Shown here piece by piece: positions 1 through 64,000 of a DNA stretch of 64,000 nt (position 1 is its first letter; each line of letters opens with the position of its first letter). The notes below the pieces were generated by a model, which worked only from the letters and a program-made list of their open reading frames with translations, was not told the origin of the DNA and did not search any database. Made by a program: the position numbers and the translations under genes. The DNA is from Jiangella muralis (GTDB lineage Bacteria; Actinomycetota; Actinomycetes; Jiangellales; Jiangellaceae): the NCBI RefSeq assembly GCF_001270745.1, contig NZ_KQ434751.1, positions 579,539 to 643,538 on the forward strand, written 5' to 3'.

Positions 1-330
1 CACCTCGAAGGTCAGGCAACCGTCGTCGCTGCGCCACGGACCGTGCGGCATACCCGGTGGCCGGCACGCATAGCTCCCGGCGACGAAGGTCTGGTTCAGG
101 CGCAGGTCGGTGAGCGAGCCCTCGACGATGTAGACCTCCTCCCAGAAGTCGTGCACCTGGACACCGTTGGGCGTCGTGTCGGTACCCGGCTCGAAGCGAA
201 GGATTCTGGTGGCGACGCCGTCGGCGGCGTCAGCGGCGAGGATCCGCTCGGTGAGCTGGGGAACGTCTCCGGCGCACCGGGTGAACTCGACCGTCGCGGC
301 CGGGAAGAACTCGTGCTCGGGCTTGCTCAC
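1..330 (-). CDS. cupin-domain protein, 3' part cut by window edge
   Basis: The 110 residues visible form a small single-cupin protein. Cupin motif 1 reads VHDFWEEVYIVEG and motif 2 reads GSYACRPPGMPHGPW, so the metal-binding His/Glu/His pattern is essentially present. The GTG start at 330 overlaps the stop of the upstream fusion gene as GTGA, after a GGAGG-like ribosome site, so it is the last visible gene of the nitrilase/DUF2848-HpaB operon. Family members include small dioxygenases and sugar or anti-sigma binding cupins; beside a flavin hydroxylase an aromatic ring-cleaving or isomerase role is possible but unproven. The C-terminus lies outside the window. Confidence 0.8.
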   Translation of the reverse strand, partial: MSKPEHEFFPAATVEFTRCAGDVPQLTERILAADAADGVATRILRFEPGTDTTPNGVQVHDFWEEVYIVEGSLTDLRLNQTFVAGSYACRPPGMPHGPWRSDDGCLTFEV

Positions 331-2546
331 GCCTCGCCGCCTCCGATCGTGGTCGGCTGCTGTGCGTCATAGGTCGCGAGGAACGCGTCGACGTCGGCCA
401 CCAGCGCGTCGTACCCGTAGTTCCGGAACGCGTGGCCCTTCGCGACGAAGGGGGCGCCGGCGTAGAACATCTCGTACTGCAGGTGCCGGCCGCCGAACTC
501 GGAGCCGACGACGTCCCAGGCGAGCTTGAACAGCTTGATGCGCTCCTCCGCCGGGACCCCCGGAGACTGGATGTACCTGTCGATGTCGGATCGCGTCCGG
601 GCGCTGCGGAGGTCGAGGACGCTGGACGGCAGCTGGAGCACTCCGCCGCCCGCGAGTTCGCGCAGGATCGCGAGGACCCGCGGATAGAGCTCGGCCTGCA
701 GCCCCATGGCGCCGTACACCGACCGCGCGTCGGGGCGCCACATGCCGGCCTCGTCCGGTGCGGCCCTGAACTCGGCCGCGTCGACGGCGGACTCGACCAG
801 GGAGGCGATGCTCGCGAGCTCGCCGAGCTTCTCCTGGACGCCGGGAATCCGGTCGACCCCGTTGACGGCGGCGATCTTGCGCGCCAGCCCGGCGATGAAC
901 CTGAGCTTGACGACGAACCGTATCTGCGCCTGCCAGTTGCCGAGCACGTGCGCGCCGGTCTCGTAGAACATGCGACGGAGAGCGGCGACGTCGCGGTCGA
1001 CGAACACGCGCTCCCACGGGACGAGCACGTCGTCGAAGACGACCAGGGCGTCGGTTTCGTCGTACCTCGACGACAGCGGGTAGTCGAACGCGCTGCTCGC
1101 GGCCGTGGCGTAGGGACGCCGGCAGTACAGCTTGAGGCCGGGGGTCGCGACGGGGACGGCGAACGCGACGGCGAAGTCCCGGTCCTCGGGCGTCAGCGGC
1201 TTGATGCACGAGACGAACAACTCGTCGGCCACGGCGGCGCCGGTGGCGAGCATCTGGGCTCCACGGATCACGATCCCCTCCGCGCGCTCCTCGACCACAC
1301 CCGCCTGGACGAATTCGCCCTCCCACTCGTGGGCGGTGGTCGCGCGCGAGACCTGCGGCGGGATGATCGCGTACGACACGTAGAGGTTCTCCTCCAGGAC
1401 GCGCCGGTGATAGCGGACGACGTTGTCACCGAAGGCGTGCGGTTCGGTCCCGAACGAGCCCGGATGCGCGGCGAAGGCGGCCAGGAACGCCGCGACGTGG
1501 TCGGGGCTGCGCCCTACCCAGCCACGCGTGTGGTGGGCCCAGGTCTCGTGGGCGGCACGACGTGCGCGCAGGTCCTGGCTGCTCCGCGGCACCCCGAAGG
1601 CGACATTGGCCGGTCGCCCGGTCTCCGCGTCGCGGTGGGTCATGCCCGAGTCCGGAGCGGCCGCGAGGTCGAAGAGTTCGGCGACGGTGCGGGCGATCGG
1701 CGCGAACGCCGGATGCCCGGCCACGTCGGACACCCGCTCGCCGTCGACGTAGATCTCCCGGTCGTCGGCGAGCGCGGCGAGGTAGTCGCCACCGGTGCGC
1801 ATGGGTCGTCCTTCCTGGACGGCGCGTTCGGCGCCGTCCGTGCTGCTGAGGTAGGTGTGCGTGAGCGCGACGCCGTCGGGCAGGGTGAGCGACACCGTCC
1901 ACCTCGACCCCACGACGAACGTGCCGTCGCGAAGCGGAACGGTGCCGCAGTACAGAACGAAGTCGCCGTCGATGTCTCCGACGGCGCGTCGAAGGCGCTC
2001 GAGCAGGTCCTCGGGTCTGCGGATCGAGGCGAGCGCGCCGTCCTGGTAGTGCCGGCCGTCGACCTCGGACCTGACCGCGATGCGGTCCCACTCCCAGGCG
2101 GCCGGATCCGGGCCGAGGGCGACGACCTTCGCACCCAGCGGCTTGGGGCAGGCACGCTTCGCCTCGGCGATGCTGCGGGTCTCGACGGCTCGGTCGGTGT
2201 GGTCGGACCCCACACCGAGGTAGTAGCGCCCCTGTGCCCGCACCAGGACCGGCTCGACCTCGCCTGACGTGTCGATCCCGGCGACGCGGATCGAGGCCGC
2301 GGTGGTCAGCAGCTCGGTGGGCAGCTGGTAGAACGACGGCACCGAGTCCGGGGGCGGGACACCGATCGCCGCCAGTTCTTCGATGTGCCGCTCGACGGCG
2401 GACCGGTCCCTCCCCGTGTAGCCGGCCACCACGACGCGTGGCGCGATCAGACGCACGAGCGACCCGTCCCCGGCCAGCCGCAGGTCGACCTCGGCGGTGC
2501 GGTGGCTGGTGGCCGGTTCGCGAGTCGGCGAGCTCGAAGAAGTCAT
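327..2546 (-). CDS. DUF2848 - HpaB-type flavin monooxygenase fusion
   Basis: One uninterrupted 739-residue frame carries two families normally found as separate proteins. Residues about 15-245 match DUF2848, a fumarylacetoacetate-hydrolase-like family (landmarks TSGEVEPVLV, GVGSDHTDR, CPKPLGAKV). Residues 249-739 match the oxygenase component of 4-hydroxyphenylacetate 3-hydroxylases (MRTGGDYLAAL, VPRSSQDLRARR, GRSPDH, GNWQAQIRF), which uses reduced FAD and O2 to hydroxylate phenols. The ATG at 2546 overlaps the nitrilase stop (ATGA). Met249, at 1802, is exactly where a stand-alone HpaB protein usually starts and has a good ribosome site (AGGAAGG, 7-nt spacer), so a separate HpaB product may also be made. 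No flavin reductase partner lies in the window. The substrate is unknown; an aromatic compound is inferred. Confidence 0.85.
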   Translation of the reverse strand: MTSSSSPTREPATSHRTAEVDLRLAGDGSLVRLIAPRVVVAGYTGRDRSAVERHIEELAAIGVPPPDSVPSFYQLPTELLTTAASIRVAGIDTSGEVEPVLVRAQGRYYLGVGSDHTDRAVETRSIAEAKRACPKPLGAKVVALGPDPAAWEWDRIAVRSEVDGRHYQDGALASIRRPEDLLERLRRAVGDIDGDFVLYCGTVPLRDGTFVVGSRWTVSLTLPDGVALTHTYLSSTDGAERAVQEGRPMRTGGDYLAALADDREIYVDGERVSDVAGHPAFAPIARTVAELFDLAAAPDSGMTHRDAETGRPANVAFGVPRSSQDLRARRAAHETWAHHTRGWVGRSPDHVAAFLAAFAAHPGSFGTEPHAFGDNVVRYHRRVLEENLYVSYAIIPPQVSRATTAHEWEGEFVQAGVVEERAEGIVIRGAQMLATGAAVADELFVSCIKPLTPEDRDFAVAFAVPVATPGLKLYCRRPYATAASSAFDYPLSSRYDETDALVVFDDVLVPWERVFVDRDVAALRRMFYETGAHVLGNWQAQIRFVVKLRFIAGLARKIAAVNGVDRIPGVQEKLGELASIASLVESAVDAAEFRAAPDEAGMWRPDARSVYGAMGLQAELYPRVLAILRELAGGGVLQLPSSVLDLRSARTRSDIDRYIQSPGVPAEERIKLFKLAWDVVGSEFGGRHLQYEMFYAGAPFVAKGHAFRNYGYDALVADVDAFLATYDAQQPTTIGGGEA

Positions 2547-3349
2547 GGGGCGACGTCTCTCCTGGTCGTGGTGATGTCGATGGATGAAACCCGGTCGCCG
2601 AGGACGGGGAACTCCGCCCGCGTCGCGGGGACGAGGCCGTCGGCGACCTCGCAGGTGAACACGCCTTCGCCGGTGCCGGCCTCGAGGAGGACGCGGCCCC
2701 AGGGATCCACGACGCGGCTGTGGCCGCCGAGTTCGACCCCGCCCTGCCGGCCGACGGCGTTGACCGCGCAGACCAGGACCTGTTGTTCGAGCGCACGGCA
2801 CTGGGTCAGCACCTGCCAGTGCTGGAGGCGCACCGCGGGCCAGGCTGCCGGGACGACGACGGTCTGGGCGCCCGCGTCCACGAGCGCTCTCCACAGTTCC
2901 GGGAAGCGGAGGTCGTAGCAGGTCGTCGCCGCGACCGGGCCAAGACCGGTCCGTGCCACACCCACCGAGTCGCCGGGGACCAGCAGCTCCGCCTCCCGGG
3001 ACTGATACCCGAACACGTGGATCTTCCGGTAGGTGTGCACGATCTCGCCGCCGGGGTCGATCAGCACGGCCGTGTTGTGCAGGCCCGCCGCGTCGCGCTC
3101 GAGAAAACTGCCCAGGTGCAGGTGGCAGGCCAGGCCCCGCGCCCAGTCGCGCGCCGCCGCGACGGTCGGCCCGGTCATCGGCTCGGCGCGCTCCTCGTAC
3201 TCGTCGAACGCGAAGTACCCGGGACCCCACAACTCGGGCAGGATCACGAGGTCGGCGGACGTGGTGGCGACCATCTCCCCGACGCGCTCGATCCGGTCCG
3301 GCACAGGCTCGTCGGCCGGGCTCGCCACCTGCACCAGCGAGATCTTCAT
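2543..3349 (-). CDS. carbon-nitrogen hydrolase (nitrilase superfamily amidase)
   Basis: This 268-residue protein has the nitrilase-superfamily catalytic triad in order: Glu39 in LPELWGPGYF, Lys109 in YRKIHVFGY and Cys144 in TTCYDLRFPELW. The YDLRFPE sequence is typical of the omega-amidase/N-carbamoyl amidase branch rather than true nitrilases, so hydrolysis of an amide or carbamoyl amide is more likely than of a nitrile. The start is taken at ATG 3349 because homology begins at MKISLVQ; an upstream in-frame ATG at 3424 adds unrelated residues and crosses the divergent promoter. It is first in the operon with the DUF2848-HpaB fusion and the cupin. Confidence 0.88.
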   Translation of the reverse strand: MKISLVQVASPADEPVPDRIERVGEMVATTSADLVILPELWGPGYFAFDEYEERAEPMTGPTVAAARDWARGLACHLHLGSFLERDAAGLHNTAVLIDPGGEIVHTYRKIHVFGYQSREAELLVPGDSVGVARTGLGPVAATTCYDLRFPELWRALVDAGAQTVVVPAAWPAVRLQHWQVLTQCRALEQQVLVCAVNAVGRQGGVELGGHSRVVDPWGRVLLEAGTGEGVFTCEVADGLVPATRAEFPVLGDRVSSIDITTTRRDVAP

Positions 3350-3370
3350 GCTGAACAGCGTACATCGCTC

Positions 3371-3385
3371 TTGTACACTGTGCAA
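3371..3385. promoter_or_regulatory. candidate operator between nitrilase and MmgE/PrpD genes
   Basis: TTGTACACTGTGCAA is an inverted repeat with 7-bp arms (one mismatch) around one central base. It sits in the 67-bp gap between divergent genes, about 22 bp from the nitrilase start and 31 bp from the MmgE/PrpD start, so one bound repressor could control both. A partly overlapping GTACA/TGTAC repeat starts at 3360. The regulator is not identified. Confidence 0.5.
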
Positions 3386-3416
3386 CGACGACGACGTTCG
3401 AGGGAAGGGGCCGGCG

Positions 3417-4742
3417 ATGACCACCGTGAAGGACGCCGCGGAGTGGGCACAGGTCGCCTACGCCGGGCCGGTGCCGAAGCAGGTGTACGAGAGCACCAGG
3501 AAGGTCCTGCTCAACGACCTCACGATGGCTCAGCTCGCGGACGGCGAGCTCTGGCGCCAGGTGCGCTCGGCGGTCACGCGGTCCACGGACGGCGTTCACC
3601 TGCGGGCCCTGCTCGGGGGCATGCGGATCCACGCGCTTGCCATGGATTCCAACGACGAGCCCTCGCAGGCGCACCTGGGAGCGGCCGTCATCCCGACCCT
3701 CGCCGTTGCACCACCCACCGTCACCGGTGCCGACTTCCTCCGGGCGGTGGCGATCGGCTGGCAGGTCGGCTCGTCGATCGGCGCACGGCACCTTCCGCGG
3801 ATCCTGGCCAGGGGCGCGAGGCCGTCGGTGCTCTTCGGTGCGATCGGAGCGACGGTGTCGGCGGGCCTGCTCCGGTCGATGCCGTCGCACCAGTTGGCAG
3901 AGTCCGTCCGCCTCGTCGCGGACATCGCCGCCGGGGCGAGTGCGACCCTCGTCGAGGGTTCCGACGACTGGCTGGTGCAGCTCGGCCGGGCCAGCCATGC
4001 CGGCCTTCTCGCCAGCAACCTCGCCGCGGCCGGGCTACGTGGCGCTCAGGCGCCGCTCGAGGACGACGTCGCCTCCTCGCCGGGCCCGGCCCTCCCGGCG
4101 GCCGGACCCGGTGCTTCGTCCGAGCGCTGGGCCATCGACCTGGCGTCCTACAAGCGCTACCCGGCGTGCAACATCCTTCAGACCGCCGTCGCGCTGGCCT
4201 GCCGAGCGCGGGCCGACCTGGACACCGCGGCTGAGGACATCGACCACGTGGTCGTCTGGCTCAACGACGCCGACATCGCCTACCCGGGGATCACCAACCC
4301 GGCGGCGGACCGGCCGGTCGCAGCGATGATGAGCGGAACCTTCTGCGTCGCCGCGGCTCTCATCCACGGCACCCTGACGCACGACCAGGTCCTCGCGCCG
4401 GGCAGCGATCCGCGAGTGGTGGACCTCGCCCGCCGCGTCCGGCTCCACGGCGACCCTGGGGTCGAACCGGCGAGCGCGCGCCTCGACGTCCACGTCCGGG
4501 GCGCGGCGCCCGCCCGGGTCCTCACGCCCGACGCCGTCCCCTCGACCGTCAGCCTGACGGCGCTGCGGCTGCAGCTGGACTCCCTGCTGCCCGACGACCC
4601 CTCGGCCCGCCGGCGTCACGCCGCCCTGGCCGCCGACATCGCCGGACTCGAGCACGCACCCTCCGTGCCGAACTCACTGCGAGACGCCTTGTGGGGCGAT
4701 CCCGACAAGGACCCGCTCGTACGTGTCGCGCGCGGACACTAG
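3417..4742 (+). CDS. MmgE/PrpD family protein
   Basis: A 441-residue protein of the MmgE/PrpD family, which includes 2-methylcitrate dehydratase and cis-aconitate decarboxylase and acts on small polycarboxylic acids. Family landmarks are AHLGAAVIP, AIGWQVG, SYKRYPACNILQ and DRPVAAMMSG. The start at ATG 3417 follows a GGAAGGGG-like site; the frame is open upstream but that part is non-homologous. It is divergent from the nitrilase/hydroxylase operon and shares its promoter gap, suggesting one pathway. Its last 4 bases overlap the convergent aminotransferase gene. Catabolic PrpD paralogues in such clusters often have other substrates, so no methylcitrate role is claimed. Confidence 0.82.
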   Translation: MTTVKDAAEWAQVAYAGPVPKQVYESTRKVLLNDLTMAQLADGELWRQVRSAVTRSTDGVHLRALLGGMRIHALAMDSNDEPSQAHLGAAVIPTLAVAPPTVTGADFLRAVAIGWQVGSSIGARHLPRILARGARPSVLFGAIGATVSAGLLRSMPSHQLAESVRLVADIAAGASATLVEGSDDWLVQLGRASHAGLLASNLAAAGLRGAQAPLEDDVASSPGPALPAAGPGASSERWAIDLASYKRYPACNILQTAVALACRARADLDTAAEDIDHVVVWLNDADIAYPGITNPAADRPVAAMMSGTFCVAAALIHGTLTHDQVLAPGSDPRVVDLARRVRLHGDPGVEPASARLDVHVRGAAPARVLTPDAVPSTVSLTALRLQLDSLLPDDPSARRRHAALAADIAGLEHAPSVPNSLRDALWGDPDKDPLVRVARGH

Positions 4743-6064
4743 CCCGGCACCTCGGCATCGCCGAGCTCGAGCGCGTGGTCGAGGATCTCGAGTCCCGCCG
4801 CGACGTCGGCGTCCGAGACATTGCAGGGCGGGACGACGTGGATGCGGTTGAAGTTCGCGAACGGAAGCAGGCCCTCGCTCCTGCAGGCCGCCATGATCGC
4901 GTCCATCGCCGGGCTGCTCCCCCCGTACGGCGCCAGCGGTGCCTTGGTCGCCTGGTCGCTGACGAGTTCGAGCGCCCAGAACGTGCCGAGTCCGCGTACT
5001 TCGCCGACGCAGGGGTGCCGCTCGGCAAGGGCGCGCAGGCCGGGGCCGAGCAGTTCGCCGCCGACCTGCGCCGACCGCTCGACGATGCGCTCATCGCGCA
5101 TGACCTGGATCGTGGCGACGGCCGCCGCGCAGGCGAGCGGGTGGCCGGAGTAGGTGAGGCCGCCGGGATAGGGACGATGGGCGAAGGTCTGGTAGATCTC
5201 GCGGGAGATCACGACGCCACCGAGCGGGACATAGCCGGAGGTGACGCCCTTGGCAAAGGTGATGAGGTCGGGACGCACACCGTCGTGGTCGAGCGCCAGC
5301 CAGGTGCCGGTGCGCCCGAAGCCGGTCATCACCTCGTCCAGGATCATCACGATGCCGTGCTCGTCGCAGATCTCGCGCACGCCGGCGAGATAGCCGGGCG
5401 GCGGAGGCATGATGCCCGCCGTGCCCGGGATGGTCTCGAGGACGATCGCCGCGACGGTGGCCGGACCTTCGAGCTCGACGGTGCGCCGCAGGTGGCGGAG
5501 CGCGCGCCGGCACTCCTCGTCCTCGGTCGTGGCATCGAACTCCGAGCGGTACAGGAACGGCCCGAAGAACTTCGCGGTGCCCCCGGAGCCGTAGTCGCTG
5601 GGCCAGCGGCGCGGGTCGCCGGTGACGTTGACCGCGGTCGCGGTACCACCGTGGTAGCTGCGGTAACGCGACAGGACCTTGATCCGGCCGGTGTGCAGCC
5701 TGGCCATCCGGACGGCGTGTTCGACGGACTCCGCACCACCGTTGGTGAAGAACACGTGGTCGAGTGCCTCCGGCGCGAGTCCGGCGATGAGGTGGGCCGC
5801 CTCCGAGCGGGCGGCGTTGGCGTGCTGTGGCGCGATGGTGCACAGGGTCGCCGCCTGCTCCTGGATCGCCGCGACGACGTGCGGATGCTGATGGCCGATG
5901 TTGGTGAACACGAGCTGGGAGGCGAAGTCCAGATAGCGGTTGCCGGCGTCGTCCCAGACGGTCGACCCCAGCGCCTTGGTGATGACGAGCGGATCGAGGC
6001 CGGCTTGGGCCGACCACGAGTGGAAGACGTGGGCCCGATCGAGTTCGTAGGAGCGACTGGTCAT
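4739..6064 (-). CDS. class III aminotransferase (omega-amino acid type)
   Basis: A 441-residue PLP-dependent transaminase of fold type I, class III. Landmarks are TNGGAESVEHAVRMAR (phosphate-binding region), SYHGGTATAVNVTGD, ILDEVMTGFGRTG (cofactor Asp) and LITFAKGVTSGYVPLGG with the Schiff-base Lys. It is directly downstream of a methylmalonate-semialdehyde dehydrogenase gene, the usual pairing for breakdown of beta-alanine, beta-aminoisobutyrate or similar omega-amino acids: amine to semialdehyde, then to acyl-CoA. ATG 6064 is chosen; GTG 6073, overlapping the dehydrogenase stop as GTGA, is an equally plausible start three codons earlier. Confidence 0.88.
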   Translation of the reverse strand: MTSRSYELDRAHVFHSWSAQAGLDPLVITKALGSTVWDDAGNRYLDFASQLVFTNIGHQHPHVVAAIQEQAATLCTIAPQHANAARSEAAHLIAGLAPEALDHVFFTNGGAESVEHAVRMARLHTGRIKVLSRYRSYHGGTATAVNVTGDPRRWPSDYGSGGTAKFFGPFLYRSEFDATTEDEECRRALRHLRRTVELEGPATVAAIVLETIPGTAGIMPPPPGYLAGVREICDEHGIVMILDEVMTGFGRTGTWLALDHDGVRPDLITFAKGVTSGYVPLGGVVISREIYQTFAHRPYPGGLTYSGHPLACAAAVATIQVMRDERIVERSAQVGGELLGPGLRALAERHPCVGEVRGLGTFWALELVSDQATKAPLAPYGGSSPAMDAIMAACRSEGLLPFANFNRIHVVPPCNVSDADVAAGLEILDHALELGDAEVPG

Positions 6065-6069
6065 GGTGC

Positions 6070-7572
6070 TCACCGGTTCTGCGGGAAGGCCAGCTCCAGC
6101 CCACCGCCGGGCTTCGCAGCCGGGTCGTTCCAGCGCGTCGTGACGACCTTGCCGCGGGTGAAGAACTGAACGCCATCGGTGCCGTGCGCGTGCTGGTCGC
6201 CGAACAGCGACTGCTTCCAGCCGCCGAAGGAGTAGTAGGCCATCGGCACCGGAACCGGAACGTTGACACCGACCATGCCGACCTCGACGTCGCGCTCGAA
6301 CGCCCGTGCCGCCGTCCCGCTGCTGGTGAAGAGCGCCACGCCGTTGCCGTACGGGTTGGCGTTGACCAGCCGCACCGCCTCGTCGTACGACCCGGCCCGG
6401 ACGATGCTGAGGACGGGCCCGAAGATCTCCTCGGTGTAGATCTCCATGTCGGGCGTCACGTGATCGAACAGTGTGGGGCCGAGCCAGAAGCCGCTGGAGT
6501 CGCCGTCGACCTGCGGTGCGCGGCCGTCGACGACGAGCTCGGCGCCGGCCGCTTCGCCTGCGTCGACGAAGGACGCCACGCGGTCGCGATGCGCCCGGGT
6601 GACCAGCGGTCCCATGTCGGTGCCGCGCGTTCCGTCGCCGGTGCGCAGCGAGCGGGTGCGGTCGGCGATCCTGGCGACCAGCCCGTCGGCGATCGGCCCG
6701 ACGGCGACGAGCACGCTGATGGCCATGCAGCGTTCGCCCGCGGAGCCGAAGCCCGCGCTGACCGCCTGGTCCGCGGCCACGTCCAGGTCGGCGTCCGGGA
6801 GCACCACCATGTGGTTCTTGGCCCCGCCGAGGGCCTGGACCCGCTTGCCGTAGCTGCTGGCCCGCTCGTAGACGTATCGGGCGATCGGCGTCGAGCCGAC
6901 GAAGCTGATCGCTTTGACGGCCGGATGCTCCAGGAGGGCGTCGACCGCGACCTTGTCCCCCTGGAGGACCGTGAAGACACCGGCCGGGAGCCCGGCCTCC
7001 CGCCACAGCTCGGCGAGCCAGATCGACGCCGAGGGGTCCTTCTCGCTGGGCTTGAGCACGACGGCGTTGCCAGCGGCGATCGCGATCGGGAAGAACCACA
7101 TCGGCACCATCGCCGGGAAGTTGAACGGGCTGATCACGCCCACCACCCCGAGCGGCTGACGCTTGGAGTGGACGTCGATGCCGGTCGAGACGCCTTCGGA
7201 ATACGCCCCCTTGAGCAGGTGCGGGATCCCGCAGGCGAACTCGACCGCCTCCTGCCCGCGCGAGACCTCGCCCAGCGCGTCGGCCAGTATCTTGCCGTGC
7301 TCGCGGGTGATGATCGCCGCGAGCTCCTCCTTACGGGCGTCCAGTAGTTCCCGGAACCGGAACAGCACCCGCGACCGAGCCGTCAGCGAACTTCGGCCCC
7401 AGTCACGCGCGGCGAGCTCGGCAGCGGAGACGACGGCGTTCGCGGTCTCGACGTCGGCGTAGCGGACGCGGGCGCTCACCCGCCCGGTGGCGGGGTTGAT
7501 CACGTCCTCGACGCGATCGGCATGGCCCACGTACGGCGTACCGGTCCAATGGGTGACAGTGGGTGCGGTCAT
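6070..7572 (-). CDS. mmsA: CoA-acylating methylmalonate-semialdehyde dehydrogenase
   Basis: A 500-residue aldehyde dehydrogenase of the usual MmsA length. The MmsA-type segment ISPFNFPAMVPMWFFPI and the catalytic Cys in GSAGERCMAIS are clear. The enzyme oxidises methylmalonate or malonate semialdehyde with NAD+ and CoA to propionyl- or acetyl-CoA plus CO2, at the end of valine, beta-alanine, inositol and pyrimidine breakdown. It is transcribed with the downstream aminotransferase. Start at ATG 7572 (MTAPTVTHW); an ATG four codons upstream is possible. The divergent PucR-type regulator gene and an inverted repeat in the gap suggest local control. Confidence 0.92.
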   Translation of the reverse strand: MTAPTVTHWTGTPYVGHADRVEDVINPATGRVSARVRYADVETANAVVSAAELAARDWGRSSLTARSRVLFRFRELLDARKEELAAIITREHGKILADALGEVSRGQEAVEFACGIPHLLKGAYSEGVSTGIDVHSKRQPLGVVGVISPFNFPAMVPMWFFPIAIAAGNAVVLKPSEKDPSASIWLAELWREAGLPAGVFTVLQGDKVAVDALLEHPAVKAISFVGSTPIARYVYERASSYGKRVQALGGAKNHMVVLPDADLDVAADQAVSAGFGSAGERCMAISVLVAVGPIADGLVARIADRTRSLRTGDGTRGTDMGPLVTRAHRDRVASFVDAGEAAGAELVVDGRAPQVDGDSSGFWLGPTLFDHVTPDMEIYTEEIFGPVLSIVRAGSYDEAVRLVNANPYGNGVALFTSSGTAARAFERDVEVGMVGVNVPVPVPMAYYSFGGWKQSLFGDQHAHGTDGVQFFTRGKVVTTRWNDPAAKPGGGLELAFPQNR

Positions 7573-7611
7573 GATCGCCAGCATGACGCTCGGGACGTCG
7601 CAGCGGGAGTG

Positions 7612-7639
7612 ACGATCCGTATCGCAGCGCCAGGATCGT
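7612..7639. promoter_or_regulatory. inverted repeat in mmsA-pucR gap
   Basis: ACGATCC at 7612 and GGATCGT at 7633 are perfect 7-bp inverted arms with a 14-bp spacer, so the arm centres are 21 bp (two helical turns) apart. It lies in the 90-bp gap between mmsA and the PucR-type gene and is a reasonable binding site for that regulator. Confidence 0.4.
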
Positions 7640-7662
7640 GTGACATCTCGTAACCTGGTCGC

Positions 7663-9239
7663 GTGACCCTCACGCTCCGTCGCGCGCTCGAGTCCCCCAG
7701 CCTGAAGGTGGGCTCGCCCGTGGTGCGCGCCGGTGCCGAGCACCTCGATCGACCGGTGCGGTGGGTGCACGTGAGCGAGGTGCGCGACCTCGGCGGGCTC
7801 CTGAGCGGTGGCGAGCTGATCCTGACCACCGGTCTCCCCCTGCGCGGGGACGCCGCCACGGCCGTCAGGTACATCCAGGACCTGGCCAGCGCCGGTGCGG
7901 TGGGGCTCGTGGTCGAGCTCGCCCCGGAGTTCGCGGCGATCCCCGCCGCCATCGTCGCGACCGCGGAACGAGTCGGCCTGCCGCTGGTCTCCGTCTCGCG
8001 GCAGGTGCGCTTCGTGGACATCACCGAGCAGATCCATCGCGCGATCGTGTCCGGCCAACTCGTTCAGCTGGAGTTCGGTCAAGAGGTCCACGAGACGTTC
8101 ACCCGGCTCAGCCTGGAGGCCGCCAGCACGACCAGATCATCGCCGCCGCCTGCGACCTGTGCGCCACCTCGGTGGTCCTGGAGGATCTGGGGCGCTCGGT
8201 GGTCACGTTCCGAGCCCGCGGACGCAAGCCCGCGGCGCTGCTGGCGAACTGGGCGAATCGATCCAGAGCCGCCACGGTGCTCGAGCGCACGAGCCGGTCC
8301 GGGCCGGAGGGCTGGCTGACGACACCGGTCGGCACGGCCGGCAGACGGTGGGCGCGGCTCGCCCTCCCGCACGCCGACCCGGCCGACGAGGAGCGCCACG
8401 CCATGGTCCTGGAGCGGGCCGCCGCGGCGCTGGAGTTGGCCCGCATGGCAGAGCGGGACCAACTGGCGCTCGAGCTCCAGGCGCAGGGAGGGTTTCTCGC
8501 CGAGATCGCGGCCGAACGCCTCACCCGGGCCGACGCCGCCGTCCGCGCGCAATCCCTCGGCCTGCCGAGCGCGCCTGCGTACGTCGCCGCCGTTGCCCAG
8601 CCCGGCGATCAGCACGTCAGGGACCTCGTCGAACGGCTGGCGGCACGCGTCCGCTCCGCTCGCCTCGACGCCCTGATCGGGCCGCTCAACGAGCGGCAGG
8701 TGGGCCTGATCCTGGCCCAGCCCTCGACGCGGCGACCGGCGCTGATCGATCGCCTGGTCGATGCCCTCGACGGCGCCGACGTCGTCCTGGGCGTCACCGA
8801 CCCGGAGCCGGACATCGCCGGCGCCGGCGCCCAGCTCCGCCACGCGGCACAGGTCGCCGAGGCGGCGTCGAGCATGTCGTCACTGGTGCGGCTGCCGTAC
8901 TACCGCAGCTCCGACGTCCGGCTGGCGGGACTGCTCGCCCTCCTGCACGACGATCCCCGGCTGCAGGGATTCGTCGAGTCCGAGCTGGGCGGGTTGCTGG
9001 CCCACGACGCCGAGCACGACGACGGACTCGTCGACGTTCTCCGCGAGTACGTCAACCTGGGAGGCAGCAAGACCCGCCTGTCCGAGCGCATCCATCTGAG
9101 CCGGCCGGCCGTCTACAAGAAGCTCGCCCGCATCGCCCGGATCACCGGGTTCGACCTGGACCGACCCGAGTCGCTGCTCTCCATCGGCGTCGCCGTCACG
9201 GCCTACGATCTGCACCATCGACTGACCCGCGCGAACTGA
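7663..9239 (+). pseudogene. PucR-family regulator, interrupted by a -1 frameshift
   Basis: Together two frames encode a full PucR-type activator. From GTG 7663 the first frame gives the N-terminal PucR ligand-sensing domain (RALESPSLKVGSPVV, LSGGELILTTGL) up to about 8127. The protein then continues without loss in another frame (HDQIIAAACDLCATSVVLEDLG) to the C-terminal PucR helix-turn-helix (LREYVNLGGSKTRLSERIHLSRPAVYKKLARI). Codon AGC ends at 8127 and the next homologous codon CAC starts at 8127, so one C appears to be missing. No slippery heptamer is seen. It is either a recent inactivation or a base-call error. By position it would control mmsA and the aminotransferase. The 3' end overlaps the convergent immunity gene by 44 nt. 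Confidence 0.82.
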
Positions 9240-9690
9240 CGCCGCCGGCGCGGGCCGGGTGCCAGGCCGGCAGACGCGCCTCGTCCCGGGGGAACAGCCG
9301 GTGGTCCTTGAGCATCAGCGCGTCGTCGGCGTCGCCGCCGGCGCCGGGATCGTCGTCGTCGACCATGCCGCCCAGGGGCGGGTTGTCGTAGTCGTAGGTG
9401 GCTCTTACGACCTTGCTGTCGGCGTCGACGGTGAACGTGGCGTTCCACCAGGTGCCCACGCCCGGCGCGTACATCGCCTTGCGCAGCGCCCGGGCGGCGT
9501 GGTTGGCGTCGTCCGGGGGTTCGAGATCCACGGTGCCGCCGTCGGGCATCCCGGCCTCGAAGCCGCTCTCGATCAGGTCGCCGGCGGCGGTGACGTCCAG
9601 CGTCAGCGTCGTCCAGCCGCCCGGCACCCCTTCGGCAGCGATCATGGCCGCTCCCACCGCCTGCTCCAGCGGCTGATCGGGGATGCTCAC
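9196..9690 (-). CDS. putative immunity protein for the adjacent nuclease toxin
   Basis: A 164-residue, acidic, soluble-looking protein with a WTTLTLDVTAAGDL strand and a VGTWWNATFTVDADSKVVRATYDYDNPP core, resembling YezG/DUF600-type immunity proteins of polymorphic toxin systems. Its GTG start overlaps the toxin stop (GTGA), giving the toxin-then-immunity order typical of such modules. The acidic surface would suit inhibition of a basic nuclease. Family assignment is from motif resemblance only. The C-terminal tail runs 44 nt antisense into the PucR-type gene, so the true end could have shifted. Confidence 0.6.
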   Translation of the reverse strand: MSIPDQPLEQAVGAAMIAAEGVPGGWTTLTLDVTAAGDLIESGFEAGMPDGGTVDLEPPDDANHAARALRKAMYAPGVGTWWNATFTVDADSKVVRATYDYDNPPLGGMVDDDDPGAGGDADDALMLKDHRLFPRDEARLPAWHPARAGGVSSRGSVDGADRRP

Positions 9691-10460
9691 GAGGTCTCCT
9701 CCGGCGGGTCGTTGTAGAGCGTCACCTTACGGCTCTTCTCGCCCTCGATCGTGTAGTAGACGCTGATCCAGAGCGGCCGCCGGGAGTCCTCCTCGAACGC
9801 CAGCTTCAGCGTCAGGTCGACGGGCTTGCCGCGGCGCACGGCGCGGTCCCAGCGGCGTTCCAGCGCCGCGAACTCCTCCCGGTTCAGCGTCCGGGTCATC
9901 GGGACGAGATTGAGCTTGTCCCCGATGCCGCCGAGCATCCTGGCGATCAGGTGACCGGCATCGTCACCCTCGAGCTTCCCCGTCAGCGTCCGCTGCGCGT
10001 ACGTGTTCCGCCTCCCGGGTGCCGAGCCCGTCAGTGTCGCCTCGGCGACGACCACCCGGGCCTGCTCGTCGGTGGTGTACACGACCGACCGGTCGTCGAG
10101 GACGATGACGTGGCCGGCCGGCGGGTTCCGCCGGATCGGCGCGTCGGCCCGGCTGGTGCCCGAGATGTGGATGACGGGCCGACGAGGCAGCTGCTCCAGC
10201 TCGTCGATCGCCCCCGACAGGACCGAGCCGAGCTCGTCACCGAGGCCGCGGACGTCGGCGAGCATGCCGCGCACGATCGGATCGAGCTCGGCCGCCGTGC
10301 CCTGCGCGGGCGTTCGCCGCGCGGCCCGCTCGACCAGGCGGCGCAGGTTCTCCGCGTCGCCGGTCAGGATGTCGATCACGCTGTCGACCTCGCGAGGAAC
10401 GGCGTCGTCGCGCACCTGCCGCAGCCCGTCCGCGCCGTCCCGGATGGGCCGATCACTCAC
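9687..10460 (-). CDS. DNA/RNA non-specific endonuclease toxin (Endonuclease_NS_2-like)
   Basis: A 257-residue protein whose C-terminal half looks like a ββα-metal nuclease of the DNA/RNA non-specific type: DDAGHLIARMLGG at about 166-178 (DxGH catalytic His), NLVPM at 184-188 (metal-binding Asn), then NREEFAALERRWD. The N-terminal 90 residues are predicted helical and contain no signal peptide or clear WXG/LXG motif, so the export route (if any) is not visible. Start taken at GTG 10460, where homology plausibly begins; the longer open frame is non-homologous. The 4-nt overlap with the following small acidic gene indicates a toxin-immunity pair. Confidence 0.68.
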   Translation of the reverse strand: MSDRPIRDGADGLRQVRDDAVPREVDSVIDILTGDAENLRRLVERAARRTPAQGTAAELDPIVRGMLADVRGLGDELGSVLSGAIDELEQLPRRPVIHISGTSRADAPIRRNPPAGHVIVLDDRSVVYTTDEQARVVVAEATLTGSAPGRRNTYAQRTLTGKLEGDDAGHLIARMLGGIGDKLNLVPMTRTLNREEFAALERRWDRAVRRGKPVDLTLKLAFEEDSRRPLWISVYYTIEGEKSRKVTLYNDPPEETS

Positions 10461-10540
10461 GCGACCACCACCCCTGCTCGGTCGCCTCAGGATCTCACGA
10501 CGAGCGCGACGCGGCGTCGAGGCGGCGCTGGCCCCAACCC

Positions 10541-10608
10541 TTGACAGGCGTTCCAGCGGGCACGATCCTGTTCGAACTCTTGGAACTGTAGGTTCCAGCT
10601 GGTGGAAC
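10541..10608 (+). promoter_or_regulatory. sialidase promoter with 11-bp-phased operator array
   Basis: A consensus -35 TTGACA lies at 10541 with a weak -10 (GATCCT) at 10564. GTTCCA lies between them at 10550. Downstream, GTTCGAAC at 10570, TGGAAC at 10581, GTTCCA at 10592 and TGGAAC at 10603 follow each other every 11 bp, giving overlapping inverted repeats such as GTTCCA-N5-TGGAAC. Equal helical spacing favours cooperative binding on one DNA face, probably by a repressor covering the start of transcription. Confidence 0.6.
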
Positions 10609-10668
10609 GCACTAGCTTGTGCCGCACGACCGCCAGGACCGTCAGCGATCTTCCGACAAGGAGCGCAG

Positions 10669-13107
10669 ATGATCATGAGAGGCCGCCGACCACGCCGCCA
10701 CTACCTCCTCCCGATGCTCGCGGCGGGCGCCACCGTCGCCGCCGCCCTCGGCGCGGCGACACCCGCGGGAGCTGAGGACTCCGCCGCTGGAACCGCCGCC
10801 GATGACCCCGCGATGCGCGTCGTCGACGCCTGGGACATGACCGGGGAGCACACCTTCCCGGACCTTGGCGGCGGCGTGCTGCCGGCGTTCCGCCCGGCCC
10901 TCGCTGAAGCGCCCAACGGCGACCTTCTGGTCGGCTTCAACACCACCACGGACGCCCACCCGGGCGGCCAGCTCCGGCTGATCCGGTCCACCGACGACGG
11001 CCGCACCTGGGGTGCGTCGGAAGTGATCGCCGAGCCGACCATGTTCCCGGGTGGCAGCATCCACCTGCAGCGCGGCATGACCACGCTGCGGGACGGGACC
11101 ATCCTGCTGCCGTACAACGATGGCGTGAACCATGTGCCGTACAACGACCGGGAGGCGGCCCTGTTCGTCGCTCGCTCCACCGACAACGGGCATGCCTGGG
11201 CCGGCACCGACGAGCCGGTCGACCTGCCGGTCGAGTTCCGGGAGGCATGGGGCGGTGGCGGGCGCATCCTGGAACTCGACGACGGCACCCTGGTACAGAC
11301 CATCTGGGGCATCCGCGAGCTGCCGGAGGACTGGGAGACCGACCCGAACCCGTACGAGTCCGGCGTGCTGCTCTCCTTCGACGGCGGCAAGACCTGGCCG
11401 GAGTATCACCGCATTCTGCGGGACGAGCACTCGCCGGCCTACCAGTTCGGCGGCGGCGAGCTGTTCCCCGGCGGGGCCAACGAGACGACCCTGGAGGTGC
11501 TGCCGGACGGCACCATCGTGGCCTTCGTCCGGTTCGACATCAGCGTCGGCGGGACGTCGGGCCAGTTCTACGTCTCCCGCTCCACTGACGGCGGCCGGAC
11601 CTGGAGCACACCGCTGGCCAGTGGCCTCGGCGGTTCGACCCTGTCCGCCACGATGGCCCCCTGCAGCGACTACCTCGGCGACGGCCAGTCCAAACTGATG
11701 CTGGGCTACCGCGGCCCGGGCAGCCGGGCGGCAGTGAGCGTGTCCTTCGACGGTGGCAGCTCGTTCCAGGGCCAGGTCTTCCTCCGCGATCCCCGCAACC
11801 AGGCCAGCTTCACCTCGGCCGAGCCCGACTATCACCGGCTCGACGACGGCCGGGTGCTGACCGTCTTCCAGATCCAGTCCGGCGGCGGGCCGTACCGGCT
11901 GGCGGCGAACGTACTGGAGGACGCCCCGGACGCGGCCGCCTGCCAGGCGCAGGCGGATGCTGCGGCGACACGGGCGACGGCGCAGCCGAGCTTCGTGGTG
12001 GAGCGATCCGACCGCGACGACTGGTTCCTGCCGATGTCGCACGCCCGAGTCAGCTACGCGGCCACCACCACCGTCGGCAACGTGCTCGCGGCGCAGGCCA
12101 GCCGCCTGGTCTGCCACCCGGGTGACTCGCTCACGTTGCGGACACCGGGCGGGCAGCCGCTCGATCCGGCCGCGACGCTGGCCGAGGCGGGCGTGGTCAA
12201 CGGATCTGTCGTGCAACTGGCCGGCACCTCCAGCTCCAGCGGTTTCTACCGGATCGGCTACACCGAGCTGGACATCGCGCCGGAAGACCGGTCGGTGGCC
12301 AACTGGGACCGCGCCTGCGCGCCCGGCCGGATGGCCTTCGACTACCGGCGGCGCAGCCTCGGCCTCGAGGTCACCCCGCCGGCCGGCCAGGCCGTCACCG
12401 CCGTCGAGTTGACCGACGAGGACACCGCGACCCGCCTGACCGCGGCCAGCTACCGGGTGCTCAGCAGCCCGGACAACGAGCACTACACCGAGGTCGACGG
12501 CTGGTCCTTCTCCTCCCACGTGGAGGGCGGCCGGCTGGTGCACCGGTTCGACGGGTTCGCCGTCACCGACCGGTACCTCAAGATCGCTCAGGACAGGGGT
12601 GACGGGTCGTTCAGCTTCGTGCTCGGCGATCCGCGGGCCGACATCGGCGTCGAGTTCGCTCCGGTTCCGTGCACGACGACGGTGACCGGCGAGCACCCAG
12701 GGCCGCTCGCCGCCGGAGCCGGCGTGACCTGCATCGACCAGGCGAACGTTGGCGGTCCGGTGACCGTCGGCGACGGCGGCCAGCTGGTGGTCGGCGGGTC
12801 GGTGATCGATGGACCGATCCGGGCAGCTGGAGCGGCTGCAGTACTGATCTGCGGCACCGAGGTGGATGGGCCGATAGCCATCTCCGGCACCACCGGAGCC
12901 ACCGTCGTCGGGGATCCGGGCAACGGGTGTGCGGGCAACGAGGTGCATGGGCCGGTCGAGCTGAACCAGAACGCCGGGCCGGTCCGGATCGGCGCCAACA
13001 CCGTCGACGGTCCGCTGAGCTGCGCCGGCAACGAGGTGCCGCCGGTCGACGGCGGTGCGGCCAACGAGACAGACGGGCCGAGGGCCGGCCAGTGCGGCAG
13101 CCTCTGA
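10669..13107 (+). CDS. secreted sialidase (BNR/Asp-box) with C-terminal repeat domain
   Basis: An 812-residue exported protein. Residues 1-36 form a signal peptide (basic RGRRPRR start, hydrophobic core, ATPAGA cleavage). Residues about 60-420 are a six-bladed sialidase-like propeller with five Asp boxes near 106 (STDDGRTW), 169 (STDNGHAW), 236 (SFDGGKTW), 304 (STDGGRTW) and 358 (SFDGGSSF). A middle beta region (about 435-690) follows, then a tail (about 690-812) of short VxGPI/CAGNEVxGPV-type repeats resembling a beta-helix. It should release sialic acid or a related terminal sugar outside the cell; linkage and substrate cannot be read. It stands alone behind its own regulated promoter. Confidence 0.85.
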   Translation: MIMRGRRPRRHYLLPMLAAGATVAAALGAATPAGAEDSAAGTAADDPAMRVVDAWDMTGEHTFPDLGGGVLPAFRPALAEAPNGDLLVGFNTTTDAHPGGQLRLIRSTDDGRTWGASEVIAEPTMFPGGSIHLQRGMTTLRDGTILLPYNDGVNHVPYNDREAALFVARSTDNGHAWAGTDEPVDLPVEFREAWGGGGRILELDDGTLVQTIWGIRELPEDWETDPNPYESGVLLSFDGGKTWPEYHRILRDEHSPAYQFGGGELFPGGANETTLEVLPDGTIVAFVRFDISVGGTSGQFYVSRSTDGGRTWSTPLASGLGGSTLSATMAPCSDYLGDGQSKLMLGYRGPGSRAAVSVSFDGGSSFQGQVFLRDPRNQASFTSAEPDYHRLDDGRVLTVFQIQSGGGPYRLAANVLEDAPDAAACQAQADAAATRATAQPSFVVERSDRDDWFLPMSHARVSYAATTTVGNVLAAQASRLVCHPGDSLTLRTPGGQPLDPAATLAEAGVVNGSVVQLAGTSSSSGFYRIGYTELDIAPEDRSVANWDRACAPGRMAFDYRRRSLGLEVTPPAGQAVTAVELTDEDTATRLTAASYRVLSSPDNEHYTEVDGWSFSSHVEGGRLVHRFDGFAVTDRYLKIAQDRGDGSFSFVLGDPRADIGVEFAPVPCTTTVTGEHPGPLAAGAGVTCIDQANVGGPVTVGDGGQLVVGGSVIDGPIRAAGAAAVLICGTEVDGPIAISGTTGATVVGDPGNGCAGNEVHGPVELNQNAGPVRIGANTVDGPLSCAGNEVPPVDGGAANETDGPRAGQCGSL

Positions 13108-13140
13108 CCGCCCGGCCCTGACCGCCGGCCCGATCCCCTG

Positions 13141-13154
13141 GGCTGGATCCAGCC
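13141..13154. terminator. palindrome after the sialidase gene, possible terminator
   Basis: GGCTGGATCCAGCC is a perfect 14-bp palindrome 33 bp past the sialidase stop, in the 183-bp gap before the convergent PadR gene. There is no T-run, so termination is only a possibility. Confidence 0.3.
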
Positions 13155-13290
13155 GTTGTCCCGCGCCAGCCGTCAGGCCTCGGCGCGGGACTTCGGCGCC
13201 CACCTTGCGGATGATCGTCCGCTGGGAGCTTCCTGCCGGCTCAGCTCCCGTTGCCGGCCGCCGCGGACGTACCGCTGGCATCGTTGATCG

Positions 13291-13905
13291 TCATGGGACG
13301 TCCTCACCGGCCAGCGGCACGCCGCGGCGTTCGAGGTCGTCCAGGAGGTCCAGCCCTCTGCGGGCCCAGTCAATCTCCATCTGGGCCTTCGCCACCTCGC
13401 CTTCGAAGGCGAACTTGCGGAACGCGACGATCGCCTCGTGCTCGGCCTCGGGCCGCAGGCTGAGCCGCTGGCGCAGCAGCGAGACGCGGCGGGCGTCGAG
13501 GTCGTCGAGCATGTGCTGCCAGCCCTGCAGCGCCCGCGTGTAGTGGCCGACGTGCTCGTGCAGCTGGCGCCGAGCGGCGTCGTAGGTGGACTGCTCGAAG
13601 TGGGCGGCCTTGAGGCGGTACGGGTCACGCTCGGACTGGTACGGGATGAGCTCACCGGACCATCGGCGCAGCTCGGCCACACCGGCGTCGGTGATCGAGT
13701 AGACCCGCTTCTGCGCCCGGTCACCACGCGGAACGACGTCGCCGGCGACCAGGCCGTCGTTCTCCATGCGCCGCAGCTCCGGATAGATCTGGCTGTGCGG
13801 CGCGCTCCAGACGTAGGCGATGCTGCCGTCGAAGTACTTGATCAGCTCATACCCGGTCATGGGCTGGGCGGTCAGGGTGGCGAGCAATGCGTGGCGCAGC
13901 GACAT
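13291..13905 (-). CDS. PadR-family transcriptional regulator
   Basis: A 204-residue PadR regulator. The N-terminal winged helix is clear (ALLATLTAQPMTGYELIKYFD, SQIYPELRRMENDGLV, KRVYSITDAGVAELRRW), followed by the helical C-terminal dimerisation domain of the Vir_act_alpha_C type. PadR proteins usually repress adjacent genes and their own, often in response to phenolic compounds. It lies upstream of nothing in its own orientation except the sialidase 3' end, and downstream of the molybdenum hydroxylase operon, 53 bp beyond that operon's last stop; the target is therefore uncertain. Confidence 0.92.
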   Translation of the reverse strand: MSLRHALLATLTAQPMTGYELIKYFDGSIAYVWSAPHSQIYPELRRMENDGLVAGDVVPRGDRAQKRVYSITDAGVAELRRWSGELIPYQSERDPYRLKAAHFEQSTYDAARRQLHEHVGHYTRALQGWQHMLDDLDARRVSLLRQRLSLRPEAEHEAIVAFRKFAFEGEVAKAQMEIDWARRGLDLLDDLERRGVPLAGEDVP

Positions 13906-13916
13906 GGGGAGTCCCT

Positions 13917-13938
13917 ATATCAGCAAACCGATGAATAT
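13917..13938. promoter_or_regulatory. candidate PadR autoregulatory site
   Basis: Read on the padR strand, ATATTCA and TGATAT flank a 9-bp spacer, an imperfect AT-rich inverted repeat standing out in GC-rich DNA and lying 12 bp before the padR start. PadR repressors commonly bind such sites over their own promoters. Confidence 0.35.
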
Positions 13939-13958
13939 CCGCAACAGTACCGAAGGAC

Positions 13959-16220
13959 TCATGTCGCCTCGCGTAGCAGCGCGCGGACCCGGTCGGCGGT
14001 GAGTGGCAGGGTGGTCACCTGCGGGCCGGTCGCGCCCAGCGCGTCGGCGACGGCGTTCGCCACCGCGGCCGGCGTCCCGACCATGCCGGACTCCCCCGCG
14101 CCCTTGGCACCCAGTGGGTTGCCCGGTGCGGGGTGCTCGAGGACGATCACCTCGATGTCGGGCAGCTCACCGGCCGACGGAAGGCGGTAGTCGCCGAGCG
14201 TCGTCGCCATCGGCTGTGCTCGCTCGTCGTAGCTGAGCTCCTCCAGCAGCGCGGCGCCGATACCCTGACTCGCCGCGCCGGCCAGCTGGCCGCGGACCAG
14301 GGCCGGGTTCACCGCGCGGCCGACGTCGTGGACGACGACGTGGCGCACGACGCGCACCCTCCCGGTGTCCCGCTCGACCTCCACCACGCTGAGCGCGGCG
14401 CCGAACGAGAACGTCGGGTGCGGCTTGTCGAAGCGTCCACGCCCCTCCCCCACGTCCTGGACGGGGCACGACGCGCCGCCCGGGCCGTGGACGTGGCCGT
14501 CGCGGAACTCCACGTCGTCCGGCTCGGCCCCCAGCAGCTTCGCGGCCTTGGTTCGCAGGTCGCGGGCGGCCAGCAGCACCGCGTTGCCGGCGACGGGGGT
14601 CGACCGGCTGGCGAACGCCCCGAAGCCCATCGGGACCGCGTCGGTGTCGTGGTGGTCGACGCGCAGGCGGTCCATCGGCACACCGAGCTCGTCGCCGGCG
14701 ATCTGCGCCAGCACCGTCTCGACCCCCTGGCCCAGCGAGGCGACCCCGACGTGGACGACGAAGCTCCCGTCCGCGGCCGGCGCGATCCGCGCGTCCTCGA
14801 ACGGACCCATCGCGCCCACCTCGACGTAGGTGGCGACGCCGACGCCGACACTGATGGTGTCGCCGGACCTGGTCGCCGCCTCGCGGCGGAGCTCGTCGTA
14901 GCCCGCCCGCTCGAGCAGGGTCTCGAAGGACGAGCAGAAGGCGCCGCTCTGGTAGCTGATCGGCGGGACCGGCGCCGAGCCGGCGCCGAGCGACCAGGTG
15001 AACGGCAGGTCGTCGTCGCGGATGAGGTTGCGCCGGCGCAGCTCGGCCGGGTCGAGCCCCAGCCGGCCGGCCAGCACGTCCAGCAGCCGCTCACGGACGA
15101 ACGCCGCCTCCGTCATGCCCGGCCCGCGGTAGGTGCCGACCGGCGTGCGGTTGGTCAGCACGCCAGTGGTCTCCAGCGCGAACGCCTCCCACCGGTACGG
15201 CCCGGGAAGGTGCAGCGCCGGCAGCAGCTCCGGCAGGGTGCCCTGCGACCTCGCGTACGCACCCTGGTCGCACCAGGCGCGGTCGCGGAAGGCGAGCAGC
15301 CGGCCGTCCGCCGTCGCGGCGATCTCGAGCTCGTGCTCCTGCTCGCGGGCGTGGTTGGTGGCGACGAAGTGCTCGGTGCGGTCCTCGATCCACTTGACCG
15401 GACGACGCAGCCGCAGCGCCAGGAACGCCACGAGGTAGTCCTCCGGATAGGCCTCGCCGCGCACGCCGAATCCGCCGCCGACGTTCACCTCCACGATCCT
15501 GATGTCGGCCGGTTCCATCGACAGCATCTCGCCGAGCGCCGCGCGAACGGCGTGCTTCACCTTCGCACCGCCCCAGAGGGTGAGCCGGCCGGTCGCCGGG
15601 TCGACCTCCGCGATGGCGCCGCGCGTCTCCATCGGGACGGCGGTGTGCCGGTGCATCCGCAGTCGCTCGCGGACGACGACGTCGGCCCGGGCGAAGGCGG
15701 CGTCGACGTCGCCGTGGTGCAGCGGATAGCTGCTGACGATGTTGTCGCCGAGGTCGGGGTGCAGGACCGGCATGCCGGGGTCGGCCGCGGTGGCGACCTC
15801 CGCGACGACGTCGAGGTCGTCCAGGTCGACGTCGACCAGCTCGGCGGCGTCCTCGGCGACGTAGGCGTCGGTGGCGACGACGACGGCGATCGGCTCGCCC
15901 ACGTACCGGACGACGCCCCGGGCCAGCGGCGGCTGGAGGACCCGTCTGGCCCGGGGCGTGTCGGCGAGCGGCAGCCGGATGGGGATGCGCACGTCGGGGA
16001 GGTCATCGGCGGTGATGACCGCCAGCACGCCGGGCACCGCCTCCGCGTCGGCGGTGTCGATGCCGACGATCCGTGCGTGCGCCACCTGGCTGCGCACGAT
16101 CCTGGCGTGCACCTCGCCGTCACGGTGAACATCGGCGACATACCGTGCCGCGCCGGTGAGCAGCGGGAGGTCGGCGAGCCGCTCGACGTCGGCGCCGACG
16201 AGTCCGCGGACTCGGGTCAT
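13959..16220 (-). CDS. molybdopterin-binding large subunit of a xanthine-dehydrogenase-family hydroxylase
   Basis: A 753-residue Mo-cofactor subunit of the xanthine dehydrogenase/CoxL family. Landmarks are RYVADVHRDGEVHARIVRS, VNVGGGFGVRGEAYPED, GTYRGPGMTEAAF and the active-site glutamate region GAKGAGESGMVGTPAA. The true CO dehydrogenase loop (AYRCSFR) is absent; GTYRGPG stands in its place, so it should hydroxylate an organic substrate, typically an N-heterocycle or aldehyde, rather than CO. It is third in the order iron-sulphur, FAD, Mo, with ATGA overlap to the FAD subunit. Maturation genes (xdhC, mob) are not in the window. Confidence 0.9.
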   Translation of the reverse strand: MTRVRGLVGADVERLADLPLLTGAARYVADVHRDGEVHARIVRSQVAHARIVGIDTADAEAVPGVLAVITADDLPDVRIPIRLPLADTPRARRVLQPPLARGVVRYVGEPIAVVVATDAYVAEDAAELVDVDLDDLDVVAEVATAADPGMPVLHPDLGDNIVSSYPLHHGDVDAAFARADVVVRERLRMHRHTAVPMETRGAIAEVDPATGRLTLWGGAKVKHAVRAALGEMLSMEPADIRIVEVNVGGGFGVRGEAYPEDYLVAFLALRLRRPVKWIEDRTEHFVATNHAREQEHELEIAATADGRLLAFRDRAWCDQGAYARSQGTLPELLPALHLPGPYRWEAFALETTGVLTNRTPVGTYRGPGMTEAAFVRERLLDVLAGRLGLDPAELRRRNLIRDDDLPFTWSLGAGSAPVPPISYQSGAFCSSFETLLERAGYDELRREAATRSGDTISVGVGVATYVEVGAMGPFEDARIAPAADGSFVVHVGVASLGQGVETVLAQIAGDELGVPMDRLRVDHHDTDAVPMGFGAFASRSTPVAGNAVLLAARDLRTKAAKLLGAEPDDVEFRDGHVHGPGGASCPVQDVGEGRGRFDKPHPTFSFGAALSVVEVERDTGRVRVVRHVVVHDVGRAVNPALVRGQLAGAASQGIGAALLEELSYDERAQPMATTLGDYRLPSAGELPDIEVIVLEHPAPGNPLGAKGAGESGMVGTPAAVANAVADALGATGPQVTTLPLTADRVRALLREAT

Positions 16221-17083
16221 GGGTGGTCCTCCCTCAGCCGCCGCAGCGTCCGCCCGACCAGGACGGCGACCAGCTCGCGCCGGAACGTCGCGCTCGCGTG
16301 CGGGCCGTCGACGGGGTCGCAGCCCGCGGCCGCCGCGCGAGCGGCGGCGTCGATCGCCTGCTCGGTCAGCGCCGAGCCCATCAGTTCGTCCTCGGCCTCG
16401 CCCGCGCGCAGCGGGAGCGCTCCGACACAGCCCAGGACGATGCGTGCGTGCCGCACCCGGCCGCCGTCGTCCAAAGCGACGGCCACGGCAACGGCGACGA
16501 ACGCGAAGTCGCCCGCCCGCGGGCTGAACTCGGCGAACGCACTGCGCAGGCCCGCCGGCGGTGCCGGGAACCGGCCGTCGACGACGATCTCGGCCGGCTC
16601 CAGCACCGTCATGAACGGGCCGACGAAGAACTCCGCGGCCGGTATCACCCGGTCCCCGCCGGTGGAGCGCACCGTGAACGACGCGTCCAGGGCGGTGGCC
16701 GCCACCGGCAGCTCGGCGGCGGGATCGGCGTGGGCCAGGCTGCCGGCGAACGTTCCGCGGATGCGGATCGGGTGGTGGCCGATGAGCCCGGCGGCCTCGC
16801 GCAGGACCTGCCACGGCCCGGTCAGGACGGCCGACCGCTCCAGCTCGTGGTGGCGGACCAGCCCGCCGACGACGAGCCCGGTGTCGTCGGAGCGCATGGT
16901 GTCCAGCCCGGGCAGGCGGCCGATGTCGATCAGGTGGGTCGGCCGCGCGAGGCGGTAGGCCAGCAGCGGGACGAGGCTCTGCCCGCCGGCGAGCACCTTG
17001 GCGTCCTCGCCGGCTTCGTCCAGCAGCGTCAGCGCGTGCTCGAGCGACTCCGCCCGGGCGTAGGCGAACGGCGGCGGCTTCAC
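16217..17083 (-). CDS. FAD-binding medium subunit of the molybdenum hydroxylase
   Basis: A 288-residue CoxM/XdhB-like subunit that passes electrons from the [2Fe-2S] clusters to the acceptor through FAD. The flavin-binding segments AGGQSLVPLL and RGTFAGSLAHADPAAELP (TxGGxxA-like) are present. The GTG start at 17083 overlaps the iron-sulphur subunit stop (GTGA), and its own stop overlaps the large-subunit start, so the three chains are translationally coupled and should be made in equal amounts. Confidence 0.9.
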   Translation of the reverse strand: MKPPPFAYARAESLEHALTLLDEAGEDAKVLAGGQSLVPLLAYRLARPTHLIDIGRLPGLDTMRSDDTGLVVGGLVRHHELERSAVLTGPWQVLREAAGLIGHHPIRIRGTFAGSLAHADPAAELPVAATALDASFTVRSTGGDRVIPAAEFFVGPFMTVLEPAEIVVDGRFPAPPAGLRSAFAEFSPRAGDFAFVAVAVAVALDDGGRVRHARIVLGCVGALPLRAGEAEDELMGSALTEQAIDAAARAAAAGCDPVDGPHASATFRRELVAVLVGRTLRRLREDHP

Positions 17084-17577
17084 GCCACGTCTCCGGCCAG
17101 CTCGCGCTGCGCGGCGAGGACCGCCTGCACGATCGGCCCGCCGCCGGTGCAGCGGCACAGGTTGGACGTCAGGACCTCCCGGACGCGCTCGGGCGGCGCC
17201 TCGGGCTCCGCTCGCAGCAGGCCCAGCGCGAGCATGAGGAAACCGGGCGTGCAGAACCCGCACTGCAGGGCACCGTTCTCGTGGAAGGCGCGCTGCAGGA
17301 CGTGCAGCTCGGGACCCTCGGCCATCCCCTCGACGGTCTCGACGTCGGCGCCCTCGGCCTGCACGGCCAACGTCAGACAGGACCGGACCGGCCGGCCGTC
17401 CAGCAGCACCGTGCAAGCGCCGCAGACACCGTGTTCGCACCCCAGATGGGTGCCGGTGAGCCCGTCGTCGCGCAGCGCGTCGGCGAGCGTACGTCGGGCC
17501 GGCACCCGCATCGCCGTCGGCCGGCCGTTGACGACGACGTCGACTGCCGCACTGTCGTCCTCCCCGATCCAGGTCAT
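17080..17577 (-). CDS. [2Fe-2S] small subunit of the molybdenum hydroxylase
   Basis: A 165-residue CoxS/XdhA-like ferredoxin subunit. The plant-type cluster is held by CEHGVCGAC and a Cys about 22 residues later (VRSC); the second cluster by CGFC and CRC near the C-terminus. It is the first gene of the three-subunit operon; ATG 17577 follows an AGAGGAG ribosome site. The upstream region carries a motif also found before the asparaginase/metallo-hydrolase genes, suggesting co-regulation. Confidence 0.93.
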   Translation of the reverse strand: MTWIGEDDSAAVDVVVNGRPTAMRVPARRTLADALRDDGLTGTHLGCEHGVCGACTVLLDGRPVRSCLTLAVQAEGADVETVEGMAEGPELHVLQRAFHENGALQCGFCTPGFLMLALGLLRAEPEAPPERVREVLTSNLCRCTGGGPIVQAVLAAQRELAGDVA

Positions 17578-17591
17578 CGCCGCTCCTCTCA

Positions 17592-17620
17592 AGTATGTAT
17601 CACCATACGTATCACGATAA
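17592..17620 (-). promoter_or_regulatory. operator-like repeats before the molybdenum hydroxylase operon
   Basis: Read on the operon strand the stretch begins TATCGTGATACGTAT and continues GGTGATACATACTT. It contains GTGATAC twice, 12 bp apart, and a perfect ATACGTAT palindrome. The elements TATCGTRATAC and ATACATACTT recur together in the gap at 18669-18714, implying one regulator for both transcription units. Confidence 0.55.
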
Positions 17621-17651
17621 TCAGCCGTCAACGCAGTCCGACACGGCGAGG

Positions 17652-18641
17652 TCAGCCGGAGAGCTGATCGAAGGCGCCGGCGATCCGTTCGGTGCGCCAC
17701 CCGGCGCCCAGCGCGAGCGACAGCAGGATCCGCGCCTTGAACGGGTCGAGCGCTCCGGCGGAGAGCAGCCCGCGGGACAGCAGGTCGCGCTCGGATCCGG
17801 GGAAGCCGTACGTCGCGCGATACCCCTCCCCGGCGCCACAGCGCGAGGCCAGCACCACCGGGATGCGCCGGGCCAGCCGGGTGATGTCGTCGACCAGGGC
17901 GCCGGGCACGTGACCGGCGCCGAACCCGGCGAGCACGACGCCACCGAACCCGAGGTCGGGCAGTTCCCGCAGAACCCGCCCGTCGTCGCCCAGCGCGACC
18001 GTCACGAGCGCGACCGGCGGCGGCTGGGTGCCCAGCGGTGCGCCGATCACGACCCGCGCGGCCGGCCGTAGTGGTATCCGGACCCGATCCTCGGCCACCC
18101 AGCCGATGGGCCCGGCACTCGGCGACGCGAACGCCGACGGCCGCGACGTGTGCAGCTTGCGGACGAACCGGGCCGCATGGATCTCGTCGTTCATGGTGAC
18201 GACGACGCCCAGTCCGCGCGCCTCGTCGCCGGCCGCCACCCGGACGGCGGCGAGCAGGTTGGCCGGTCCGTCCGCGCCGGGCTGACCGGGACCGCGCAGG
18301 GCGCCGGTCACGACGACCGGCCGGTCCGCCCCACTCAGGAGGTCGAGCGCGAACGCCACCTCCTCGATCGTGTCGGTGCCCTGGGTGACGACGACGCCGT
18401 CACTGCCGGCCGCGACCAACTCGCGTATCCGGCCGGCGAGCGCGATCAGGTCGGTGAGCCGCAGGTGTGCGCCGGGCAGCCGGCGGAACTCCTCGGCCTC
18501 GATCGTCGCCACCGCCGCCAGCTCGGGCACCCCCGCCACGAGCGCCGCCGCATCCAGGGCCGGCACGACGCCACGCCCGTCCGCCCTGGTCGTCATGGCG
18601 ATCGTGCCGCCGAGCGAGAGCACGTGCACCGTCCGAGTCAT
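17652..18641 (-). CDS. asparaginase-family amidohydrolase
   Basis: A 329-residue protein with both asparaginase catalytic signatures: Thr13 in LSLGGTIAMT and Thr89-Asp90 in VVTQGTDTIEE. The family hydrolyses asparagine or glutamine side-chain amides to the acid plus ammonia. Start at ATG 18641 because GGAGGAGGAACGC lies just before it; an ATG six codons earlier lies in that ribosome site. No signal peptide is seen, so it is cytoplasmic. Its place between the Mo-hydroxylase operon and a metallo-hydrolase/cyclic amidohydrolase operon suggests it opens an amide made in that pathway rather than serving general asparagine use; this is inference. Confidence 0.88.
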   Translation of the reverse strand: MTRTVHVLSLGGTIAMTTRADGRGVVPALDAAALVAGVPELAAVATIEAEEFRRLPGAHLRLTDLIALAGRIRELVAAGSDGVVVTQGTDTIEEVAFALDLLSGADRPVVVTGALRGPGQPGADGPANLLAAVRVAAGDEARGLGVVVTMNDEIHAARFVRKLHTSRPSAFASPSAGPIGWVAEDRVRIPLRPAARVVIGAPLGTQPPPVALVTVALGDDGRVLRELPDLGFGGVVLAGFGAGHVPGALVDDITRLARRIPVVLASRCGAGEGYRATYGFPGSERDLLSRGLLSAGALDPFKARILLSLALGAGWRTERIAGAFDQLSG

Positions 18642-18668
18642 GCGTTCCTCCTCCGCCACGCCTTGACG

Positions 18669-18714
18669 ATCGTAATCAACTGACGTTAGCGTTTACCTAT
18701 CGTAATACATACTT
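18669..18714. promoter_or_regulatory. repeated ATCGTAAT motif in asparaginase/MBL divergent promoter
   Basis: ATCGTAAT occurs at 18669 and again at 18699, 30 bp (about three turns) apart, in the 96-bp gap between divergent genes. The second copy extends to TATCGTAATACATACTT, matching the upstream region of the Mo-hydroxylase operon in two blocks. The AT-rich TTGACG at 18663 and the second copy may also be promoter elements. Confidence 0.5.
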
Positions 18715-18737
18715 CCGAACGAGGAGGGGACAGGACC

Positions 18738-19733
18738 GTGGTCTGCTGGCCGTTGCCCGTCATTCACGAAACCAGCGAGCGACAGGCGGGTTTCGTACCG
18801 CCCAACCTCAGCCCGCGCGGACTCGAGCTGATCCCGCAGGAACTCGCCGACGGCGTCTACGCCCTGATGGCGAACCGCGTGCCCAAGGACAACAACGGGC
18901 TCATCGTCGGCGACGACGCCGCGCTGGTGATCGACGCCGGCATCACGCCCGGTGTGGGTCACTACCTGCAGGCGGTAGTCGGCAAGCTCACCGACCGGCC
19001 GATCCGGTACCTGGCCAACACCACGTACCACGGCGACCACAGCTTCGGGAACGTCTCCTTCGGCAGCGACGTCACGATCGTGTCGTCGCGGCTGAACAAG
19101 GCCGCGATGACCACCATGGGGCTGGAGGAGGAGAAGCAGCTGCGCCTCAGCAGCCTCTACGGTGACCCGGACCTCGACGAGGTCGTGAGCTGGCGCGCGC
19201 CGGACCTGGTGTTCGACCGGTTCTGCGAGATCGACCTCGGCGGGCGCGTCGTCCACCTGTGGCACTTCGGGCCCGGCAACGGCTCCGGCGACACGATCGT
19301 CCACGTGCCCGACGCCAAGGTCGCCTGGGTCGGGAACTTCCTGCGCCACGCCGGCATCCCGCCCATGCTGCTGGCCGGCGATCCGGTCGGCTACGGGCGG
19401 TCCATCCGGTCGCTGAAGGCGACGCTGCGCGTCGACACGCTCGTCCCCGGCCACGGCCCGCTGACCGGGGCCGCTGACGGCATCGGCTGGCACCTCAGCT
19501 ACCTGGACCGCCTCGCCACCGAGGTCTCGCGGCGCCGCGACGCCGGCGACACCGTCGAGACCCTGCTGGCCGAGTACACCCTGGACGACCCCCTGCACCT
19601 GTCCGAGGTCGTGCCGTCGGCCGGCCCCGAGGAGGCCGACCGCTTCGACGCCCTGGTCCGGTCGAACCACGAGCTCAACGTCCTGCTGGCGTACCGGTGG
19701 CTGGGGTCGACCTCCAGCACGTGGGCCGCCTGA
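18738..19733 (+). CDS. metallo-beta-lactamase-fold hydrolase
   Basis: A 331-residue MBL-fold protein. The metal motif appears as TTYHGDHSFGN (H-x-G-D-H instead of HxHxDH), as in the quinoprotein-relay-like and alkylsulfatase-related branch, with later ligands in LWHFGPGNGSGD and LVPGHGPL. The GTG start at 18738 is preceded by GAGGAGGGGA. First gene of a four-gene operon with CoxG-like, enolase-superfamily and cyclic amidohydrolase genes. It probably hydrolyses an ester, lactone or amide intermediate; the substrate cannot be read from sequence. Confidence 0.85.
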   Translation: MVCWPLPVIHETSERQAGFVPPNLSPRGLELIPQELADGVYALMANRVPKDNNGLIVGDDAALVIDAGITPGVGHYLQAVVGKLTDRPIRYLANTTYHGDHSFGNVSFGSDVTIVSSRLNKAAMTTMGLEEEKQLRLSSLYGDPDLDEVVSWRAPDLVFDRFCEIDLGGRVVHLWHFGPGNGSGDTIVHVPDAKVAWVGNFLRHAGIPPMLLAGDPVGYGRSIRSLKATLRVDTLVPGHGPLTGAADGIGWHLSYLDRLATEVSRRRDAGDTVETLLAEYTLDDPLHLSEVVPSAGPEEADRFDALVRSNHELNVLLAYRWLGSTSSTWAA

Positions 19734-19770
19734 CCGGACGCCGAGAAGCCCGAGAACGAACGGAGCGCTC

Positions 19771-20445
19771 ATGGAGATCGCGAACACGTTCACCGTGCCG
19801 GTTCCGGTGGAGGAGGCCTGGCGAGTGTTGCTCGACGTGGAGCGGGTGGCGCCGTGCATGCCGGGCGCCACGCTCGACTCCGTCGACGGCGACGAGTTCA
19901 CCGGCAGGGTCAAGGCCAAGGTCGGCCCGGTGAGCCTCTCGTACAAGGGGCGGGCCCGCTTCGAGTCCGTCGACGAGCAGTCGCGCACCGCCGTCATCGC
20001 CGCTCGCGGCAAGGACTCGCACGGCAACGGCACGGCGGCCGCGACCGTCACCATGCACCTGGTCGACGACGGACCCGCGGCGCGCGTCGAACTGCTCACC
20101 GAGCTCGACATCACCGGACGGCCGGCCCAGCTCGGACGCGGCGTCATGACCGACGTCGCGAACGCGATCATCGGCCAGTTCGCGAAGGCGCTGGCGCGGC
20201 AGCTGGCGGCCACCCCGCCGGCGTCGCCCGGCGATGGTCGGCCCGCCGGCGGTCACCCCGCCGCCGGCGGGCAGCCGGACGGCGAGCCGGCACCCGCGCG
20301 AGCGGCCACCCACGCACCCGCCAGAGTGCGCGACGACGCGGTCCCCGACGCCATCGACGTCCTCGGGATCACCAGCCGCTCGGTGCTGCGGCGCCTGGGC
20401 GCGGCCGTGTCCCGCTTCGTCCGCCGGCTGTTCCGGCGCACCTGA
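19771..20445 (+). CDS. CoxG-like SRPBCC protein
   Basis: A 224-residue protein: residues 1-150 are a CoxG-type SRPBCC domain (ANTFTVPVPVEEAWRVLLDVERVAPCMPGA, VGPVSLSYKGRARF), then a Pro/Gly/Ala-rich linker and a basic amphipathic C-terminus (RFVRRLFRR) that could touch the membrane. In CO oxidisers CoxG helps anchor or handle the Mo-hydroxylase; the same kind of gene commonly sits with other CoxL-family hydroxylases. That supports one functional unit with the enzyme encoded 2 kb away on the other strand. Confidence 0.85.
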   Translation: MEIANTFTVPVPVEEAWRVLLDVERVAPCMPGATLDSVDGDEFTGRVKAKVGPVSLSYKGRARFESVDEQSRTAVIAARGKDSHGNGTAAATVTMHLVDDGPAARVELLTELDITGRPAQLGRGVMTDVANAIIGQFAKALARQLAATPPASPGDGRPAGGHPAAGGQPDGEPAPARAATHAPARVRDDAVPDAIDVLGITSRSVLRRLGAAVSRFVRRLFRRT

Positions 20446-20475
20446 ACCCACCGTCGTCCGTAAGGAGCTCACACC

Positions 20476-21570
20476 GTGGCGAGCGGTACCACGATCACCG
20501 ACGTGACCACCACCTTCCTGTCCATCCCCCTGGAGCGGCCCCTGGTCACGGCGGCCTTCCCGATCCCGGCCATCGACACCGCGCTGGTCCAGGTGCGCAC
20601 GGCCGACGGCCATGAGGGCGTCGCCTGGAGCTTCGCCTTCGGGCGTGGCCGCGTCGCGAGCCTGGTCCGCCTCATCGAGGACCTCGGCGAGCTGGCCGTC
20701 GGCGCGGATGCCGTGGCCACCGAGGCTCTCTGGGCGCGCCTGTCCAAGGCGGTGGAGTTCATCGGCCGGCGCGGTCTCGCCGCGGCGGCGATCTCCACCA
20801 TCGACACCGCCTGCTGGGACATCACCGGTCAGGCCGCGGGCCTGCCGGCACACCGGCTGCTCGGCGGGTTCCGCGACCGGGTCGAGACGTACGCCAGCCA
20901 GGGCCTGTGGCTGGACCGCAGCCGCGACGAGCTCGCCGCCGAGGCGCAGGCGCTGGTCGGCCAGGGCTTCCGCGCGGTCAAGATGCGCGCCGGGCTGCCC
21001 GACCCGGCCGAGGACCTCGCCCGGGTGCGGGTGGTCCGGGAGGCGATCGGCCCCGACGTCGCCCTGATGGTCGACGCGAACCAGGCATGGGACCTCAAGC
21101 AGACCCTCCGCATGGCCCGCGACCTGGCCGAGTACGACCTCTTCTGGCTGGAGGAACCGATGCCGCACGGCCGGGTGGACGACTACGCGGCCGCGACGCG
21201 GGCCATCGAGATGCCGCTGTGCACCGGCGAGTCGAACTACCTGTCCGACGAGCTGCTCGTCCTCGCCCAGCAACGGGCGGCGGACTACGTCATGCCCGAC
21301 CTCATGCGGATGGGCGGGGTGACGGAGTGGATGAAGGCGGCCCGGGTCTGCGAGGTGTTCGGGCTCCAGGTCACGCCGCACCTGTTCATGGAGCACTCCG
21401 CGCACCTGGCCGGCGCGGCGCGCAACGTGGTGTGGCAGGAGTACCAGCCCTGGTGGCAGCCGATCCTCGAGACGCCCACGCGCGTGGTCGACGGGTGCAT
21501 CCCGCTCGGCGACGAGCCCGGCTTCGGCCTGCGGCTGTCCGCGTCCGCCGTCGCCGAGTACCGGCTCTGA
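20476..21570 (+). CDS. enolase-superfamily enzyme (mandelate racemase/muconate lactonizing group)
   Basis: A 364-residue MR/MLE-family protein with the expected order: capping domain, catalytic Lys in AVKMRAG, metal ligands Asp in LMVDANQAWD, Glu in LEEPMPHG and Glu in CTGESNY, then the His-bearing strand TPHLFMEHS. It abstracts a proton next to a carboxylate, giving dehydration, racemisation or cycloisomerisation. GTG 20476 follows AAGGAG. The operon context (cyclic amidohydrolase, MBL hydrolase, Mo-hydroxylase) argues against a sugar-acid dehydratase assigned by default; the substrate is open. Confidence 0.87.
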   Translation: MASGTTITDVTTTFLSIPLERPLVTAAFPIPAIDTALVQVRTADGHEGVAWSFAFGRGRVASLVRLIEDLGELAVGADAVATEALWARLSKAVEFIGRRGLAAAAISTIDTACWDITGQAAGLPAHRLLGGFRDRVETYASQGLWLDRSRDELAAEAQALVGQGFRAVKMRAGLPDPAEDLARVRVVREAIGPDVALMVDANQAWDLKQTLRMARDLAEYDLFWLEEPMPHGRVDDYAAATRAIEMPLCTGESNYLSDELLVLAQQRAADYVMPDLMRMGGVTEWMKAARVCEVFGLQVTPHLFMEHSAHLAGAARNVVWQEYQPWWQPILETPTRVVDGCIPLGDEPGFGLRLSASAVAEYRL

Positions 21571-21601
21571 CCTCGGCCTCCTCGATGAAGGGAACCCGTT
21601 C

Positions 21602-22966
21602 GTGCCCACCGTCGACCTGCTGATCTCCGGCGGCACCGTCGTCACGTCGTCCGGCCGTCGGCGCGCCGACGTCGCCGTGCGGGACGGGCGCATCGTCGCC
21701 GTGGGCCGGCTGGAGGCCGACGCCACCCGGCTCGTCGACGCCGGTGGCCTGCTCGTCCTGCCCGGCGGCGTCGACAGCCACGTGCACCTCATGGACCCCG
21801 GGAGCACGGAGCGGGAGGACTTCCCCACCGGCACCCGCGCCGCCGCGGCCGCCGGCGTCACGACGATCGTCGAGCACTCCCACGGCGCGCCGGTGCGCAC
21901 CGTGGCCGAGCTGGACGCCAAGGTCTCCTATCTGACCGGCCGGTCCAACGTCGACTTCGCCCTGGCCGCGCACGCGTGGCCGGCCGAGCCTGGCAAGGTG
22001 GCCGGCGCCGTCGCCGACCTGTGGCGGGCCGGGGTCGGTTTCTTCAAGGTGTTCACCTGCACCACCCACGGCATCCCGGGCCACGGCGGCGCCGCGTTGC
22101 GCCGGCATCTGCGGGCCACCGCCGACGTCGGCGCGGTCAGCCTGGTCCACTGCGAGGACGAGTCGCTGACCGAGGACGCCGAGGCGCTGCTGCGTGCCGA
22201 CGGGCGGGACGACGGCGGCCTGCTCCCGGAGTGGCGCGACCGCGACGCCGAGGTGGTCGCCGCCACCGTGACGGCCGTGCTGGCGCGACGCAGCGGTGCC
22301 CGGGTCACCGTCGCGCACGTCAGCCATCCTGAGGTGGCCGAGTACCTCGCCGCCGAGCGCCGCCGCGGGGCGCGGATCTGGGCGGAGACCTGCCCGCAGT
22401 ACCTCCTGCTGCGGGAGGACGAGGTCGTCGAGCACGGGAACTTCCGCAAGTTCACCCCGCCCGCCCGCGCCCGCAGCGACGCCGACGAGGCCGCGCAGTG
22501 GCGGCTCCTGCGCGAGGGCGTCCTGACCCATGTCTCCTCCGACCACGCGCCGGCGACCCGGGAACAGAAGACCGGGAGCATCTGGGACGTCCACTTCGGC
22601 CTCCCCGGCATCGACACCACCTTGCCGGCCCTGCTGGACGCGGTCGCCCGCCAGCACCTCGCCTACGAGGACGTGGCCCGGCTCTACGCCGAGGCGCCCG
22701 CCCGGGTGTACGGGCTGTGGCCGCGCAAGGGCGGCATCGCGCCCGGCTTCGACGCCGACCTCGCCTTGGTCGACCCGGACGCCGAGTGGCAGCTGCGCGA
22801 CGAGTCCGTGCTGTCCAAGGCCGGCTGGACGCCGTACCACGGCCGCCGGGTCACCGGCCGGGCGATCCGCACGTACCTGCGCGGACGGCTCGTCGCTCAG
22901 GACGGCAGGCCGGCCGATGACCGCGCCGGCCGGTTCGTCCCAGGCCCGGGCCGCGCGTGTCCCTGA
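21602..22966 (+). CDS. cyclic amidohydrolase (dihydropyrimidinase/allantoinase family)
   Basis: A 454-residue amidohydrolase of the hydantoinase/allantoinase group. Metal ligands are visible: His60/His62 in DSHVHLMDPG, the candidate carboxylated Lys149 in GFFKVFTC, then HCEDE, AHVSHPE and SSDHAP. These enzymes open five- or six-membered cyclic amides such as hydantoins, dihydropyrimidines or allantoin. It is last in the operon; GTG 21602 lies after GAAGGGAAC. With the Mo-hydroxylase and asparaginase-like gene it fits a route of ring hydroxylation, ring opening and deamidation of an N-heterocycle. Confidence 0.88.
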   Translation: MPTVDLLISGGTVVTSSGRRRADVAVRDGRIVAVGRLEADATRLVDAGGLLVLPGGVDSHVHLMDPGSTEREDFPTGTRAAAAAGVTTIVEHSHGAPVRTVAELDAKVSYLTGRSNVDFALAAHAWPAEPGKVAGAVADLWRAGVGFFKVFTCTTHGIPGHGGAALRRHLRATADVGAVSLVHCEDESLTEDAEALLRADGRDDGGLLPEWRDRDAEVVAATVTAVLARRSGARVTVAHVSHPEVAEYLAAERRRGARIWAETCPQYLLLREDEVVEHGNFRKFTPPARARSDADEAAQWRLLREGVLTHVSSDHAPATREQKTGSIWDVHFGLPGIDTTLPALLDAVARQHLAYEDVARLYAEAPARVYGLWPRKGGIAPGFDADLALVDPDAEWQLRDESVLSKAGWTPYHGRRVTGRAIRTYLRGRLVAQDGRPADDRAGRFVPGPGRACP

Positions 22967-23014
22967 CCCGATGAGGCGGGGCGACGCCGGCCTTCATGAG
23001 CTCGCGATTCCTGT

Positions 23015-23026
23015 CTAGACCGGTAT
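23015..23026. promoter_or_regulatory. half-site resembling the GH84 operator
   Basis: CTAGACCGGTAT matches the half CTAGTCCGGTAT of the perfect palindrome at 23164 in 11 of 12 bases, 158 bp further upstream in the same 249-bp gap. It may be an auxiliary site for DNA looping. The rest of the gap shows no gene. Confidence 0.4.
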
Positions 23027-23163
23027 TCGTCGGGCGAAGCAGCCGGTGGTCGAGATGACCCGGAGCCGGCGGCACGAAGGCGCAGACGCGGTGGTCTCGC
23101 CTCCTGACTCCCTCGATCGGGGCTGTGTTCCGGAGCGACAAGGCAGGAGACGAGGCCTTCACA

Positions 23164-23185
23164 GATACCGGACTAGTCCGGTATC
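23164..23185. promoter_or_regulatory. perfect 22-bp palindromic operator before the GH84 gene
   Basis: GATACCGGACT is followed immediately by its exact reverse complement AGTCCGGTATC. It ends 30 bp before the hexosaminidase start codon, where a repressor would block transcription or early elongation. The protein that binds it is not evident in the window. Confidence 0.7.
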
Positions 23186-23215
23186 GTCGCGCGGCAGCCG
23201 GCAGAAAGGTCCGAC

Positions 23216-26185
23216 ATGAGCGTCGTCCACCCGCGTGCGTCCTTGCGATCTCTCGCCACCCTTGCGGTGGTTCCCATCCTCGTCGTCACCGGTGTGACGG
23301 CGGCGGCTGTCACCGGGACACCGGCGCCACCAGGAGCGGTCCCCGCGCCGGACGCCGGACCGGCGCCGTTGTCGCTGCTGCAGCCGGCGCCGCGCTCCAT
23401 CGAGCGCATCGGCGACGACCTGCGGGTGACGACCTTCGCCATCGACGCCGCGGCGGATGTCGCGGCATCGACCGTCGACGCGGTCCGCGAGCTGCTGACC
23501 GAGCAGGGACTGCGCGAGAACCCCCGGCCGAGGCCGGGACTGCTCACCGTCCATCTCCTCACGCCCACGGCCGCCGCGGCCGAGCCCGCGGTGGTCGAGC
23601 CGTACGGCTGGGAGGCGGCTGATGTCGCCGAGCTCGGCGCCGAGGAGTATCTGCTCGGTTCGCGGGCGCACCGGGGCCGCACGGCCTCGGTGGCGCTCGC
23701 CGGTGACGGCGCCGGGCTCTACTACGCGGCGCAGACGCTCGGACAGCTGGCCGGGCTGGAACCCGGCGTGCTGCCGTCCGTGCGCATCGAGGACGGTCCC
23801 GGTTTCGAGTTCCGCGGCGGACTGGAGTCGTTCTACGGACCGGACTGGTCGTGGCCGGCCCGCCGCGACCAGATCGACTTCCTGGCCGCGCTGAAGATGA
23901 ACGTCTACTTCTACGGCCCCGCCAACGACCCGCGCACCACCGGCCGGGCCTGGCGCGAGCTCTACGAGCCGGGCCAGCTCGCCGAACTGGAACGGCTGGC
24001 CCAGTACGCCCGCGGACGGCACGTGGAGTTCATCTACCGCATCGGGCCCGCGGCTCCGATGCACGGTGGAACGGCGCCCGGCATCTGCCACTCTCGACAG
24101 TCCGACCGCGACGCGCTGCTGGCCCGGCTGGAGCAGCTGCGCGGCATCGGGATCACCCGGTTCGTCATCTCGTGGGACGACGTCACCGAGCAGTTCACCT
24201 GCCCGGAGGACACCGCCCGCTACGGCGACCTGGACCAGCCGGTGGCCCGCGCCCAGGCGGACGTGCTCACCGACCTGGACGAACGGTTCTTCTCCCGGCA
24301 CGAGGAGCTCGGCACCCCGATCACGATCCCGTCCCTGTACTGGACCAACGAATCCACGCCGTATCGCAGCGTCTTCGACGAGAACATCCCGGCCGACTGG
24401 CAGATCTACTGGACCGGCCCCGCGGTGATGTCACCGGAGATCGAGCCGATGGACGTGGCCCAGGTGCGGGCGGCCTTCCCCCGGCACGAGCTGATCATCT
24501 TCGACAACTACCCGGTCAACGACTACGACCGCGGCCGGCTGCACCTCGGGCCGGTCGTGGGCCGCTCCCCCGACCTGCCGGGAACCGTCCTGGGCATCTC
24601 GTGGAACCAGCTGAGCGAGCAGTACGCCTCCCAGGTGGCGCTGGCGACGGCGGCGGACTACGCCTGGAACCCGGCCGGCTATGACCCCGAACGCGCCTGG
24701 GACGCCGTGCTGACCCGGTTCGCCGGTGACCGCGCCGGCGACTTCGAGATCTTCGCCGACGCGCACCGCTACGACGGCTTCCACAGCGACCGGATGGGAC
24801 CCGAACTCGGCCGCATCCTGGACACCTACCTGACGGCGTACCGGTCCGGCGCGGACCTGGCCGGACCGGCGGCCCGGCTGCGCGAGCACGCCGCCGCGCT
24901 GGCCCGGTCCGGCTCGCTCACCGAAGCGCTGCCGGCCGACCTCGCCGCCGAGCTCGGGCCGTGGCTGGAGGCGACGTCCCTGGGCGGCCAGGCACTCCTG
25001 GACGCACTGGAGGTGCTGACGGCGCTCGCCGAAGGGCGCGACGCCGATGCCGCGGCCGCGCGCGACCGGATGGTCGGCCTGCGCGAACGTATGCAGGCGG
25101 TCCGCGCCGTCGACCCCAACGGCGACACCCGCGCCGTCCACGTCGCCATGGGCACGCTGCTGCCCTTCCTCCAGCGGGTGGAGTCGATCGCGGCCACCCC
25201 GGCCGGAGCCACCCTGAGTGCCCCCTACGGCGAGCGCGCGATCCGGGGCGGCGGCGTCAGCGAGGTCGCCATCGACGTGACGGCGCGGTCGGCCGGCAGC
25301 TACCGGGGCCGGCTCACCGTCATCGCGCCGGCCGGCTGGGTCGTGACACCGGCGAGCCAGGACGTCGAGATCGAGAGCAACGGCCGGCCGGTCACCCGGC
25401 GCGTCGAGGTGGAGGTGGCGGCGCCGGCCGGCGCGGACCCGGCGCACCTGCGGTTCGCGATCGACGGGGACGGCGACGACGCCGGCTTCGCCCTCGGCGT
25501 GTATCCCGCCGACGTCACGGACTCGGGCGACTACGCCGAGATCATCGCCGGTGACGAGCCGGACAGCTGGTGGCGGCTGGAGGAGGGCGACGGCACCGTG
25601 ATCGAGGACAGCGTCGACGGCTCCGGCACCGGCAGCACCCGCGGCGAGGTCGCCCGGGGCAGCGCCGGGGCGGTCCCCGGATCGACCGGACTGGAGCTGA
25701 GCGGTGGGTACGGCGAGGTGCCGCTGGACCACGTGGGTTCGCCCACGGGTGAGCTGACGGTGGAAGCCTGGGTGCGCACCGACCGCGCTGCCAGCGGCGA
25801 CGGCATCGGCGTGGTCGAGAAGTACGAAGGGCCGGCCTACAACGGGTTCCTGCTGCGCCTGGACGGTCTGAGCCGCCCGACGTTCGGGCTGCTCGACGCG
25901 CGGAGTGCCGCGATCGTCACCGGCCGCACCGCACTCGGCACGGGCGAATGGCACCACCTGGTCGGGACGTTCGATGGCACGACGATGATCGTCTATGCCG
26001 ACGGCGTCGAGGTCGGGCGGCAGCAGACCAGTATCCGTCCCGGCCAGTCGGCGATCAGCGTCAAGCTCGGCGCCCGCGGCGACGACCGGGCCCGGCGGCT
26101 GCACGGAGGGCTGGACGAGGTGGCCCTCTACGACCGCGCGCTCAGCGCGACCGAGGTCGCCGCACACTTCCTCGCCGGCCGCTGA
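23216..26185 (+). CDS. secreted GH84-like beta-N-acetylglucosaminidase with LamG domain
   Basis: A 989-residue exported enzyme. A long hydrophobic N-terminus (LRSLATLAVVPILVV) is a signal peptide or anchor. Residues about 50-190 form the GH84-associated N-terminal domain (GDGAGLYYAAQTLGQL), about 195-490 the hyaluronidase/NAGidase barrel with the paired catalytic aspartates Asp321-Asp322 in ISWDDVTEQF and substrate-side NVYFYGPANDP. Helical and beta modules follow, and residues about 770-985 are a LamG/concanavalin-like domain (ELTVEAWVRTD, LDEVALYDRALS). It likely trims N-acetylhexosamines from glycans or chitin-like material outside the cell. The downstream GH20 gene shares its direction 66 bp later. 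Confidence 0.87.
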   Translation: MSVVHPRASLRSLATLAVVPILVVTGVTAAAVTGTPAPPGAVPAPDAGPAPLSLLQPAPRSIERIGDDLRVTTFAIDAAADVAASTVDAVRELLTEQGLRENPRPRPGLLTVHLLTPTAAAAEPAVVEPYGWEAADVAELGAEEYLLGSRAHRGRTASVALAGDGAGLYYAAQTLGQLAGLEPGVLPSVRIEDGPGFEFRGGLESFYGPDWSWPARRDQIDFLAALKMNVYFYGPANDPRTTGRAWRELYEPGQLAELERLAQYARGRHVEFIYRIGPAAPMHGGTAPGICHSRQSDRDALLARLEQLRGIGITRFVISWDDVTEQFTCPEDTARYGDLDQPVARAQADVLTDLDERFFSRHEELGTPITIPSLYWTNESTPYRSVFDENIPADWQIYWTGPAVMSPEIEPMDVAQVRAAFPRHELIIFDNYPVNDYDRGRLHLGPVVGRSPDLPGTVLGISWNQLSEQYASQVALATAADYAWNPAGYDPERAWDAVLTRFAGDRAGDFEIFADAHRYDGFHSDRMGPELGRILDTYLTAYRSGADLAGPAARLREHAAALARSGSLTEALPADLAAELGPWLEATSLGGQALLDALEVLTALAEGRDADAAAARDRMVGLRERMQAVRAVDPNGDTRAVHVAMGTLLPFLQRVESIAATPAGATLSAPYGERAIRGGGVSEVAIDVTARSAGSYRGRLTVIAPAGWVVTPASQDVEIESNGRPVTRRVEVEVAAPAGADPAHLRFAIDGDGDDAGFALGVYPADVTDSGDYAEIIAGDEPDSWWRLEEGDGTVIEDSVDGSGTGSTRGEVARGSAGAVPGSTGLELSGGYGEVPLDHVGSPTGELTVEAWVRTDRAASGDGIGVVEKYEGPAYNGFLLRLDGLSRPTFGLLDARSAAIVTGRTALGTGEWHHLVGTFDGTTMIVYADGVEVGRQQTSIRPGQSAISVKLGARGDDRARRLHGGLDEVALYDRALSATEVAAHFLAGR

Positions 26186-26251
26186 TGCCGACCCGACTAC
26201 GCTGGGGTCTCCGGGCCGCCATCAGCTGAACCAGCACCTTCGAGGAGACGC

Positions 26252-27757
26252 ATGTCCGTTCGGACGTCAGCCGCGGCGAGCATCGCCGATGTCGTACCCG
26301 CCGTGGTGTCCGGACGATCAGCGCCCGACGCCGACTTCCAGCTCACGCCGTCGACGACGATCGTCGCGGCGGGCGCGGCGGAAGCGGCGGGGACGTACCT
26401 CGCGGAGGTGTTGCGCCCGGCGACCGGCTACCCGCTGCCGGTCGTGCCCCGCGAGTCGCCGGACGGAGGGATCGTGCTGGTGCTCGGTGGCGCCGACCCG
26501 CGGGTCGGCGCCGCCGGCTACCAGCTCGTGGTCGACCGGCGACGGGTCGTGTTGCGGGCGGCCACCGCGGCCGGGTTGTTCGCGGGTGTGCAGACGCTGC
26601 GTCAGCTGTTGCCGGCCACCGTGGAGTCCCGGCAGCAGCAACCGGGACCGTGGACCGTGTGCGGCGGCGAGATCCTCGACTACCCGAGGTTCGCCCACCG
26701 CGGCGCGATGCTCGACGTCGCCCGGCACTTCTTCACCGTCGAGGAGGTGAAGCGGCACATCGACCTGATCGCCCAGTACAAGATCAACGTGCTGCACCTG
26801 CACCTGACCGACGACCAGGGCTGGCGGCTCGAGATCACCAGCTGGCCGCGGCTGGCGACCCACGGCGGCGGCACGCAGGTCGGTGGTGGACCGGGCGGCT
26901 ACTACACCCAGCGGGAGTACCAGGACCTCGTCGCCTACGCCGCCGCCCGGCACGTCACGATCATCCCGGAGATCGACATTCCGGGCCACAGCAACGCCGC
27001 GCTGTCCGCCTACGCCGAGCTGACCTGCGACGGCGAGGCGCCGCCGCCGTTCACCACGTCCGGCACCGCGGTCGGGTTCAGCTCACTGTGCGTCGACAAC
27101 GACAGCACCTACCGCTTCGTCGACGACGTGCTGGAGGAGTTGTCCGCGCTGACCCCGGGAGGCCGGGTCCACATCGGCGCCGACGAGGCGGACGTCACCC
27201 CGCCCGAGGGCTACCGGAAGTTCGTCCACCGTGCGCTGGCCATCGCGGCGGGCCACGGCCTCGAGGTCACCGGCTGGCACGAGGTGCTGCGCGCCGACCC
27301 GCCGCCGGCCACGGTGGTCCAGTACTGGGGCACCAGCGGTGTCGACAACCTCGTCGCCGCCGCCACCGCCCGCGGCACGGAGATCGTGCTCTCCCCCGCC
27401 AGCCGGGCGTACCTGGACATGAAGTACCACCGCGGCATCCCGATCGGCTTCAAGTGGGCGGGGTTCATCGACGTCGACGAGGCGTACAACTGGGACCCGG
27501 GCAGCTTCCTGCGCGACGTACCGGAATCCGCCGTGCTCGGCGTCGAAGCTCCGCTGTGGTCGGAGACCCTGACCAGCCGCGACGATCTGGACTTCATGTC
27601 CTTCCCCCGGCTCCCGGCCATCGCCGAGCTGGGCTGGTCGCCACGGTCCACCCACGACCGTCAGGACTTCGCCCGCCGGCTCGCCCGCCACGGCGCTCGA
27701 TGGACGGCACAAGGGGTGGCCTTCTATCCCTCGACCCAGATCCCCTGGCCGGCCTAA
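26252..27757 (+). CDS. GH20 beta-N-acetylhexosaminidase, probably cytoplasmic
   Basis: A 501-residue GH20 enzyme with the N-terminal GH20b domain (about 25-130) and catalytic barrel (about 140-500): LDVARHFFTVEEVKRHID, HLHLTDDQGWR, PEIDIPGHS and the catalytic Asp311-Glu312 pair. The usual HxGGDE motif reads HIGADE here, a Gly-to-Ala change beside the catalytic residues. No signal peptide is seen, so it probably finishes oligosaccharides imported after the secreted GH84-like enzyme acts. Start ATG 26252 follows GAGGAGACGC. The stop codon abuts a regulatory site for the next gene. Confidence 0.9.
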   Translation: MSVRTSAAASIADVVPAVVSGRSAPDADFQLTPSTTIVAAGAAEAAGTYLAEVLRPATGYPLPVVPRESPDGGIVLVLGGADPRVGAAGYQLVVDRRRVVLRAATAAGLFAGVQTLRQLLPATVESRQQQPGPWTVCGGEILDYPRFAHRGAMLDVARHFFTVEEVKRHIDLIAQYKINVLHLHLTDDQGWRLEITSWPRLATHGGGTQVGGGPGGYYTQREYQDLVAYAAARHVTIIPEIDIPGHSNAALSAYAELTCDGEAPPPFTTSGTAVGFSSLCVDNDSTYRFVDDVLEELSALTPGGRVHIGADEADVTPPEGYRKFVHRALAIAAGHGLEVTGWHEVLRADPPPATVVQYWGTSGVDNLVAAATARGTEIVLSPASRAYLDMKYHRGIPIGFKWAGFIDVDEAYNWDPGSFLRDVPESAVLGVEAPLWSETLTSRDDLDFMSFPRLPAIAELGWSPRSTHDRQDFARRLARHGARWTAQGVAFYPSTQIPWPA

Positions 27758-27771
27758 CTGGTATTGCCAGT
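27757..27771. promoter_or_regulatory. GntR-type operator copy A, before flavin oxidase
   Basis: ACTGG-TATTG-CCAGT has perfect 5-bp arms and begins on the last base of the GH20 stop codon, 28 bp before the flavin-oxidase start. It matches copies at 33248, 36130 and 45026. The shape (TGGT-N3-ACCA core) is typical of FadR/FCD-type GntR regulators. Confidence 0.65.
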
Positions 27772-27799
27772 AAGGCCACGGCCTGCGAGACTTCGTCAC

Positions 27800-29119
27800 A
27801 TGGAGAGCCGGCTGGTGGCCCGCGGCGATGCGGGCTTCGAGAACCTCGTGCGCGACCTGGTGTGGAACGGGCGCAAGCCCACGGTGGTGCCGAAGATCAT
27901 CGCCCGGCCGGCCGACGTGGCCGGCGTGGTCGAGGCGCTGGCCGTCGCCCGGCGCGACCAGCTGCCCGTCGGGGTGCGCTCCGGTGGGCACAACTGGCTC
28001 GGAGTCTGTCTACGGCAGGACGGCATGGTGATCGACCTGTCCGCCCTCCGGCAGGTCGAGATCGCCCCCGACCTGTCGACCGCCAGGCTCGGCCCCGGTG
28101 TCACCAACGACGTCCTGCATACGGCGGTCGAGGAGGCCGGCCGCGCGTTCCCCGTCGGCCACTGCCCGAGCGTCGGCGTCGGCGGCTACCTGCTCTCGGG
28201 CGGGTTCGGGTGGAACAGCGGCGAGTGGGGCATGGCCGGCGAACGCGTGCGGCGGGTCGAGGTCGTGACCGCGGCCGGGGAGGTTCTCGTCGTCGACGAG
28301 GACCACCATCCGGACCTGCTGTGGGCGGCCTGTGGGGCGGGCATGCTGTTCCCGGCGGTCGCCACCTCGTTCGAGGTCGAGCTGGCCACCCGGCCGCGGC
28401 ACATCGAGTGGGCGACGCTGGTCTTCGGCCGCGACCAGACCCGCGCGGTGGCGGACTGGTTCTCGACGCGGCAGCGGCAGGCGCCGGCGAACGTCGAAGC
28501 GGCGTTGCGGGTCCACCGGGACGGACGCGACGGGGCGACGCGGCTCGAGGTGACGGCGGTGTCGTTCGCCGGGGACCGGGACCAGGCGAACCACGACCTG
28601 AGGCCGTGGACGGAGCCGGTCGGCCAGGTGTCGCCCCTCTCCGTCACGAGGACGGCGGGCGGCGTGCGCGACCTGTTCGCCGTCGAGGACGCGCTGCATC
28701 CCGTCGGCGCCCGCTACGCGACGGACAACGTCCAGTGCGACGAGCCGCTGCCGTCGCTGCTCGACCAGCTGGTCGTGGCGATGGACCGCGCCCCCAGCCA
28801 CCTGTCGTTCATCGGCACCGGCGTGAATCCGGCCGGCTCGTCCACCGCCGAGGGCGCCTTCTCGGTGGCGATGTCCACGTTCGCCTACCCGGTCGCCATC
28901 TGGGAGAGCGCGGCCGGCGACGGGGCGAACGACGGATGGCTGCGGGAGACGATGCGACGCGTCCCGTCGGCGCGCACCAGCTACATCGCCGAGACCACGC
29001 CCGAACTGCACCCGGGCGGCGTCCGGGACTGCTTCTCGGCCGAGTCGTGGGAACGGCTGACGAGAGTCCGCCGGCAGTACGACCCGGCCGGGCTGCTGAA
29101 CGTCGCCTACGTCGAGTAG
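27800..29119 (+). CDS. BBE-type FAD-linked oxidase, probable bicovalent flavin
   Basis: A 439-residue berberine-bridge-enzyme-like oxidase. The FAD-binding PCMH domain fills the first half; His64 in RSGGHNWLG and Cys122 in GHCPSVGVGGYLLSGGFGW are the two residues that bind FAD covalently in bicovalent family members. The C-terminal RQYDPAGLLNVAYV is the usual BBE ending. Such enzymes oxidise alcohols, sugars or amines with O2. No signal peptide is seen. ATG 27800 is chosen because homology starts at MESRLVARG; the ribosome site is weak. The promoter carries operator copy A, tying it to the nucleoside regulon. Confidence 0.88.
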   Translation: MESRLVARGDAGFENLVRDLVWNGRKPTVVPKIIARPADVAGVVEALAVARRDQLPVGVRSGGHNWLGVCLRQDGMVIDLSALRQVEIAPDLSTARLGPGVTNDVLHTAVEEAGRAFPVGHCPSVGVGGYLLSGGFGWNSGEWGMAGERVRRVEVVTAAGEVLVVDEDHHPDLLWAACGAGMLFPAVATSFEVELATRPRHIEWATLVFGRDQTRAVADWFSTRQRQAPANVEAALRVHRDGRDGATRLEVTAVSFAGDRDQANHDLRPWTEPVGQVSPLSVTRTAGGVRDLFAVEDALHPVGARYATDNVQCDEPLPSLLDQLVVAMDRAPSHLSFIGTGVNPAGSSTAEGAFSVAMSTFAYPVAIWESAAGDGANDGWLRETMRRVPSARTSYIAETTPELHPGGVRDCFSAESWERLTRVRRQYDPAGLLNVAYVE

Positions 29120-30435
29120 GTCTGCATCGTGCGCCCGTGGCCCCGTTGCCGCAGCCGCTCGGCCCGCCCGCCCACCTCCCGCATGATCTCGGTCTCGTCG
29201 AGCGTGAGCAGGCGGCGCCGGCGCATCAGCACGCGCCCGTCGACGATGGTGGTGTCGACGTCGCCGGCGCGCGCGGCGTACACCAGGGCGGCGGAGACGT
29301 CGTGCACCGGCTGGACGTGGGTGCGGTCGAGCCGCAGCAGAATCACGTCGGCCAGGTAGCCGGGGAGCAGCCGGCCCAGTTCGTGCCCCTGGCCGAGGGC
29401 CTGCGCGCCCGCGCTCGTGGCCATCGCCAGCGCACTGTGCAGGGGCAGCGCACGGGCATCGTGCAGCTCGTGCTTCTGCAGCATGGCCGCCAGCCGCAGC
29501 TGTTCCAGGATGTCCAGCGTGTTGTTGCTGGCCGCCCCGTCGCTGCCCAGCCCCACCGGCACGCCCGCGGCGCGCATCGCCGTGACCGGGGCGATCCCCG
29601 AGGCCAGCTTCAGGAAGGTCTTCGGGCAGTGCGCCACGCCCGCGCCGCTCGCGGCCAGGAGCGCGATGTCGTCGGGGGTGGCGTGAGTGGCATGCGCGCA
29701 AAGCAACCGGCCGTCGGTCAGGCCGAGCCGCTGGAGCAGGCCGATGGGCGTGACGCCGTGAGCGGCCAGGCTCGCGTCCACCTGTGCCGCCGACTCCGAG
29801 ACGTGGATGTGGCAGCCCAGGCCGAGCCGGTTCGCCTCGCGCGCGACCTCGCGCAGGAAGTCGGGCGGGCAGGTATACGGTGCGTGCGGACCGAGCCAGG
29901 CCTGAATGCGTCCGCCCGCCGCCCGGTGCCACCGTCCGGCGAAGGCTTCGGCGGCCGCCAGTTCGGCACGTGGATCGGCGCCGAACATGGTGGGCGCGAG
30001 GTGAGCGCGGATGCCGCCGGCCTCGGCCGCCTCGGCGATCACGTCCATCTCGATGTAGTGGTCGGCGACGGTGGTGACGCCGCCCGCGATCATCTCGGCG
30101 ATGCCCAGGCGCGCACCCCAGGCGACGTCGTCGGGCGTGAGGTTCGTTTCCATCGACCAGACGTAGTCGTTGAACCACTCGTCGATCGGCACGTCCTCGG
30201 CGGACCCGCGGAACAGGGTCATCGCCGTGTGCGCGTGGGCGTTGATCAGCCCCGGCAGCGCGGCCATGCCGGTGCCGTCGATGATCTCGTCCGCCTCGTC
30301 CGACTGGACCCGGCCCGCGGGCTGGATGGCGGCGATGCGACCGCCCGTGATGGCGATGTCGTGCTCCGGCAGCACGCGCGTCGCGTCGTCGCCCGGATCG
30401 ACCGCCGTGACGTTGCGGATGAGCAGGGTGTACAT
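29107..30435 (-). CDS. MTA/SAH deaminase-like amidohydrolase
   Basis: A 442-residue amidohydrolase of the 5-methylthioadenosine/S-adenosylhomocysteine deaminase group, which also contains guanine, 8-oxoguanine and s-triazine deaminases. Metal and catalytic landmarks: His67/His69 in NAHAHTAMTLFRG, GPHAPYTC, HIHVSES, CAHATHATPDD and GLGSDGAASNNTLD. It likely deaminates an aminopurine base or nucleoside in the cytoplasm, fitting the adenosine deaminase, nucleoside hydrolase and nucleoside-type importer nearby. It follows the CehA/McbA-like gene by 8 bp. Its end overlaps the convergent oxidase by 13 bp. Confidence 0.87.
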   Translation of the reverse strand: MYTLLIRNVTAVDPGDDATRVLPEHDIAITGGRIAAIQPAGRVQSDEADEIIDGTGMAALPGLINAHAHTAMTLFRGSAEDVPIDEWFNDYVWSMETNLTPDDVAWGARLGIAEMIAGGVTTVADHYIEMDVIAEAAEAGGIRAHLAPTMFGADPRAELAAAEAFAGRWHRAAGGRIQAWLGPHAPYTCPPDFLREVAREANRLGLGCHIHVSESAAQVDASLAAHGVTPIGLLQRLGLTDGRLLCAHATHATPDDIALLAASGAGVAHCPKTFLKLASGIAPVTAMRAAGVPVGLGSDGAASNNTLDILEQLRLAAMLQKHELHDARALPLHSALAMATSAGAQALGQGHELGRLLPGYLADVILLRLDRTHVQPVHDVSAALVYAARAGDVDTTIVDGRVLMRRRRLLTLDETEIMREVGGRAERLRQRGHGRTMQTYST

Positions 30436-30443
30436 GGGCGGCC

Positions 30444-32963
30444 TCAGCTCTCTGCCAGGCGCAGCCGGGCCTGGACGGCGGCCCGCGCCTGATCGAACGG
30501 CTTCACCAGGAACGCGCGGTGATCGCCACCATGGTGGTGCATGGCCGCCTCGGCCGCGGCCGCGGCCGCACGGTGTTCGACGTAGGACCGGCCGCGTTCG
30601 ATCAACGTCAGGATGTCCTCCAGGGCCCGGCGGTCCGTGACGGTGCGTTCTCCGCAGGCGACGTACACCGGCGACGTGTGCGCCATGATCGACCGCCGCC
30701 ACACGTCTCGATGCAGCGTGAGGTGCTCCGGCCCGCTTCCGCCGACCCGCACGGCCAGCCACCCCGGCCGGTCGCAGCGCACGTTCTCGTCGAGCGACAG
30801 GTCGTGCACCCCGGCGTCGTTCTCCGAGGACGCGATGACCCGCCCGTTGTGCACCAGTTCCAGCCGGCACATGGGGAAGATGCCTCGCGCCGTGGCCCGG
30901 ACGGACACCGTCCCGCCCTTCTCCGGGAGGCCGACGGTGTCGCCGATGCCCCGACCGTCGACGGACAGGCTCAGCAGCGGCCCGCTGCTCATGTAGCTGC
31001 GGCCGGCTCGCAGAGCCCGGTGCCAGGCGTCGTAGCCGAAGTCGTCGTCGTTCCCGAGGCGCACGTAGGTGCGCGACATCCCGATCGGGACCTCGTTCGT
31101 CATCTTGTCCGTGCCGCCGTTGACCGGCAGGCGGTAACCGGCATTGAGATAGCGGTAATAGTGCAGGAACATGAGCTCGGACCACAGGCCCAGCGACTCC
31201 ACCGAGTCGACCCGATCGGTGGCGATCATCGCCGCCTGCTCCCCCAGCGGCAGCGGGAAGTGGGGAACGACGACGGTGCCGCCCTGGGCATGACAGCGGT
31301 CGGCCCAGTCCGACAACGTCGTGTCGAGCCCGCCACCGAGCTCGGCCTCCTCGGGGCCGTCGGTGGACCACGGCAGCACCGGCTCGGTCAGGCCCAGCAG
31401 GCTCAGGTGTCCGAGGAAGTGCTGACGGTTCTCCTGCGACGTGTAGAGGACGGTCTGCCCGTCGTCGCTCGTCACCGGGCGGCCGATGAAGTCCTCGGTG
31501 TTGGTGAACAGGTTGCCCCACTGGGACTGCAGCAGGTGCACCACCGAGACGCCCTCGGCGGCGGCCTCCTTCAGCCCGCCGAAGCTGGACACGAAGTGGA
31601 CGTGCGTGTCGCCGCTGTACCAGCGGTCCTTGCCGAGGTCGTGGACGCGCTCGACCCGCAGGGTCAGCTCCCGGGTGTCGTCGCCGACCCGGACGAGCCG
31701 GTCCACGGGCTCGTACTCGAAGCCCTTCGCCACCCGCACGCGCACGTCGCCCCGCGGCAGCCAGCCTTCGCACCGGCCGTCGGTGTAGGCGTAGGTGGTG
31801 CGGCCCAGGCGCACGTCGGCGCCGACGTCGAGGTGCCAGCTCGATCGATCGCCGTTCACGTGGTGGTGATGGCCGTGCGGCTGATACGGGACGCCGTCGG
31901 GCGAGGTGAAGTTCACCCGGCAGGCGACCGGCTCTCCGGTGGCATCGTCCACGATCGTGGTGCGGACCCAGTTGCGGCCCAGCTCGGTCACCCGCAGCGA
32001 GCCCGGCCGTCCGGACGCGCGCCCGGCCAGCTCCGCCCAGCGGGCCTGCTCGATCGTCTCGCCGTTCGCCTCCAGCCGCAGCGTGCCCGACCCGGTCGAG
32101 GACACCCGCGCGTAGACGGCGGTCACCTCGGCGTCCGGGGCATCGCCCCAGGCGGCGAGCGGGTCGCCGGCGGCCGGCTGGCGCAGCAGCGGGGTCGTGT
32201 ACGTGACGGTGCCGCGGTCCACCGTGATCTCCAGATCCGAGCCGTCGCCGGTGTAGCCGGGTGGCACCTCGGCCGTCACCGCCCGGGCCGGCTCCGGCAG
32301 CAGCGGATGCTCGTCGACGAACCCGAGACAGATCCCGCCGACCTCGACGACCGCCTCGGCCGGTTCGAGGTCGATGCGGACGACGTCGTGCTCGGGCCGA
32401 GGGTTGGTCCACGACCACAGGAACCAGCGCGGCCGCGTCTCGACGCCCTGCAGCCGGAAGCTCGGTCCGCCCGGCCGATCCGACCAGCGGCCGCCCGCCA
32501 CCACCCCGGTCAGCTGGGCGCCGGCGTCGGCGAAGTGGCCGACGTCGCGATCGGGCCGGCCGTCCTGCTCGTCGGGCACCGCCAGGCTCGGCTGCATCCC
32601 CCACCCCAGCGACGGGAGGTCGGTCTCGAAGCCGTCCCTGATCGGCACCCGCACCGACTCGCCGTCGGAGAAGCCGAAGCGGTAGACGGCGCTGACCCGG
32701 TTCAGTGCGGTGAAGCCGGGGCTCGCGTCGCCACGGGTCCGGTGCGCGAACGTGACGGTCCTGACCCTGGCCGCCGTCTCCAGCGCGACGGTCCGCGTCT
32801 CCCCCGGCTCCAGGCGTACGACGCGCGGGCGGCCGCCGTCCTCCGGGGCCCGGAACGGCAACCCACGGGCCAGGACCTCGCCCCGCCAGGCGGCGGCGTA
32901 CGGCAGCTCGACGTCGTCATCGGCGTTGGCCTGCGACGTGAGGTCGACTGGCTGGTAGTCCAT
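30444..32963 (-). CDS. CehA/McbA-family metallohydrolase-like protein
   Basis: An 839-residue protein with no signal peptide. Residues about 1-430 are beta-rich accessory domains with a His-rich loop (HGHHHHVNGD near 363-372). The metal site starts at His454/His456 in SGDTHVHF, with later candidates in VVPHFPLP and the PHP-like segment around RLPVNGGTDKMT. CehA and McbA hydrolyse the carbamate carbaryl, but most relatives are uncharacterised, and this one is far larger. It is in an operon with the MTA/SAH-deaminase-like gene. A hydrolytic role is likely; carbamate use should not be assumed. Confidence 0.75.
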   Translation of the reverse strand: MDYQPVDLTSQANADDDVELPYAAAWRGEVLARGLPFRAPEDGGRPRVVRLEPGETRTVALETAARVRTVTFAHRTRGDASPGFTALNRVSAVYRFGFSDGESVRVPIRDGFETDLPSLGWGMQPSLAVPDEQDGRPDRDVGHFADAGAQLTGVVAGGRWSDRPGGPSFRLQGVETRPRWFLWSWTNPRPEHDVVRIDLEPAEAVVEVGGICLGFVDEHPLLPEPARAVTAEVPPGYTGDGSDLEITVDRGTVTYTTPLLRQPAAGDPLAAWGDAPDAEVTAVYARVSSTGSGTLRLEANGETIEQARWAELAGRASGRPGSLRVTELGRNWVRTTIVDDATGEPVACRVNFTSPDGVPYQPHGHHHHVNGDRSSWHLDVGADVRLGRTTYAYTDGRCEGWLPRGDVRVRVAKGFEYEPVDRLVRVGDDTRELTLRVERVHDLGKDRWYSGDTHVHFVSSFGGLKEAAAEGVSVVHLLQSQWGNLFTNTEDFIGRPVTSDDGQTVLYTSQENRQHFLGHLSLLGLTEPVLPWSTDGPEEAELGGGLDTTLSDWADRCHAQGGTVVVPHFPLPLGEQAAMIATDRVDSVESLGLWSELMFLHYYRYLNAGYRLPVNGGTDKMTNEVPIGMSRTYVRLGNDDDFGYDAWHRALRAGRSYMSSGPLLSLSVDGRGIGDTVGLPEKGGTVSVRATARGIFPMCRLELVHNGRVIASSENDAGVHDLSLDENVRCDRPGWLAVRVGGSGPEHLTLHRDVWRRSIMAHTSPVYVACGERTVTDRRALEDILTLIERGRSYVEHRAAAAAAEAAMHHHGGDHRAFLVKPFDQARAAVQARLRLAES

Positions 32964-33027
32964 CCGATCACCGTTCTCGAGTCACTTCAGGTGTGAAGAC
33001 CTCGCCCCGCGCCCGGGTCGCCGGAAC

Positions 33028-33110
33028 GATCAGGTGACGTTCCGCCGTCGCACGTGCCGTCTTGGTCACCTGATCGCCCTCCGTCCGCATCGTGGCGCCG
33101 ATCAGGTGAC
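33028..33110. repeat. three copies of GATCAGGTGAC in intergenic DNA
   Basis: GATCAGGTGAC occurs at 33028-33038, inverted at 33065-33075 and direct again at 33100-33110; copies one and three share 13 bp (CGATCAGGTGACG). The first lies inside GGAACG-N9-CGTTCC. Spacing is about 35 bp. The 343-bp gap 32964-33306 has no convincing gene; a short reverse frame here reads as low-complexity sequence. Confidence 0.55.
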
Positions 33111-33154
33111 GCAGCGGCGATCGGCCGGCGAGCGCAACGGGCGACAGGGCCCAC

Positions 33155-33210
33155 GGTTGATCATCAACCATGTGGGCTGCTATCACGACACAGAAGGTTG
33201 ATGATCATGG
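33155..33210. repeat. GGTTGATSATC palindromic motif pair
   Basis: GGTTGAT-C-ATCAACC at 33155-33169 is a perfect 7-bp-arm inverted repeat flanked by CCCAC and GTGGG, so it can form a larger stem. A related GGTTGATGATCATGG follows at 33196-33210. They look like an interspersed palindromic repeat or hairpin, between two divergent genes. Confidence 0.45.
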
Positions 33211-33247
33211 AACCGGCGCCACCTTCCGGCGAGCTCGACGTACGCCA

Positions 33248-33262
33248 ATTGGTATTACCGGT
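33248..33262. promoter_or_regulatory. GntR-type operator copy B, before dimethylformamidase-like gene
   Basis: ATTGG-TATTA-CCGGT differs from the consensus by a symmetrical pair (TTGG/CCGG) and keeps the TATTA centre. It lies 44 bp upstream of the next start codon. Confidence 0.6.
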
Positions 33263-33306
33263 ATAGCCTATCGTTCCGAGGATGGCACGCCAAGACGACG
33301 ATCGGA

Positions 33307-35400
33307 GTGAGTGTGGGCTACGACATCATCGGCTACGCGCCGAAGTGGCACGCGAGGCCCGGTGACAAGGTCCCGATCCACGTCTCGAGCCGGCACCCGG
33401 AGTTCTGGGTCCACCTGCTGCGCGTCACCGACTTCGTCGACGGCCCGGAGGCGTGGGCGAACTGCGCCGTCGAAGAGCCCGCGGCCGGTCCGTTCACCGG
33501 CGTCGACGTCCCTCTGGTGACCGGTTCCTACCTGCACGCCCGCGACTGCCGGGCCGACGTGACGGACGTCAGCGTCGAGGTGACGTTGTGGACCCGCGCC
33601 GCGCAGGCCGAGCCGTCGACGGTCATCCAGTACGCCGGGGACCGGGGCCCGCTGTCGCTCGACCTCCACCCGGACGGCGCCCTCGTGCTGCGCCGGGGCG
33701 ACGAGTACCCGACCGGCCTGGAGCTGCGGCCGCGCCGGTGGACGCGGGTCGCGCTCGCCGTCGGAGCGGACGGAGTCACCGTGACGGCGGACGGCCACCA
33801 GACGTTCGTGCGCCTGGACGGGCCCGGCCGCCTGCGGGACCTGCTGATCGGCGGGGAGCTGGACGCGACGTCGCCGAGCGGGGCCCGCGGGCGCCTCGAC
33901 GCCAAGATCGAGGCTCCCACGCTGCGGGCGCCGGACGGCGCCGTCCTCACCTCGTGGGATCTCGGCCGGCTCCCCTACCGCAACGACGTGCCCGACAGCC
34001 ACGGGATCTTCGCCGGCTCCGGCCTGGTCAACGAGCCCACGCGCGCGGTGACGGGCTCTACCTGGCGGGGCCGGCAGCTCGCCTTCGAGGACGCCCCGGC
34101 CGAGTACGCCGCCGCCTACCTGCACCGCGACGACCTCGGCGACGCCGGGTGGCCGGTCGGTGTCGAGCTGGAGCTCCCCGCCGGCGCCCGGTCCGGTGTC
34201 CTCTGCGCGGTGCTCTCCGTCGACGAGGTGCCACGCTTCGACGACCCGAGCCGCTTCTTCCCCGTCTCGCTGTTCGTCGCCCCGCCCCGCGACGCGACGC
34301 CGCCCGACGTCACCCTGGTGTTGCCGACGTTCAGCTACCGCTCGTACGCCAACAACGCGTACTGGGAGGACGCCCCGGCCGGCATCTACACCACGAAGGG
34401 CGAGACGTCGTCGAAGCACGTCTACGACTACCTCGCCGAGACCGGCATGAAGTCGCTGTACGGCAGCCACCCGGACGGGTCCGGCGTGCACCTCGCCTCG
34501 CTGCGACGGCCGCAGGCGACCATGCGGCCCGATTGGCTCTACCAGCTGGTCGGTCGCCCCCACCAGCTGTCGGCCGACCTGTCCATCGTCGGCTGGCTGT
34601 CGCGCTCGGGGCTCGACTGGGCGATCACGACCGACGAGTTCCTCGACGCCGACGGTGTCGCCGCCCTGGCCGGCTCGCCGACGGTGCTGACCGGAAGTCA
34701 TCCGGAGTACTCCACGGAGAACCTGCTCAACGCCTACGACGACCACCTTGCCGCCGGTGGGAACCTCATGTATCTCGGCGGGAACGGGTTCATCCTGCGC
34801 GTCGACGTGCCCGCCGACCGGCCGTGGATCCAGGAGCTCCGGCGCGGCAACCACGACTGCACCATGTGGACCGACGAGCCCGGCGAGACGCGGCATCAGG
34901 TCTCGGGTCGTCAAGGCGGGATGTGGCGGTACGCCGGACGCCCGCCGAACCTGCTCACCGGGCTCGGCTACAGCGCGGTCGGGTTCTCCCGCGACACCGC
35001 CTACGTCGCCCCGGCCGACCTGGACCTCGACGCGCTCCCCCGGCAACTGGCCAAGGTCATGGGCGAGATCGGCGGCGACCCGTTCGGCGTCTGCGGCTTC
35101 GAGATCGACTGCCACGACGTGACCCTCGGGTCCGACGCGAGCTGCGTCGTCCTCGGGCGCGCGGTCGACATCCCGCCCGAGTACCGGCCAGTCACCGACT
35201 ACCTGAGCCTCGACGACGACCCGGTGCGGGCGGTCGCCGACGCGGTCCGCGGCGACGTGGTGTGGCGCCGCACGGGCGCCGGTGGCCAGGTCTTCGCCGT
35301 CGGCTCGATCTCGTGGACGCGACACCTCTCGGCCGAGGGCGACCCGGGGCGGTGCCGGGAGATCCTGGACGCGGCGCTGGCCGGCATGACGAGTCCGTGA
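33307..35400 (+). CDS. N,N-dimethylformamidase large-subunit-like protein
   Basis: A 697-residue protein resembling the large (beta) subunit of dimethylformamidase, an iron amidohydrolase. An N-terminal LamG-like beta region (about 60-200) precedes the core with VLPTFSYRSYANNAYW, SKHVYDYLAETG, SGLDWAITTDEFLD, GSHPEYST and YLGGNGF, a fold related to glutamine amidotransferases. No small-subunit gene is adjacent, and relatives of this type are widespread and mostly uncharacterised, so it may act on another N-substituted amide. GTG 33307 is used; GTG 33313, with CGGAG at a better distance, is possible. Operator copy B lies upstream. Confidence 0.75.
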   Translation: MSVGYDIIGYAPKWHARPGDKVPIHVSSRHPEFWVHLLRVTDFVDGPEAWANCAVEEPAAGPFTGVDVPLVTGSYLHARDCRADVTDVSVEVTLWTRAAQAEPSTVIQYAGDRGPLSLDLHPDGALVLRRGDEYPTGLELRPRRWTRVALAVGADGVTVTADGHQTFVRLDGPGRLRDLLIGGELDATSPSGARGRLDAKIEAPTLRAPDGAVLTSWDLGRLPYRNDVPDSHGIFAGSGLVNEPTRAVTGSTWRGRQLAFEDAPAEYAAAYLHRDDLGDAGWPVGVELELPAGARSGVLCAVLSVDEVPRFDDPSRFFPVSLFVAPPRDATPPDVTLVLPTFSYRSYANNAYWEDAPAGIYTTKGETSSKHVYDYLAETGMKSLYGSHPDGSGVHLASLRRPQATMRPDWLYQLVGRPHQLSADLSIVGWLSRSGLDWAITTDEFLDADGVAALAGSPTVLTGSHPEYSTENLLNAYDDHLAAGGNLMYLGGNGFILRVDVPADRPWIQELRRGNHDCTMWTDEPGETRHQVSGRQGGMWRYAGRPPNLLTGLGYSAVGFSRDTAYVAPADLDLDALPRQLAKVMGEIGGDPFGVCGFEIDCHDVTLGSDASCVVLGRAVDIPPEYRPVTDYLSLDDDPVRAVADAVRGDVVWRRTGAGGQVFAVGSISWTRHLSAEGDPGRCREILDAALAGMTSP

Positions 35401-35404
35401 CGCG

Positions 35405-36079
35405 CTACTGGAGCAGGTCGCGCAGGAACTGCCGGTTGTCCTCGTAGAGCAGCCGCGACGCGTCGACGGCCGCGTCCAGGTCGCCGTCGATGACCGAGTC
35501 CGCCAGCCGCTGATGCAGGTCGAGGATGTCCTGGCTCATGGTCCGCCCGTGCGGCGAGATCCGGATGGTCTCCACCACCTGCTGGTCGATGCTCTGCCAG
35601 ATGGACGCGAGCAGGCTGCTGCCGGACGCCTGCACGATCGCGGCGTGCAGGGCGCGATCGGGCTCGACGGTGTCCTCCCGCCCGCGCACCGCCTCCCGCA
35701 GCCGTTCGGCGGCCGCACGTATCCCGTCGAAGGCGGGCGCCTCCCCCTTCAGCGCCAGCTCGATGGCGCCCACCTCGAGGACCTCGCGCACGTTGACGAC
35801 GTCCTGGAGCTTGAGACCGCCGCTGGCGATGTGCTCGGCCGGCGCGGCGGTGACGAAGGCGCCGCGGCCCATCTGGATGTCCAGGATGTCCATCGCGCTG
35901 ACCGTCGAGAGCGCCTCCCGGATCACCGGACGGGAGACGCCGAACTCGGTGGCGAGCTGGCGTTCGCTGGGGATCTTCTTCCCGATGGGGTAACTGCCGT
36001 CCTTGATGCGATCGACCAGGGCCCGCGCGATCCGGCTGGCCTGTGAGTCGCGTCGCTGACCAACGCTGGGATCGATCAT
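35405..36079 (-). CDS. GntR-family regulator, FCD type
   Basis: A 224-residue regulator: winged helix-turn-helix at about 15-80 (IPSERQLATEFGVSRPVIREALSTV, GRGAFV) and an all-helical FCD ligand domain at about 95-220 with metal/ligand candidates in PDRALHAAIV and LDLHQRLADSV. FCD regulators usually repress and release DNA on binding a small carboxylate or sugar acid. It is the last gene of the nine-gene transport/nucleoside operon (ATGA overlap with the deaminase gene). A TGGT-N3-ACCA-like site lies 51 bp before its start and three more lie at neighbouring promoters, making it the probable master of this regulon. Confidence 0.93.
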   Translation of the reverse strand: MIDPSVGQRRDSQASRIARALVDRIKDGSYPIGKKIPSERQLATEFGVSRPVIREALSTVSAMDILDIQMGRGAFVTAAPAEHIASGGLKLQDVVNVREVLEVGAIELALKGEAPAFDGIRAAAERLREAVRGREDTVEPDRALHAAIVQASGSSLLASIWQSIDQQVVETIRISPHGRTMSQDILDLHQRLADSVIDGDLDAAVDASRLLYEDNRQFLRDLLQ

Positions 36080-37206
36080 GGCGCCTCCGGATGCGCGAAC
36101 TGGGTGTCGGCTGGTTGGCCAGTCTGACCACTGGAGTCACCAGTATGCCGTCCATAGCCGTGCCGAATGGCGGCCTCGAGCTCGGCGCGTTCGTCCGGGT
36201 TCACGAACGCGCCGGCCAACGCGTTGAGCTGAAAGCGTTCGAGATCCGCCGGTCCGTACCCGAACGCGGCGCACAGCAGGGCGATCTCGCGACTCAAGGT
36301 GGTCTGGCTGATCAGGCGATTGTCGGTGTTGACGGTGACGGCGAAGCCGAGACGGTACAGCAGGTCGAACGGATGGTCGGTCATGCTCGCGCCGGCCGCG
36401 GTCACGGCGCCGGTCTGCAGGTTCGACGTCGGGCTCAGCTCGAGGACCACGCCGCGGTCGCGGACCCACCGCGCCACCGGTCCCAGCCGCGTCCCCGCGT
36501 CCGTCGTGGCGATGTCCTCGGCGATGCGCACGCCGTGTCCGAGCCGGTGCGCGCGGCCGTCCACGATCGCCGAGCGGATGCTGCCGACCCCGTCGGCCTC
36601 GCCGGCGTGGACCGTCACCGGGAACAGCTCGCCGGCCAGCAGGTCGAACGCCTCGCGATGATCGCTCGGCGGGAAGCCCGCCTCGGGCCCGGCGATGTCG
36701 AACCCGACGACGCCACGGTCGCGCCAGCGCAGCGCGAGCCGGGCGACTTCGGCCGAGTTCGGGCCGTTGCGCATCGCCGTGATGAGCTGGCGGACGACGA
36801 TCCGGTGACCACGCGCCGCGGCCATCGCCCGTCCGGTCTCGAGCCCCGCCTGAACCGCCTCGACCGCGTCGTCGAGCGTCAGCCCCTTCGTGAGCTTGTT
36901 CTCCGGCGCCCACCGGACCTCGCCGTAGATCACCCCGTCGGCCGCGAGGTCCAGCACGTACTCACCGGCGACCCTCGACAGCACGTCGGCGGTCTGCATG
37001 ATGGCGTCGGACATCCAGAACGACTCCAGGAACGTCACCAGGGAGCCGCTGTGCGCGACGCCCTGGAACCAGTCGCTCAGCGACTCGACGTCGCCGGCCG
37101 GGAGGTCCAGTCCGAGCGTCTGGCCGACCTCCAGGATGGTGGACGCCCGGAGCCCGCCCTCCAGGTGGTCGTGCAGCGAGACCTTGGGCAGGTCGGGCCT
37201 CAGCAT
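36076..37206 (-). CDS. add: adenosine deaminase family protein
   Basis: A 376-residue adenosine deaminase-like enzyme. Zinc ligands and catalytic residues are in place: His12/His14 in [11 protein letters not shown], His200 and Glu203 in TVHAGEADG, His224 in RLGHGVR and Asp295 in TVNTDN (normally NTDDP). LELSPTSN is the usual substrate-side motif. It hydrolyses adenosine or a related aminopurine nucleoside to the 6-oxo form. ATG 37206 overlaps the rpiB-like stop by 7 nt. Position in an operon with a nucleoside-type importer supports nucleoside deamination; a modified substrate is possible. Confidence 0.9.
36130..36144. promoter_or_regulatory. GntR-type operator copy C, inside the deaminase 3' end
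   Basis: ACTGG-AGTCA-CCAGT has perfect 5-bp arms and lies within the adenosine deaminase coding end, 51 bp before the gntR start. It suggests an internal, autoregulated promoter for gntR. Although inside coding sequence, it keeps the consensus arms exactly. Confidence 0.55.
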
Positions 37207-37667
37207 GACGTCTCCTCGTAGGACGTGATCGCGTCGATCTTCGCGGCGGACGGCGAGTTCGGGTCGAAGTCGTGCCGCAGCCACTCCTGCACGAGCGCAC
37301 GCGCGACCTCGATCCCGATCACCCTCTCACCCAGCGTGAGCACCTGTGCGTTGTTGCTGAGAACGGCGCGCTGGACCGAGTAGACGTCGTGGGCGGTGAC
37401 CGCGCGGATGCCCGGGACCTTGTTCGCCGCGATGGCCACGCCCAGCCCCGTCCCGCACACCAGCAGGCCGCGGTCGGCCGCGCCCGAGGCGATCAGGCGG
37501 GCGGCGGCGACGGCCACGTGCGGGTAGGCGGTGTGCCCGTCCTCGCCCACGCCCACGTCGATGACGGACTCGACGCGCGGATGGCGCTCCAGGTCCGCCG
37601 CGAGCGCGGTCTTGTGGCCGAGCCCCGCGTCGTCCGAACCGACGACGATACGAAGTCTGCTGGTCAT
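37200..37667 (-). CDS. rpiB: RpiB/LacAB-family sugar-phosphate isomerase
   Basis: A 155-residue protein of the ribose-5-phosphate isomerase B family. It has the early Asp loop ([12 protein letters not shown]), the catalytic Cys in [14 protein letters not shown] and [22 protein letters not shown]. Canonical members interconvert ribose-5-P and ribulose-5-P; relatives act on tetrulose phosphates. It follows the DhaK-type kinase with ATGA overlap and precedes the adenosine deaminase, so it should act on the phosphorylated sugar released from the imported compound. Confidence 0.88.
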
Positions 37668-39364
37668 CGTGCCGGCCTCTCCGTGAGGTGCTGAGTGATC
37701 GCCGCGGCGAGGAGCGCGAACGAGGTGGCGCCAGGGTCGGGATGGCCGAGACTCTTCTCGGCCAGCGGCCGGGCCCGGCCCAGCCGGGGCCGCAGGCCGG
37801 CGGTCGCCGCCGCGGCCTCCCGGGCGGCGGCCGCGGCTTGTCGCCAGGCGCCGGTGCCGGTCAGCACCGCGACGAACGGCTCCATCGCGTCCACCATCGT
37901 CTTGTCGCCGGCCCGCGCGCCGCCCAGCTCCGAGATGGCGGCGAGGGCGGCGGTGACGGCGTCCGTCCCGGTGCCGGTGTCCAGGGTTCCGGCCGCGTTG
38001 ACGACGAGGCCGGCCGCCTCCAGCCCCGCACCCCACAGCGCGCCGGAGGTGCCGGCGCCGTGCTCGGCCCAGGCCCGGCCGGCCGCGACCAGCACGGCGT
38101 CCGCCGCCTGGTCTCCTCCGGCCGCCGCCGTCGCGGCGGCGAGCGCGGCTCGCGCGCCCCGGACCATGCCGGACCCGTGGTCACCGTCCCCGGCGACCGC
38201 GTCGAGGCGGGCCAGGGCGGACTCGTGCTCCTCCAGGGTCGAGCAGACCACCGCGAGCGCGGCCACCACGTCGTCGGCGGCGGCCATCAGTTCGGGGGTC
38301 GGCGGCCGCGGGAGGCGGACGGTGGCATCGCTCCACCGCCCGACGTCCGGGACGGCGTCGCCGGCCGCGGCCCGCTCCGTCTTCACGAACGCCGGGCTCG
38401 CCGCGGGAGCCCGCCACAGCCGCTCCAGCTCGTCGTCCAGCCAGCACACCGTGAGCGAGACGCCGCCCATGTCGAGGCTGGTGACCAGCTCGCCGACCTC
38501 GGGCTCGACGACCTCGATCCCGCGCTCGGACAGCAGCCCGGCCACGTCCTTGAACAGCACGAACAGCTCCTCGTACGTCACCGTGCCGAGCCCGTTGACG
38601 ACCACGGCGAGCCGCGCGCCGTCGCCGGCCCGCTCGGCGAGCAGGGCGTCGACCAGCAGCGCGGCGATCTCGCGCGACGAGGCCAGCGGCCGGTCCTCGA
38701 TCCCGGGCTCACCATGGATCCCGAGGCCGACGGACATGACGCCGGCGGGCACCTCGAACAGCGGCTGGCCGGCGCCGGGCAGCGTGCACCCGGAGATCGC
38801 GACCCCGAGCGTCCGGGTGCGCTCGTTGGCCTTCCGCGCGACCCGCTCGACGGAGTCGAGATCGGCGCCGGTCTCCGCGGCGGCGCCCGCGATCTTGACC
38901 ACGACGAAGTCACCGGCGATGCCGCGGCGGCGCTCCCGCTCCGCGGCCGGTGCGCTGGCGACGTCGTCGGTCACCAGGACGGTGCGGACGTCGTGGCCCT
39001 CCGCGCGCAGCCGCCGCTGGGCGATGCCGAAGTGGAGGACGTCACCCGCGTAGTTCCCGTACACGAGCAGGACGCCCGCTCCGGCGTCGACGGCGTGGCA
39101 GACCCGGTAGGCCTGCGCGGCGGACGGCGAGGTGAAGACCTGGCCGCACACCGCCCCGGCGGCGAGGCCGGGGCCGACCAGTCCGGCGAACGCCGGGTAG
39201 TGGCCCGAGCCGCCGCCCAGGACGACGCCCACGTGGCCGGCCGGCCGCGCCGCCACCCGGACCACGCCGCCGTCGACCCGGCGCACGTCGCGGCCGTAGG
39301 CGAGCGTCAGCCCTTCGAGCGCCTCGTCGACGAACGTCCCGGCGCCGTTGTGGATGGCGGTCAT
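37664..39364 (-). CDS. dihydroxyacetone-kinase-type kinase, DhaK-DhaL fusion
   Basis: A 566-residue ATP-dependent DhaK-DhaL fusion. The K domain (1-330) has [10 protein letters not shown] and His217 in LGIHGEPG, the residue that binds the ketose covalently as a hemiaminal. The L domain (about 370-566) has the ADP-Mg loop [10 protein letters not shown] and [13 protein letters not shown]. Such fusions phosphorylate dihydroxyacetone, tetruloses or other short ketoses. Paired with an RpiB-type isomerase and a TIM-barrel isomerase, as in known tetritol catabolism, it probably phosphorylates a ketose made by the upstream isomerase. ATGA overlaps couple it to both neighbours. Confidence 0.9.
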
Positions 39365-40344
39365 CGAGGTGCCTCCTCGCTCAGCGACGTCAGCAGGTCG
39401 CGAAGGTAGCGCCGGTTGGTGGCGCTCACCGAGAGGCCGTCCCCGCCGTAGTGCTCGCAGGTGATGACCCCGGCGTAGCCACAGTCGAGCGCGGTGCGCA
39501 GGGCGTCGCGGTAGTCGATGACGCCCAGTTCCATCGAGGTGGGCGCGGTGAGGACGGCGCCGCTGCCCGGGTCCTCCAGGCGGAGGTAGTTCTTGACGTG
39601 CCAGTAGTTCGACCACGGCAGGACCGCGGCCAGCACGTCCCCCGGCGGCTCCGCCGGCCGGTGCAGCCGGATCAGGTTGCCGGTGTCGGGGTTGAGGCCG
39701 ACGTCGTCCCGGCCGATCTCCTCGACCAGGCGGATGGCGCTCTCGGCGGTGCCCAGGAAGGTGTCCTCGTACATCTCGAGGGTCAGCAGCAGTCCGAGCG
39801 ACGCCGCGTGCTCACCGAGCTCGCGCAGCCGGGTGACCGCGAGCGCCCGCAGCTCGCGGTCGTCCGGGTCGTTCGCCAGGTGGTCGCGGGTCCAGAACCA
39901 CCACGCGGCCGCCTGCTCACTCGTCAGCGGCTCGTGCAGTCCCACTGAGACGACCCGGGCGCCGAGCGCTGCGGCCGCGTCGATGGCGCGGTGGCTGTAG
40001 GCGAGGTTCTCGTCGCCGTGCCGGGGATCGATGACGCTGGCCCGGATCAACGCGACCGCCGCGACCGTGAGGTCGTTCTCCCGGCACGCCGCGGCCAGGT
40101 CGGCCAGCTCCGCGTCGTCCAGGTCGCCGGCCCGCAGCCACGTGTCGGTGATCTCGACGTGGTCGAAGCCGGCGGCCGCCAGCTCGCCGAGCCGGGCCGC
40201 CCATTCGGCGCGGCCGCCGGACCGCGCCGGCCTCCCCCGGCGATCGACCGCGGGGAAGGGCAGCGTGCCGGCCGCGATCGGCCAGGTCCCGGAGTCGAGA
40301 TCGGCCGCTCGGTGGGTCTGTCGCACTCGCGAGATGGTGGTCAA
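39361..40344 (-). CDS. sugar phosphate isomerase/epimerase family protein (TIM barrel)
   Basis: A 327-residue AP-endonuclease-2-fold sugar isomerase/epimerase. Metal-binding Glu/Asp/His candidates are in HVEITDTWL, LTLEMYEDTF, LNPDTGNLIRLH, YWHVKNYL and VITCEHYGGDG. These enzymes interconvert aldoses and ketoses or epimerise sugars or their acids. Start is TTG 40344 because AGGTGA lies 7 nt upstream and no ATG/GTG fits; a later GTG six codons in is possible. The stop overlaps the kinase start (ATGA). It lies 20 bp after the importer permease gene. Confidence 0.83.
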   Translation of the reverse strand: MTTISRVRQTHRAADLDSGTWPIAAGTLPFPAVDRRGRPARSGGRAEWAARLGELAAAGFDHVEITDTWLRAGDLDDAELADLAAACRENDLTVAAVALIRASVIDPRHGDENLAYSHRAIDAAAALGARVVSVGLHEPLTSEQAAAWWFWTRDHLANDPDDRELRALAVTRLRELGEHAASLGLLLTLEMYEDTFLGTAESAIRLVEEIGRDDVGLNPDTGNLIRLHRPAEPPGDVLAAVLPWSNYWHVKNYLRLEDPGSGAVLTAPTSMELGVIDYRDALRTALDCGYAGVITCEHYGGDGLSVSATNRRYLRDLLTSLSEEAPR

Positions 40345-40364
40345 CGTGCGATCACCTGCTTCGG

Positions 40365-41258
40365 TCAGGCCGCCGCGAGCGACCGGCGGCGCAGCGACCG
40401 CAGTCCTGCGACGCCCAGCGCGATCACGGTGACGACGTACGGGAAGGCGGCCAGGGGGTCGGTCGGGATGGTGGTGCGGACCTGCAGCAGCGTGCTCAGC
40501 GCCTGGCACGCGCCGAACGCGGTCGCCGCGATGATCGTGCCGACCGGATGCCGCAGGCCCAGGTAGACCGCGGCCAGCGCGATGAAGCCGCGGCCCTGCG
40601 TCATGTCGCGGACGAACGTGTGCGTGGTGGCCAGCGAGAGCTGCGCGCCGGCGATGCCCGCGAAGACCCCGGAGAGGCTCATGGCCAGCCACTTCACCCG
40701 CGTCGGGGAGATGCCCGCCTCGACGACGGCCGGTGCGTTGCCGCCCACCGCCCTGATCCAGATCCCCGGCTTGGAGTGGAAGTAGAGGTAGACGAAGACC
40801 GGGGCGAGCAGGATCGTGGCCCACGTGATCGGCGACTGGTCCGCCAGCGCATTGAGGACCGGAACGTCGTCGAGGAACGACAGGTTCACCGTGGGCAGCG
40901 GATCGGACGCGAGATCGTCGGCGCCCTGGCCCTTGCTCTTGTTGATGGCGAAGAGCAACGTCACCGTGCCGCCGGCGGCGAGCAGGTTGACGGCGATGCC
41001 CGCCAGCACGAAATCGGCGCCCAGCGACAGGTGCGACCACGCCAGCACCAGCGCGAGCGCGAGCCCCGCCGCGGCCGCCACCGCGAGCCCTCCCCACGGC
41101 CCGAATACGGTGGTGGACACCGCCGCGCCGGCGAAGGCGCCACCGAGCATCATGCCCTCGATGCCGATGTTGTCCACTCCGGCCCGGACGGTCAGGAGAC
41201 AGCCGAGCGCGGCCAGGACCAGGGGCGTCGCCAACTCGAGAACGCTTGCCAGGTACAT
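40365..41258 (-). CDS. ABC importer permease, BMP/nucleoside type (second)
   Basis: A 297-residue inner-membrane permease of the BPD_transp_2 family with about eight hydrophobic segments. VRAGVDNIGIEGMMLGGAFAGA and GRGFIALAAVYLGLRHPVGT are the signature regions of NupQ-like nucleoside or RfuD-like permeases. ATG 41258 overlaps the stop of the partner permease. Confidence 0.92.
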   Translation of the reverse strand: MYLASVLELATPLVLAALGCLLTVRAGVDNIGIEGMMLGGAFAGAAVSTTVFGPWGGLAVAAAAGLALALVLAWSHLSLGADFVLAGIAVNLLAAGGTVTLLFAINKSKGQGADDLASDPLPTVNLSFLDDVPVLNALADQSPITWATILLAPVFVYLYFHSKPGIWIRAVGGNAPAVVEAGISPTRVKWLAMSLSGVFAGIAGAQLSLATTHTFVRDMTQGRGFIALAAVYLGLRHPVGTIIAATAFGACQALSTLLQVRTTIPTDPLAAFPYVVTVIALGVAGLRSLRRRSLAAA

Positions 41259-42340
41259 CAGCGGGTCACCTCCATGACGTCGCCCTGCGCTGTCCCGGGT
41301 TGCTCCGTGGCGGGCGCGGCCACCGCCGGGGTGCGGCTGCGTGCGTCCCGCCGCCGGAGGAGGGCGGCCAGGCCGATGATGAGCACGCCCTGGAGGACCA
41401 CGACGACGTCCCGGGGAACGTTGCCGGTGATCTGGATGATCTCTCCGCCCGTGCGCAGGTACCCGTACGCCAGCGCGGTCAGGGGCACCAGGCCGGGGCG
41501 GTTGACCGCCAGCAGGGCGACGAGGATGCCTTCGAAGCCGATGCCGGCGCCCATGCCGACGATGAGGCGATGCGTGCCGCCGAAGGCGATGGCGGCGCCG
41601 GTCAGGCCGGCGACCGCACCGGACACCACGAAGGCGACGCAGATGAGGCGGCGCACGGGATAGCCGTTGGCGCGGGCGAACGGCCGGCTGTCGCCCACCA
41701 TCCGCAGCCGGAAGCCGAGGCGGGACCGGTTGAGCAGGAGGCTCACGCCAACGCAGCTCAGGATCGCGAACACCAGCGAACTGGGGATGGTGCCCCAGCT
41801 GGGTAGCCAGGTCCCCTGGTCGAAGTAGTCCGAGACCGGGAAGCCGGCCCCGTCCGGGAGCAGCGCCTCCTTGATCACGAAGGCGAACGCGAAGGTCGCC
41901 ACGAAGTTGAGCATCAGGGTGGTGACGATCTCGTCGGCGTTCAGGTAGGCCTTCATCAGCCCGGGCAGGAGCGCCCAGGCAGCACCGCCGGCCACGGCCG
42001 CGAGCACCGCGAGCGGCAGCGCGAAGCCGCTGGGCCCCAGCGCCAGGGCCACGCCACCGGCCGCCAGCGCGGCGACGAAGACCTGGCCCTCGGCGCCGAT
42101 GGAGAACATGCCGACGCGGAAGACCAGGCAGACGCTCGCACCGACGAACATGAGGTAGCTGGAGTACGACAGCCATTGCGCCATGCGCCCGTCGCTGGAC
42201 ACCGCGCCGGTGAGCAGGCCGTCCACGGACGCCGGCACGTTGTCGCTGGTCAAGGCCAGCAGGGCCAGAACCAGTAGGCCGGCGCCGACGACGCCGGCCG
42301 CGAGGCGCGCGGCGAACCGCCAGTCGAGGACCGTGCTCAT
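41258..42340 (-). CDS. ABC importer permease, BMP/nucleoside type (first)
   Basis: A 360-residue permease of the same importer with about ten hydrophobic segments; FRVGMFSIGAEGQVFVAAL and GIGFEGILVALLAVNRPG are the NupP-like signatures. A polar C-terminal tail follows the last helix. Its ATG overlaps the ATPase stop (TGATG). Confidence 0.92.
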   Translation of the reverse strand: MSTVLDWRFAARLAAGVVGAGLLVLALLALTSDNVPASVDGLLTGAVSSDGRMAQWLSYSSYLMFVGASVCLVFRVGMFSIGAEGQVFVAALAAGGVALALGPSGFALPLAVLAAVAGGAAWALLPGLMKAYLNADEIVTTLMLNFVATFAFAFVIKEALLPDGAGFPVSDYFDQGTWLPSWGTIPSSLVFAILSCVGVSLLLNRSRLGFRLRMVGDSRPFARANGYPVRRLICVAFVVSGAVAGLTGAAIAFGGTHRLIVGMGAGIGFEGILVALLAVNRPGLVPLTALAYGYLRTGGEIIQITGNVPRDVVVVLQGVLIIGLAALLRRRDARSRTPAVAAPATEQPGTAQGDVMEVTR

Positions 42341-43887
42341 CAGGCCGCCTCGGCGAGTCTCGCACCGAGCATGAGCGCGCCGAGGACCTTGGCGTCGACG
42401 TCGTCACCGTTGGGCACGTCGGCGACGACCTCGCCCTCCCGGAAGACCACGATGCGGTTGACCACCGCCAGCACCTCGTCCAGATCGCTGGACTGGAGGA
42501 CCACCGCCGCTCCGGCGTCGGCCGCCGCGGCGAGACGGGAGTGAACGCTCGCGATGGCGGCGACGTCCAGGCCGCGGGTCGGCTCGCACACGACCACGAC
42601 CCGAGGGGAGGTCGACAGCTCGCGCGCCAGCACCACCTTCTGGACGTTGCCGCCGGAGAGGCTGCCGACCGGTTGCAGCTCGTCCCGGCAGCGCACGTCG
42701 AACTGCTCGATCAGCTCCCGCGCGTGCCGGCGCACCGCCTGTCGCCGCATGAACCGGAACCTGGTGAAGCGCGGGTCGCCGAGCCGGTTGGCCACCAGGT
42801 TCTCGGCGATGCTGAGGTGCTTAGCGACCCCCGCACTGAGCCGGTCCTCGGGCACGAACGCCACGTCGGATGCCATGGCCCTGGCCCGCCCCCAGCGACG
42901 CTGGCGCGCACCGAAGAGACTGAGCTCGCCGCCGGCCGGCGGGCGGACCCCGGCCAGCACCTCGCACAGGAGCTGATGCCCGTGCCCGTCGATGCCGACC
43001 ACGCCGGTGATCTCGCCGGACCGGAGCTCGAGACTGACGCCACGCAACGAGGACGACGTCGGGTGGACGGCGGACAGGTCCCGCACCGCCATCGCGACCC
43101 CGAGCGGGACGCGCTCGGTGCGGCTCAGCGCGACGGTGGAGGAGCCGACCATGTCGGCGACCAGCTCGGCCTGGGTGACGGTTCCGACCCGGTGCTCGGC
43201 CACGACGGCCCCGTGCCGGATGACCGTCACGTCGTCGGCCAGCAGTTCGACCTCGTCCAGTTTGTGGGTGATGAACAGCACCGACACACCGGTGCGCTGC
43301 AGCCGCTTGACGGCGTCGAACAGGCCCTCGCGCTCCTGCGGCGCCAGCAGCGCGGTCGGCTCGTCGAGGATCAGGATCTGCGCGCCCCGGTAGAGCGCCT
43401 TGAGGATCTCGACCCGCTGCTGCTGCGACACCGTCAGGGCCGACACCCGCCGCTCGAGCGGGATCTCCACCTGGAGCTCGCGGCACAGGTCCTCGACCTT
43501 CGCTCGCGCGACGTCCCGGTCCACGACCCCCCAGGAGGTCTGCTCGGCGCCCAGCGAGATGTTGTCGAGCGCGGAGAGCTCGGGAACCAGGCCGAAGTGC
43601 TGGAACACCATGCCGATGCCCGCGGCGATCGCGTCCTTCGGCGCCGCGAACGTCCTGGGCTCGCCGTGGATGCGGATCTCACCGGAGTCCGGCGTGAGCA
43701 CCCCGAAGAGGATGTTCATCAGCGTCGACTTGCCCGCGCCGTTCTCGCCGAGGATGGCGTGCACGCTGCCCCGGCGCAGCGACAGCGACACCGATCGGTT
43801 GGCGTGCACCGGCCCGAAATGCTTGTCGACGTCCCGGAGCTCCAGCACGACCGGGGCCTGCGCGCGCATATCGTCCGGCCGGGTCAC
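42340..43887 (-). CDS. ABC importer ATPase with two nucleotide-binding domains
   Basis: A 515-residue tandem ATPase of the RbsA/NupO type. Domain 1 has Walker A GENGAGKST, an unusual signature region LTVSQQQRVEI and Walker B ILILDEPTALL. Domain 2 has a degenerate Walker A around GIDGHGHQLL, SGGNVQK and VVVCEPTRGLD, so mainly domain 1 should hydrolyse ATP. It powers the two permeases. Start is GTG 43887 (GTGA overlap with the lipoprotein stop); ATG 43869 is the alternative. Confidence 0.93.
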   Translation of the reverse strand: MTRPDDMRAQAPVVLELRDVDKHFGPVHANRSVSLSLRRGSVHAILGENGAGKSTLMNILFGVLTPDSGEIRIHGEPRTFAAPKDAIAAGIGMVFQHFGLVPELSALDNISLGAEQTSWGVVDRDVARAKVEDLCRELQVEIPLERRVSALTVSQQQRVEILKALYRGAQILILDEPTALLAPQEREGLFDAVKRLQRTGVSVLFITHKLDEVELLADDVTVIRHGAVVAEHRVGTVTQAELVADMVGSSTVALSRTERVPLGVAMAVRDLSAVHPTSSSLRGVSLELRSGEITGVVGIDGHGHQLLCEVLAGVRPPAGGELSLFGARQRRWGRARAMASDVAFVPEDRLSAGVAKHLSIAENLVANRLGDPRFTRFRFMRRQAVRRHARELIEQFDVRCRDELQPVGSLSGGNVQKVVLARELSTSPRVVVVCEPTRGLDVAAIASVHSRLAAAADAGAAVVLQSSDLDEVLAVVNRIVVFREGEVVADVPNGDDVDAKVLGALMLGARLAEAA

Positions 43888-44945
43888 GACGGGGTCAGCT
43901 CCTCGTCGTACACGCCTGCCTCGAGCTCCGCGACGAGCTCCCTGATCCGCTCCTGGATCTCCGGCGGGACCACGGCGGTGTACAACGGGGTCTCCACCAG
44001 GGAGACGGTCCCGTCCTCGACCCCGTAGACGCCGGCGGTGCCGCCCTCGAGGGTGTCCTCGTGCCAGGCGATGACGGCCCGCTCGAGTGAGGTGCCGACC
44101 TCGACCACCGCGGCGGTCAGGACGGTGTCGACGCCGCCGACCTTCGGGTCGACGACCTGTTGCTTGTCGTCCCCGATGGCCCAGAGGTCGTGTGCGGCGG
44201 CGGCCTCGAAGATGCCCTTGTCGCTGCCTCCGGCCGCGGCCACGAGCACGTCGGCACCCTGACTGATCATGTCCTCGGCCACCGCCTTGCCCTTGACCGG
44301 GTCGGTGAACGAGGCGACATAGGCCGTCAGCACCTCGACGTCGGGCGCCACCGTCGCGGCACCGACCTCGAAACCCTGGAAGTACTCGGCGATCACCGGG
44401 ATCTCCTGCCCGCCGACCATGCCGATCGTCGGGGCGCCCGACGGGTCGACCTTGTCGATCCCGGGCGTCGAGGCCATCAGGGCGGCCAGCGCCCCGCCGA
44501 GGAATCCCACCTGCGTCGAGTGGTAGGTGATCGAGTAGACGTTCTCGCAGGCGCACGCGTCGTAGTCGACGGACGCGTCGAAGATGACGAACGTCTTGTC
44601 CGGGTTGGCCTCGGCGGCCGCCTGGACCATGTCGGCCATCGCGAAGCTGCCGGTGACGATGAGACCCGCGTCTCCCGCGACGAGGTCGTCGAGCGCGGGC
44701 TGCCACTTCGTCGGGTCCGTGCCCGCCTCGACCACCTGCGCTTCGATGCCCGCCTCGTCGGCCGCCGACTCGATGCCGGCCTTCGCGCTGTCGAGGAAGC
44801 CCCCGTCACCGGTGGTTCCCGGCAGCAGCAGGGCGACGTCGGCGCCGCCGCCGGAACCGGCGGACGTCTCACTGCCACACCCCGCGGCGGTAAGCAGACA
44901 GGCAGTAGCGACCAGACCGGCCACCACTTTGTGAATGGGTCTCAT
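43884..44945 (-). CDS. BMP-family substrate-binding lipoprotein
   Basis: A 353-residue basic-membrane-protein/PnrA-like binding lipoprotein. A signal sequence ends in the lipobox LTAAGC (Cys23). VALLLPGTTGDGGFLDSAKAGIE, GSFAMADMVQAAAEANPDKTFVIFD, GFLGGALAALMA and DKGIFEAAAAHDLWAIGDD are family landmarks. PnrA-type proteins bind purine nucleosides, which fits the adenosine deaminase encoded in the same operon and the nucleoside hydrolase across the promoter. First gene of the nine-gene operon. Confidence 0.92.
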   Translation of the reverse strand: MRPIHKVVAGLVATACLLTAAGCGSETSAGSGGGADVALLLPGTTGDGGFLDSAKAGIESAADEAGIEAQVVEAGTDPTKWQPALDDLVAGDAGLIVTGSFAMADMVQAAAEANPDKTFVIFDASVDYDACACENVYSITYHSTQVGFLGGALAALMASTPGIDKVDPSGAPTIGMVGGQEIPVIAEYFQGFEVGAATVAPDVEVLTAYVASFTDPVKGKAVAEDMISQGADVLVAAAGGSDKGIFEAAAAHDLWAIGDDKQQVVDPKVGGVDTVLTAAVVEVGTSLERAVIAWHEDTLEGGTAGVYGVEDGTVSLVETPLYTAVVPPEIQERIRELVAELEAGVYDEELTPS

Positions 44946-45025
44946 CGAACCTCTCCTCGTGCCACTCGTGACAGGCGGCGGCCCTACTGAGAGCTGCCTT
45001 GTGACCTTGTGACCAGCCAGAAGAA

Positions 45026-45040
45026 GCTGGTATAACCAGT
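45026..45040. promoter_or_regulatory. GntR-type operator copy D, between the two divergent operons
   Basis: GCTGG-TATAA-CCAGT contains the perfect palindrome CTGGT-ATA-ACCAG and is the closest of the four copies to an ideal FadR-type site. It lies in the 160-bp gap, 80 bp before the BMP gene and 65 bp before the aminotransferase gene, able to control both operons. A tandem GTGACC repeat lies beside it at 45001-45014. Confidence 0.7.
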
Positions 45041-45105
45041 ATTACCGCACGAACCGGGGATGAACGTCAAGGAATCCGCCGGATGATCACAGGAGGCAGA
45101 ATTTC

Positions 45106-46431
45106 GTGACGACGATGTCTCACCAGTCCGCGATCGAGCGCTACCAGACGCTGACGCCCGGCTCACAGCAGCTCTTCGAAGCTGCGCGCACGATCGTGAG
45201 CGGTGGCGTGTCCCGCGGGACCCTGGCCTTTGCGCCGTACCCCTTCTACGCAGCCGAAGCCGGCGGCGCGACCGTCACCGACGTCGACGGCAACGAGTAC
45301 CTGGACCTGGTCAACAACTTCACCTCGCTGCCGCATGGACACGGGCACCGGCCCACCAGCAAGGCGTTCAATCAGGAGCTGACCGCGTCGAGTGCGATCG
45401 GCACGGCGCACCCGCTCGAGGCCGAGTACGCACGCGACCTCTCGGTCCGCTACCCGTCGCTGGAGCGGCTGCACTTCACCACGACCGGGTCCGAAGCCGC
45501 GGCCTTCGCGCTGCGCGTCGCCCGTGCCAACACCGGTCGTGACCGAGTCCTCAAGTTCGAGGGCGGCTTCCACGGCTGCCACAACGAGCTCTACCAGGAC
45601 ATCAACGTCCTGCCCGCGCTGGCCCCGGGCGCCGCCATCCCGTCCCGGCCCGCGTCCGCCGGGCTCGAGCCGACCTCGACGATCACCGCCGTCTACAACG
45701 ATCCCGCCGCTGTCGCCGAAGCGTTCGGCCTGTGGGGCGGTGAGATCGCCGCGGTGATCGTCGAGCCCTTCCTCGGCAACGGGTCCCTCGTCACGGCGCG
45801 GCGCGAGTTCCTCGAGGCGATCTTCGAGCAGGCGCACCGGGCCGGCGCGCTGGTGGTCTTCGACGAGATCCAGTCGCTGCGGGCCGGCTACTCCGGCGCC
45901 GCGGGCGAATGGGGCTACCGGCCCGACCTCATGGCCATCGGCAAGATCATGGGCGGCGGCTTCGCCCTCGCTGCCTTCGGTGGCCGCGCGGACCTGTTCG
46001 AGGTGTTCCACCGTGGTCCGGACCCGGTCCTGCAGACGGGGACGTTCACCGCGGCTCCTCCGGTCCTCGCCGCGGGACGGGCCGCCATGGCCGCGCTCAG
46101 CCCGTCGGTGTTCGAGGACGTGTCCGGCCGCGCCGGCCGGCTGCGGGACGGACTGCGCCGGGAGGCCCGCGACCGTGGCGTCGCCGTCCACGTCAACGGC
46201 GTCGGCTCCATGTTCAACGTCGCCTTCACCGACGAGCCGGTCGACAGCTACCGGGCCCATCGCGCCGCGGACGCCGGGATGCTCGACGAGGTCCGCCTGC
46301 ACATGGTGAACCATGGGATCGTGATCATGCCTCGAGGCACGGGCTGCCTCTCCACGCCGGTGACCGACGACGACGTCGAGCGCGTCGTCGAAGCGTTCGG
46401 ACTCGCGATCTCGCACGTTCGGGAGGGCTGA
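45106..46431 (+). CDS. glutamate-1-semialdehyde aminomutase-like class III aminotransferase
   Basis: A 441-residue PLP enzyme of the GSA 2,1-aminomutase branch: NNFTSLPHGHGH, TTTGSEAAAFALRVARA, FEGGFHGCHNELY, VVFDEIQSLRAGYSG and AIGKIMGGGFALAAFGG with the PLP Lys. It is not tied to haem genes here; in catabolic operons such proteins transaminate amino acids, amino sugars or aminated side chains. GTG 45106 has a strong AGGAGG at 45091. First gene of a five-gene operon that ends with nucleoside hydrolase and a channel-like gene. Confidence 0.87.
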   Translation: MTTMSHQSAIERYQTLTPGSQQLFEAARTIVSGGVSRGTLAFAPYPFYAAEAGGATVTDVDGNEYLDLVNNFTSLPHGHGHRPTSKAFNQELTASSAIGTAHPLEAEYARDLSVRYPSLERLHFTTTGSEAAAFALRVARANTGRDRVLKFEGGFHGCHNELYQDINVLPALAPGAAIPSRPASAGLEPTSTITAVYNDPAAVAEAFGLWGGEIAAVIVEPFLGNGSLVTARREFLEAIFEQAHRAGALVVFDEIQSLRAGYSGAAGEWGYRPDLMAIGKIMGGGFALAAFGGRADLFEVFHRGPDPVLQTGTFTAAPPVLAAGRAAMAALSPSVFEDVSGRAGRLRDGLRREARDRGVAVHVNGVGSMFNVAFTDEPVDSYRAHRAADAGMLDEVRLHMVNHGIVIMPRGTGCLSTPVTDDDVERVVEAFGLAISHVREG

Positions 46432-46433
46432 GC

Positions 46434-47165
46434 ATGCTCGCCATCGACCTCTCCGGCGTCGCCGCTCTCGTGACCGGCGGCGGCAACGGCATCGGCGCCG
46501 CGTGCGTCCGCCTGCTCAGCTCCGCCGGCGCGAAGGTCACCGCGCTCGACCTCTCCGGCGGCGACGTCACCGGCGACGTGACGGACGGCGCCGTCCGCGC
46601 CGAGGCATTGCGGACGCTCGATCCGGACCGGCGCTGGTTGCTCGTCAACAACGCCGCGCTCCAGCTGGAGAAACGACTGCCCGAGACGAGCGCCGACGAG
46701 CGGCGCCGGCTGTGGGAGGTGAACGTCGAGGCCGTCATCGCCATGACCTCGGAATTCGCCGCGGCGGCCCCGCCGGCGTCGTCGGTGGTCAACCTGTGCT
46801 CCGTCCTCGGCGTGACCGGCGATCCCGCGCTGGCGGGCTACACGGTCACCAAGGGGGCGGTCGCGAACTTCACCAGGACCGCCGCGCTCGAGTACGCCGG
46901 CCGGCTCCGGGTGAACGCCGTCCTCCCCGGAGCGATCCGGACGCCACTCACGACCCGCGCATGGGCCGCCGCGCCGGACCCGGCGGAGGCCGAGCGACGG
47001 ATGACGGCGCTCTACCCGGCTGGTCGCATCGGAGAACCGGAGGACGTCGCCGGTCTCGTCGCGTTCCTGGCCAGCCCGCTCGCCACCTTCATCACGGGTG
47101 CTCTCCTGGCTGTCGACGGAGGTCTGCTGGCCGCCAACCCGGAATGGGGGCTGGAGCGGCTGTGA
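46434..47165 (+). CDS. SDR-family oxidoreductase
   Basis: A 243-residue classical short-chain dehydrogenase: NAD(P) loop TGGGNGIG near residues 15-22, NNAA at about 73, catalytic Ser in NLCSVLG, YTVTK with catalytic Tyr and Lys, and PGAIRTPL. It would oxidise or reduce a hydroxyl or carbonyl of the operon's substrate. It starts 2 bp after the aminotransferase stop and its own stop overlaps the next start (GTGA). Confidence 0.9.
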   Translation: MLAIDLSGVAALVTGGGNGIGAACVRLLSSAGAKVTALDLSGGDVTGDVTDGAVRAEALRTLDPDRRWLLVNNAALQLEKRLPETSADERRRLWEVNVEAVIAMTSEFAAAAPPASSVVNLCSVLGVTGDPALAGYTVTKGAVANFTRTAALEYAGRLRVNAVLPGAIRTPLTTRAWAAAPDPAEAERRMTALYPAGRIGEPEDVAGLVAFLASPLATFITGALLAVDGGLLAANPEWGLERL

Positions 47166-47809
47166 CCCGGATCGTCGATCTGACCATTCCCCTCCGGGAC
47201 GGCATGGACGCCTTCCCCGGCGAGCCGACCGCCCGGTTCACGCCGTTCTCCACCCTGGACGACGGTGGCATCGAGATGTGGGACGTCGCGCTCTTCAGCC
47301 AGCTCGGGACGCACGTCGACGCTCCCCGTCACTTCGTCGCGGGCGGCGACACCGTCGAGCGGATCGACCTCGCCGCGTGTGTGGGGCCGGCCGTCGTCGT
47401 CGACGCCGACGGCCCCGCGATCGACCGCCACCACCTGATCCCGCACGAGCAGGCCATCCGCACGAGCACCCGCGTGCTCGTCCGCACCGGCTGGTCCCGC
47501 CGCTACGGCACGCCCGCGTTCTGGACCGGCTTTCCCGAGCTGACGCTGCCGGCGATCGAGCTGCTGATGGCCTGGGGCGTGCGGTTCGTCGGTCTCGACA
47601 CGCCGACGCCCAGCGCGACGGCCCTGCACGAGACCCATCACCGTCTGCTCGGAGCGGGCATCGTCCTGGTCGAGTGCCTCACCAACCTCGACCAGCTCTC
47701 GAGCTCGCCGTACCTGGTCTGCCTGCCGCTGCCCCTGGTGGGGCTGGACGGCGCACCGGTACGCGCCATCGCCATCGAATCCCCGTCCGAAGTGGAGAAC
47801 GCGCCATGA
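47162..47809 (+). CDS. cyclase-family hydrolase (kynurenine-formamidase-like fold)
   Basis: A 215-residue member of the cyclase/arylformamidase family. The metal-binding motif is GTHVDAPRHF, with downstream LDTPTPSAT and HHRLLGAGIVLVECLTNLD. Family members hydrolyse N-formyl aromatic amines, isatin or amide-like rings. In this operon it could hydrolyse a formamide or ring intermediate from base breakdown; that is inference. GTG start overlaps the SDR stop, and its stop overlaps the nucleoside hydrolase start. Confidence 0.87.
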   Translation: MTRIVDLTIPLRDGMDAFPGEPTARFTPFSTLDDGGIEMWDVALFSQLGTHVDAPRHFVAGGDTVERIDLAACVGPAVVVDADGPAIDRHHLIPHEQAIRTSTRVLVRTGWSRRYGTPAFWTGFPELTLPAIELLMAWGVRFVGLDTPTPSATALHETHHRLLGAGIVLVECLTNLDQLSSSPYLVCLPLPLVGLDGAPVRAIAIESPSEVENAP

Positions 47810-48768
47810 CCAAGGTCATCATCGACACGGACACCGGGGTCGACGACGGGATGGGCCTCATCTACGGCATCCTGTCCCCCGAGCTCGAGATCGTCGCCGT
47901 GACGACCAGTTTCGGCAACGTCGACGTCGACAAGGTCACCAGGAACACCGCCGTGATCATGGAGCGGCTGGGCTGCGACGTGCCGCTGGCCAAGGGCGCG
48001 GGGCAGGGTCTCGCCGGAGGCACGGCCGACTACGTGCCGCAGATCCACGGCGAGGACGGCTTCGGCAACGCGAATCTCCCCGACCCGGCCTACGCGACGC
48101 TCGTCGACACCACCGCCGCCCAGCTCACCGTCGACCTGGCCCGGCAGCATCCCGGCCAGCTGACCTACATCGGGCTGGGGCCGCTGACCAACCTGGCCAT
48201 CGCCCTGCTGCTCGACCCCGAGCTTCCGTCCCGCCTGACCAAGGTCGTCTGGATGGGCGGCGCCGTCCGGGTGCCCGGCAACCAGACTCCCGTCGCCGAA
48301 GCCGACGCCCTGCACGACCCGGAGGCCGCCGCCCTCTGCGTCGCCGCGGGCTGGGACTTCCTCCAGATCGGCCTCGACGTCACCAACGACACCATCTTCG
48401 AGGCCGAGCACCTCGACGAGGTGTCCGCCGCCGCGACGCCGGCAGCCGAGCTCGTCGCGGCCGGCGCGCCGTTGTACATGTCGTTCTACGAGCAGATCTT
48501 CGGTCGCTACTCGTGCGCCATGCACTCGCCGCTGACGGTGGGCGTGGTCGCGCATCCGGAGCTGATCACGGCCGAAGAGACCCTCCCCATGGTGGTGGAG
48601 ACGCAGGGGCTCTACACGCGCGGCATGACGATCGCCGACTGGCGTCCCGGCCAGGACTCCGACGCCCGCGACTGGGGCGACAGCCCTCGGGTCCGCATCG
48701 CGTTCGACGTCGACCGGGCCACCTTCGTCAGGCGGTTCGTGGACCGCGTCACAGGGAAAGGCGCGTGA
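47806..48768 (+). CDS. inosine-uridine-type nucleoside hydrolase
   Basis: A 320-residue nucleoside hydrolase. The calcium site is DTDTGVDDGMGL (usually DTDxGxDDAxA), with TTSFGNV, THE-equivalent QIHGEDGFGN, GLGPLTNLAIAL, VWMGGAV and EADALHDPEAAA. It splits the N-glycosidic bond of ribonucleosides to free base and ribose in the cytoplasm. It complements the importer and deaminases of the divergent operon. ATGA overlap upstream, GTGA overlap downstream. Confidence 0.92.
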   Translation: MTKVIIDTDTGVDDGMGLIYGILSPELEIVAVTTSFGNVDVDKVTRNTAVIMERLGCDVPLAKGAGQGLAGGTADYVPQIHGEDGFGNANLPDPAYATLVDTTAAQLTVDLARQHPGQLTYIGLGPLTNLAIALLLDPELPSRLTKVVWMGGAVRVPGNQTPVAEADALHDPEAAALCVAAGWDFLQIGLDVTNDTIFEAEHLDEVSAAATPAAELVAAGAPLYMSFYEQIFGRYSCAMHSPLTVGVVAHPELITAEETLPMVVETQGLYTRGMTIADWRPGQDSDARDWGDSPRVRIAFDVDRATFVRRFVDRVTGKGA

Positions 48769-50144
48769 CGTTCCTCATCGTCGGCGAGACCCCCGCCGCA
48801 CGCAAGGTCTGCGCCACGCTCGAGGCCCAGTGCTCCATCGTGCATCTCATGGCGCCCACCGACGCCGAACTGGCGCGCACCCTCGCGTCGCCCTTGACGG
48901 CCGCGGCGATCCTCGTGCGCGAGGACGTCCACGCCCTGCGCTACGCGCTGGCGATCGCGCACCTCGCGCCGGCGCTCCAACAGGTCGTGACGGTGTTCGA
49001 CCGCACCATGGCCGGCCAGCTGCGGTCGTTCCTGCCGCAGTGCACGGTGTTCTCCCCCGCGTCGATCGCGGCCCCCAGCATCGCCGGACCGAGTCTCGAC
49101 CCGGAGACTCTCTGGGTCAGGGCGCAGGACGACCACATCCGGCAGATCGTCAGCGCGGCGGCCGGGCGGTTCGACGTGCGCCGGACACCGGCGTCGCCGG
49201 TCAGTCGCCGGCGTCGCATCAGCAGAGCCGTCAGCTGGAACCGTCCGCGCCACCACGACACGGGGACCCGCCTGATGTTCGCGGGGCTCTTCGGGCTGCT
49301 CGCCGTTCTCCTGATCGACTGGGCCTGGCTGGCACTCGCGGGACACCACGACATCGGCAGCGCGTTCCTCGACGCGGCCCGGGTCGTCGCCACCGTGGGT
49401 CCGGGTCCGACCGGGCCGAGCGGGGTCTACGGGATCTGGTCCGGGCTGGCGATGCTCGCGACGATCGGCTTCACCGCCGTCTTCACCGCGGGCCTCATCG
49501 ACCGGCTGTTCGAGCCTCGGCTGCTGAGCATGGTCGGCGCGCGGGCGGTGCCCCGGCGGGACCACGTCATCGTGGTGGGGATGGGGCAGCTCGGCGTCCG
49601 CCTGTGCGAGCTGCTGGTCAACCTCGGCATTCCGGTGGTCGGCCTCGAACGTAGCCGGTCGGCCCGGTGGCTTCCGGTCGCGCGCAGCCTCGGGGTGCCG
49701 GTCCTGATCGGTGACGGCACCGAGCGCTCGGTCCTCCAGCGCCTGCACCTGGACCGGTGCAGGTCGCTGGCGGCCGTCGGCTCGGACGACCTCGACAACA
49801 TCTCCGTCGCCGTCGCCGCCACCGCCGTCTCCCCTGGCACGCGAGTCGTGCTCCGAGCCGGCGAGCAGGAGGCGATCGCCGAGACCCGGTCCCTCCTCCC
49901 CCTCGGCGTCATCCGCGACGTCACCGAGCTGGCCGCCGCGTTCGTCATCGCCGAATTCACCGGCGACGCGGCGGCGGCCGTCCTGACCGCGCCCGACGGC
50001 ACCTACGCGCACTACGAGTCCGGAGCCGTCCAGAAGATCGACGTGTCCAGTCGCGATGACTGCCCGCACCCCCTGCCGGCGGCCACCGGTCAGCGCTGCT
50101 CGTGCGGCCGGGCAGCCACGGCGACACTCCATACCCGGTCCTAG
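48765..50144 (+). CDS. RCK/TrkA-domain potassium-channel-like protein
   Basis: A 459-residue membrane protein. An N-terminal degenerate TrkA-N-like domain (about 1-130; FLIVGETPAARKVCATLE) is followed by a membrane segment at about 168-192, a re-entrant loop with TVGPG at 210-214 where channels have TVGYG, and a second segment at about 222-245. A complete TrkA-N/RCK domain follows from 266 (VIVVGMGQLGVRLCELL, IGDGTERSVL). The altered filter suggests changed selectivity or a sensing role. Translational coupling (GTGA) to the nucleoside hydrolase gene is unexpected and could reflect NAD, nucleotide or ion sensing. Confidence 0.78.
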   Translation: MTFLIVGETPAARKVCATLEAQCSIVHLMAPTDAELARTLASPLTAAAILVREDVHALRYALAIAHLAPALQQVVTVFDRTMAGQLRSFLPQCTVFSPASIAAPSIAGPSLDPETLWVRAQDDHIRQIVSAAAGRFDVRRTPASPVSRRRRISRAVSWNRPRHHDTGTRLMFAGLFGLLAVLLIDWAWLALAGHHDIGSAFLDAARVVATVGPGPTGPSGVYGIWSGLAMLATIGFTAVFTAGLIDRLFEPRLLSMVGARAVPRRDHVIVVGMGQLGVRLCELLVNLGIPVVGLERSRSARWLPVARSLGVPVLIGDGTERSVLQRLHLDRCRSLAAVGSDDLDNISVAVAATAVSPGTRVVLRAGEQEAIAETRSLLPLGVIRDVTELAAAFVIAEFTGDAAAAVLTAPDGTYAHYESGAVQKIDVSSRDDCPHPLPAATGQRCSCGRAATATLHTRS

Positions 50145-50222
50145 CGGTTGTGCACCTGGCCCGGCCGGCCTGCCGCCCACCTGTCCTAGACTGGATCGTG
50201 CTGGTCGATCACAGGAGGGACG

Positions 50223-50387
50223 ATGGCGACGCGCAGGGTCGACGCGACTGCGATCCAGCGGTGGGCTCTCAGGGCCGCCGCGGCCTCTGCGCGTCTCGAG
50301 CGTCGCGAAGTGCCCGAAGGTCACGTCCGCTCCCGCAAGGTCGAGGAGTTCTTGGAGTCGACCCAGCCGACAGCGCCCAAGGCCTGA
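50223..50387 (+). CDS. 54-residue VbhA-like antitoxin candidate
   Basis: A small basic protein starting at ATG 50223 right after AGGAGGGACG and ending in TGATG, which overlaps the start of the Fic gene. It contains WALRAAAASARLERRE. Class I Fic antitoxins carry an inhibitory helix with S/T-x-x-x-E-G/N; here SARLER keeps Ser and Glu but has Arg last. Gene order, size and coupling match VbhA-type antitoxins that block the Fic ATP site. It is too short for most gene callers. Confidence 0.7.
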   Translation: MATRRVDATAIQRWALRAAAASARLERREVPEGHVRSRKVEEFLESTQPTAPKA

Positions 50388-51012
50388 TGTCCTTCGACCC
50401 TGAGTACGGCGAGACGCTCGTCGCCGCGGACGACCTGGAGTCCCTGACCGAGCGGGCCCGTGCGGTAGTCGGTAGTCCGGTCCGCAAGGCCGACGTCTAC
50501 GACCTGGAGCAGGCGATCTGGGCGCAGGTCGCCGCCGATCGGCTGACTGCGGTGTTGGAAGGGTCACTCACGGCCGAGGAGATCCTCACCGACCACTTCG
50601 TCCGCCACGTACACACCGACCTGTACGTCCGAATCTGGACGTGGGCCGGTCGTCATCGACGTTTGGAGACCAACGTCGGCGTCGCGCCCGAGCAGATCGC
50701 GGTCCGCTTGCGCACCGATGTCGACGACCTACGTTGGCGATGGCGACACACGGCGATCTGACCCCACGCGTCCTGGGCATCGCCTTCCACGCAATCGTGG
50801 TGCACATCCATCCGTTCATCGACGGCAACGGCCGTACCACCAGGCTGCTGGCCGACCTGGCGTTCGCGGCTACCCAGGAAAGCGATGAGCTTCTCGAGTA
50901 CGACTGGGACGTCGATCGACGCGAGTACATCCGCCTGCTCGGCCACTTCGACCTGACCCGGGACACCCAGCCGCTCGTCGACCTCGTCGGGGTGCGTCCC
51001 GTCGGCGACTAG
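50387..51012 (+). pseudogene. Fic-domain toxin interrupted by a frameshift
   Basis: The first frame from ATG 50387 encodes the Fic N-terminal half (KADVYDLEQAIWAQ, HVHTDLYVRIWTWAGRHR, TNVGVAPEQIA) and stops at 50761. The second half continues in another frame from about 50743 (THGDLTPRVLGIAFHAIVVHIHPFIDGNGRTTRLLADLAF) to 51012, with the complete catalytic motif HPFIDGNGR that AMPylates targets. The join near 50731-50750 needs one extra base, so a single-base loss is likely. The intact protein would have about 208 residues. It is either an inactivated toxin or a base-call error. The antitoxin gene is intact. Confidence 0.82.
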
Positions 51013-51017
51013 AGCGA

Positions 51018-51052
51018 CCCGCGGCGGCCGTGGTTGCCACGGCCGCCGCGGG
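51018..51052. terminator. long hairpin terminator between convergent genes
   Basis: CCCGCGGCGGCCGTGG at 51018-51033 is followed by TTG and its exact reverse complement to 51052, a 16-bp GC-rich perfect stem. It lies 6 bp after the fic stop and 26 bp before the stop of the convergent glycosidase gene, so it can serve both directions. There is no long T-run, as is common in actinomycetes. Confidence 0.8.
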
Positions 51053-51077
51053 TGTCCGTCAGAGGATGGATCGCGTC

Positions 51078-53240
51078 CTACTTCGTGACCACGAACAGCC
51101 GGCCCTCACCGGGGGCGAGCGTCACCGCGAGCGTGTGGTTCACGGCGTCGAAACCGGCGCCCACCGGCAGGCCGGTCGACTTCGAGATCTCCTCGACGTT
51201 CACGATCGTGGCGTCGATGTCGAAGGTCACCGTGCGCCCGGTGGTGTTGTCGCGGTTCACCACGAACACGTACTCCTTGCCCGTCGCGTCGGCGAGGTGG
51301 CTGATCACGGCCGGCTTCGTCGCGTCCGTGGGTTGCCAGTCGAAGCTCGCCGGCAGCGCCGTCGTCCCGGCCGGGAGGCTGGTGCCGGTGTGGTAGACGG
51401 CATCGGCGTCGAGCCGCTGGAGCACGCCGCCCAGCGCGAGCACTTCGGCGTTGAGCTGCTGCGCCCAGCCGTACGAGGGGTTGGGCGTGCCGTCGGTGTT
51501 GACGAGCGACTGGAAGAACTCCGCGAACGGCGGCTTCCAGTAGGTGAAGTAGATGAGTCCCTTGGCCCTGTAGGCGAGGTTCGTATACACCTGGTACCGC
51601 ATGTCGTTCTGGCTGGGCGCCCGCAGCATTCCGGTGATCCCCACCGACTGGAGGTACGACCAGAAGTCGACGGCGGCGGCGCGCGACTGGTCCCGAATCA
51701 CCTCGAGGTTGCTGAAGTACCCGGCGTTCACCGTCGTGCCGGAGGGCGGGAACGGGTAGTGGTCGAACACGAGGACGTCCGGCTCGGTCGACGCCCAGCG
51801 GTAGACGTAGTCGTCGTAACTGAACGGCTCGATCGACTGGTTCACGGTGAACCAGAAGTCCGCGCCGACGGGGGCGCCGTTCACGTACGCCCCGGTCTCC
51901 ACGCCGTACCACTTCTTGCCGGCGAGCGAACGCGTCACCCAGCCCACCGAGTCGTTCCCGCCGCCGTTGTGGGTCAGCTCCAGGTAGTACGAGGTGCCGG
52001 GCGTCACCGTGGCATTGAGCGCGAAGCCGGGCCAGTTGGTGGCGGGCTGGGAGGACAGAGTGGCGCTCGCCACCGCCGTGGTCCTGGCCGGGGAGTCCCA
52101 GAGCGTCAGCGTCAGCGCCTCACCCGCACCCCACGTGGCGCGGTCGATCCACCACTGGATCGTGTCGATGTGGCTGGTCGCCCGCCCGGTCGTGAAGACC
52201 TGGCCGAGCCGGTTGGTCGAACGGACGAACTCGCCCGTGTTGTGGGCGAACTCCATGCCGAGCAGCGCGTTGTTCGCGTAGTTGGGGTTGAGGTTGACGT
52301 AGACGGGCTTGGCGGGGTCGTTGGCGCGGATCGCCTCCGTGGCCACGTCGACCTGGGAGAACTGCTGTGCGCTGGGCTCGTCCACCAGGTGGTACCCGCG
52401 GACGGCGTTGCGGCCCGCGTAGTGCTGGACGACGTTCTGGATGACGGTGTCGCTCGGCCGCCCGCCGTCGTTCCACGACCGGCGTTCGGCTCCGACGGTG
52501 AAGCCGAGGTCGGCGGACTGCACGACGCCGTTGAGGTAGGCCGTGCCGGCCGGGTAGGCGGTGCCGGGGCCGGCGGCCGTGCTGACGGGGGACGCGCTGG
52601 TGCTCGTGACCTCGAAGTAGAAGGTCGTGCCCGAGGCGATGAACAGGTCGAAGTCGAACCGGGTGCCGCCGGACGCGGCCGGGGCGCTGAGCGACGACGT
52701 GGCCACCTGCTGGGCCTTGTCGGGCCCGCTGTACACGGTGAGCGTGAGGGTCTGCCCGGACGTCCAGGTCGCCGGGTTGATCGGCAGCTCGATGTAGTCG
52801 AGGATCATCGCGCCCTCGCTCGCCGGGGTGGCGAACGTCTGGCCCGGCGCCGACGTCGTGGAGATGGCGTACGACGAGCCGGTCGCCGCGGAGCCGAACT
52901 GGCTGGGCGTGAAGTCGATCGACCGGTCGCTGACGAACATGCTCAGCCCGGTCTGCTCGGCCAGGCTCAGGGCCGCGTCGACGGTCGCGAACGACGCGAC
53001 GAGGTTCCCCGTGATGACGAAGTTCGCGTTCATGTCGCGGATGCGCTGGTAGTTGGCCAGTGTTGTGGCCGCTGGATTGGGCGGGGAGAAGATCCCGATC
53101 GGGAAGGCGTCTGCGGCGCCTTCGACCGATGGGCTGGCGGGCTGCGCCGCCGGGCCGGCCGTCGCCGGGAGCAGCCCGGCGGCCAGCCCGATGACGGCGA
53201 CACCGGCCGCGAGCGTACGTGCACGGAATCTCGTGATCAC
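51078..53240 (-). CDS. secreted TIM-barrel glycoside-hydrolase-like protein with duplicated insert domain
   Basis: A 720-residue exported protein with a signal peptide (VAVIGLAAGLLPATA, cleavage near 29-32). Barrel segments (FPIGIFSPPNP; NANFVITGN; GYHLVDEPS with candidate acid Glu288; PVYVNLNPNYANN; VLVFDHYPFPP; KGLIYFTYWKPP) are split by two related beta-rich inserts, about 130-252 and 345-470, each starting GQxF and containing the pattern ATWxxGxxLTLTxxxxP. A C-terminal beta-sandwich (about 640-720) closes it. It resembles beta-galactosidase-type clan A enzymes but the family is not certain. GTG 53240 follows GGAGG. Confidence 0.72.
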   Translation of the reverse strand: MITRFRARTLAAGVAVIGLAAGLLPATAGPAAQPASPSVEGAADAFPIGIFSPPNPAATTLANYQRIRDMNANFVITGNLVASFATVDAALSLAEQTGLSMFVSDRSIDFTPSQFGSAATGSSYAISTTSAPGQTFATPASEGAMILDYIELPINPATWTSGQTLTLTVYSGPDKAQQVATSSLSAPAASGGTRFDFDLFIASGTTFYFEVTSTSASPVSTAAGPGTAYPAGTAYLNGVVQSADLGFTVGAERRSWNDGGRPSDTVIQNVVQHYAGRNAVRGYHLVDEPSAQQFSQVDVATEAIRANDPAKPVYVNLNPNYANNALLGMEFAHNTGEFVRSTNRLGQVFTTGRATSHIDTIQWWIDRATWGAGEALTLTLWDSPARTTAVASATLSSQPATNWPGFALNATVTPGTSYYLELTHNGGGNDSVGWVTRSLAGKKWYGVETGAYVNGAPVGADFWFTVNQSIEPFSYDDYVYRWASTEPDVLVFDHYPFPPSGTTVNAGYFSNLEVIRDQSRAAAVDFWSYLQSVGITGMLRAPSQNDMRYQVYTNLAYRAKGLIYFTYWKPPFAEFFQSLVNTDGTPNPSYGWAQQLNAEVLALGGVLQRLDADAVYHTGTSLPAGTTALPASFDWQPTDATKPAVISHLADATGKEYVFVVNRDNTTGRTVTFDIDATIVNVEEISKSTGLPVGAGFDAVNHTLAVTLAPGEGRLFVVTK

Positions 53241-53250
53241 GATCGCCTCC

Positions 53251-53286
53251 GTTCATGTAGCTGAACCATTGTGTTCAACCGTGAAC
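53251..53286. promoter_or_regulatory. GTTCA/TGAAC array before the secreted glycosidase gene
   Basis: GTTCA at 53251, TGAAC at 53262, GTTCA at 53273 and TGAAC at 53282 form two inverted repeats (spacers 6 and 4) with half-sites 11, 11 and 9 bp apart. The array starts 11 bp upstream of the start codon, so binding would block both transcription and ribosome access. Its phasing recalls the sialidase operator array. Confidence 0.5.
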
Positions 53287-53291
53287 CGAGG

Positions 53292-54353
53292 CTAGGGGGC
53301 GGTCATCGCCGGTGTCAACGATCGGACGGCGGGGACGTCGATCTCCACGAGCACGGGCGGGGCCGCGCGGTGGCGGGCCCAGTCGGTGACCATGCCGTGC
53401 CGGAAGACGGCGACCAGGCGGCCGCCCGGCGGATAGCGGCGCACGTTCCCCCGCGCGTCCTCGGCGGTGAAGCCGTCCGGTCCCGCCGTCGCGGGCAGGG
53501 CGAAGCCGTACGCCTGGTCGTCCGCGGTGCGCCGTAGCCATCGCAGGAGGTGGGTGAGGTCCGGTGAGTCGTGCTCGACGATGTCGGCGGAGCCGTCCCG
53601 GTGCACCTGCGCGGTCCGGATCGGCGCCCCGCGCGTGCTCCCCGGCAGGATCCGGACCAGCTCCGGCTCCACGCGGACGTCCGGGTCCAGGACGTCCACG
53701 ACGGACGCGGGGCCGGCCTCCGCCGGCGGCGTCGCCGGGTGGTCGTCGATTCGCCCGCCGATCGCGGGCCGGAAGTTCAGGTGGGCCAGGTACATCAGCG
53801 GCCTCGGCTCACCACTGAGGTTCGTGATCTCCACGCGGCTGTCGAGCAGTGCCGAGCCCGCTGTCATCGTCACGCTCGTGCGCACGCCGAAGTACGGCCC
53901 GAATCCCGTCGCGGAGACGAACCCGCCCTCGATCCGGAGTGTCAACGGGTCGCCGGGGGTGACGACGAGGACGACGTCGCGATGCCGGGCGTTGGGCAGC
54001 TCCCCGTGCGGCGCGTGCACGTCGGCCGGGCCCGGCCGGCCCATGGCGCTACCGCCGCAGTGGATGAGGTACGCCCCGTTGTTGCGCATGTACTCGGTGG
54101 TGCGCACGGGCTCGGTGAAGGTCGACCGCATGGTGAGGCGCCGCCCGTGGAACCGGGCGTCCCAGATCTGCTGGCCCTGGAACGGCAGGACGACGATGTC
54201 CCCGACGTCGTGCGCGATCCGCAACGCCGCCACTCCGGAGGCGTAGCGGAAGGCGGTGACCAGGAACGGCCCGGTCGAGAGGACCTCCGCCGGAGTCTTC
54301 CGGAACAACCGGGGCGCCAGCGGCAGCCGGACCGGATCAGCCGAGCGGGACAT
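53292..54353 (-). CDS. DUF4432-family aldose-epimerase-like protein
   Basis: A 353-residue galactose-mutarotase-fold protein of the DUF4432 group: VVLPFQGQQIWDARFHGR, CGGSAMGRPGPADVHAPHGELP (His pair in the sugar site), YFGVRTSVTM and LMYLAHLNFRPA. Proteins of this type in sugar catabolic clusters are proposed to act on keto or aldose anomers. Start ATG 54353 with GGAGGGC upstream; the first 17 nt overlap the end of the oxidoreductase gene. Last gene of the operon. Confidence 0.82.
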   Translation of the reverse strand: MSRSADPVRLPLAPRLFRKTPAEVLSTGPFLVTAFRYASGVAALRIAHDVGDIVVLPFQGQQIWDARFHGRRLTMRSTFTEPVRTTEYMRNNGAYLIHCGGSAMGRPGPADVHAPHGELPNARHRDVVLVVTPGDPLTLRIEGGFVSATGFGPYFGVRTSVTMTAGSALLDSRVEITNLSGEPRPLMYLAHLNFRPAIGGRIDDHPATPPAEAGPASVVDVLDPDVRVEPELVRILPGSTRGAPIRTAQVHRDGSADIVEHDSPDLTHLLRWLRRTADDQAYGFALPATAGPDGFTAEDARGNVRRYPPGGRLVAVFRHGMVTDWARHRAAPPVLVEIDVPAVRSLTPAMTAP

Positions 54354-55293
54354 GACGACCGCCCTCCTGCAGCGACCGTTCGACCGCGTCGGCGAGCGCC
54401 ACTGCCGTGACGGCGTCGTGGACCCGGAGCCGCGCTGACGGCGTCCCGCGCTCGACGCAGTCCAGGAAGTGCGCCAGCTCGTCGGCGAGCGCCTCGGCGT
54501 AGACCTCTGCGGCGCCGGGGAGGCGCTCGGTCTGCCCGCCGGACCGGATCTCGCCGTCCCGCGCGCCCAGGCGCATCGTGGCGGTGGTCGTCGCACCTCG
54601 GATCACGAGCACGTCCTCCTCATCATGGGCGCCGCCGGCCCAGTCGCCGCTCACCATTACTGCCGGTCCGTCCGCGACGTCGATCTCCGCCCGGCAGGAG
54701 GTGATCCGCCCGTCCGGCCGCCACGTCGCCGTCGCACGCACGCCGGTGATCGCCCCGTCGTCGACGAACCAGGAGACGAGATCGAGGTCGTGGATCATCG
54801 TCAGCCGCACGAGGCTCTCGCCGGGGAAGTCGTCGAGATGACGGCTCGCCCGGGTCCGCGAGGCGCGGAGCTCACCGAGCGCCCCCTGCTCGGCGAGGCG
54901 ACGCATGCGCAGGTACGGAGCGGCGAAGCGCAGCAGGTGGCCGACCAGGACCGGACGACCCGGCGTGGCGCGCTCCAGCGCCTCGGCGTCCCGCCGTCCC
55001 GTGGCGATCGGCTTCTCGACGAGCACCCCGACACCGGCCGCGACGAGGTCCGGCACGATGGTCCCGCGGTGCGCAGCCGGCACCGCCACGGACGCGGCGG
55101 CCGGCGGGCCGGTGGCGAGCAGCGACGCGACGTCCGGGAAGGGCACGGCGCCGAACTCCCGGGCCGCGGCCGTCGCGCGCGAGAGATCCGGGTCGACGAC
55201 CGCCGTGACGCGCGCCCGCGGCAGCCGCGCGAAGGCCCGCAGATGTTCCGTGCCGAAGCGGCCGGCGCCGATGACCGCGACCGGGACGCTCAT
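54337..55293 (-). CDS. Gfo/Idh/MocA-family oxidoreductase (first of four)
   Basis: A 318-residue NAD(P)-dependent sugar or polyol dehydrogenase family member: Rossmann loop GAGRFGTEHLRAF, EKPIA at about residue 94 with catalytic Lys, and MIHDLDLVSWF with the catalytic His. It is coupled to the M20 peptidase gene by ATGA overlap. Four such enzymes in one locus suggest stepwise oxidation, reduction or epimerisation of a cyclitol or sugar. Confidence 0.88.
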   Translation of the reverse strand: MSVPVAVIGAGRFGTEHLRAFARLPRARVTAVVDPDLSRATAAAREFGAVPFPDVASLLATGPPAAASVAVPAAHRGTIVPDLVAAGVGVLVEKPIATGRRDAEALERATPGRPVLVGHLLRFAAPYLRMRRLAEQGALGELRASRTRASRHLDDFPGESLVRLTMIHDLDLVSWFVDDGAITGVRATATWRPDGRITSCRAEIDVADGPAVMVSGDWAGGAHDEEDVLVIRGATTTATMRLGARDGEIRSGGQTERLPGAAEVYAEALADELAHFLDCVERGTPSARLRVHDAVTAVALADAVERSLQEGGRHVPLG

Positions 55294-56423
55294 CCGGCCG
55301 CCCCGGCCGCGTCGTCGAGGTGCCGGAGCGCGGCGTGCAGCGCCCGGCTCGCCCGCACGACGTCCCCCAGTTCGACCCACTCGTCGTCCGCGTGCGCCTG
55401 GTCGATGGACCCGGGCCCGAAGACGACGGCCGGCACCCCGGCACGGCCGAGCTTGCTCGCGTCGGTGCCGAACCGCACGCCGGCCGGACGCGGGTCCAGG
55501 CCCTGTTCACGCAGCGCCGCCCCCAGCGCTCGCGGCAGCGGCCCGTCCGGGGCCGACAGCAGCCCGCCGTCGGCGAGCAGCTCCCGCACGACGATCTCTC
55601 CTGGCAGCAGCGCCCGGATCTCGGCGAGCACCGCCGCCGGATCGTCGGCCGGAGCGGTCCGCACCTCGACGCCCACCGTGCAGGAATCGGGGACGACGTT
55701 CATCGCCGAGCCGCCACGGATCGTCGCGACGGTGAGGACGGAGCCCGCGGCGGCCCGCGCCGCGTGCCACCGTTCGAGGTCGTCGATCATCCGCAGCGCG
55801 CCGACGATGGCGTTGCGGCCGCCGTCGCCGCGGGACGTATGGGCGGACACTCCGGGCACGTCGGCCTCGAACCGGATCACCCCGTGGTGCCGGGTCACGA
55901 TCCGCAGCTCGGTGGGCTCGAGCACGATGGCGAGATCGGGGGCCGCCCCTGTGGCGAGGCGATGCGTGATGCCGCGGAACGCGTGCTCCTCGTCGACGGC
56001 CAGTAGCAGGCTGAGGTCCACGTGGCGCAGCGCCCCCTCTCTCGCCAGTCGCTCGACGGCCGTGTACGCCGCGGCGATACCGCCCTTCACGTCGCAGGCC
56101 CCGCGCCCGTGGATCCGTCCGCCCTCGACCCGTGCGACGGGGCGTTGCCGCCCCGCGGGGAGGCCGACCGTGTCGAGATGCCCTTCGATCAGCACGGAGA
56201 TCCGCGGCTGCGGGGCGGGCAGCCGCAGGGTGACGTTGCGCCGCCCATCGATGACGTCGGACCGCTCCACCAGGAGCCCCGCGGCGGCCCCTCGCCGGGC
56301 CAGCTCGTCGCCGACGGCGTTCTCCCCCGCCGACGCCGGGTCGTACGCCGGGTTCACGGACGGGATGCCGATGAGCGTCGCGAGCAGCTCCTGGATCGCC
56401 CGGTGCTCGTCGTCGGCGGTCAC
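55290..56423 (-). CDS. M20-family metallopeptidase/deacylase (ArgE/DapE type)
   Basis: A 377-residue M20 enzyme. Metal and catalytic residues: His/Asp in IEGHLDTVG, Asp in GRGACDVKGG, Glu-Glu in AVDEEHAF, Glu in LEPTEL and His in DQAHADDEWVEL. The central dimerisation/lid domain is at about 175-290. Family members cleave N-acyl amino acids, carbamoyl compounds or dipeptides; here it may deacylate an amino sugar or amino acid conjugate. GTG 56423 overlaps the aminotransferase stop. Confidence 0.88.
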   Translation of the reverse strand: MTADDEHRAIQELLATLIGIPSVNPAYDPASAGENAVGDELARRGAAAGLLVERSDVIDGRRNVTLRLPAPQPRISVLIEGHLDTVGLPAGRQRPVARVEGGRIHGRGACDVKGGIAAAYTAVERLAREGALRHVDLSLLLAVDEEHAFRGITHRLATGAAPDLAIVLEPTELRIVTRHHGVIRFEADVPGVSAHTSRGDGGRNAIVGALRMIDDLERWHAARAAAGSVLTVATIRGGSAMNVVPDSCTVGVEVRTAPADDPAAVLAEIRALLPGEIVVRELLADGGLLSAPDGPLPRALGAALREQGLDPRPAGVRFGTDASKLGRAGVPAVVFGPGSIDQAHADDEWVELGDVVRASRALHAALRHLDDAAGAAG

Positions 56424-57550
56424 GACCGGTCCGCCCCGAACGCGGCGAGCGCACGGTCGATGTCGGACTCCGTGCTGAAGCCGTGCACCGAGAACCGCAC
56501 CCGCCCGTCCCCGCCCCACGCGCGCACCCCGCGGTCGAGGAGGCGAACGGCCGCCGCCCTGCCGTCCGGGTGCCGGACGCTGACGTTCCCGGCCCGCCGC
56601 GACGGGTCCGACGGGGTCAGCATGGTGCGGCCCTGCGCCCGCAGGCCGTCGAGGAGCGGGGCGGTCAGCGCCGCGACCCGGCCGGCGATCGCGTCGATAC
56701 CGACGGCGCCGAGCAGGTCGAGCGAGTCGTTGAGCAGGTACACGCCGAGGAGGTTCGGATACCCGAGTTCGAACGCCCGCGCGTCGCGGTGCCGGTGGAT
56801 CGCGTCGAACCGGTCGGGCGCGAACAGGTCCTCGACGGAGCGCCAGCCGACCGCCGACCGCGCGAGGTCGAACTTCTCCGGTGCGGACACCTGCAGGACG
56901 CCCAGGCCGTGCGGCGAGAGCAGCCACTTGTACGTGCTCGACACCAAGGCGTCGGCGTCGGCGGCGCGCACGGGCACGACGCCGAGGGACTGGGTGGCGT
57001 CGAGCACGAAGACCGCGCCGACGGCGTGTGCGCGGTCCCGGAGCCGCGCGGGGTCGAGACGCGCCCCGCTGAGATAGCTCACGTGACTGGAGAGGACCAG
57101 CCGCGTGCGCTCGTCGATGACCGGGGCGAAGTCGTCGGCGGTGAGGCTGCCGCCGGACGTGCGCAGGACCCGCACGTCCACGTCGCGCTCCCGGAGCGCG
57201 ACCAGCGGGAGGACGCCTGCGGGGAACTCGAGGTCGCTGGTGACGACGTTGTCCCCGGCCGCGAGCGGCACCGCGGCGACGAGCCGGTTGATCGCGTCCG
57301 AGGCGTTCTCCAGCACCGCCACCGACGAGGGATCGGCGCCGAGGAGGCCGCCGAGCGACGCGCGGGCGCGGTTCAGCTCGCGTTCGAAGCGGGCCCGGCC
57401 CTCCTCGCCGAGCGCCTTGTCGCGCAGGTAGCGCAGCGCCGCCTCGGCATGGCTGCGCAGAGGGGGACCTTCCGCCCCCGTGTACAGGTGCACGACGTCC
57501 TCGACGCCGACGAGCGCCGCGCGCATCGCGGCCGGATCGGCCCCGCTCAT
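56420..57550 (-). CDS. class V aminotransferase / cysteine-desulfurase-fold enzyme
   Basis: A 376-residue PLP enzyme: LENASDAINRLVAAVPL (phosphate region), LSSHVSYLSGARLD, VLDATQSLGVVPV (PLP Asp and Gln) and the Schiff-base Lys in SSTYKWLLSPHGLG. The family includes serine-glyoxylate transaminases, epimerases and desulfurases. No Fe-S assembly genes are near, so a catabolic transaminase or lyase role is more likely. ATGA overlap with the creatininase-like gene upstream and GTGA overlap downstream. Confidence 0.87.
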   Translation of the reverse strand: MSGADPAAMRAALVGVEDVVHLYTGAEGPPLRSHAEAALRYLRDKALGEEGRARFERELNRARASLGGLLGADPSSVAVLENASDAINRLVAAVPLAAGDNVVTSDLEFPAGVLPLVALRERDVDVRVLRTSGGSLTADDFAPVIDERTRLVLSSHVSYLSGARLDPARLRDRAHAVGAVFVLDATQSLGVVPVRAADADALVSSTYKWLLSPHGLGVLQVSAPEKFDLARSAVGWRSVEDLFAPDRFDAIHRHRDARAFELGYPNLLGVYLLNDSLDLLGAVGIDAIAGRVAALTAPLLDGLRAQGRTMLTPSDPSRRAGNVSVRHPDGRAAAVRLLDRGVRAWGGDGRVRFSVHGFSTESDIDRALAAFGADRS

Positions 57551-58311
57551 CGCTCGCCTCCGCCGGCCGGGATCGCGAAGTACTCACCCACCCGGGCCGT
57601 GATCTCCGCGACGATTCCGGCCAGCGCCGTCCGGCCGAACTCGGCGGTGGCCGCGCCGGCTCCGTCCGTGACGCCGTCGCTGGAGCGCCAGTCCCGCGTG
57701 CGGTCCGCGCGCAGCCCGGGGATCTCGTGGGCGAGGGGCCGCGGTCCCGTGTCGGCGTCGCCCCCGGGATCGCGGACCAGGTCCGGCCGGAGGGCCTTGA
57801 GCAGGCTGGTCTCGAACCTCCCGGCATGCCCCGGCACCGGCGCCGGCAGCGCGGCGGCGGTCTCGGCGGGCACCGCGTCCCAGTAGGAGAGGCCAGCGGT
57901 CGTCCCGCCCGGCTCCTCGACGAGGGCGAGCCGCTCGACCGCCGTCCGCATCGCGGCGTCGTTGCCCCCGTGGCCGTTGAGCAGCAGCGTGCGACGCAGG
58001 GCCTGTCGGCGCAGACCGATCACGAGGTCATGGAGCATCCCGGCGTACACCTCGGCCGAGAACGTGAGGGTGCCGCCGAACGGCAGGTGGTGCCCGGAGA
58101 TCCCGATCGGGATCGTCGGCGTCACGACGACCTCCGCGCTCGTCCCCAGCCGGTCCGCCACGGCGCCGGCGATCGCGGTGACGATCACGGCGTCGGCTCC
58201 GACGGCGAGCTGATCGCCGTGCTGCTCGGTCGCGCCGAGGGGCACGATGACCAGCGGGTCGTCGAGTGCCTGCAGCTCCCGCCGGGTCAGCCGGCCGAAC
58301 TCGTGATGCAC
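57547..58311 (-). CDS. creatininase-family amidohydrolase
   Basis: A 254-residue creatininase-family protein: VPLGATEQHGDQLAVGADA with Glu, His and Asp metal ligands, GHHLPFGGTLTFSAE, LLNGHGGND and the late GHAGRFETS region. Relatives hydrolyse creatinine, cyclic amides or formamides. Start GTG 58311 with AGGTGG five nt upstream; no earlier start fits before the previous stop at 58358. Likely opens a lactam or amide in the pathway. Confidence 0.87.
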   Translation of the reverse strand: MHHEFGRLTRRELQALDDPLVIVPLGATEQHGDQLAVGADAVIVTAIAGAVADRLGTSAEVVVTPTIPIGISGHHLPFGGTLTFSAEVYAGMLHDLVIGLRRQALRRTLLLNGHGGNDAAMRTAVERLALVEEPGGTTAGLSYWDAVPAETAAALPAPVPGHAGRFETSLLKALRPDLVRDPGGDADTGPRPLAHEIPGLRADRTRDWRSSDGVTDGAGAATAEFGRTALAGIVAEITARVGEYFAIPAGGGER

Positions 58312-58357
58312 AGCCCACCTCGATCCCGTCGTCGTGTTGAGTTCCGTGGCACCGGGC

Positions 58358-59521
58358 TCATCCCGCCGGCGTCCACCCCGCGGGCCGCGGCAGCCCGATC
58401 CCCGTCCCCGCCGTCCGCTCACCGGCGGCGTAGGACACCTCCAGTTCGGGCGTGGCGATGCGCTCCCCCGCGGCGATCGACCGCATCGCGGCATCGACGA
58501 CGCCGGTGCTCAGCAGGGTCCGCTCGACCGGCTGCAGGGCACGGCCGGTCCGGACGAGCGCACCGATCTGCGCGGCGAGGAAGGCGAAGTGTCCGTTCGC
58601 GGGAGACCCCTGCAGCCACAGCTGGCAGGAGAACTCCGTGGCCGCGCCCGCGCAGGCGACCGCGAACTGCTGGACCGCCGACCCCAGCATCACCACCTGC
58701 GCCTGCAGGCCATCCCGGTACTCGACCTCGATGACGGCGGAGACGCCGTGCCACGCCGCCGCCCGCGCCTCGTCGTCGAGGTCGAGGGTCACGAGCGCCC
58801 GGCCGAACAGGGCGACGTCGAGGCCGTCGATCGTGCGCGCGTCGGCGCCGTCGAACTCCGCCGCGCGCACGCTCGCGACGCCCGTCTCGCCTCCAGCACG
58901 GCGCTCGACCTGCGCCTGGAGCCCTTCGGCCGCGTGGTACCCGTAGCGCTCGGTCGGGCCGAACCCCACCATGAGCGCGCGTTCCATCCCGGCGCCCAGC
59001 GGCCACTGCGCCGCGGCCGGCACCCGCCAGGTGAGCGGAATCGTCGACCCCGCACCCAGGCCGAAGCCGAGCCGGCGCGCCGTCTCGACCATGCCGGCGG
59101 CGTCGGCTCCCGAGTAGGAGAGCCCTTTGTCGTTGAAGACGGGCACGACCCGGCCGCCGGCCACCATGGCGGCCACCGCGGCGTCGAAGAACCGCCGCCG
59201 CGGATAGAGCTGCTGGCCGTACTCGTTGTGCTCGTACTCACCGTGCTCGCCGATGATCACGACGCCGTCCACGTCGATGCCCCCGGTTCCGGACGACATC
59301 GCCTCGCCGATCGTCTCGGCCCGCCGGATGCCGTGCGCGCGGAGGTAGTCCAGGCCGAGGTCGTCCGGACCGGCCTGCTCCAGATAGACGGCGGCGACGG
59401 TCACGTCCGGACCGTGCCGCGTGCCGTCGAGGTCGTATCCCTCGACGAGACGCGGGATGAGCACGTGCGCGTGCGAGTTGTCGAACCAGGTGGTGCAGAG
59501 GATCGCGATCCGGCCCGGCAT
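58358..59521 (-). CDS. conserved protein of unknown function in the catabolic operon
   Basis: A 387-residue soluble protein without signal peptide. Conserved-looking blocks are CTTWFDNSHAHVLIPRLVEGY, VDGVVIIGEHGEYEHNEYGQ, YPRRRFFDAAVA and VVPVFNDKGLSYSGADA, suggesting a Rossmann-like N-terminal half with charged surface loops that could bind metal or sugar. I have seen such proteins beside Gfo/Idh/MocA enzymes but know no assigned function. It sits between an oxidoreductase gene and the creatininase-like gene in one operon. Confidence 0.7.
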   Translation of the reverse strand: MPGRIAILCTTWFDNSHAHVLIPRLVEGYDLDGTRHGPDVTVAAVYLEQAGPDDLGLDYLRAHGIRRAETIGEAMSSGTGGIDVDGVVIIGEHGEYEHNEYGQQLYPRRRFFDAAVAAMVAGGRVVPVFNDKGLSYSGADAAGMVETARRLGFGLGAGSTIPLTWRVPAAAQWPLGAGMERALMVGFGPTERYGYHAAEGLQAQVERRAGGETGVASVRAAEFDGADARTIDGLDVALFGRALVTLDLDDEARAAAWHGVSAVIEVEYRDGLQAQVVMLGSAVQQFAVACAGAATEFSCQLWLQGSPANGHFAFLAAQIGALVRTGRALQPVERTLLSTGVVDAAMRSIAAGERIATPELEVSYAAGERTAGTGIGLPRPAGWTPAG

Positions 59522-59526
59522 GCGCG

Positions 59527-60585
59527 TCAGGACCCGGCGTCCGGGGTGAACGTCAGCCGTCCGTCCGCACCCCTGGTGAGGGTGACGGTGCGCCCAGACC
59601 GGGCCGACTCCCGGGCGGCCAGCGCGACCGCCACCGTCCGGATCCCGCCCTCGACGTCGGGCTCGCCCTGCACGCCGGTGCGCGCCGCCCGGAGGAACTC
59701 GCCGATGAGGTCGCCGTCGGTGCCCGGAGCGTACGGCAGCTCGATCGCCCGGCCGTCGTCGGCCGCGATGCCCTGGACGCTGCGGCCGAAGAAGTCGACG
59801 TCGACGGACCCGCCGGTGCCGGCCACGCTGATCCGCAGGCCGCCCCAGGTGGGCGCCGACGCCGGTCGGCTCCAGGAGCAGTCGATCGCCGCGACCAGGC
59901 CGTCCGCATAGGCGACCGTGACGAGGCCGGCGGTCTCGAGGCCGGCCGGCACGTCGTGCAGGGTGCTGTTGACGACCGCCGTGACGGCCACGGGATCGGC
60001 CCCGGCCAGGCCGTCCACGAGGTCGGCGACGTGGACGACGTGATCCATGAGGGCGCCGCCGCCGGACAGCTCCTCGTCCGTGAACCACGCACGGTCGCCG
60101 GGAAGCTTCCCGTTGTTGCTGCCGCGCACGGCGAGCAGCTGGCCGAGCCGCCCGCTCGCGTGGAGCTCCCGGAGCTCGCCGAAGGCCCGGGCGAACCGCA
60201 CGGGATAGGCGACGGTGAGGGTCACGCCCGCCGCCCGCACCGCGTCGCGGATGGCATGGGCGTCGTCGAGGGTCGTGGCGAGCGGCTTCTCGCAGAGGAT
60301 GTGGGCGCCGGCGGCCGCGGCCCGTTCGACGTCGGCGCGATGCCGCGCGTTCTCGCTGGCGATCACCACCGCGTCGGGACCCCAGGCGAGCAGGTCGTCG
60401 AGGTCGTCCGCGTAGTCGACGCCGAGCCGTGCGGCCAGCGCGCGCCCGCGGTCGTCCCCGTCGCGCCAGGGCCCGGGGTCGGTGACCCGCACGGCGACGC
60501 CGGCGAGCTGCCGCAGCTCCGCGACGTAGGACAGCGCGTGTGGGTGGGCGAACGACACGATGCCCACCCGGAGCGGTTCAGCCAC
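59527..60585 (-). CDS. Gfo/Idh/MocA-family oxidoreductase (second of four)
   Basis: A 352-residue member with SFAHPHALSYVAELR at the N-terminus, where the usual Gly-rich NAD loop is altered (GIVSFAHPH), CEKPLA with the catalytic Lys, and ALMDHVVHVADLVDGL with the catalytic His. The HPHA variant of the nucleotide loop is a subgroup feature. GTG 60585 overlaps the end of the preceding oxidoreductase by 8 nt. Confidence 0.88.
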   Translation of the reverse strand: MAEPLRVGIVSFAHPHALSYVAELRQLAGVAVRVTDPGPWRDGDDRGRALAARLGVDYADDLDDLLAWGPDAVVIASENARHRADVERAAAAGAHILCEKPLATTLDDAHAIRDAVRAAGVTLTVAYPVRFARAFGELRELHASGRLGQLLAVRGSNNGKLPGDRAWFTDEELSGGGALMDHVVHVADLVDGLAGADPVAVTAVVNSTLHDVPAGLETAGLVTVAYADGLVAAIDCSWSRPASAPTWGGLRISVAGTGGSVDVDFFGRSVQGIAADDGRAIELPYAPGTDGDLIGEFLRAARTGVQGEPDVEGGIRTVAVALAARESARSGRTVTLTRGADGRLTFTPDAGS

Positions 60586-61579
60586 GCGTCCCCGCCCCCA
60601 CCGCGTCGAGCAGCACCGGCTGCCCCGTCGTCGTGGACTCGATGGCCGCGAGCGCGATCTCCGCCGCTCGCGCTCCGTCCTCGAAGGTGACGCGCGCGTC
60701 CTCGCCGGCCTCCCGCGCACGGAGGAAGTCCGCCACCTCCAGCGCGAACGGACTCGTCGCGGAGGCCGACGCGGGGACGGACGGCGGGGGCCCGCCGCCG
60801 GGCCGCACGTCCGCGACCAGACCCTTGGTCGCCGACGACGAGTGCGACAGGACGCCGCCGGTCCCGGCCACGCTGTACTCCGTGGTGAAGTCGATGTGCG
60901 GCGGGCCCCAGACGCCGGCGACGTGGGTGATGGCCCCCGAGTCGTGTTCGAGCAGCACGTGCGCGGCCTCGCACACGTCTCCTTCGCTGTCGATCCGGCG
61001 GGCGACGGCGGACACCCGCCGCACCTCCCCGGCGATCCAGCGGGCGATGTCGATGTCGTGGATCATCAGATCGAGGATGATCCCGCCGGAGCGCGCGGGG
61101 TCGGCGAACCAGGCGGAGCGGGCGGGGAATGCTCCGGAGCGGACGAACCGCAGCACGGCGAGCTCGCCGGCCACCTTGTCCCGCACGGCCGCGTGCAGGG
61201 TCGCGTACTCGGGGAAGTAGCGGACGACGTGGCCGGGAAAGACCCTCCGGCCGGTCTCGGCGCTCAGCCGCCGCAGGTCCGACACCTGCTCCGCGGTCCG
61301 CGCGACGGGCTTCTCCAGGATGACGTCCTTGCCCGCCAGCAGCGCCGCCGACGCGAGGGCGTGATGGGTGTCGGTCGGGGTCGCCACGTCGACGACGTCG
61401 GCGACACCCAGCGCCTCCTCGAAGCTGCCGGCGATCTCTCCGCCGAAGCGCCGCACCAGCTCCGGCGCGCCCTCCTGCGACCACACCACGACCCGCGCCC
61501 CGGTCGTGAGCAGCGCCGGAAGGTGGAACTCGGCGATCCCCCCGGCCCCGATCAACGCGACGACGGTCTCCTTCGACAC
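60578..61579 (-). CDS. Gfo/Idh/MocA-family oxidoreductase (third of four)
   Basis: A 333-residue member with a regular NAD loop (GAGGIAEFHLPALL), LEKPVA with catalytic Lys and LDLMIHDIDIARW with catalytic His; related to inositol 2-dehydrogenase and UDP-N-acetylglucosamine oxidase groups. First gene of the long minus-strand operon; GTG 61579 after GGAGAGGGAAC. Divergent from the zinc alcohol dehydrogenase gene. Confidence 0.9.
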   Translation of the reverse strand: MSKETVVALIGAGGIAEFHLPALLTTGARVVVWSQEGAPELVRRFGGEIAGSFEEALGVADVVDVATPTDTHHALASAALLAGKDVILEKPVARTAEQVSDLRRLSAETGRRVFPGHVVRYFPEYATLHAAVRDKVAGELAVLRFVRSGAFPARSAWFADPARSGGIILDLMIHDIDIARWIAGEVRRVSAVARRIDSEGDVCEAAHVLLEHDSGAITHVAGVWGPPHIDFTTEYSVAGTGGVLSHSSSATKGLVADVRPGGGPPPSVPASASATSPFALEVADFLRAREAGEDARVTFEDGARAAEIALAAIESTTTGQPVLLDAVGAGTRG

Positions 61580-61642
61580 GTTCCCTCTCCTCCGCTCGGC
61601 GACGGCCCGGCGACCCGGACGCGGATCATCGTAGGCCAGCAG

Positions 61643-61657
61643 TTCACACTTGTGCAA
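61643..61657. promoter_or_regulatory. candidate operator in the oxidoreductase/ADH divergent promoter
   Basis: TTCACACTTGTGCAA contains CACA-CT-TGTG with near-symmetric flanks, in the 133-bp gap between divergent genes. The right half TGTGCAA is identical to that of the site at 3371. It could be bound by the IclR-type protein encoded 1.1 kb away. Confidence 0.35.
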
Positions 61658-61712
61658 TCAGGTTCATGTTGGTGTACCTTCGCCGTACGCCACTCGGGAA
61701 GGACCGCCACCT

Positions 61713-62756
61713 ATGTCGAACGGGTCGATGAGAGCCCTCGTTCTGCACGATTTCCACGATCTGCGGGTCGAGACGCTCGACCTGCCCGTCCCCGGGCCGG
61801 GCGACGTGCTCGTGCGGGTGGCCGAGGTCGGCATCTGCGGCTCCGACATCCACGGCTACACCGGCGAGAACGGACGCCGCGCGCCCGGTCAGGTCATGGG
61901 GCACGAGGCGTCCGGGACCGTCGAACACGACCCGTCCGGCCGCTACGCGCCGGGCGACCGGGTCACGTTCAACCCGCTCGTCTCCTGCGGCGAGTGCGGG
62001 GCCTGTGCGGCCCACGAGGAGCAGCACTGCCGGAACCGGTTCGTCATCGGCGTGCGCGCCGACCGCCGGGCCGCGTTCGCCGACTTCGTCGTCGTGCCGG
62101 AGCGCAACGTCCATCGGCTCCCCGACACGGTCGGGACGAGGGAGGGCGCGCTCATCGAGCCGCTGGCCGTCGCCGTGCACGCGGTGCGGCGCGCCCGCGT
62201 GCGCGACGGGGACCGCGTGCTGATCATCGGCGGCGGGCCGGTCGGCCAGTCGCTCGTGCTGGCGCTGCACGACGCCGGCATCGCCACCGTCGTCGTGAGC
62301 GAGCTGGACGCGGGCCGCCGGGCGCTGTGCGCGGAGCTCGGCGCGATCGTCGTCGATCCCGGCTCGCAGGACCTCGCCGACGCGGTCGCCGCCGCGGCGG
62401 GAGCCCCCGCCGACGTCACGTTCGACGCCGTCGGCATCAGCTCGACGGTGACCGCCGCCCTCGGCGCCACAGCCGACGGCGGGCGCATCCTGCTCGTGGG
62501 CATGGGCAGCCCGGCGCTGGAGATCGCCGCGTTCGAGGTCAGCACGCGCGAGCGCGAGGTGATCGGCTCGTTCTGCTACTCGGCCGGCGACTTCCGCGCG
62601 GCGATCGCGCTGGCGGGACGGGTGGCGGACGGGCTGGCCAAGATGGTCTCGTCGGTGATCACCCCCGACGAGACCCCGGCAGAGCTGGCGCGGCTCGGCG
62701 CCGGCGACCTGCCCGCGGGGAAGGTCCTCGTGCGCTTCGGAGCGCCGGAAGGCTGA
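61713..62756 (+). CDS. zinc-dependent alcohol/polyol dehydrogenase (MDR family)
   Basis: A 347-residue medium-chain dehydrogenase. Catalytic zinc ligands in GICGSDIHGYTG and MGHEASG, structural zinc Cys in CGECGAC and HCRNRF, NAD loop GGGPVGQS. It resembles sorbitol, threonine or L-idonate dehydrogenases and would oxidise a secondary alcohol of the sugar or cyclitol used by the divergent operon. ATG 61713 follows GGAAGGA; upstream in-frame codons are non-homologous. Confidence 0.9.
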   Translation: MSNGSMRALVLHDFHDLRVETLDLPVPGPGDVLVRVAEVGICGSDIHGYTGENGRRAPGQVMGHEASGTVEHDPSGRYAPGDRVTFNPLVSCGECGACAAHEEQHCRNRFVIGVRADRRAAFADFVVVPERNVHRLPDTVGTREGALIEPLAVAVHAVRRARVRDGDRVLIIGGGPVGQSLVLALHDAGIATVVVSELDAGRRALCAELGAIVVDPGSQDLADAVAAAAGAPADVTFDAVGISSTVTAALGATADGGRILLVGMGSPALEIAAFEVSTREREVIGSFCYSAGDFRAAIALAGRVADGLAKMVSSVITPDETPAELARLGAGDLPAGKVLVRFGAPEG

Positions 62757-62765
62757 GGGGACCCC

Positions 62766-63560
62766 TCAGCGGTCGTCGCGGCCGATCTCCCCGGGGGTCT
62801 CCAGTGCGCGGGCGATCTCCCGCGCGCACACCCTGATCGTCTCGAGCAGGTGCGGCACCTCGGCCTCGCCGCTCTCGATCCGGGCGTTCGGGACCGAACA
62901 GCTGATCGCCGCGACGACGCCGCCGTCCGTCCGCACCGGGACGGCGACGCAGTAGACGCCAGACGTGTGCTCGCCGTCGTCGGTGGCGTAACCGCGCTCA
63001 CGGACCTGGTCGATCACGGTGATCAGCTCGTCGCCGGACGTGATCGTCCGGGGGGTGTACCGGGTCAGCTCCCGTCCGGCGTAGTGCGCGCGCAGTTCCG
63101 ACTCCGGCAGGCCGCTGAGCAGCGCCTTGCCGATGCCCGTCACGTACGCGGGCAGCCGGCTGCCGACGTGCGACACCAGGCGCAGCATGCGGGCGCCCTC
63201 GACCTTGTCGATGTAGACGACGTCGAGGTCGTCCAGCACGCCCAGTTGCACGGTCTCGTCGAGCTGACGGCTGGCCTCGCGCAGCGCCCGGCGCGCGTGG
63301 ACGGTGAGGTCGCGGTAGCGGCGGAAGGACTGCCCGACCTCCCAGGGCCGGACGCCGATCAGGTACGTGCGCTCGCGCGGGTCGAACGTGAGCCAGCGCA
63401 TCGCCACGATCGTCTGCAGCAACCCGTGCAGGCTGCTCTTCGGATACGGCAGCTTCTCGACGAGGTCGACGAAGGTCAGCCCGTCGGGGTGCCGGGCGAC
63501 GAGCTCCAGCACTTCCAGCGTCCGCTGGGCGGACTTGACGTTCTGCGTCTGTTCGGTCAT
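62766..63560 (-). CDS. IclR-family transcriptional regulator
   Basis: A 264-residue IclR regulator: winged helix at 8-70 (VKSAQRTLEVLELVARHPDGLTFVDLVEKL, PKSSLHGLLQTI) and the effector domain at about 80-255 (GVLDDLDVVYIDKVEG, LPAYVTGIGKALLSGL, GVYCVAVPV, VAAISCSVPNARI). It is convergent with the zinc dehydrogenase and probably controls the flanking sugar-type catabolic genes. Confidence 0.93.
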   Translation of the reverse strand: MTEQTQNVKSAQRTLEVLELVARHPDGLTFVDLVEKLPYPKSSLHGLLQTIVAMRWLTFDPRERTYLIGVRPWEVGQSFRRYRDLTVHARRALREASRQLDETVQLGVLDDLDVVYIDKVEGARMLRLVSHVGSRLPAYVTGIGKALLSGLPESELRAHYAGRELTRYTPRTITSGDELITVIDQVRERGYATDDGEHTSGVYCVAVPVRTDGGVVAAISCSVPNARIESGEAEVPHLLETIRVCAREIARALETPGEIGRDDR

Positions 63561-63569
63561 GCGGCCCTA

Positions 63570-64000
63570 TCACTCTCCGGTGCCGGTGGCGGTGGCAATT
63601 CTCGCATCGATCCCCGCGCGGATGAACGAGATCGACTGCTCCGCCGCCGTCACGGCAGCGCAGCCCTCGGCCCAGCCGGGGACGCTCGCCGGGTCCAGGT
63701 CCCCGCGGACCAGGCCGACGAAGGCGGCGACCTCGCGCGGCATCCAGTCGTCCTCGACGGCGGTGACGACGCGTGTCGCCCCGCCGGTGCTCAGCGTGGC
63801 CGACCGCGCCATGGAGTCGATCACGAGGTGGCCACGGTCGCCTTGGATCAGGAAGGAGGCCAGGCCCGGAGCGGTGTACGTGCGCGCGAAGCCCAGGGCG
63901 ATGGTGAGGAGCGCACCGCGTCCGCTCCGCCCCAGGATCGTCGCCCGGTCCTCGCCGCCGTCTCCGGGCTCGGCCGTCGCGGCCGTCACCCGGACCGCGT
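63570..64000 (-). CDS. Gfo/Idh/MocA-family oxidoreductase C-terminus, cut by window edge
   Basis: About 143 residues of the C-terminal domain are visible, ending at 63570: TILGRSGRGALLTIALGFART, FLIQGDRGHLVIDSMAR and DDWMPREVAAFVGLVRG, the pattern of the GFO_IDH_MocA C-terminal domain and final helix. The nucleotide-binding half lies beyond the window. A GTG at 63989 is internal, not the true start. It lies just upstream of the IclR gene in the same direction. Confidence 0.75.
   Translation of the reverse strand, partial: AVRVTAATAEPGDGGEDRATILGRSGRGALLTIALGFARTYTAPGLASFLIQGDRGHLVIDSMARSATLSTGGATRVVTAVEDDWMPREVAAFVGLVRGDLDPASVPGWAEGCAAVTAAEQSISFIRAGIDARIATATGTGE

Follow-up and report, generated by a model that had tools for sequence, protein, structure and literature searches.

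Transcription regulators of the FadR subfamily, such as PdhR, LldR, GlcC and FadR, combine a GntR helix-turn-helix with an FCD effector domain. In the survey by Suvorova et al. (2015; PMC4494728), most groups of the subfamily are assigned operators of the form TKGT/ACMA, in which 3 nt separate GT from AC, and weaker accessory boxes are reported 7–12 nt from many GntR sites, in 23 orthologous groups. The same text gives direct repeats for two regulators, TGGTATAW for NanR and TGGTATT for NagQ, a member of the HutC subfamily. For Escherichia coli NanR, a paper in Nature Communications (2021; PMC8012715) reports that (GGTATA)3 is occupied by three dimers, that a single repeat is bound poorly and that cooperativity is mediated by a 32-residue N-terminal extension. 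A further FCD-GntR protein is HypR of Streptomyces coelicolor, for which the motif in PMC6608401 differs from the element described below.

The locus considered here lies within a 64,000-nucleotide stretch of Jiangella muralis DNA, the whole of which is referred to as the window. It encodes a regulator of 224 amino acids (35405–36079, minus strand), in which Pfam places a GntR helix-turn-helix at residues 14–76 (6.6e-18) and an FCD domain at residues 93–211 (9.9e-19), an architecture in common with the FadR subfamily. The best PDB sequence match is PdhR (2.2e-22), and the top NCBIfam model is NanR, at 63.4 bits, far below the cutoff of 260. The N-terminal extension described for NanR is absent, the helix-turn-helix match starting at residue 14, and an alignment shows that the N-termini of homologues are short too. 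Seven aligned regulators share an invariant recognition-helix segment, VSRPV, and the residues REA that follow it. By the tests made on its sequence the protein classes as an FCD-GntR regulator and not as NanR, and by analogy it may work like a repeat-operator repressor. As with NanR on (GGTATA)3 there are at least two closely spaced GGTAT-type repeats, the second box lying at +9 and being weak at 27757, but the boxes here are near-palindromes, unlike the NanR repeats. NagQ has a similar repeat word but belongs, according to PMC4494728, to another GntR subfamily, whereas the present regulator has an FCD domain. What sets the locus apart from the FadR subfamily is that at three sites the first box is directly adjoined by a second, always 9 bp on, and that the genes served look like nucleoside catabolism. 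No paper among the PMC matches listed was recognised by title or abstract as describing this regulon.

A gene map based on open reading frames, third-position GC, start codons and family searches (Pfam, NCBIfam and PDB) places the regulator gene, gntR, last in a nine-gene minus-strand operon that runs from 44945 down to 35405. The four genes of a BMP-type ABC importer come first (40365–44945; two permeases, an ATPase and a binding lipoprotein, with Pfam BPD_transp_2 twice, ABC_tran and Bmp). These are followed by a xylose-isomerase-like TIM barrel protein (39361–40368; AP_endonuc_2), a dihydroxyacetone-kinase-family protein (37664–39364; Dak1 and Dak2, NF011049 above cutoff), an RpiB-type sugar-phosphate isomerase (37200–37667; TIGR02133 above cutoff) and an adenosine deaminase of 376 codons (36076–37206; A_deaminase, NF006847 above cutoff). 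A divergent plus-strand run of five genes (45106–50144) encodes, by Pfam, a class III aminotransferase, an SDR, a cyclase-family protein, a nucleoside hydrolase and a TrkA_N-domain protein. On the other side of the main operon lies a plus-strand gene for a DMFase large-subunit-like protein (DMFA; 33307–35400; DMFA2_C 1.4e-55), with a PDB match to N-acetyl-(R)-beta-phenylalanine acylase (2.3e-63). Beyond it are minus-strand genes for a CehA/McbA-domain protein (30444–32963) and an amidohydrolase (29107–30435) that in the PDB is best matched by an MTA/SAH deaminase (4f0r, 9.2e-80), and then plus-strand genes for an FAD-dependent oxidase-like protein (flavin oxidase, FADox; 27800–29119; FAD_binding_4 and open reading frame list) and a GH20 enzyme (26252–27757). 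The flavin oxidase gene starts at ATG 27800, with an upstream TTG at 27764 as a possible alternative. Judged by this family content the cluster looks like one for nucleoside uptake and breakdown. The GC content of the cluster is not outstanding (0.722 versus 0.723 and 0.730).

It is likely that the FCD-GntR protein is a local, ligand-released repressor of this nucleoside-catabolism cluster, of about 16 genes, and that it acts through three predicted two-box operators. The protein would bind at 27758–27777 (CTGGTATTGCCAGTAAGGCC), before the flavin oxidase gene, at 33249–33268 (TTGGTATTACCGGTATAGCC), before the DMFase-like gene, and at 45027–45046 (CTGGTATAACCAGTATTACC), in the gap that separates the importer operon from the divergent aminotransferase operon, all given on the plus strand. 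Each operator would consist of two abutting near-palindromic 9-bp boxes and hold two dimers. Release would follow when the FCD domain binds the compound on which the cluster acts, probably a plain or modified purine nucleoside, or something formed in its breakdown, and four units would then be switched on together: the importer/deaminase/sugar operon, the aminotransferase–nucleoside hydrolase operon and the single genes for the DMFase-like protein and the flavin oxidase. As the last gene of the main operon, gntR would itself come under the 45027 operator. We infer the binding, its action as repression rather than activation, the two dimers per site, the inducer and the promoter positions.

An earlier note on this DNA had proposed such a local regulon, under the last-gene FCD-GntR, from four 15-mers at 27757, 33248, 36130 and 45026. 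All four are present, and nothing else in the window fits RYTGGNNTNRCCRGT exactly; at up to two mismatches it has 77 matches there, compared with 46.8 expected. The claim that they lie 28–80 bp before start codons is borne out, with gaps of 28 bp to the flavin oxidase gene (ATG 27800), 44 bp to the DMFase-like gene (GTG 33307), 50 bp to gntR (ATG 36079) and 65 and 80 bp at the divergent promoter (45106 on the plus and 44945 on the minus strand). Over the 7.27-Mb genome the 15-mer pattern has 30 exact matches against 51 for the reversed pattern used as a control, so that it proves little alone, and it was rejected as a genome-wide discriminator. The generic TGGT-N3-ACCA was found to be uninformative, with 50 genome places against 124 for its control, and among the four sites only 45026 fits it. 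Leave-one-out 15-mer matrices run within the window recover 27757, 33248 and 45026, and it is at these three, with their two-box form and the recurrence of the element beside related regulators, that the proposed regulon stands, but not at 36130. The proposed response of about 16 genes agrees with the gene map (9+5+1+1, with the amidohydrolase and CehA/McbA genes left out of the count), but their operators are the sole grounds for including FADox and DMFA, because the 35.5-kb stretch with the related cluster in genome G466 (see below) has no match to either, and orthologues lend these two operators no backing. The site at 33248 is 284 bp from the start of the CehA/McbA gene at 32963.

The sites at 27757, 33248 and 45026 extend into a longer element, overlooked in the earlier reading, that is composed of two abutting 9-base boxes, roughly TGGTATNRC-NNGTANNRCC. 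The sites, this form and the association with related regulators are direct results of computation, and a plain TGGT-N3-ACCA palindrome does not account for the whole operator as had been supposed, the three good sites being two-box arrays with a 9-bp period. The only exact genome matches to TGGTATNRCNNGTANNRCC are at these three sites, with 43 matches at up to two mismatches against 150 for the control, and YTGGTATNRCCRGTATNRCC has three genome matches at 0–1 mismatches (the same three sites), none at 2 and 16 at 3, against 32 in all for its control, both patterns having been written from sites already seen. Over 11 sites, each oriented so as to show the second box, identity to GGTATTACC averages 7.5/9 at offset 0 and 6.9/9 at +9, compared with at most 3.1/9 at the other offsets from -30 to +30. 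For the second box of the three window sites together the Fisher value is 5.8e-7, which allows for both sides but is uncorrected for the 9-bp period having been noticed in the same sites.

The sites could also be ordinary single palindromes of the FadR type, each bound by one dimer, with the second box as a weak accessory half-site of the kind found in the GntR family. The first box fits TGGT-N3-ACCA, and against the TKGT-N3-ACMA form in PMC4494728 it fits exactly at 45026 (TGGTATAACCA) and deviates once, in the ACMA arm, at both 33248 and 27757; the accessory boxes reported there for 23 groups would also suit this arrangement. The second box is weak at 27757 (5/9) and at the TIM gene of G466 (4/9), and one site in genome G719 has a weak first box (5/9). 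However, the second box reaches 7–9/9 at a fixed 9-bp offset at 45026, 33248, the G657 site, the site G719a and the gntR-near site of G466, and a single palindrome with one dimer is therefore considered unlikely. Promoter scans found no consensus promoter at the three operators, and the single terminator-like site that they returned is the operator palindrome itself. A -10 element overlapping the 45026 operator was considered and is unproven.

The two-box operators also recur beside related regulators, which are found in 8 of 341 genomes of the family of Sinosporangium siamense, S. siamense included. The element lies in or adjoins the gap upstream of gntR in seven of the eight genomes with the regulator; since five of these seven resemble one another, the supporting genomes represent about three lineages. 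Matrices made from the window only, one from the four 15-mers and one from three 20-mers, reach their top scores within the cluster or in the gap adjoining gntR at all four loci G466, G719, G678 and G657. G639, G632 and G643, examined solely by the 15-mer at up to one mismatch, each have such a 15-mer beside gntR. The scanned sites of G719 lie some 360 bp or more upstream of gntR, closer to an amine oxidase gene; in addition to these, at about 9490–9583, G719 has another two-box-like element, TGGTATGTCAGGCATGACCA, shortly before gntR (L089 9878–9897). In the G678/G657 group the element separates gntR from an operon that encodes two TIM-barrel proteins (L091 10528–10550 and L095 9668–9691) and, in G678, also an M24 peptidase and a binding protein of the NMT1 type, and the element is predicted to serve another set of target genes there.

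In the reverse direction, a matrix from seven sites of G466, G719 and G657 was scanned over the window. It ranks 45027, 33249 and 27758 first (26.8, 25.8 and 22.2), followed by alternative registers of these sites and, at 6.6, by unrelated places, a result that is only partly independent because the pattern from the window, together with inspection by eye, had guided the choice of the seven sites. With 200 column-shuffled matrices the best match was at most 20.6 (versus 26.8) and the third best at most 14.8 (versus 22.2).

Because the generic core is common to many FCD-GntR proteins, another regulator of the genome could bind the sites, and 80 candidate places are listed in the genome for the regulator as query. 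That a different FCD-GntR protein does so in place of the local one is nevertheless highly improbable, given that the element accompanies relatives of the local regulator in all but one of the genomes that have one and that cluster and regulator are both rare. It is scarcely credible that the four sites are chance look-alikes, for although the genome holds no more copies of the 15-mer than of its control and one of the four does not hold up, a matrix built from the window picks out sites next to the regulator gene in other genomes, and the shuffled matrices fall short of the scores above.

The site that fails, 36130–36144, had been put forward as an equal fourth member. The stop codon that ends the adenosine deaminase gene and the start codon of gntR overlap in ATGA, which places this 15-mer within the deaminase frame, at codons 355–359 of the 376 at the 3' end of the gene, and not in an intergenic region. 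It is just beyond the coverage of the family models (Pfam to residue 347, NCBIfam to 354), and the deaminase tail past residue 340 falls outside the local alignment with the G466 deaminase. On the relatives' matrix it scores 2.5 (register 36131), with 36 better places in the window. When the 15-mer matrix is built without it, the site scores 12.7, less than the three other sites, and is exceeded by a coding place at 34532 (14.2) and by 33257, an overlapping register of 33248 (13.5). With such a score, and inside coding DNA, equal membership is rejected, and 36130–36144 is probably not an operator in that form. If gntR has its own site, it is more likely to be a degenerate one at 36112–36130 (TGGTCAGACTGGCCAACCA, minus strand), also in the 3' end of the deaminase gene and still a weak candidate; this is the highest-scoring 9-mer unit upstream of gntR (8.8) and it aligns with a G719 element. 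Compared with the window, S. siamense has two changes in the 36130 15-mer, one of them in the left arm, and one change in 19 across 36112–36130, and neither segment shows special constraint because the surrounding identity is 88%.

Sinosporangium siamense, the one relative returned from the named genome collection, has the closest regulator, at 88% identity (L031 9923–10676). Within 10 kb either side of this gntR none of the 20 window proteins tested, gntR itself aside, was found. The DNA similarity to the window covers gntR and 74 bases upstream and ends there; one reading, which draws on one alignment, is that a segment comprising gntR and the DNA upstream of it became fused to the 3' end of the deaminase gene. 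No strong element was found near gntR or genome-wide (best at two mismatches, 27 matches against 53 for the control), and on the 15-mer matrix the gntR-proximal place scores 11.4, second to 11.7 elsewhere. As a conservation test S. siamense was thus negative, having neither the cluster nor a standout element near gntR.

An orthologous cluster is found in G466, where 35.5 kb contains relatives of 13 window proteins at 43–58% identity in a rearranged gene order: the four importer proteins, TIM barrel protein, kinase, RpiB, deaminase, nucleoside hydrolase, aminotransferase, SDR, cyclase and GntR. Elements are found on both sides of the TIM/aminotransferase gap, which corresponds to the divergent promoter with the 45027 element in the window, and two more occur before gntR; both exact matches to TGGTATNRCNNGTANNRCC in G466 are inside the cluster. 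Besides FADox and DMFA, the 35.5 kb has no match to the 29107 amidohydrolase, the CehA/McbA protein or the TrkA_N protein. Between its deaminase and kinase genes G466 has an M20/ArgE-DapE-type deacylase (L097 16717–18015), with none there in the window.

Elsewhere the cluster is rare. At 1e-20 the regulator is found in 1 of 148 relatives, namely its own genome, and is absent from the other 147, and plasmid records have no match at that threshold. The aminotransferase and DMFA protein are not found at 1e-100 in the other 21 genomes of the order (1/22 each). A conservation test within the genus or order was not possible, because the regulator, aminotransferase and DMFA protein are not found in those relatives. 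Across the class, a profile search for the regulator matched 3 of 393 genomes, two of which appear to be G719 and G466 again, from near-identical coordinates. The aminotransferase profile matched 2 of 393 at 1e-110, with the best four candidates per genome scored, and a single-sequence search 1 of 393. Such rarity suits a horizontal gain of the cluster.

A broader and more doubtful proposal is that GntR and its two-box operator travel as a module among actinobacterial families and come to serve different catabolic clusters. The cluster here would act on a modified purine nucleoside, for instance an amino- or acyl-nucleoside in view of its aminotransferase, amide-hydrolase-like and two deaminase-like genes, and the dimers would cooperate across a box spacing of 9 bp although they lack the N-terminal extension that NanR needs. 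Since that extension is held to explain the cooperativity of NanR, an FCD-GntR protein on closely spaced repeats without it could show whether two-box operators need it. An uncharacterised catabolic cluster also gains a defined candidate regulator and three exact predicted operator sequences. The gap before the DMFase-like gene contains other repeats. Three exact copies of GATCAGGTGAC, alternating in orientation, lie at 33028–33110, out of four in the window in total, the fourth being at 9945, and these are possibly sites of another regulator. At 33155–33207, GGTTGATCATCA and GGTTGATGATCA, with 41 bp between them, lie inside a 17-nt inverted repeat that is 88% complementary.
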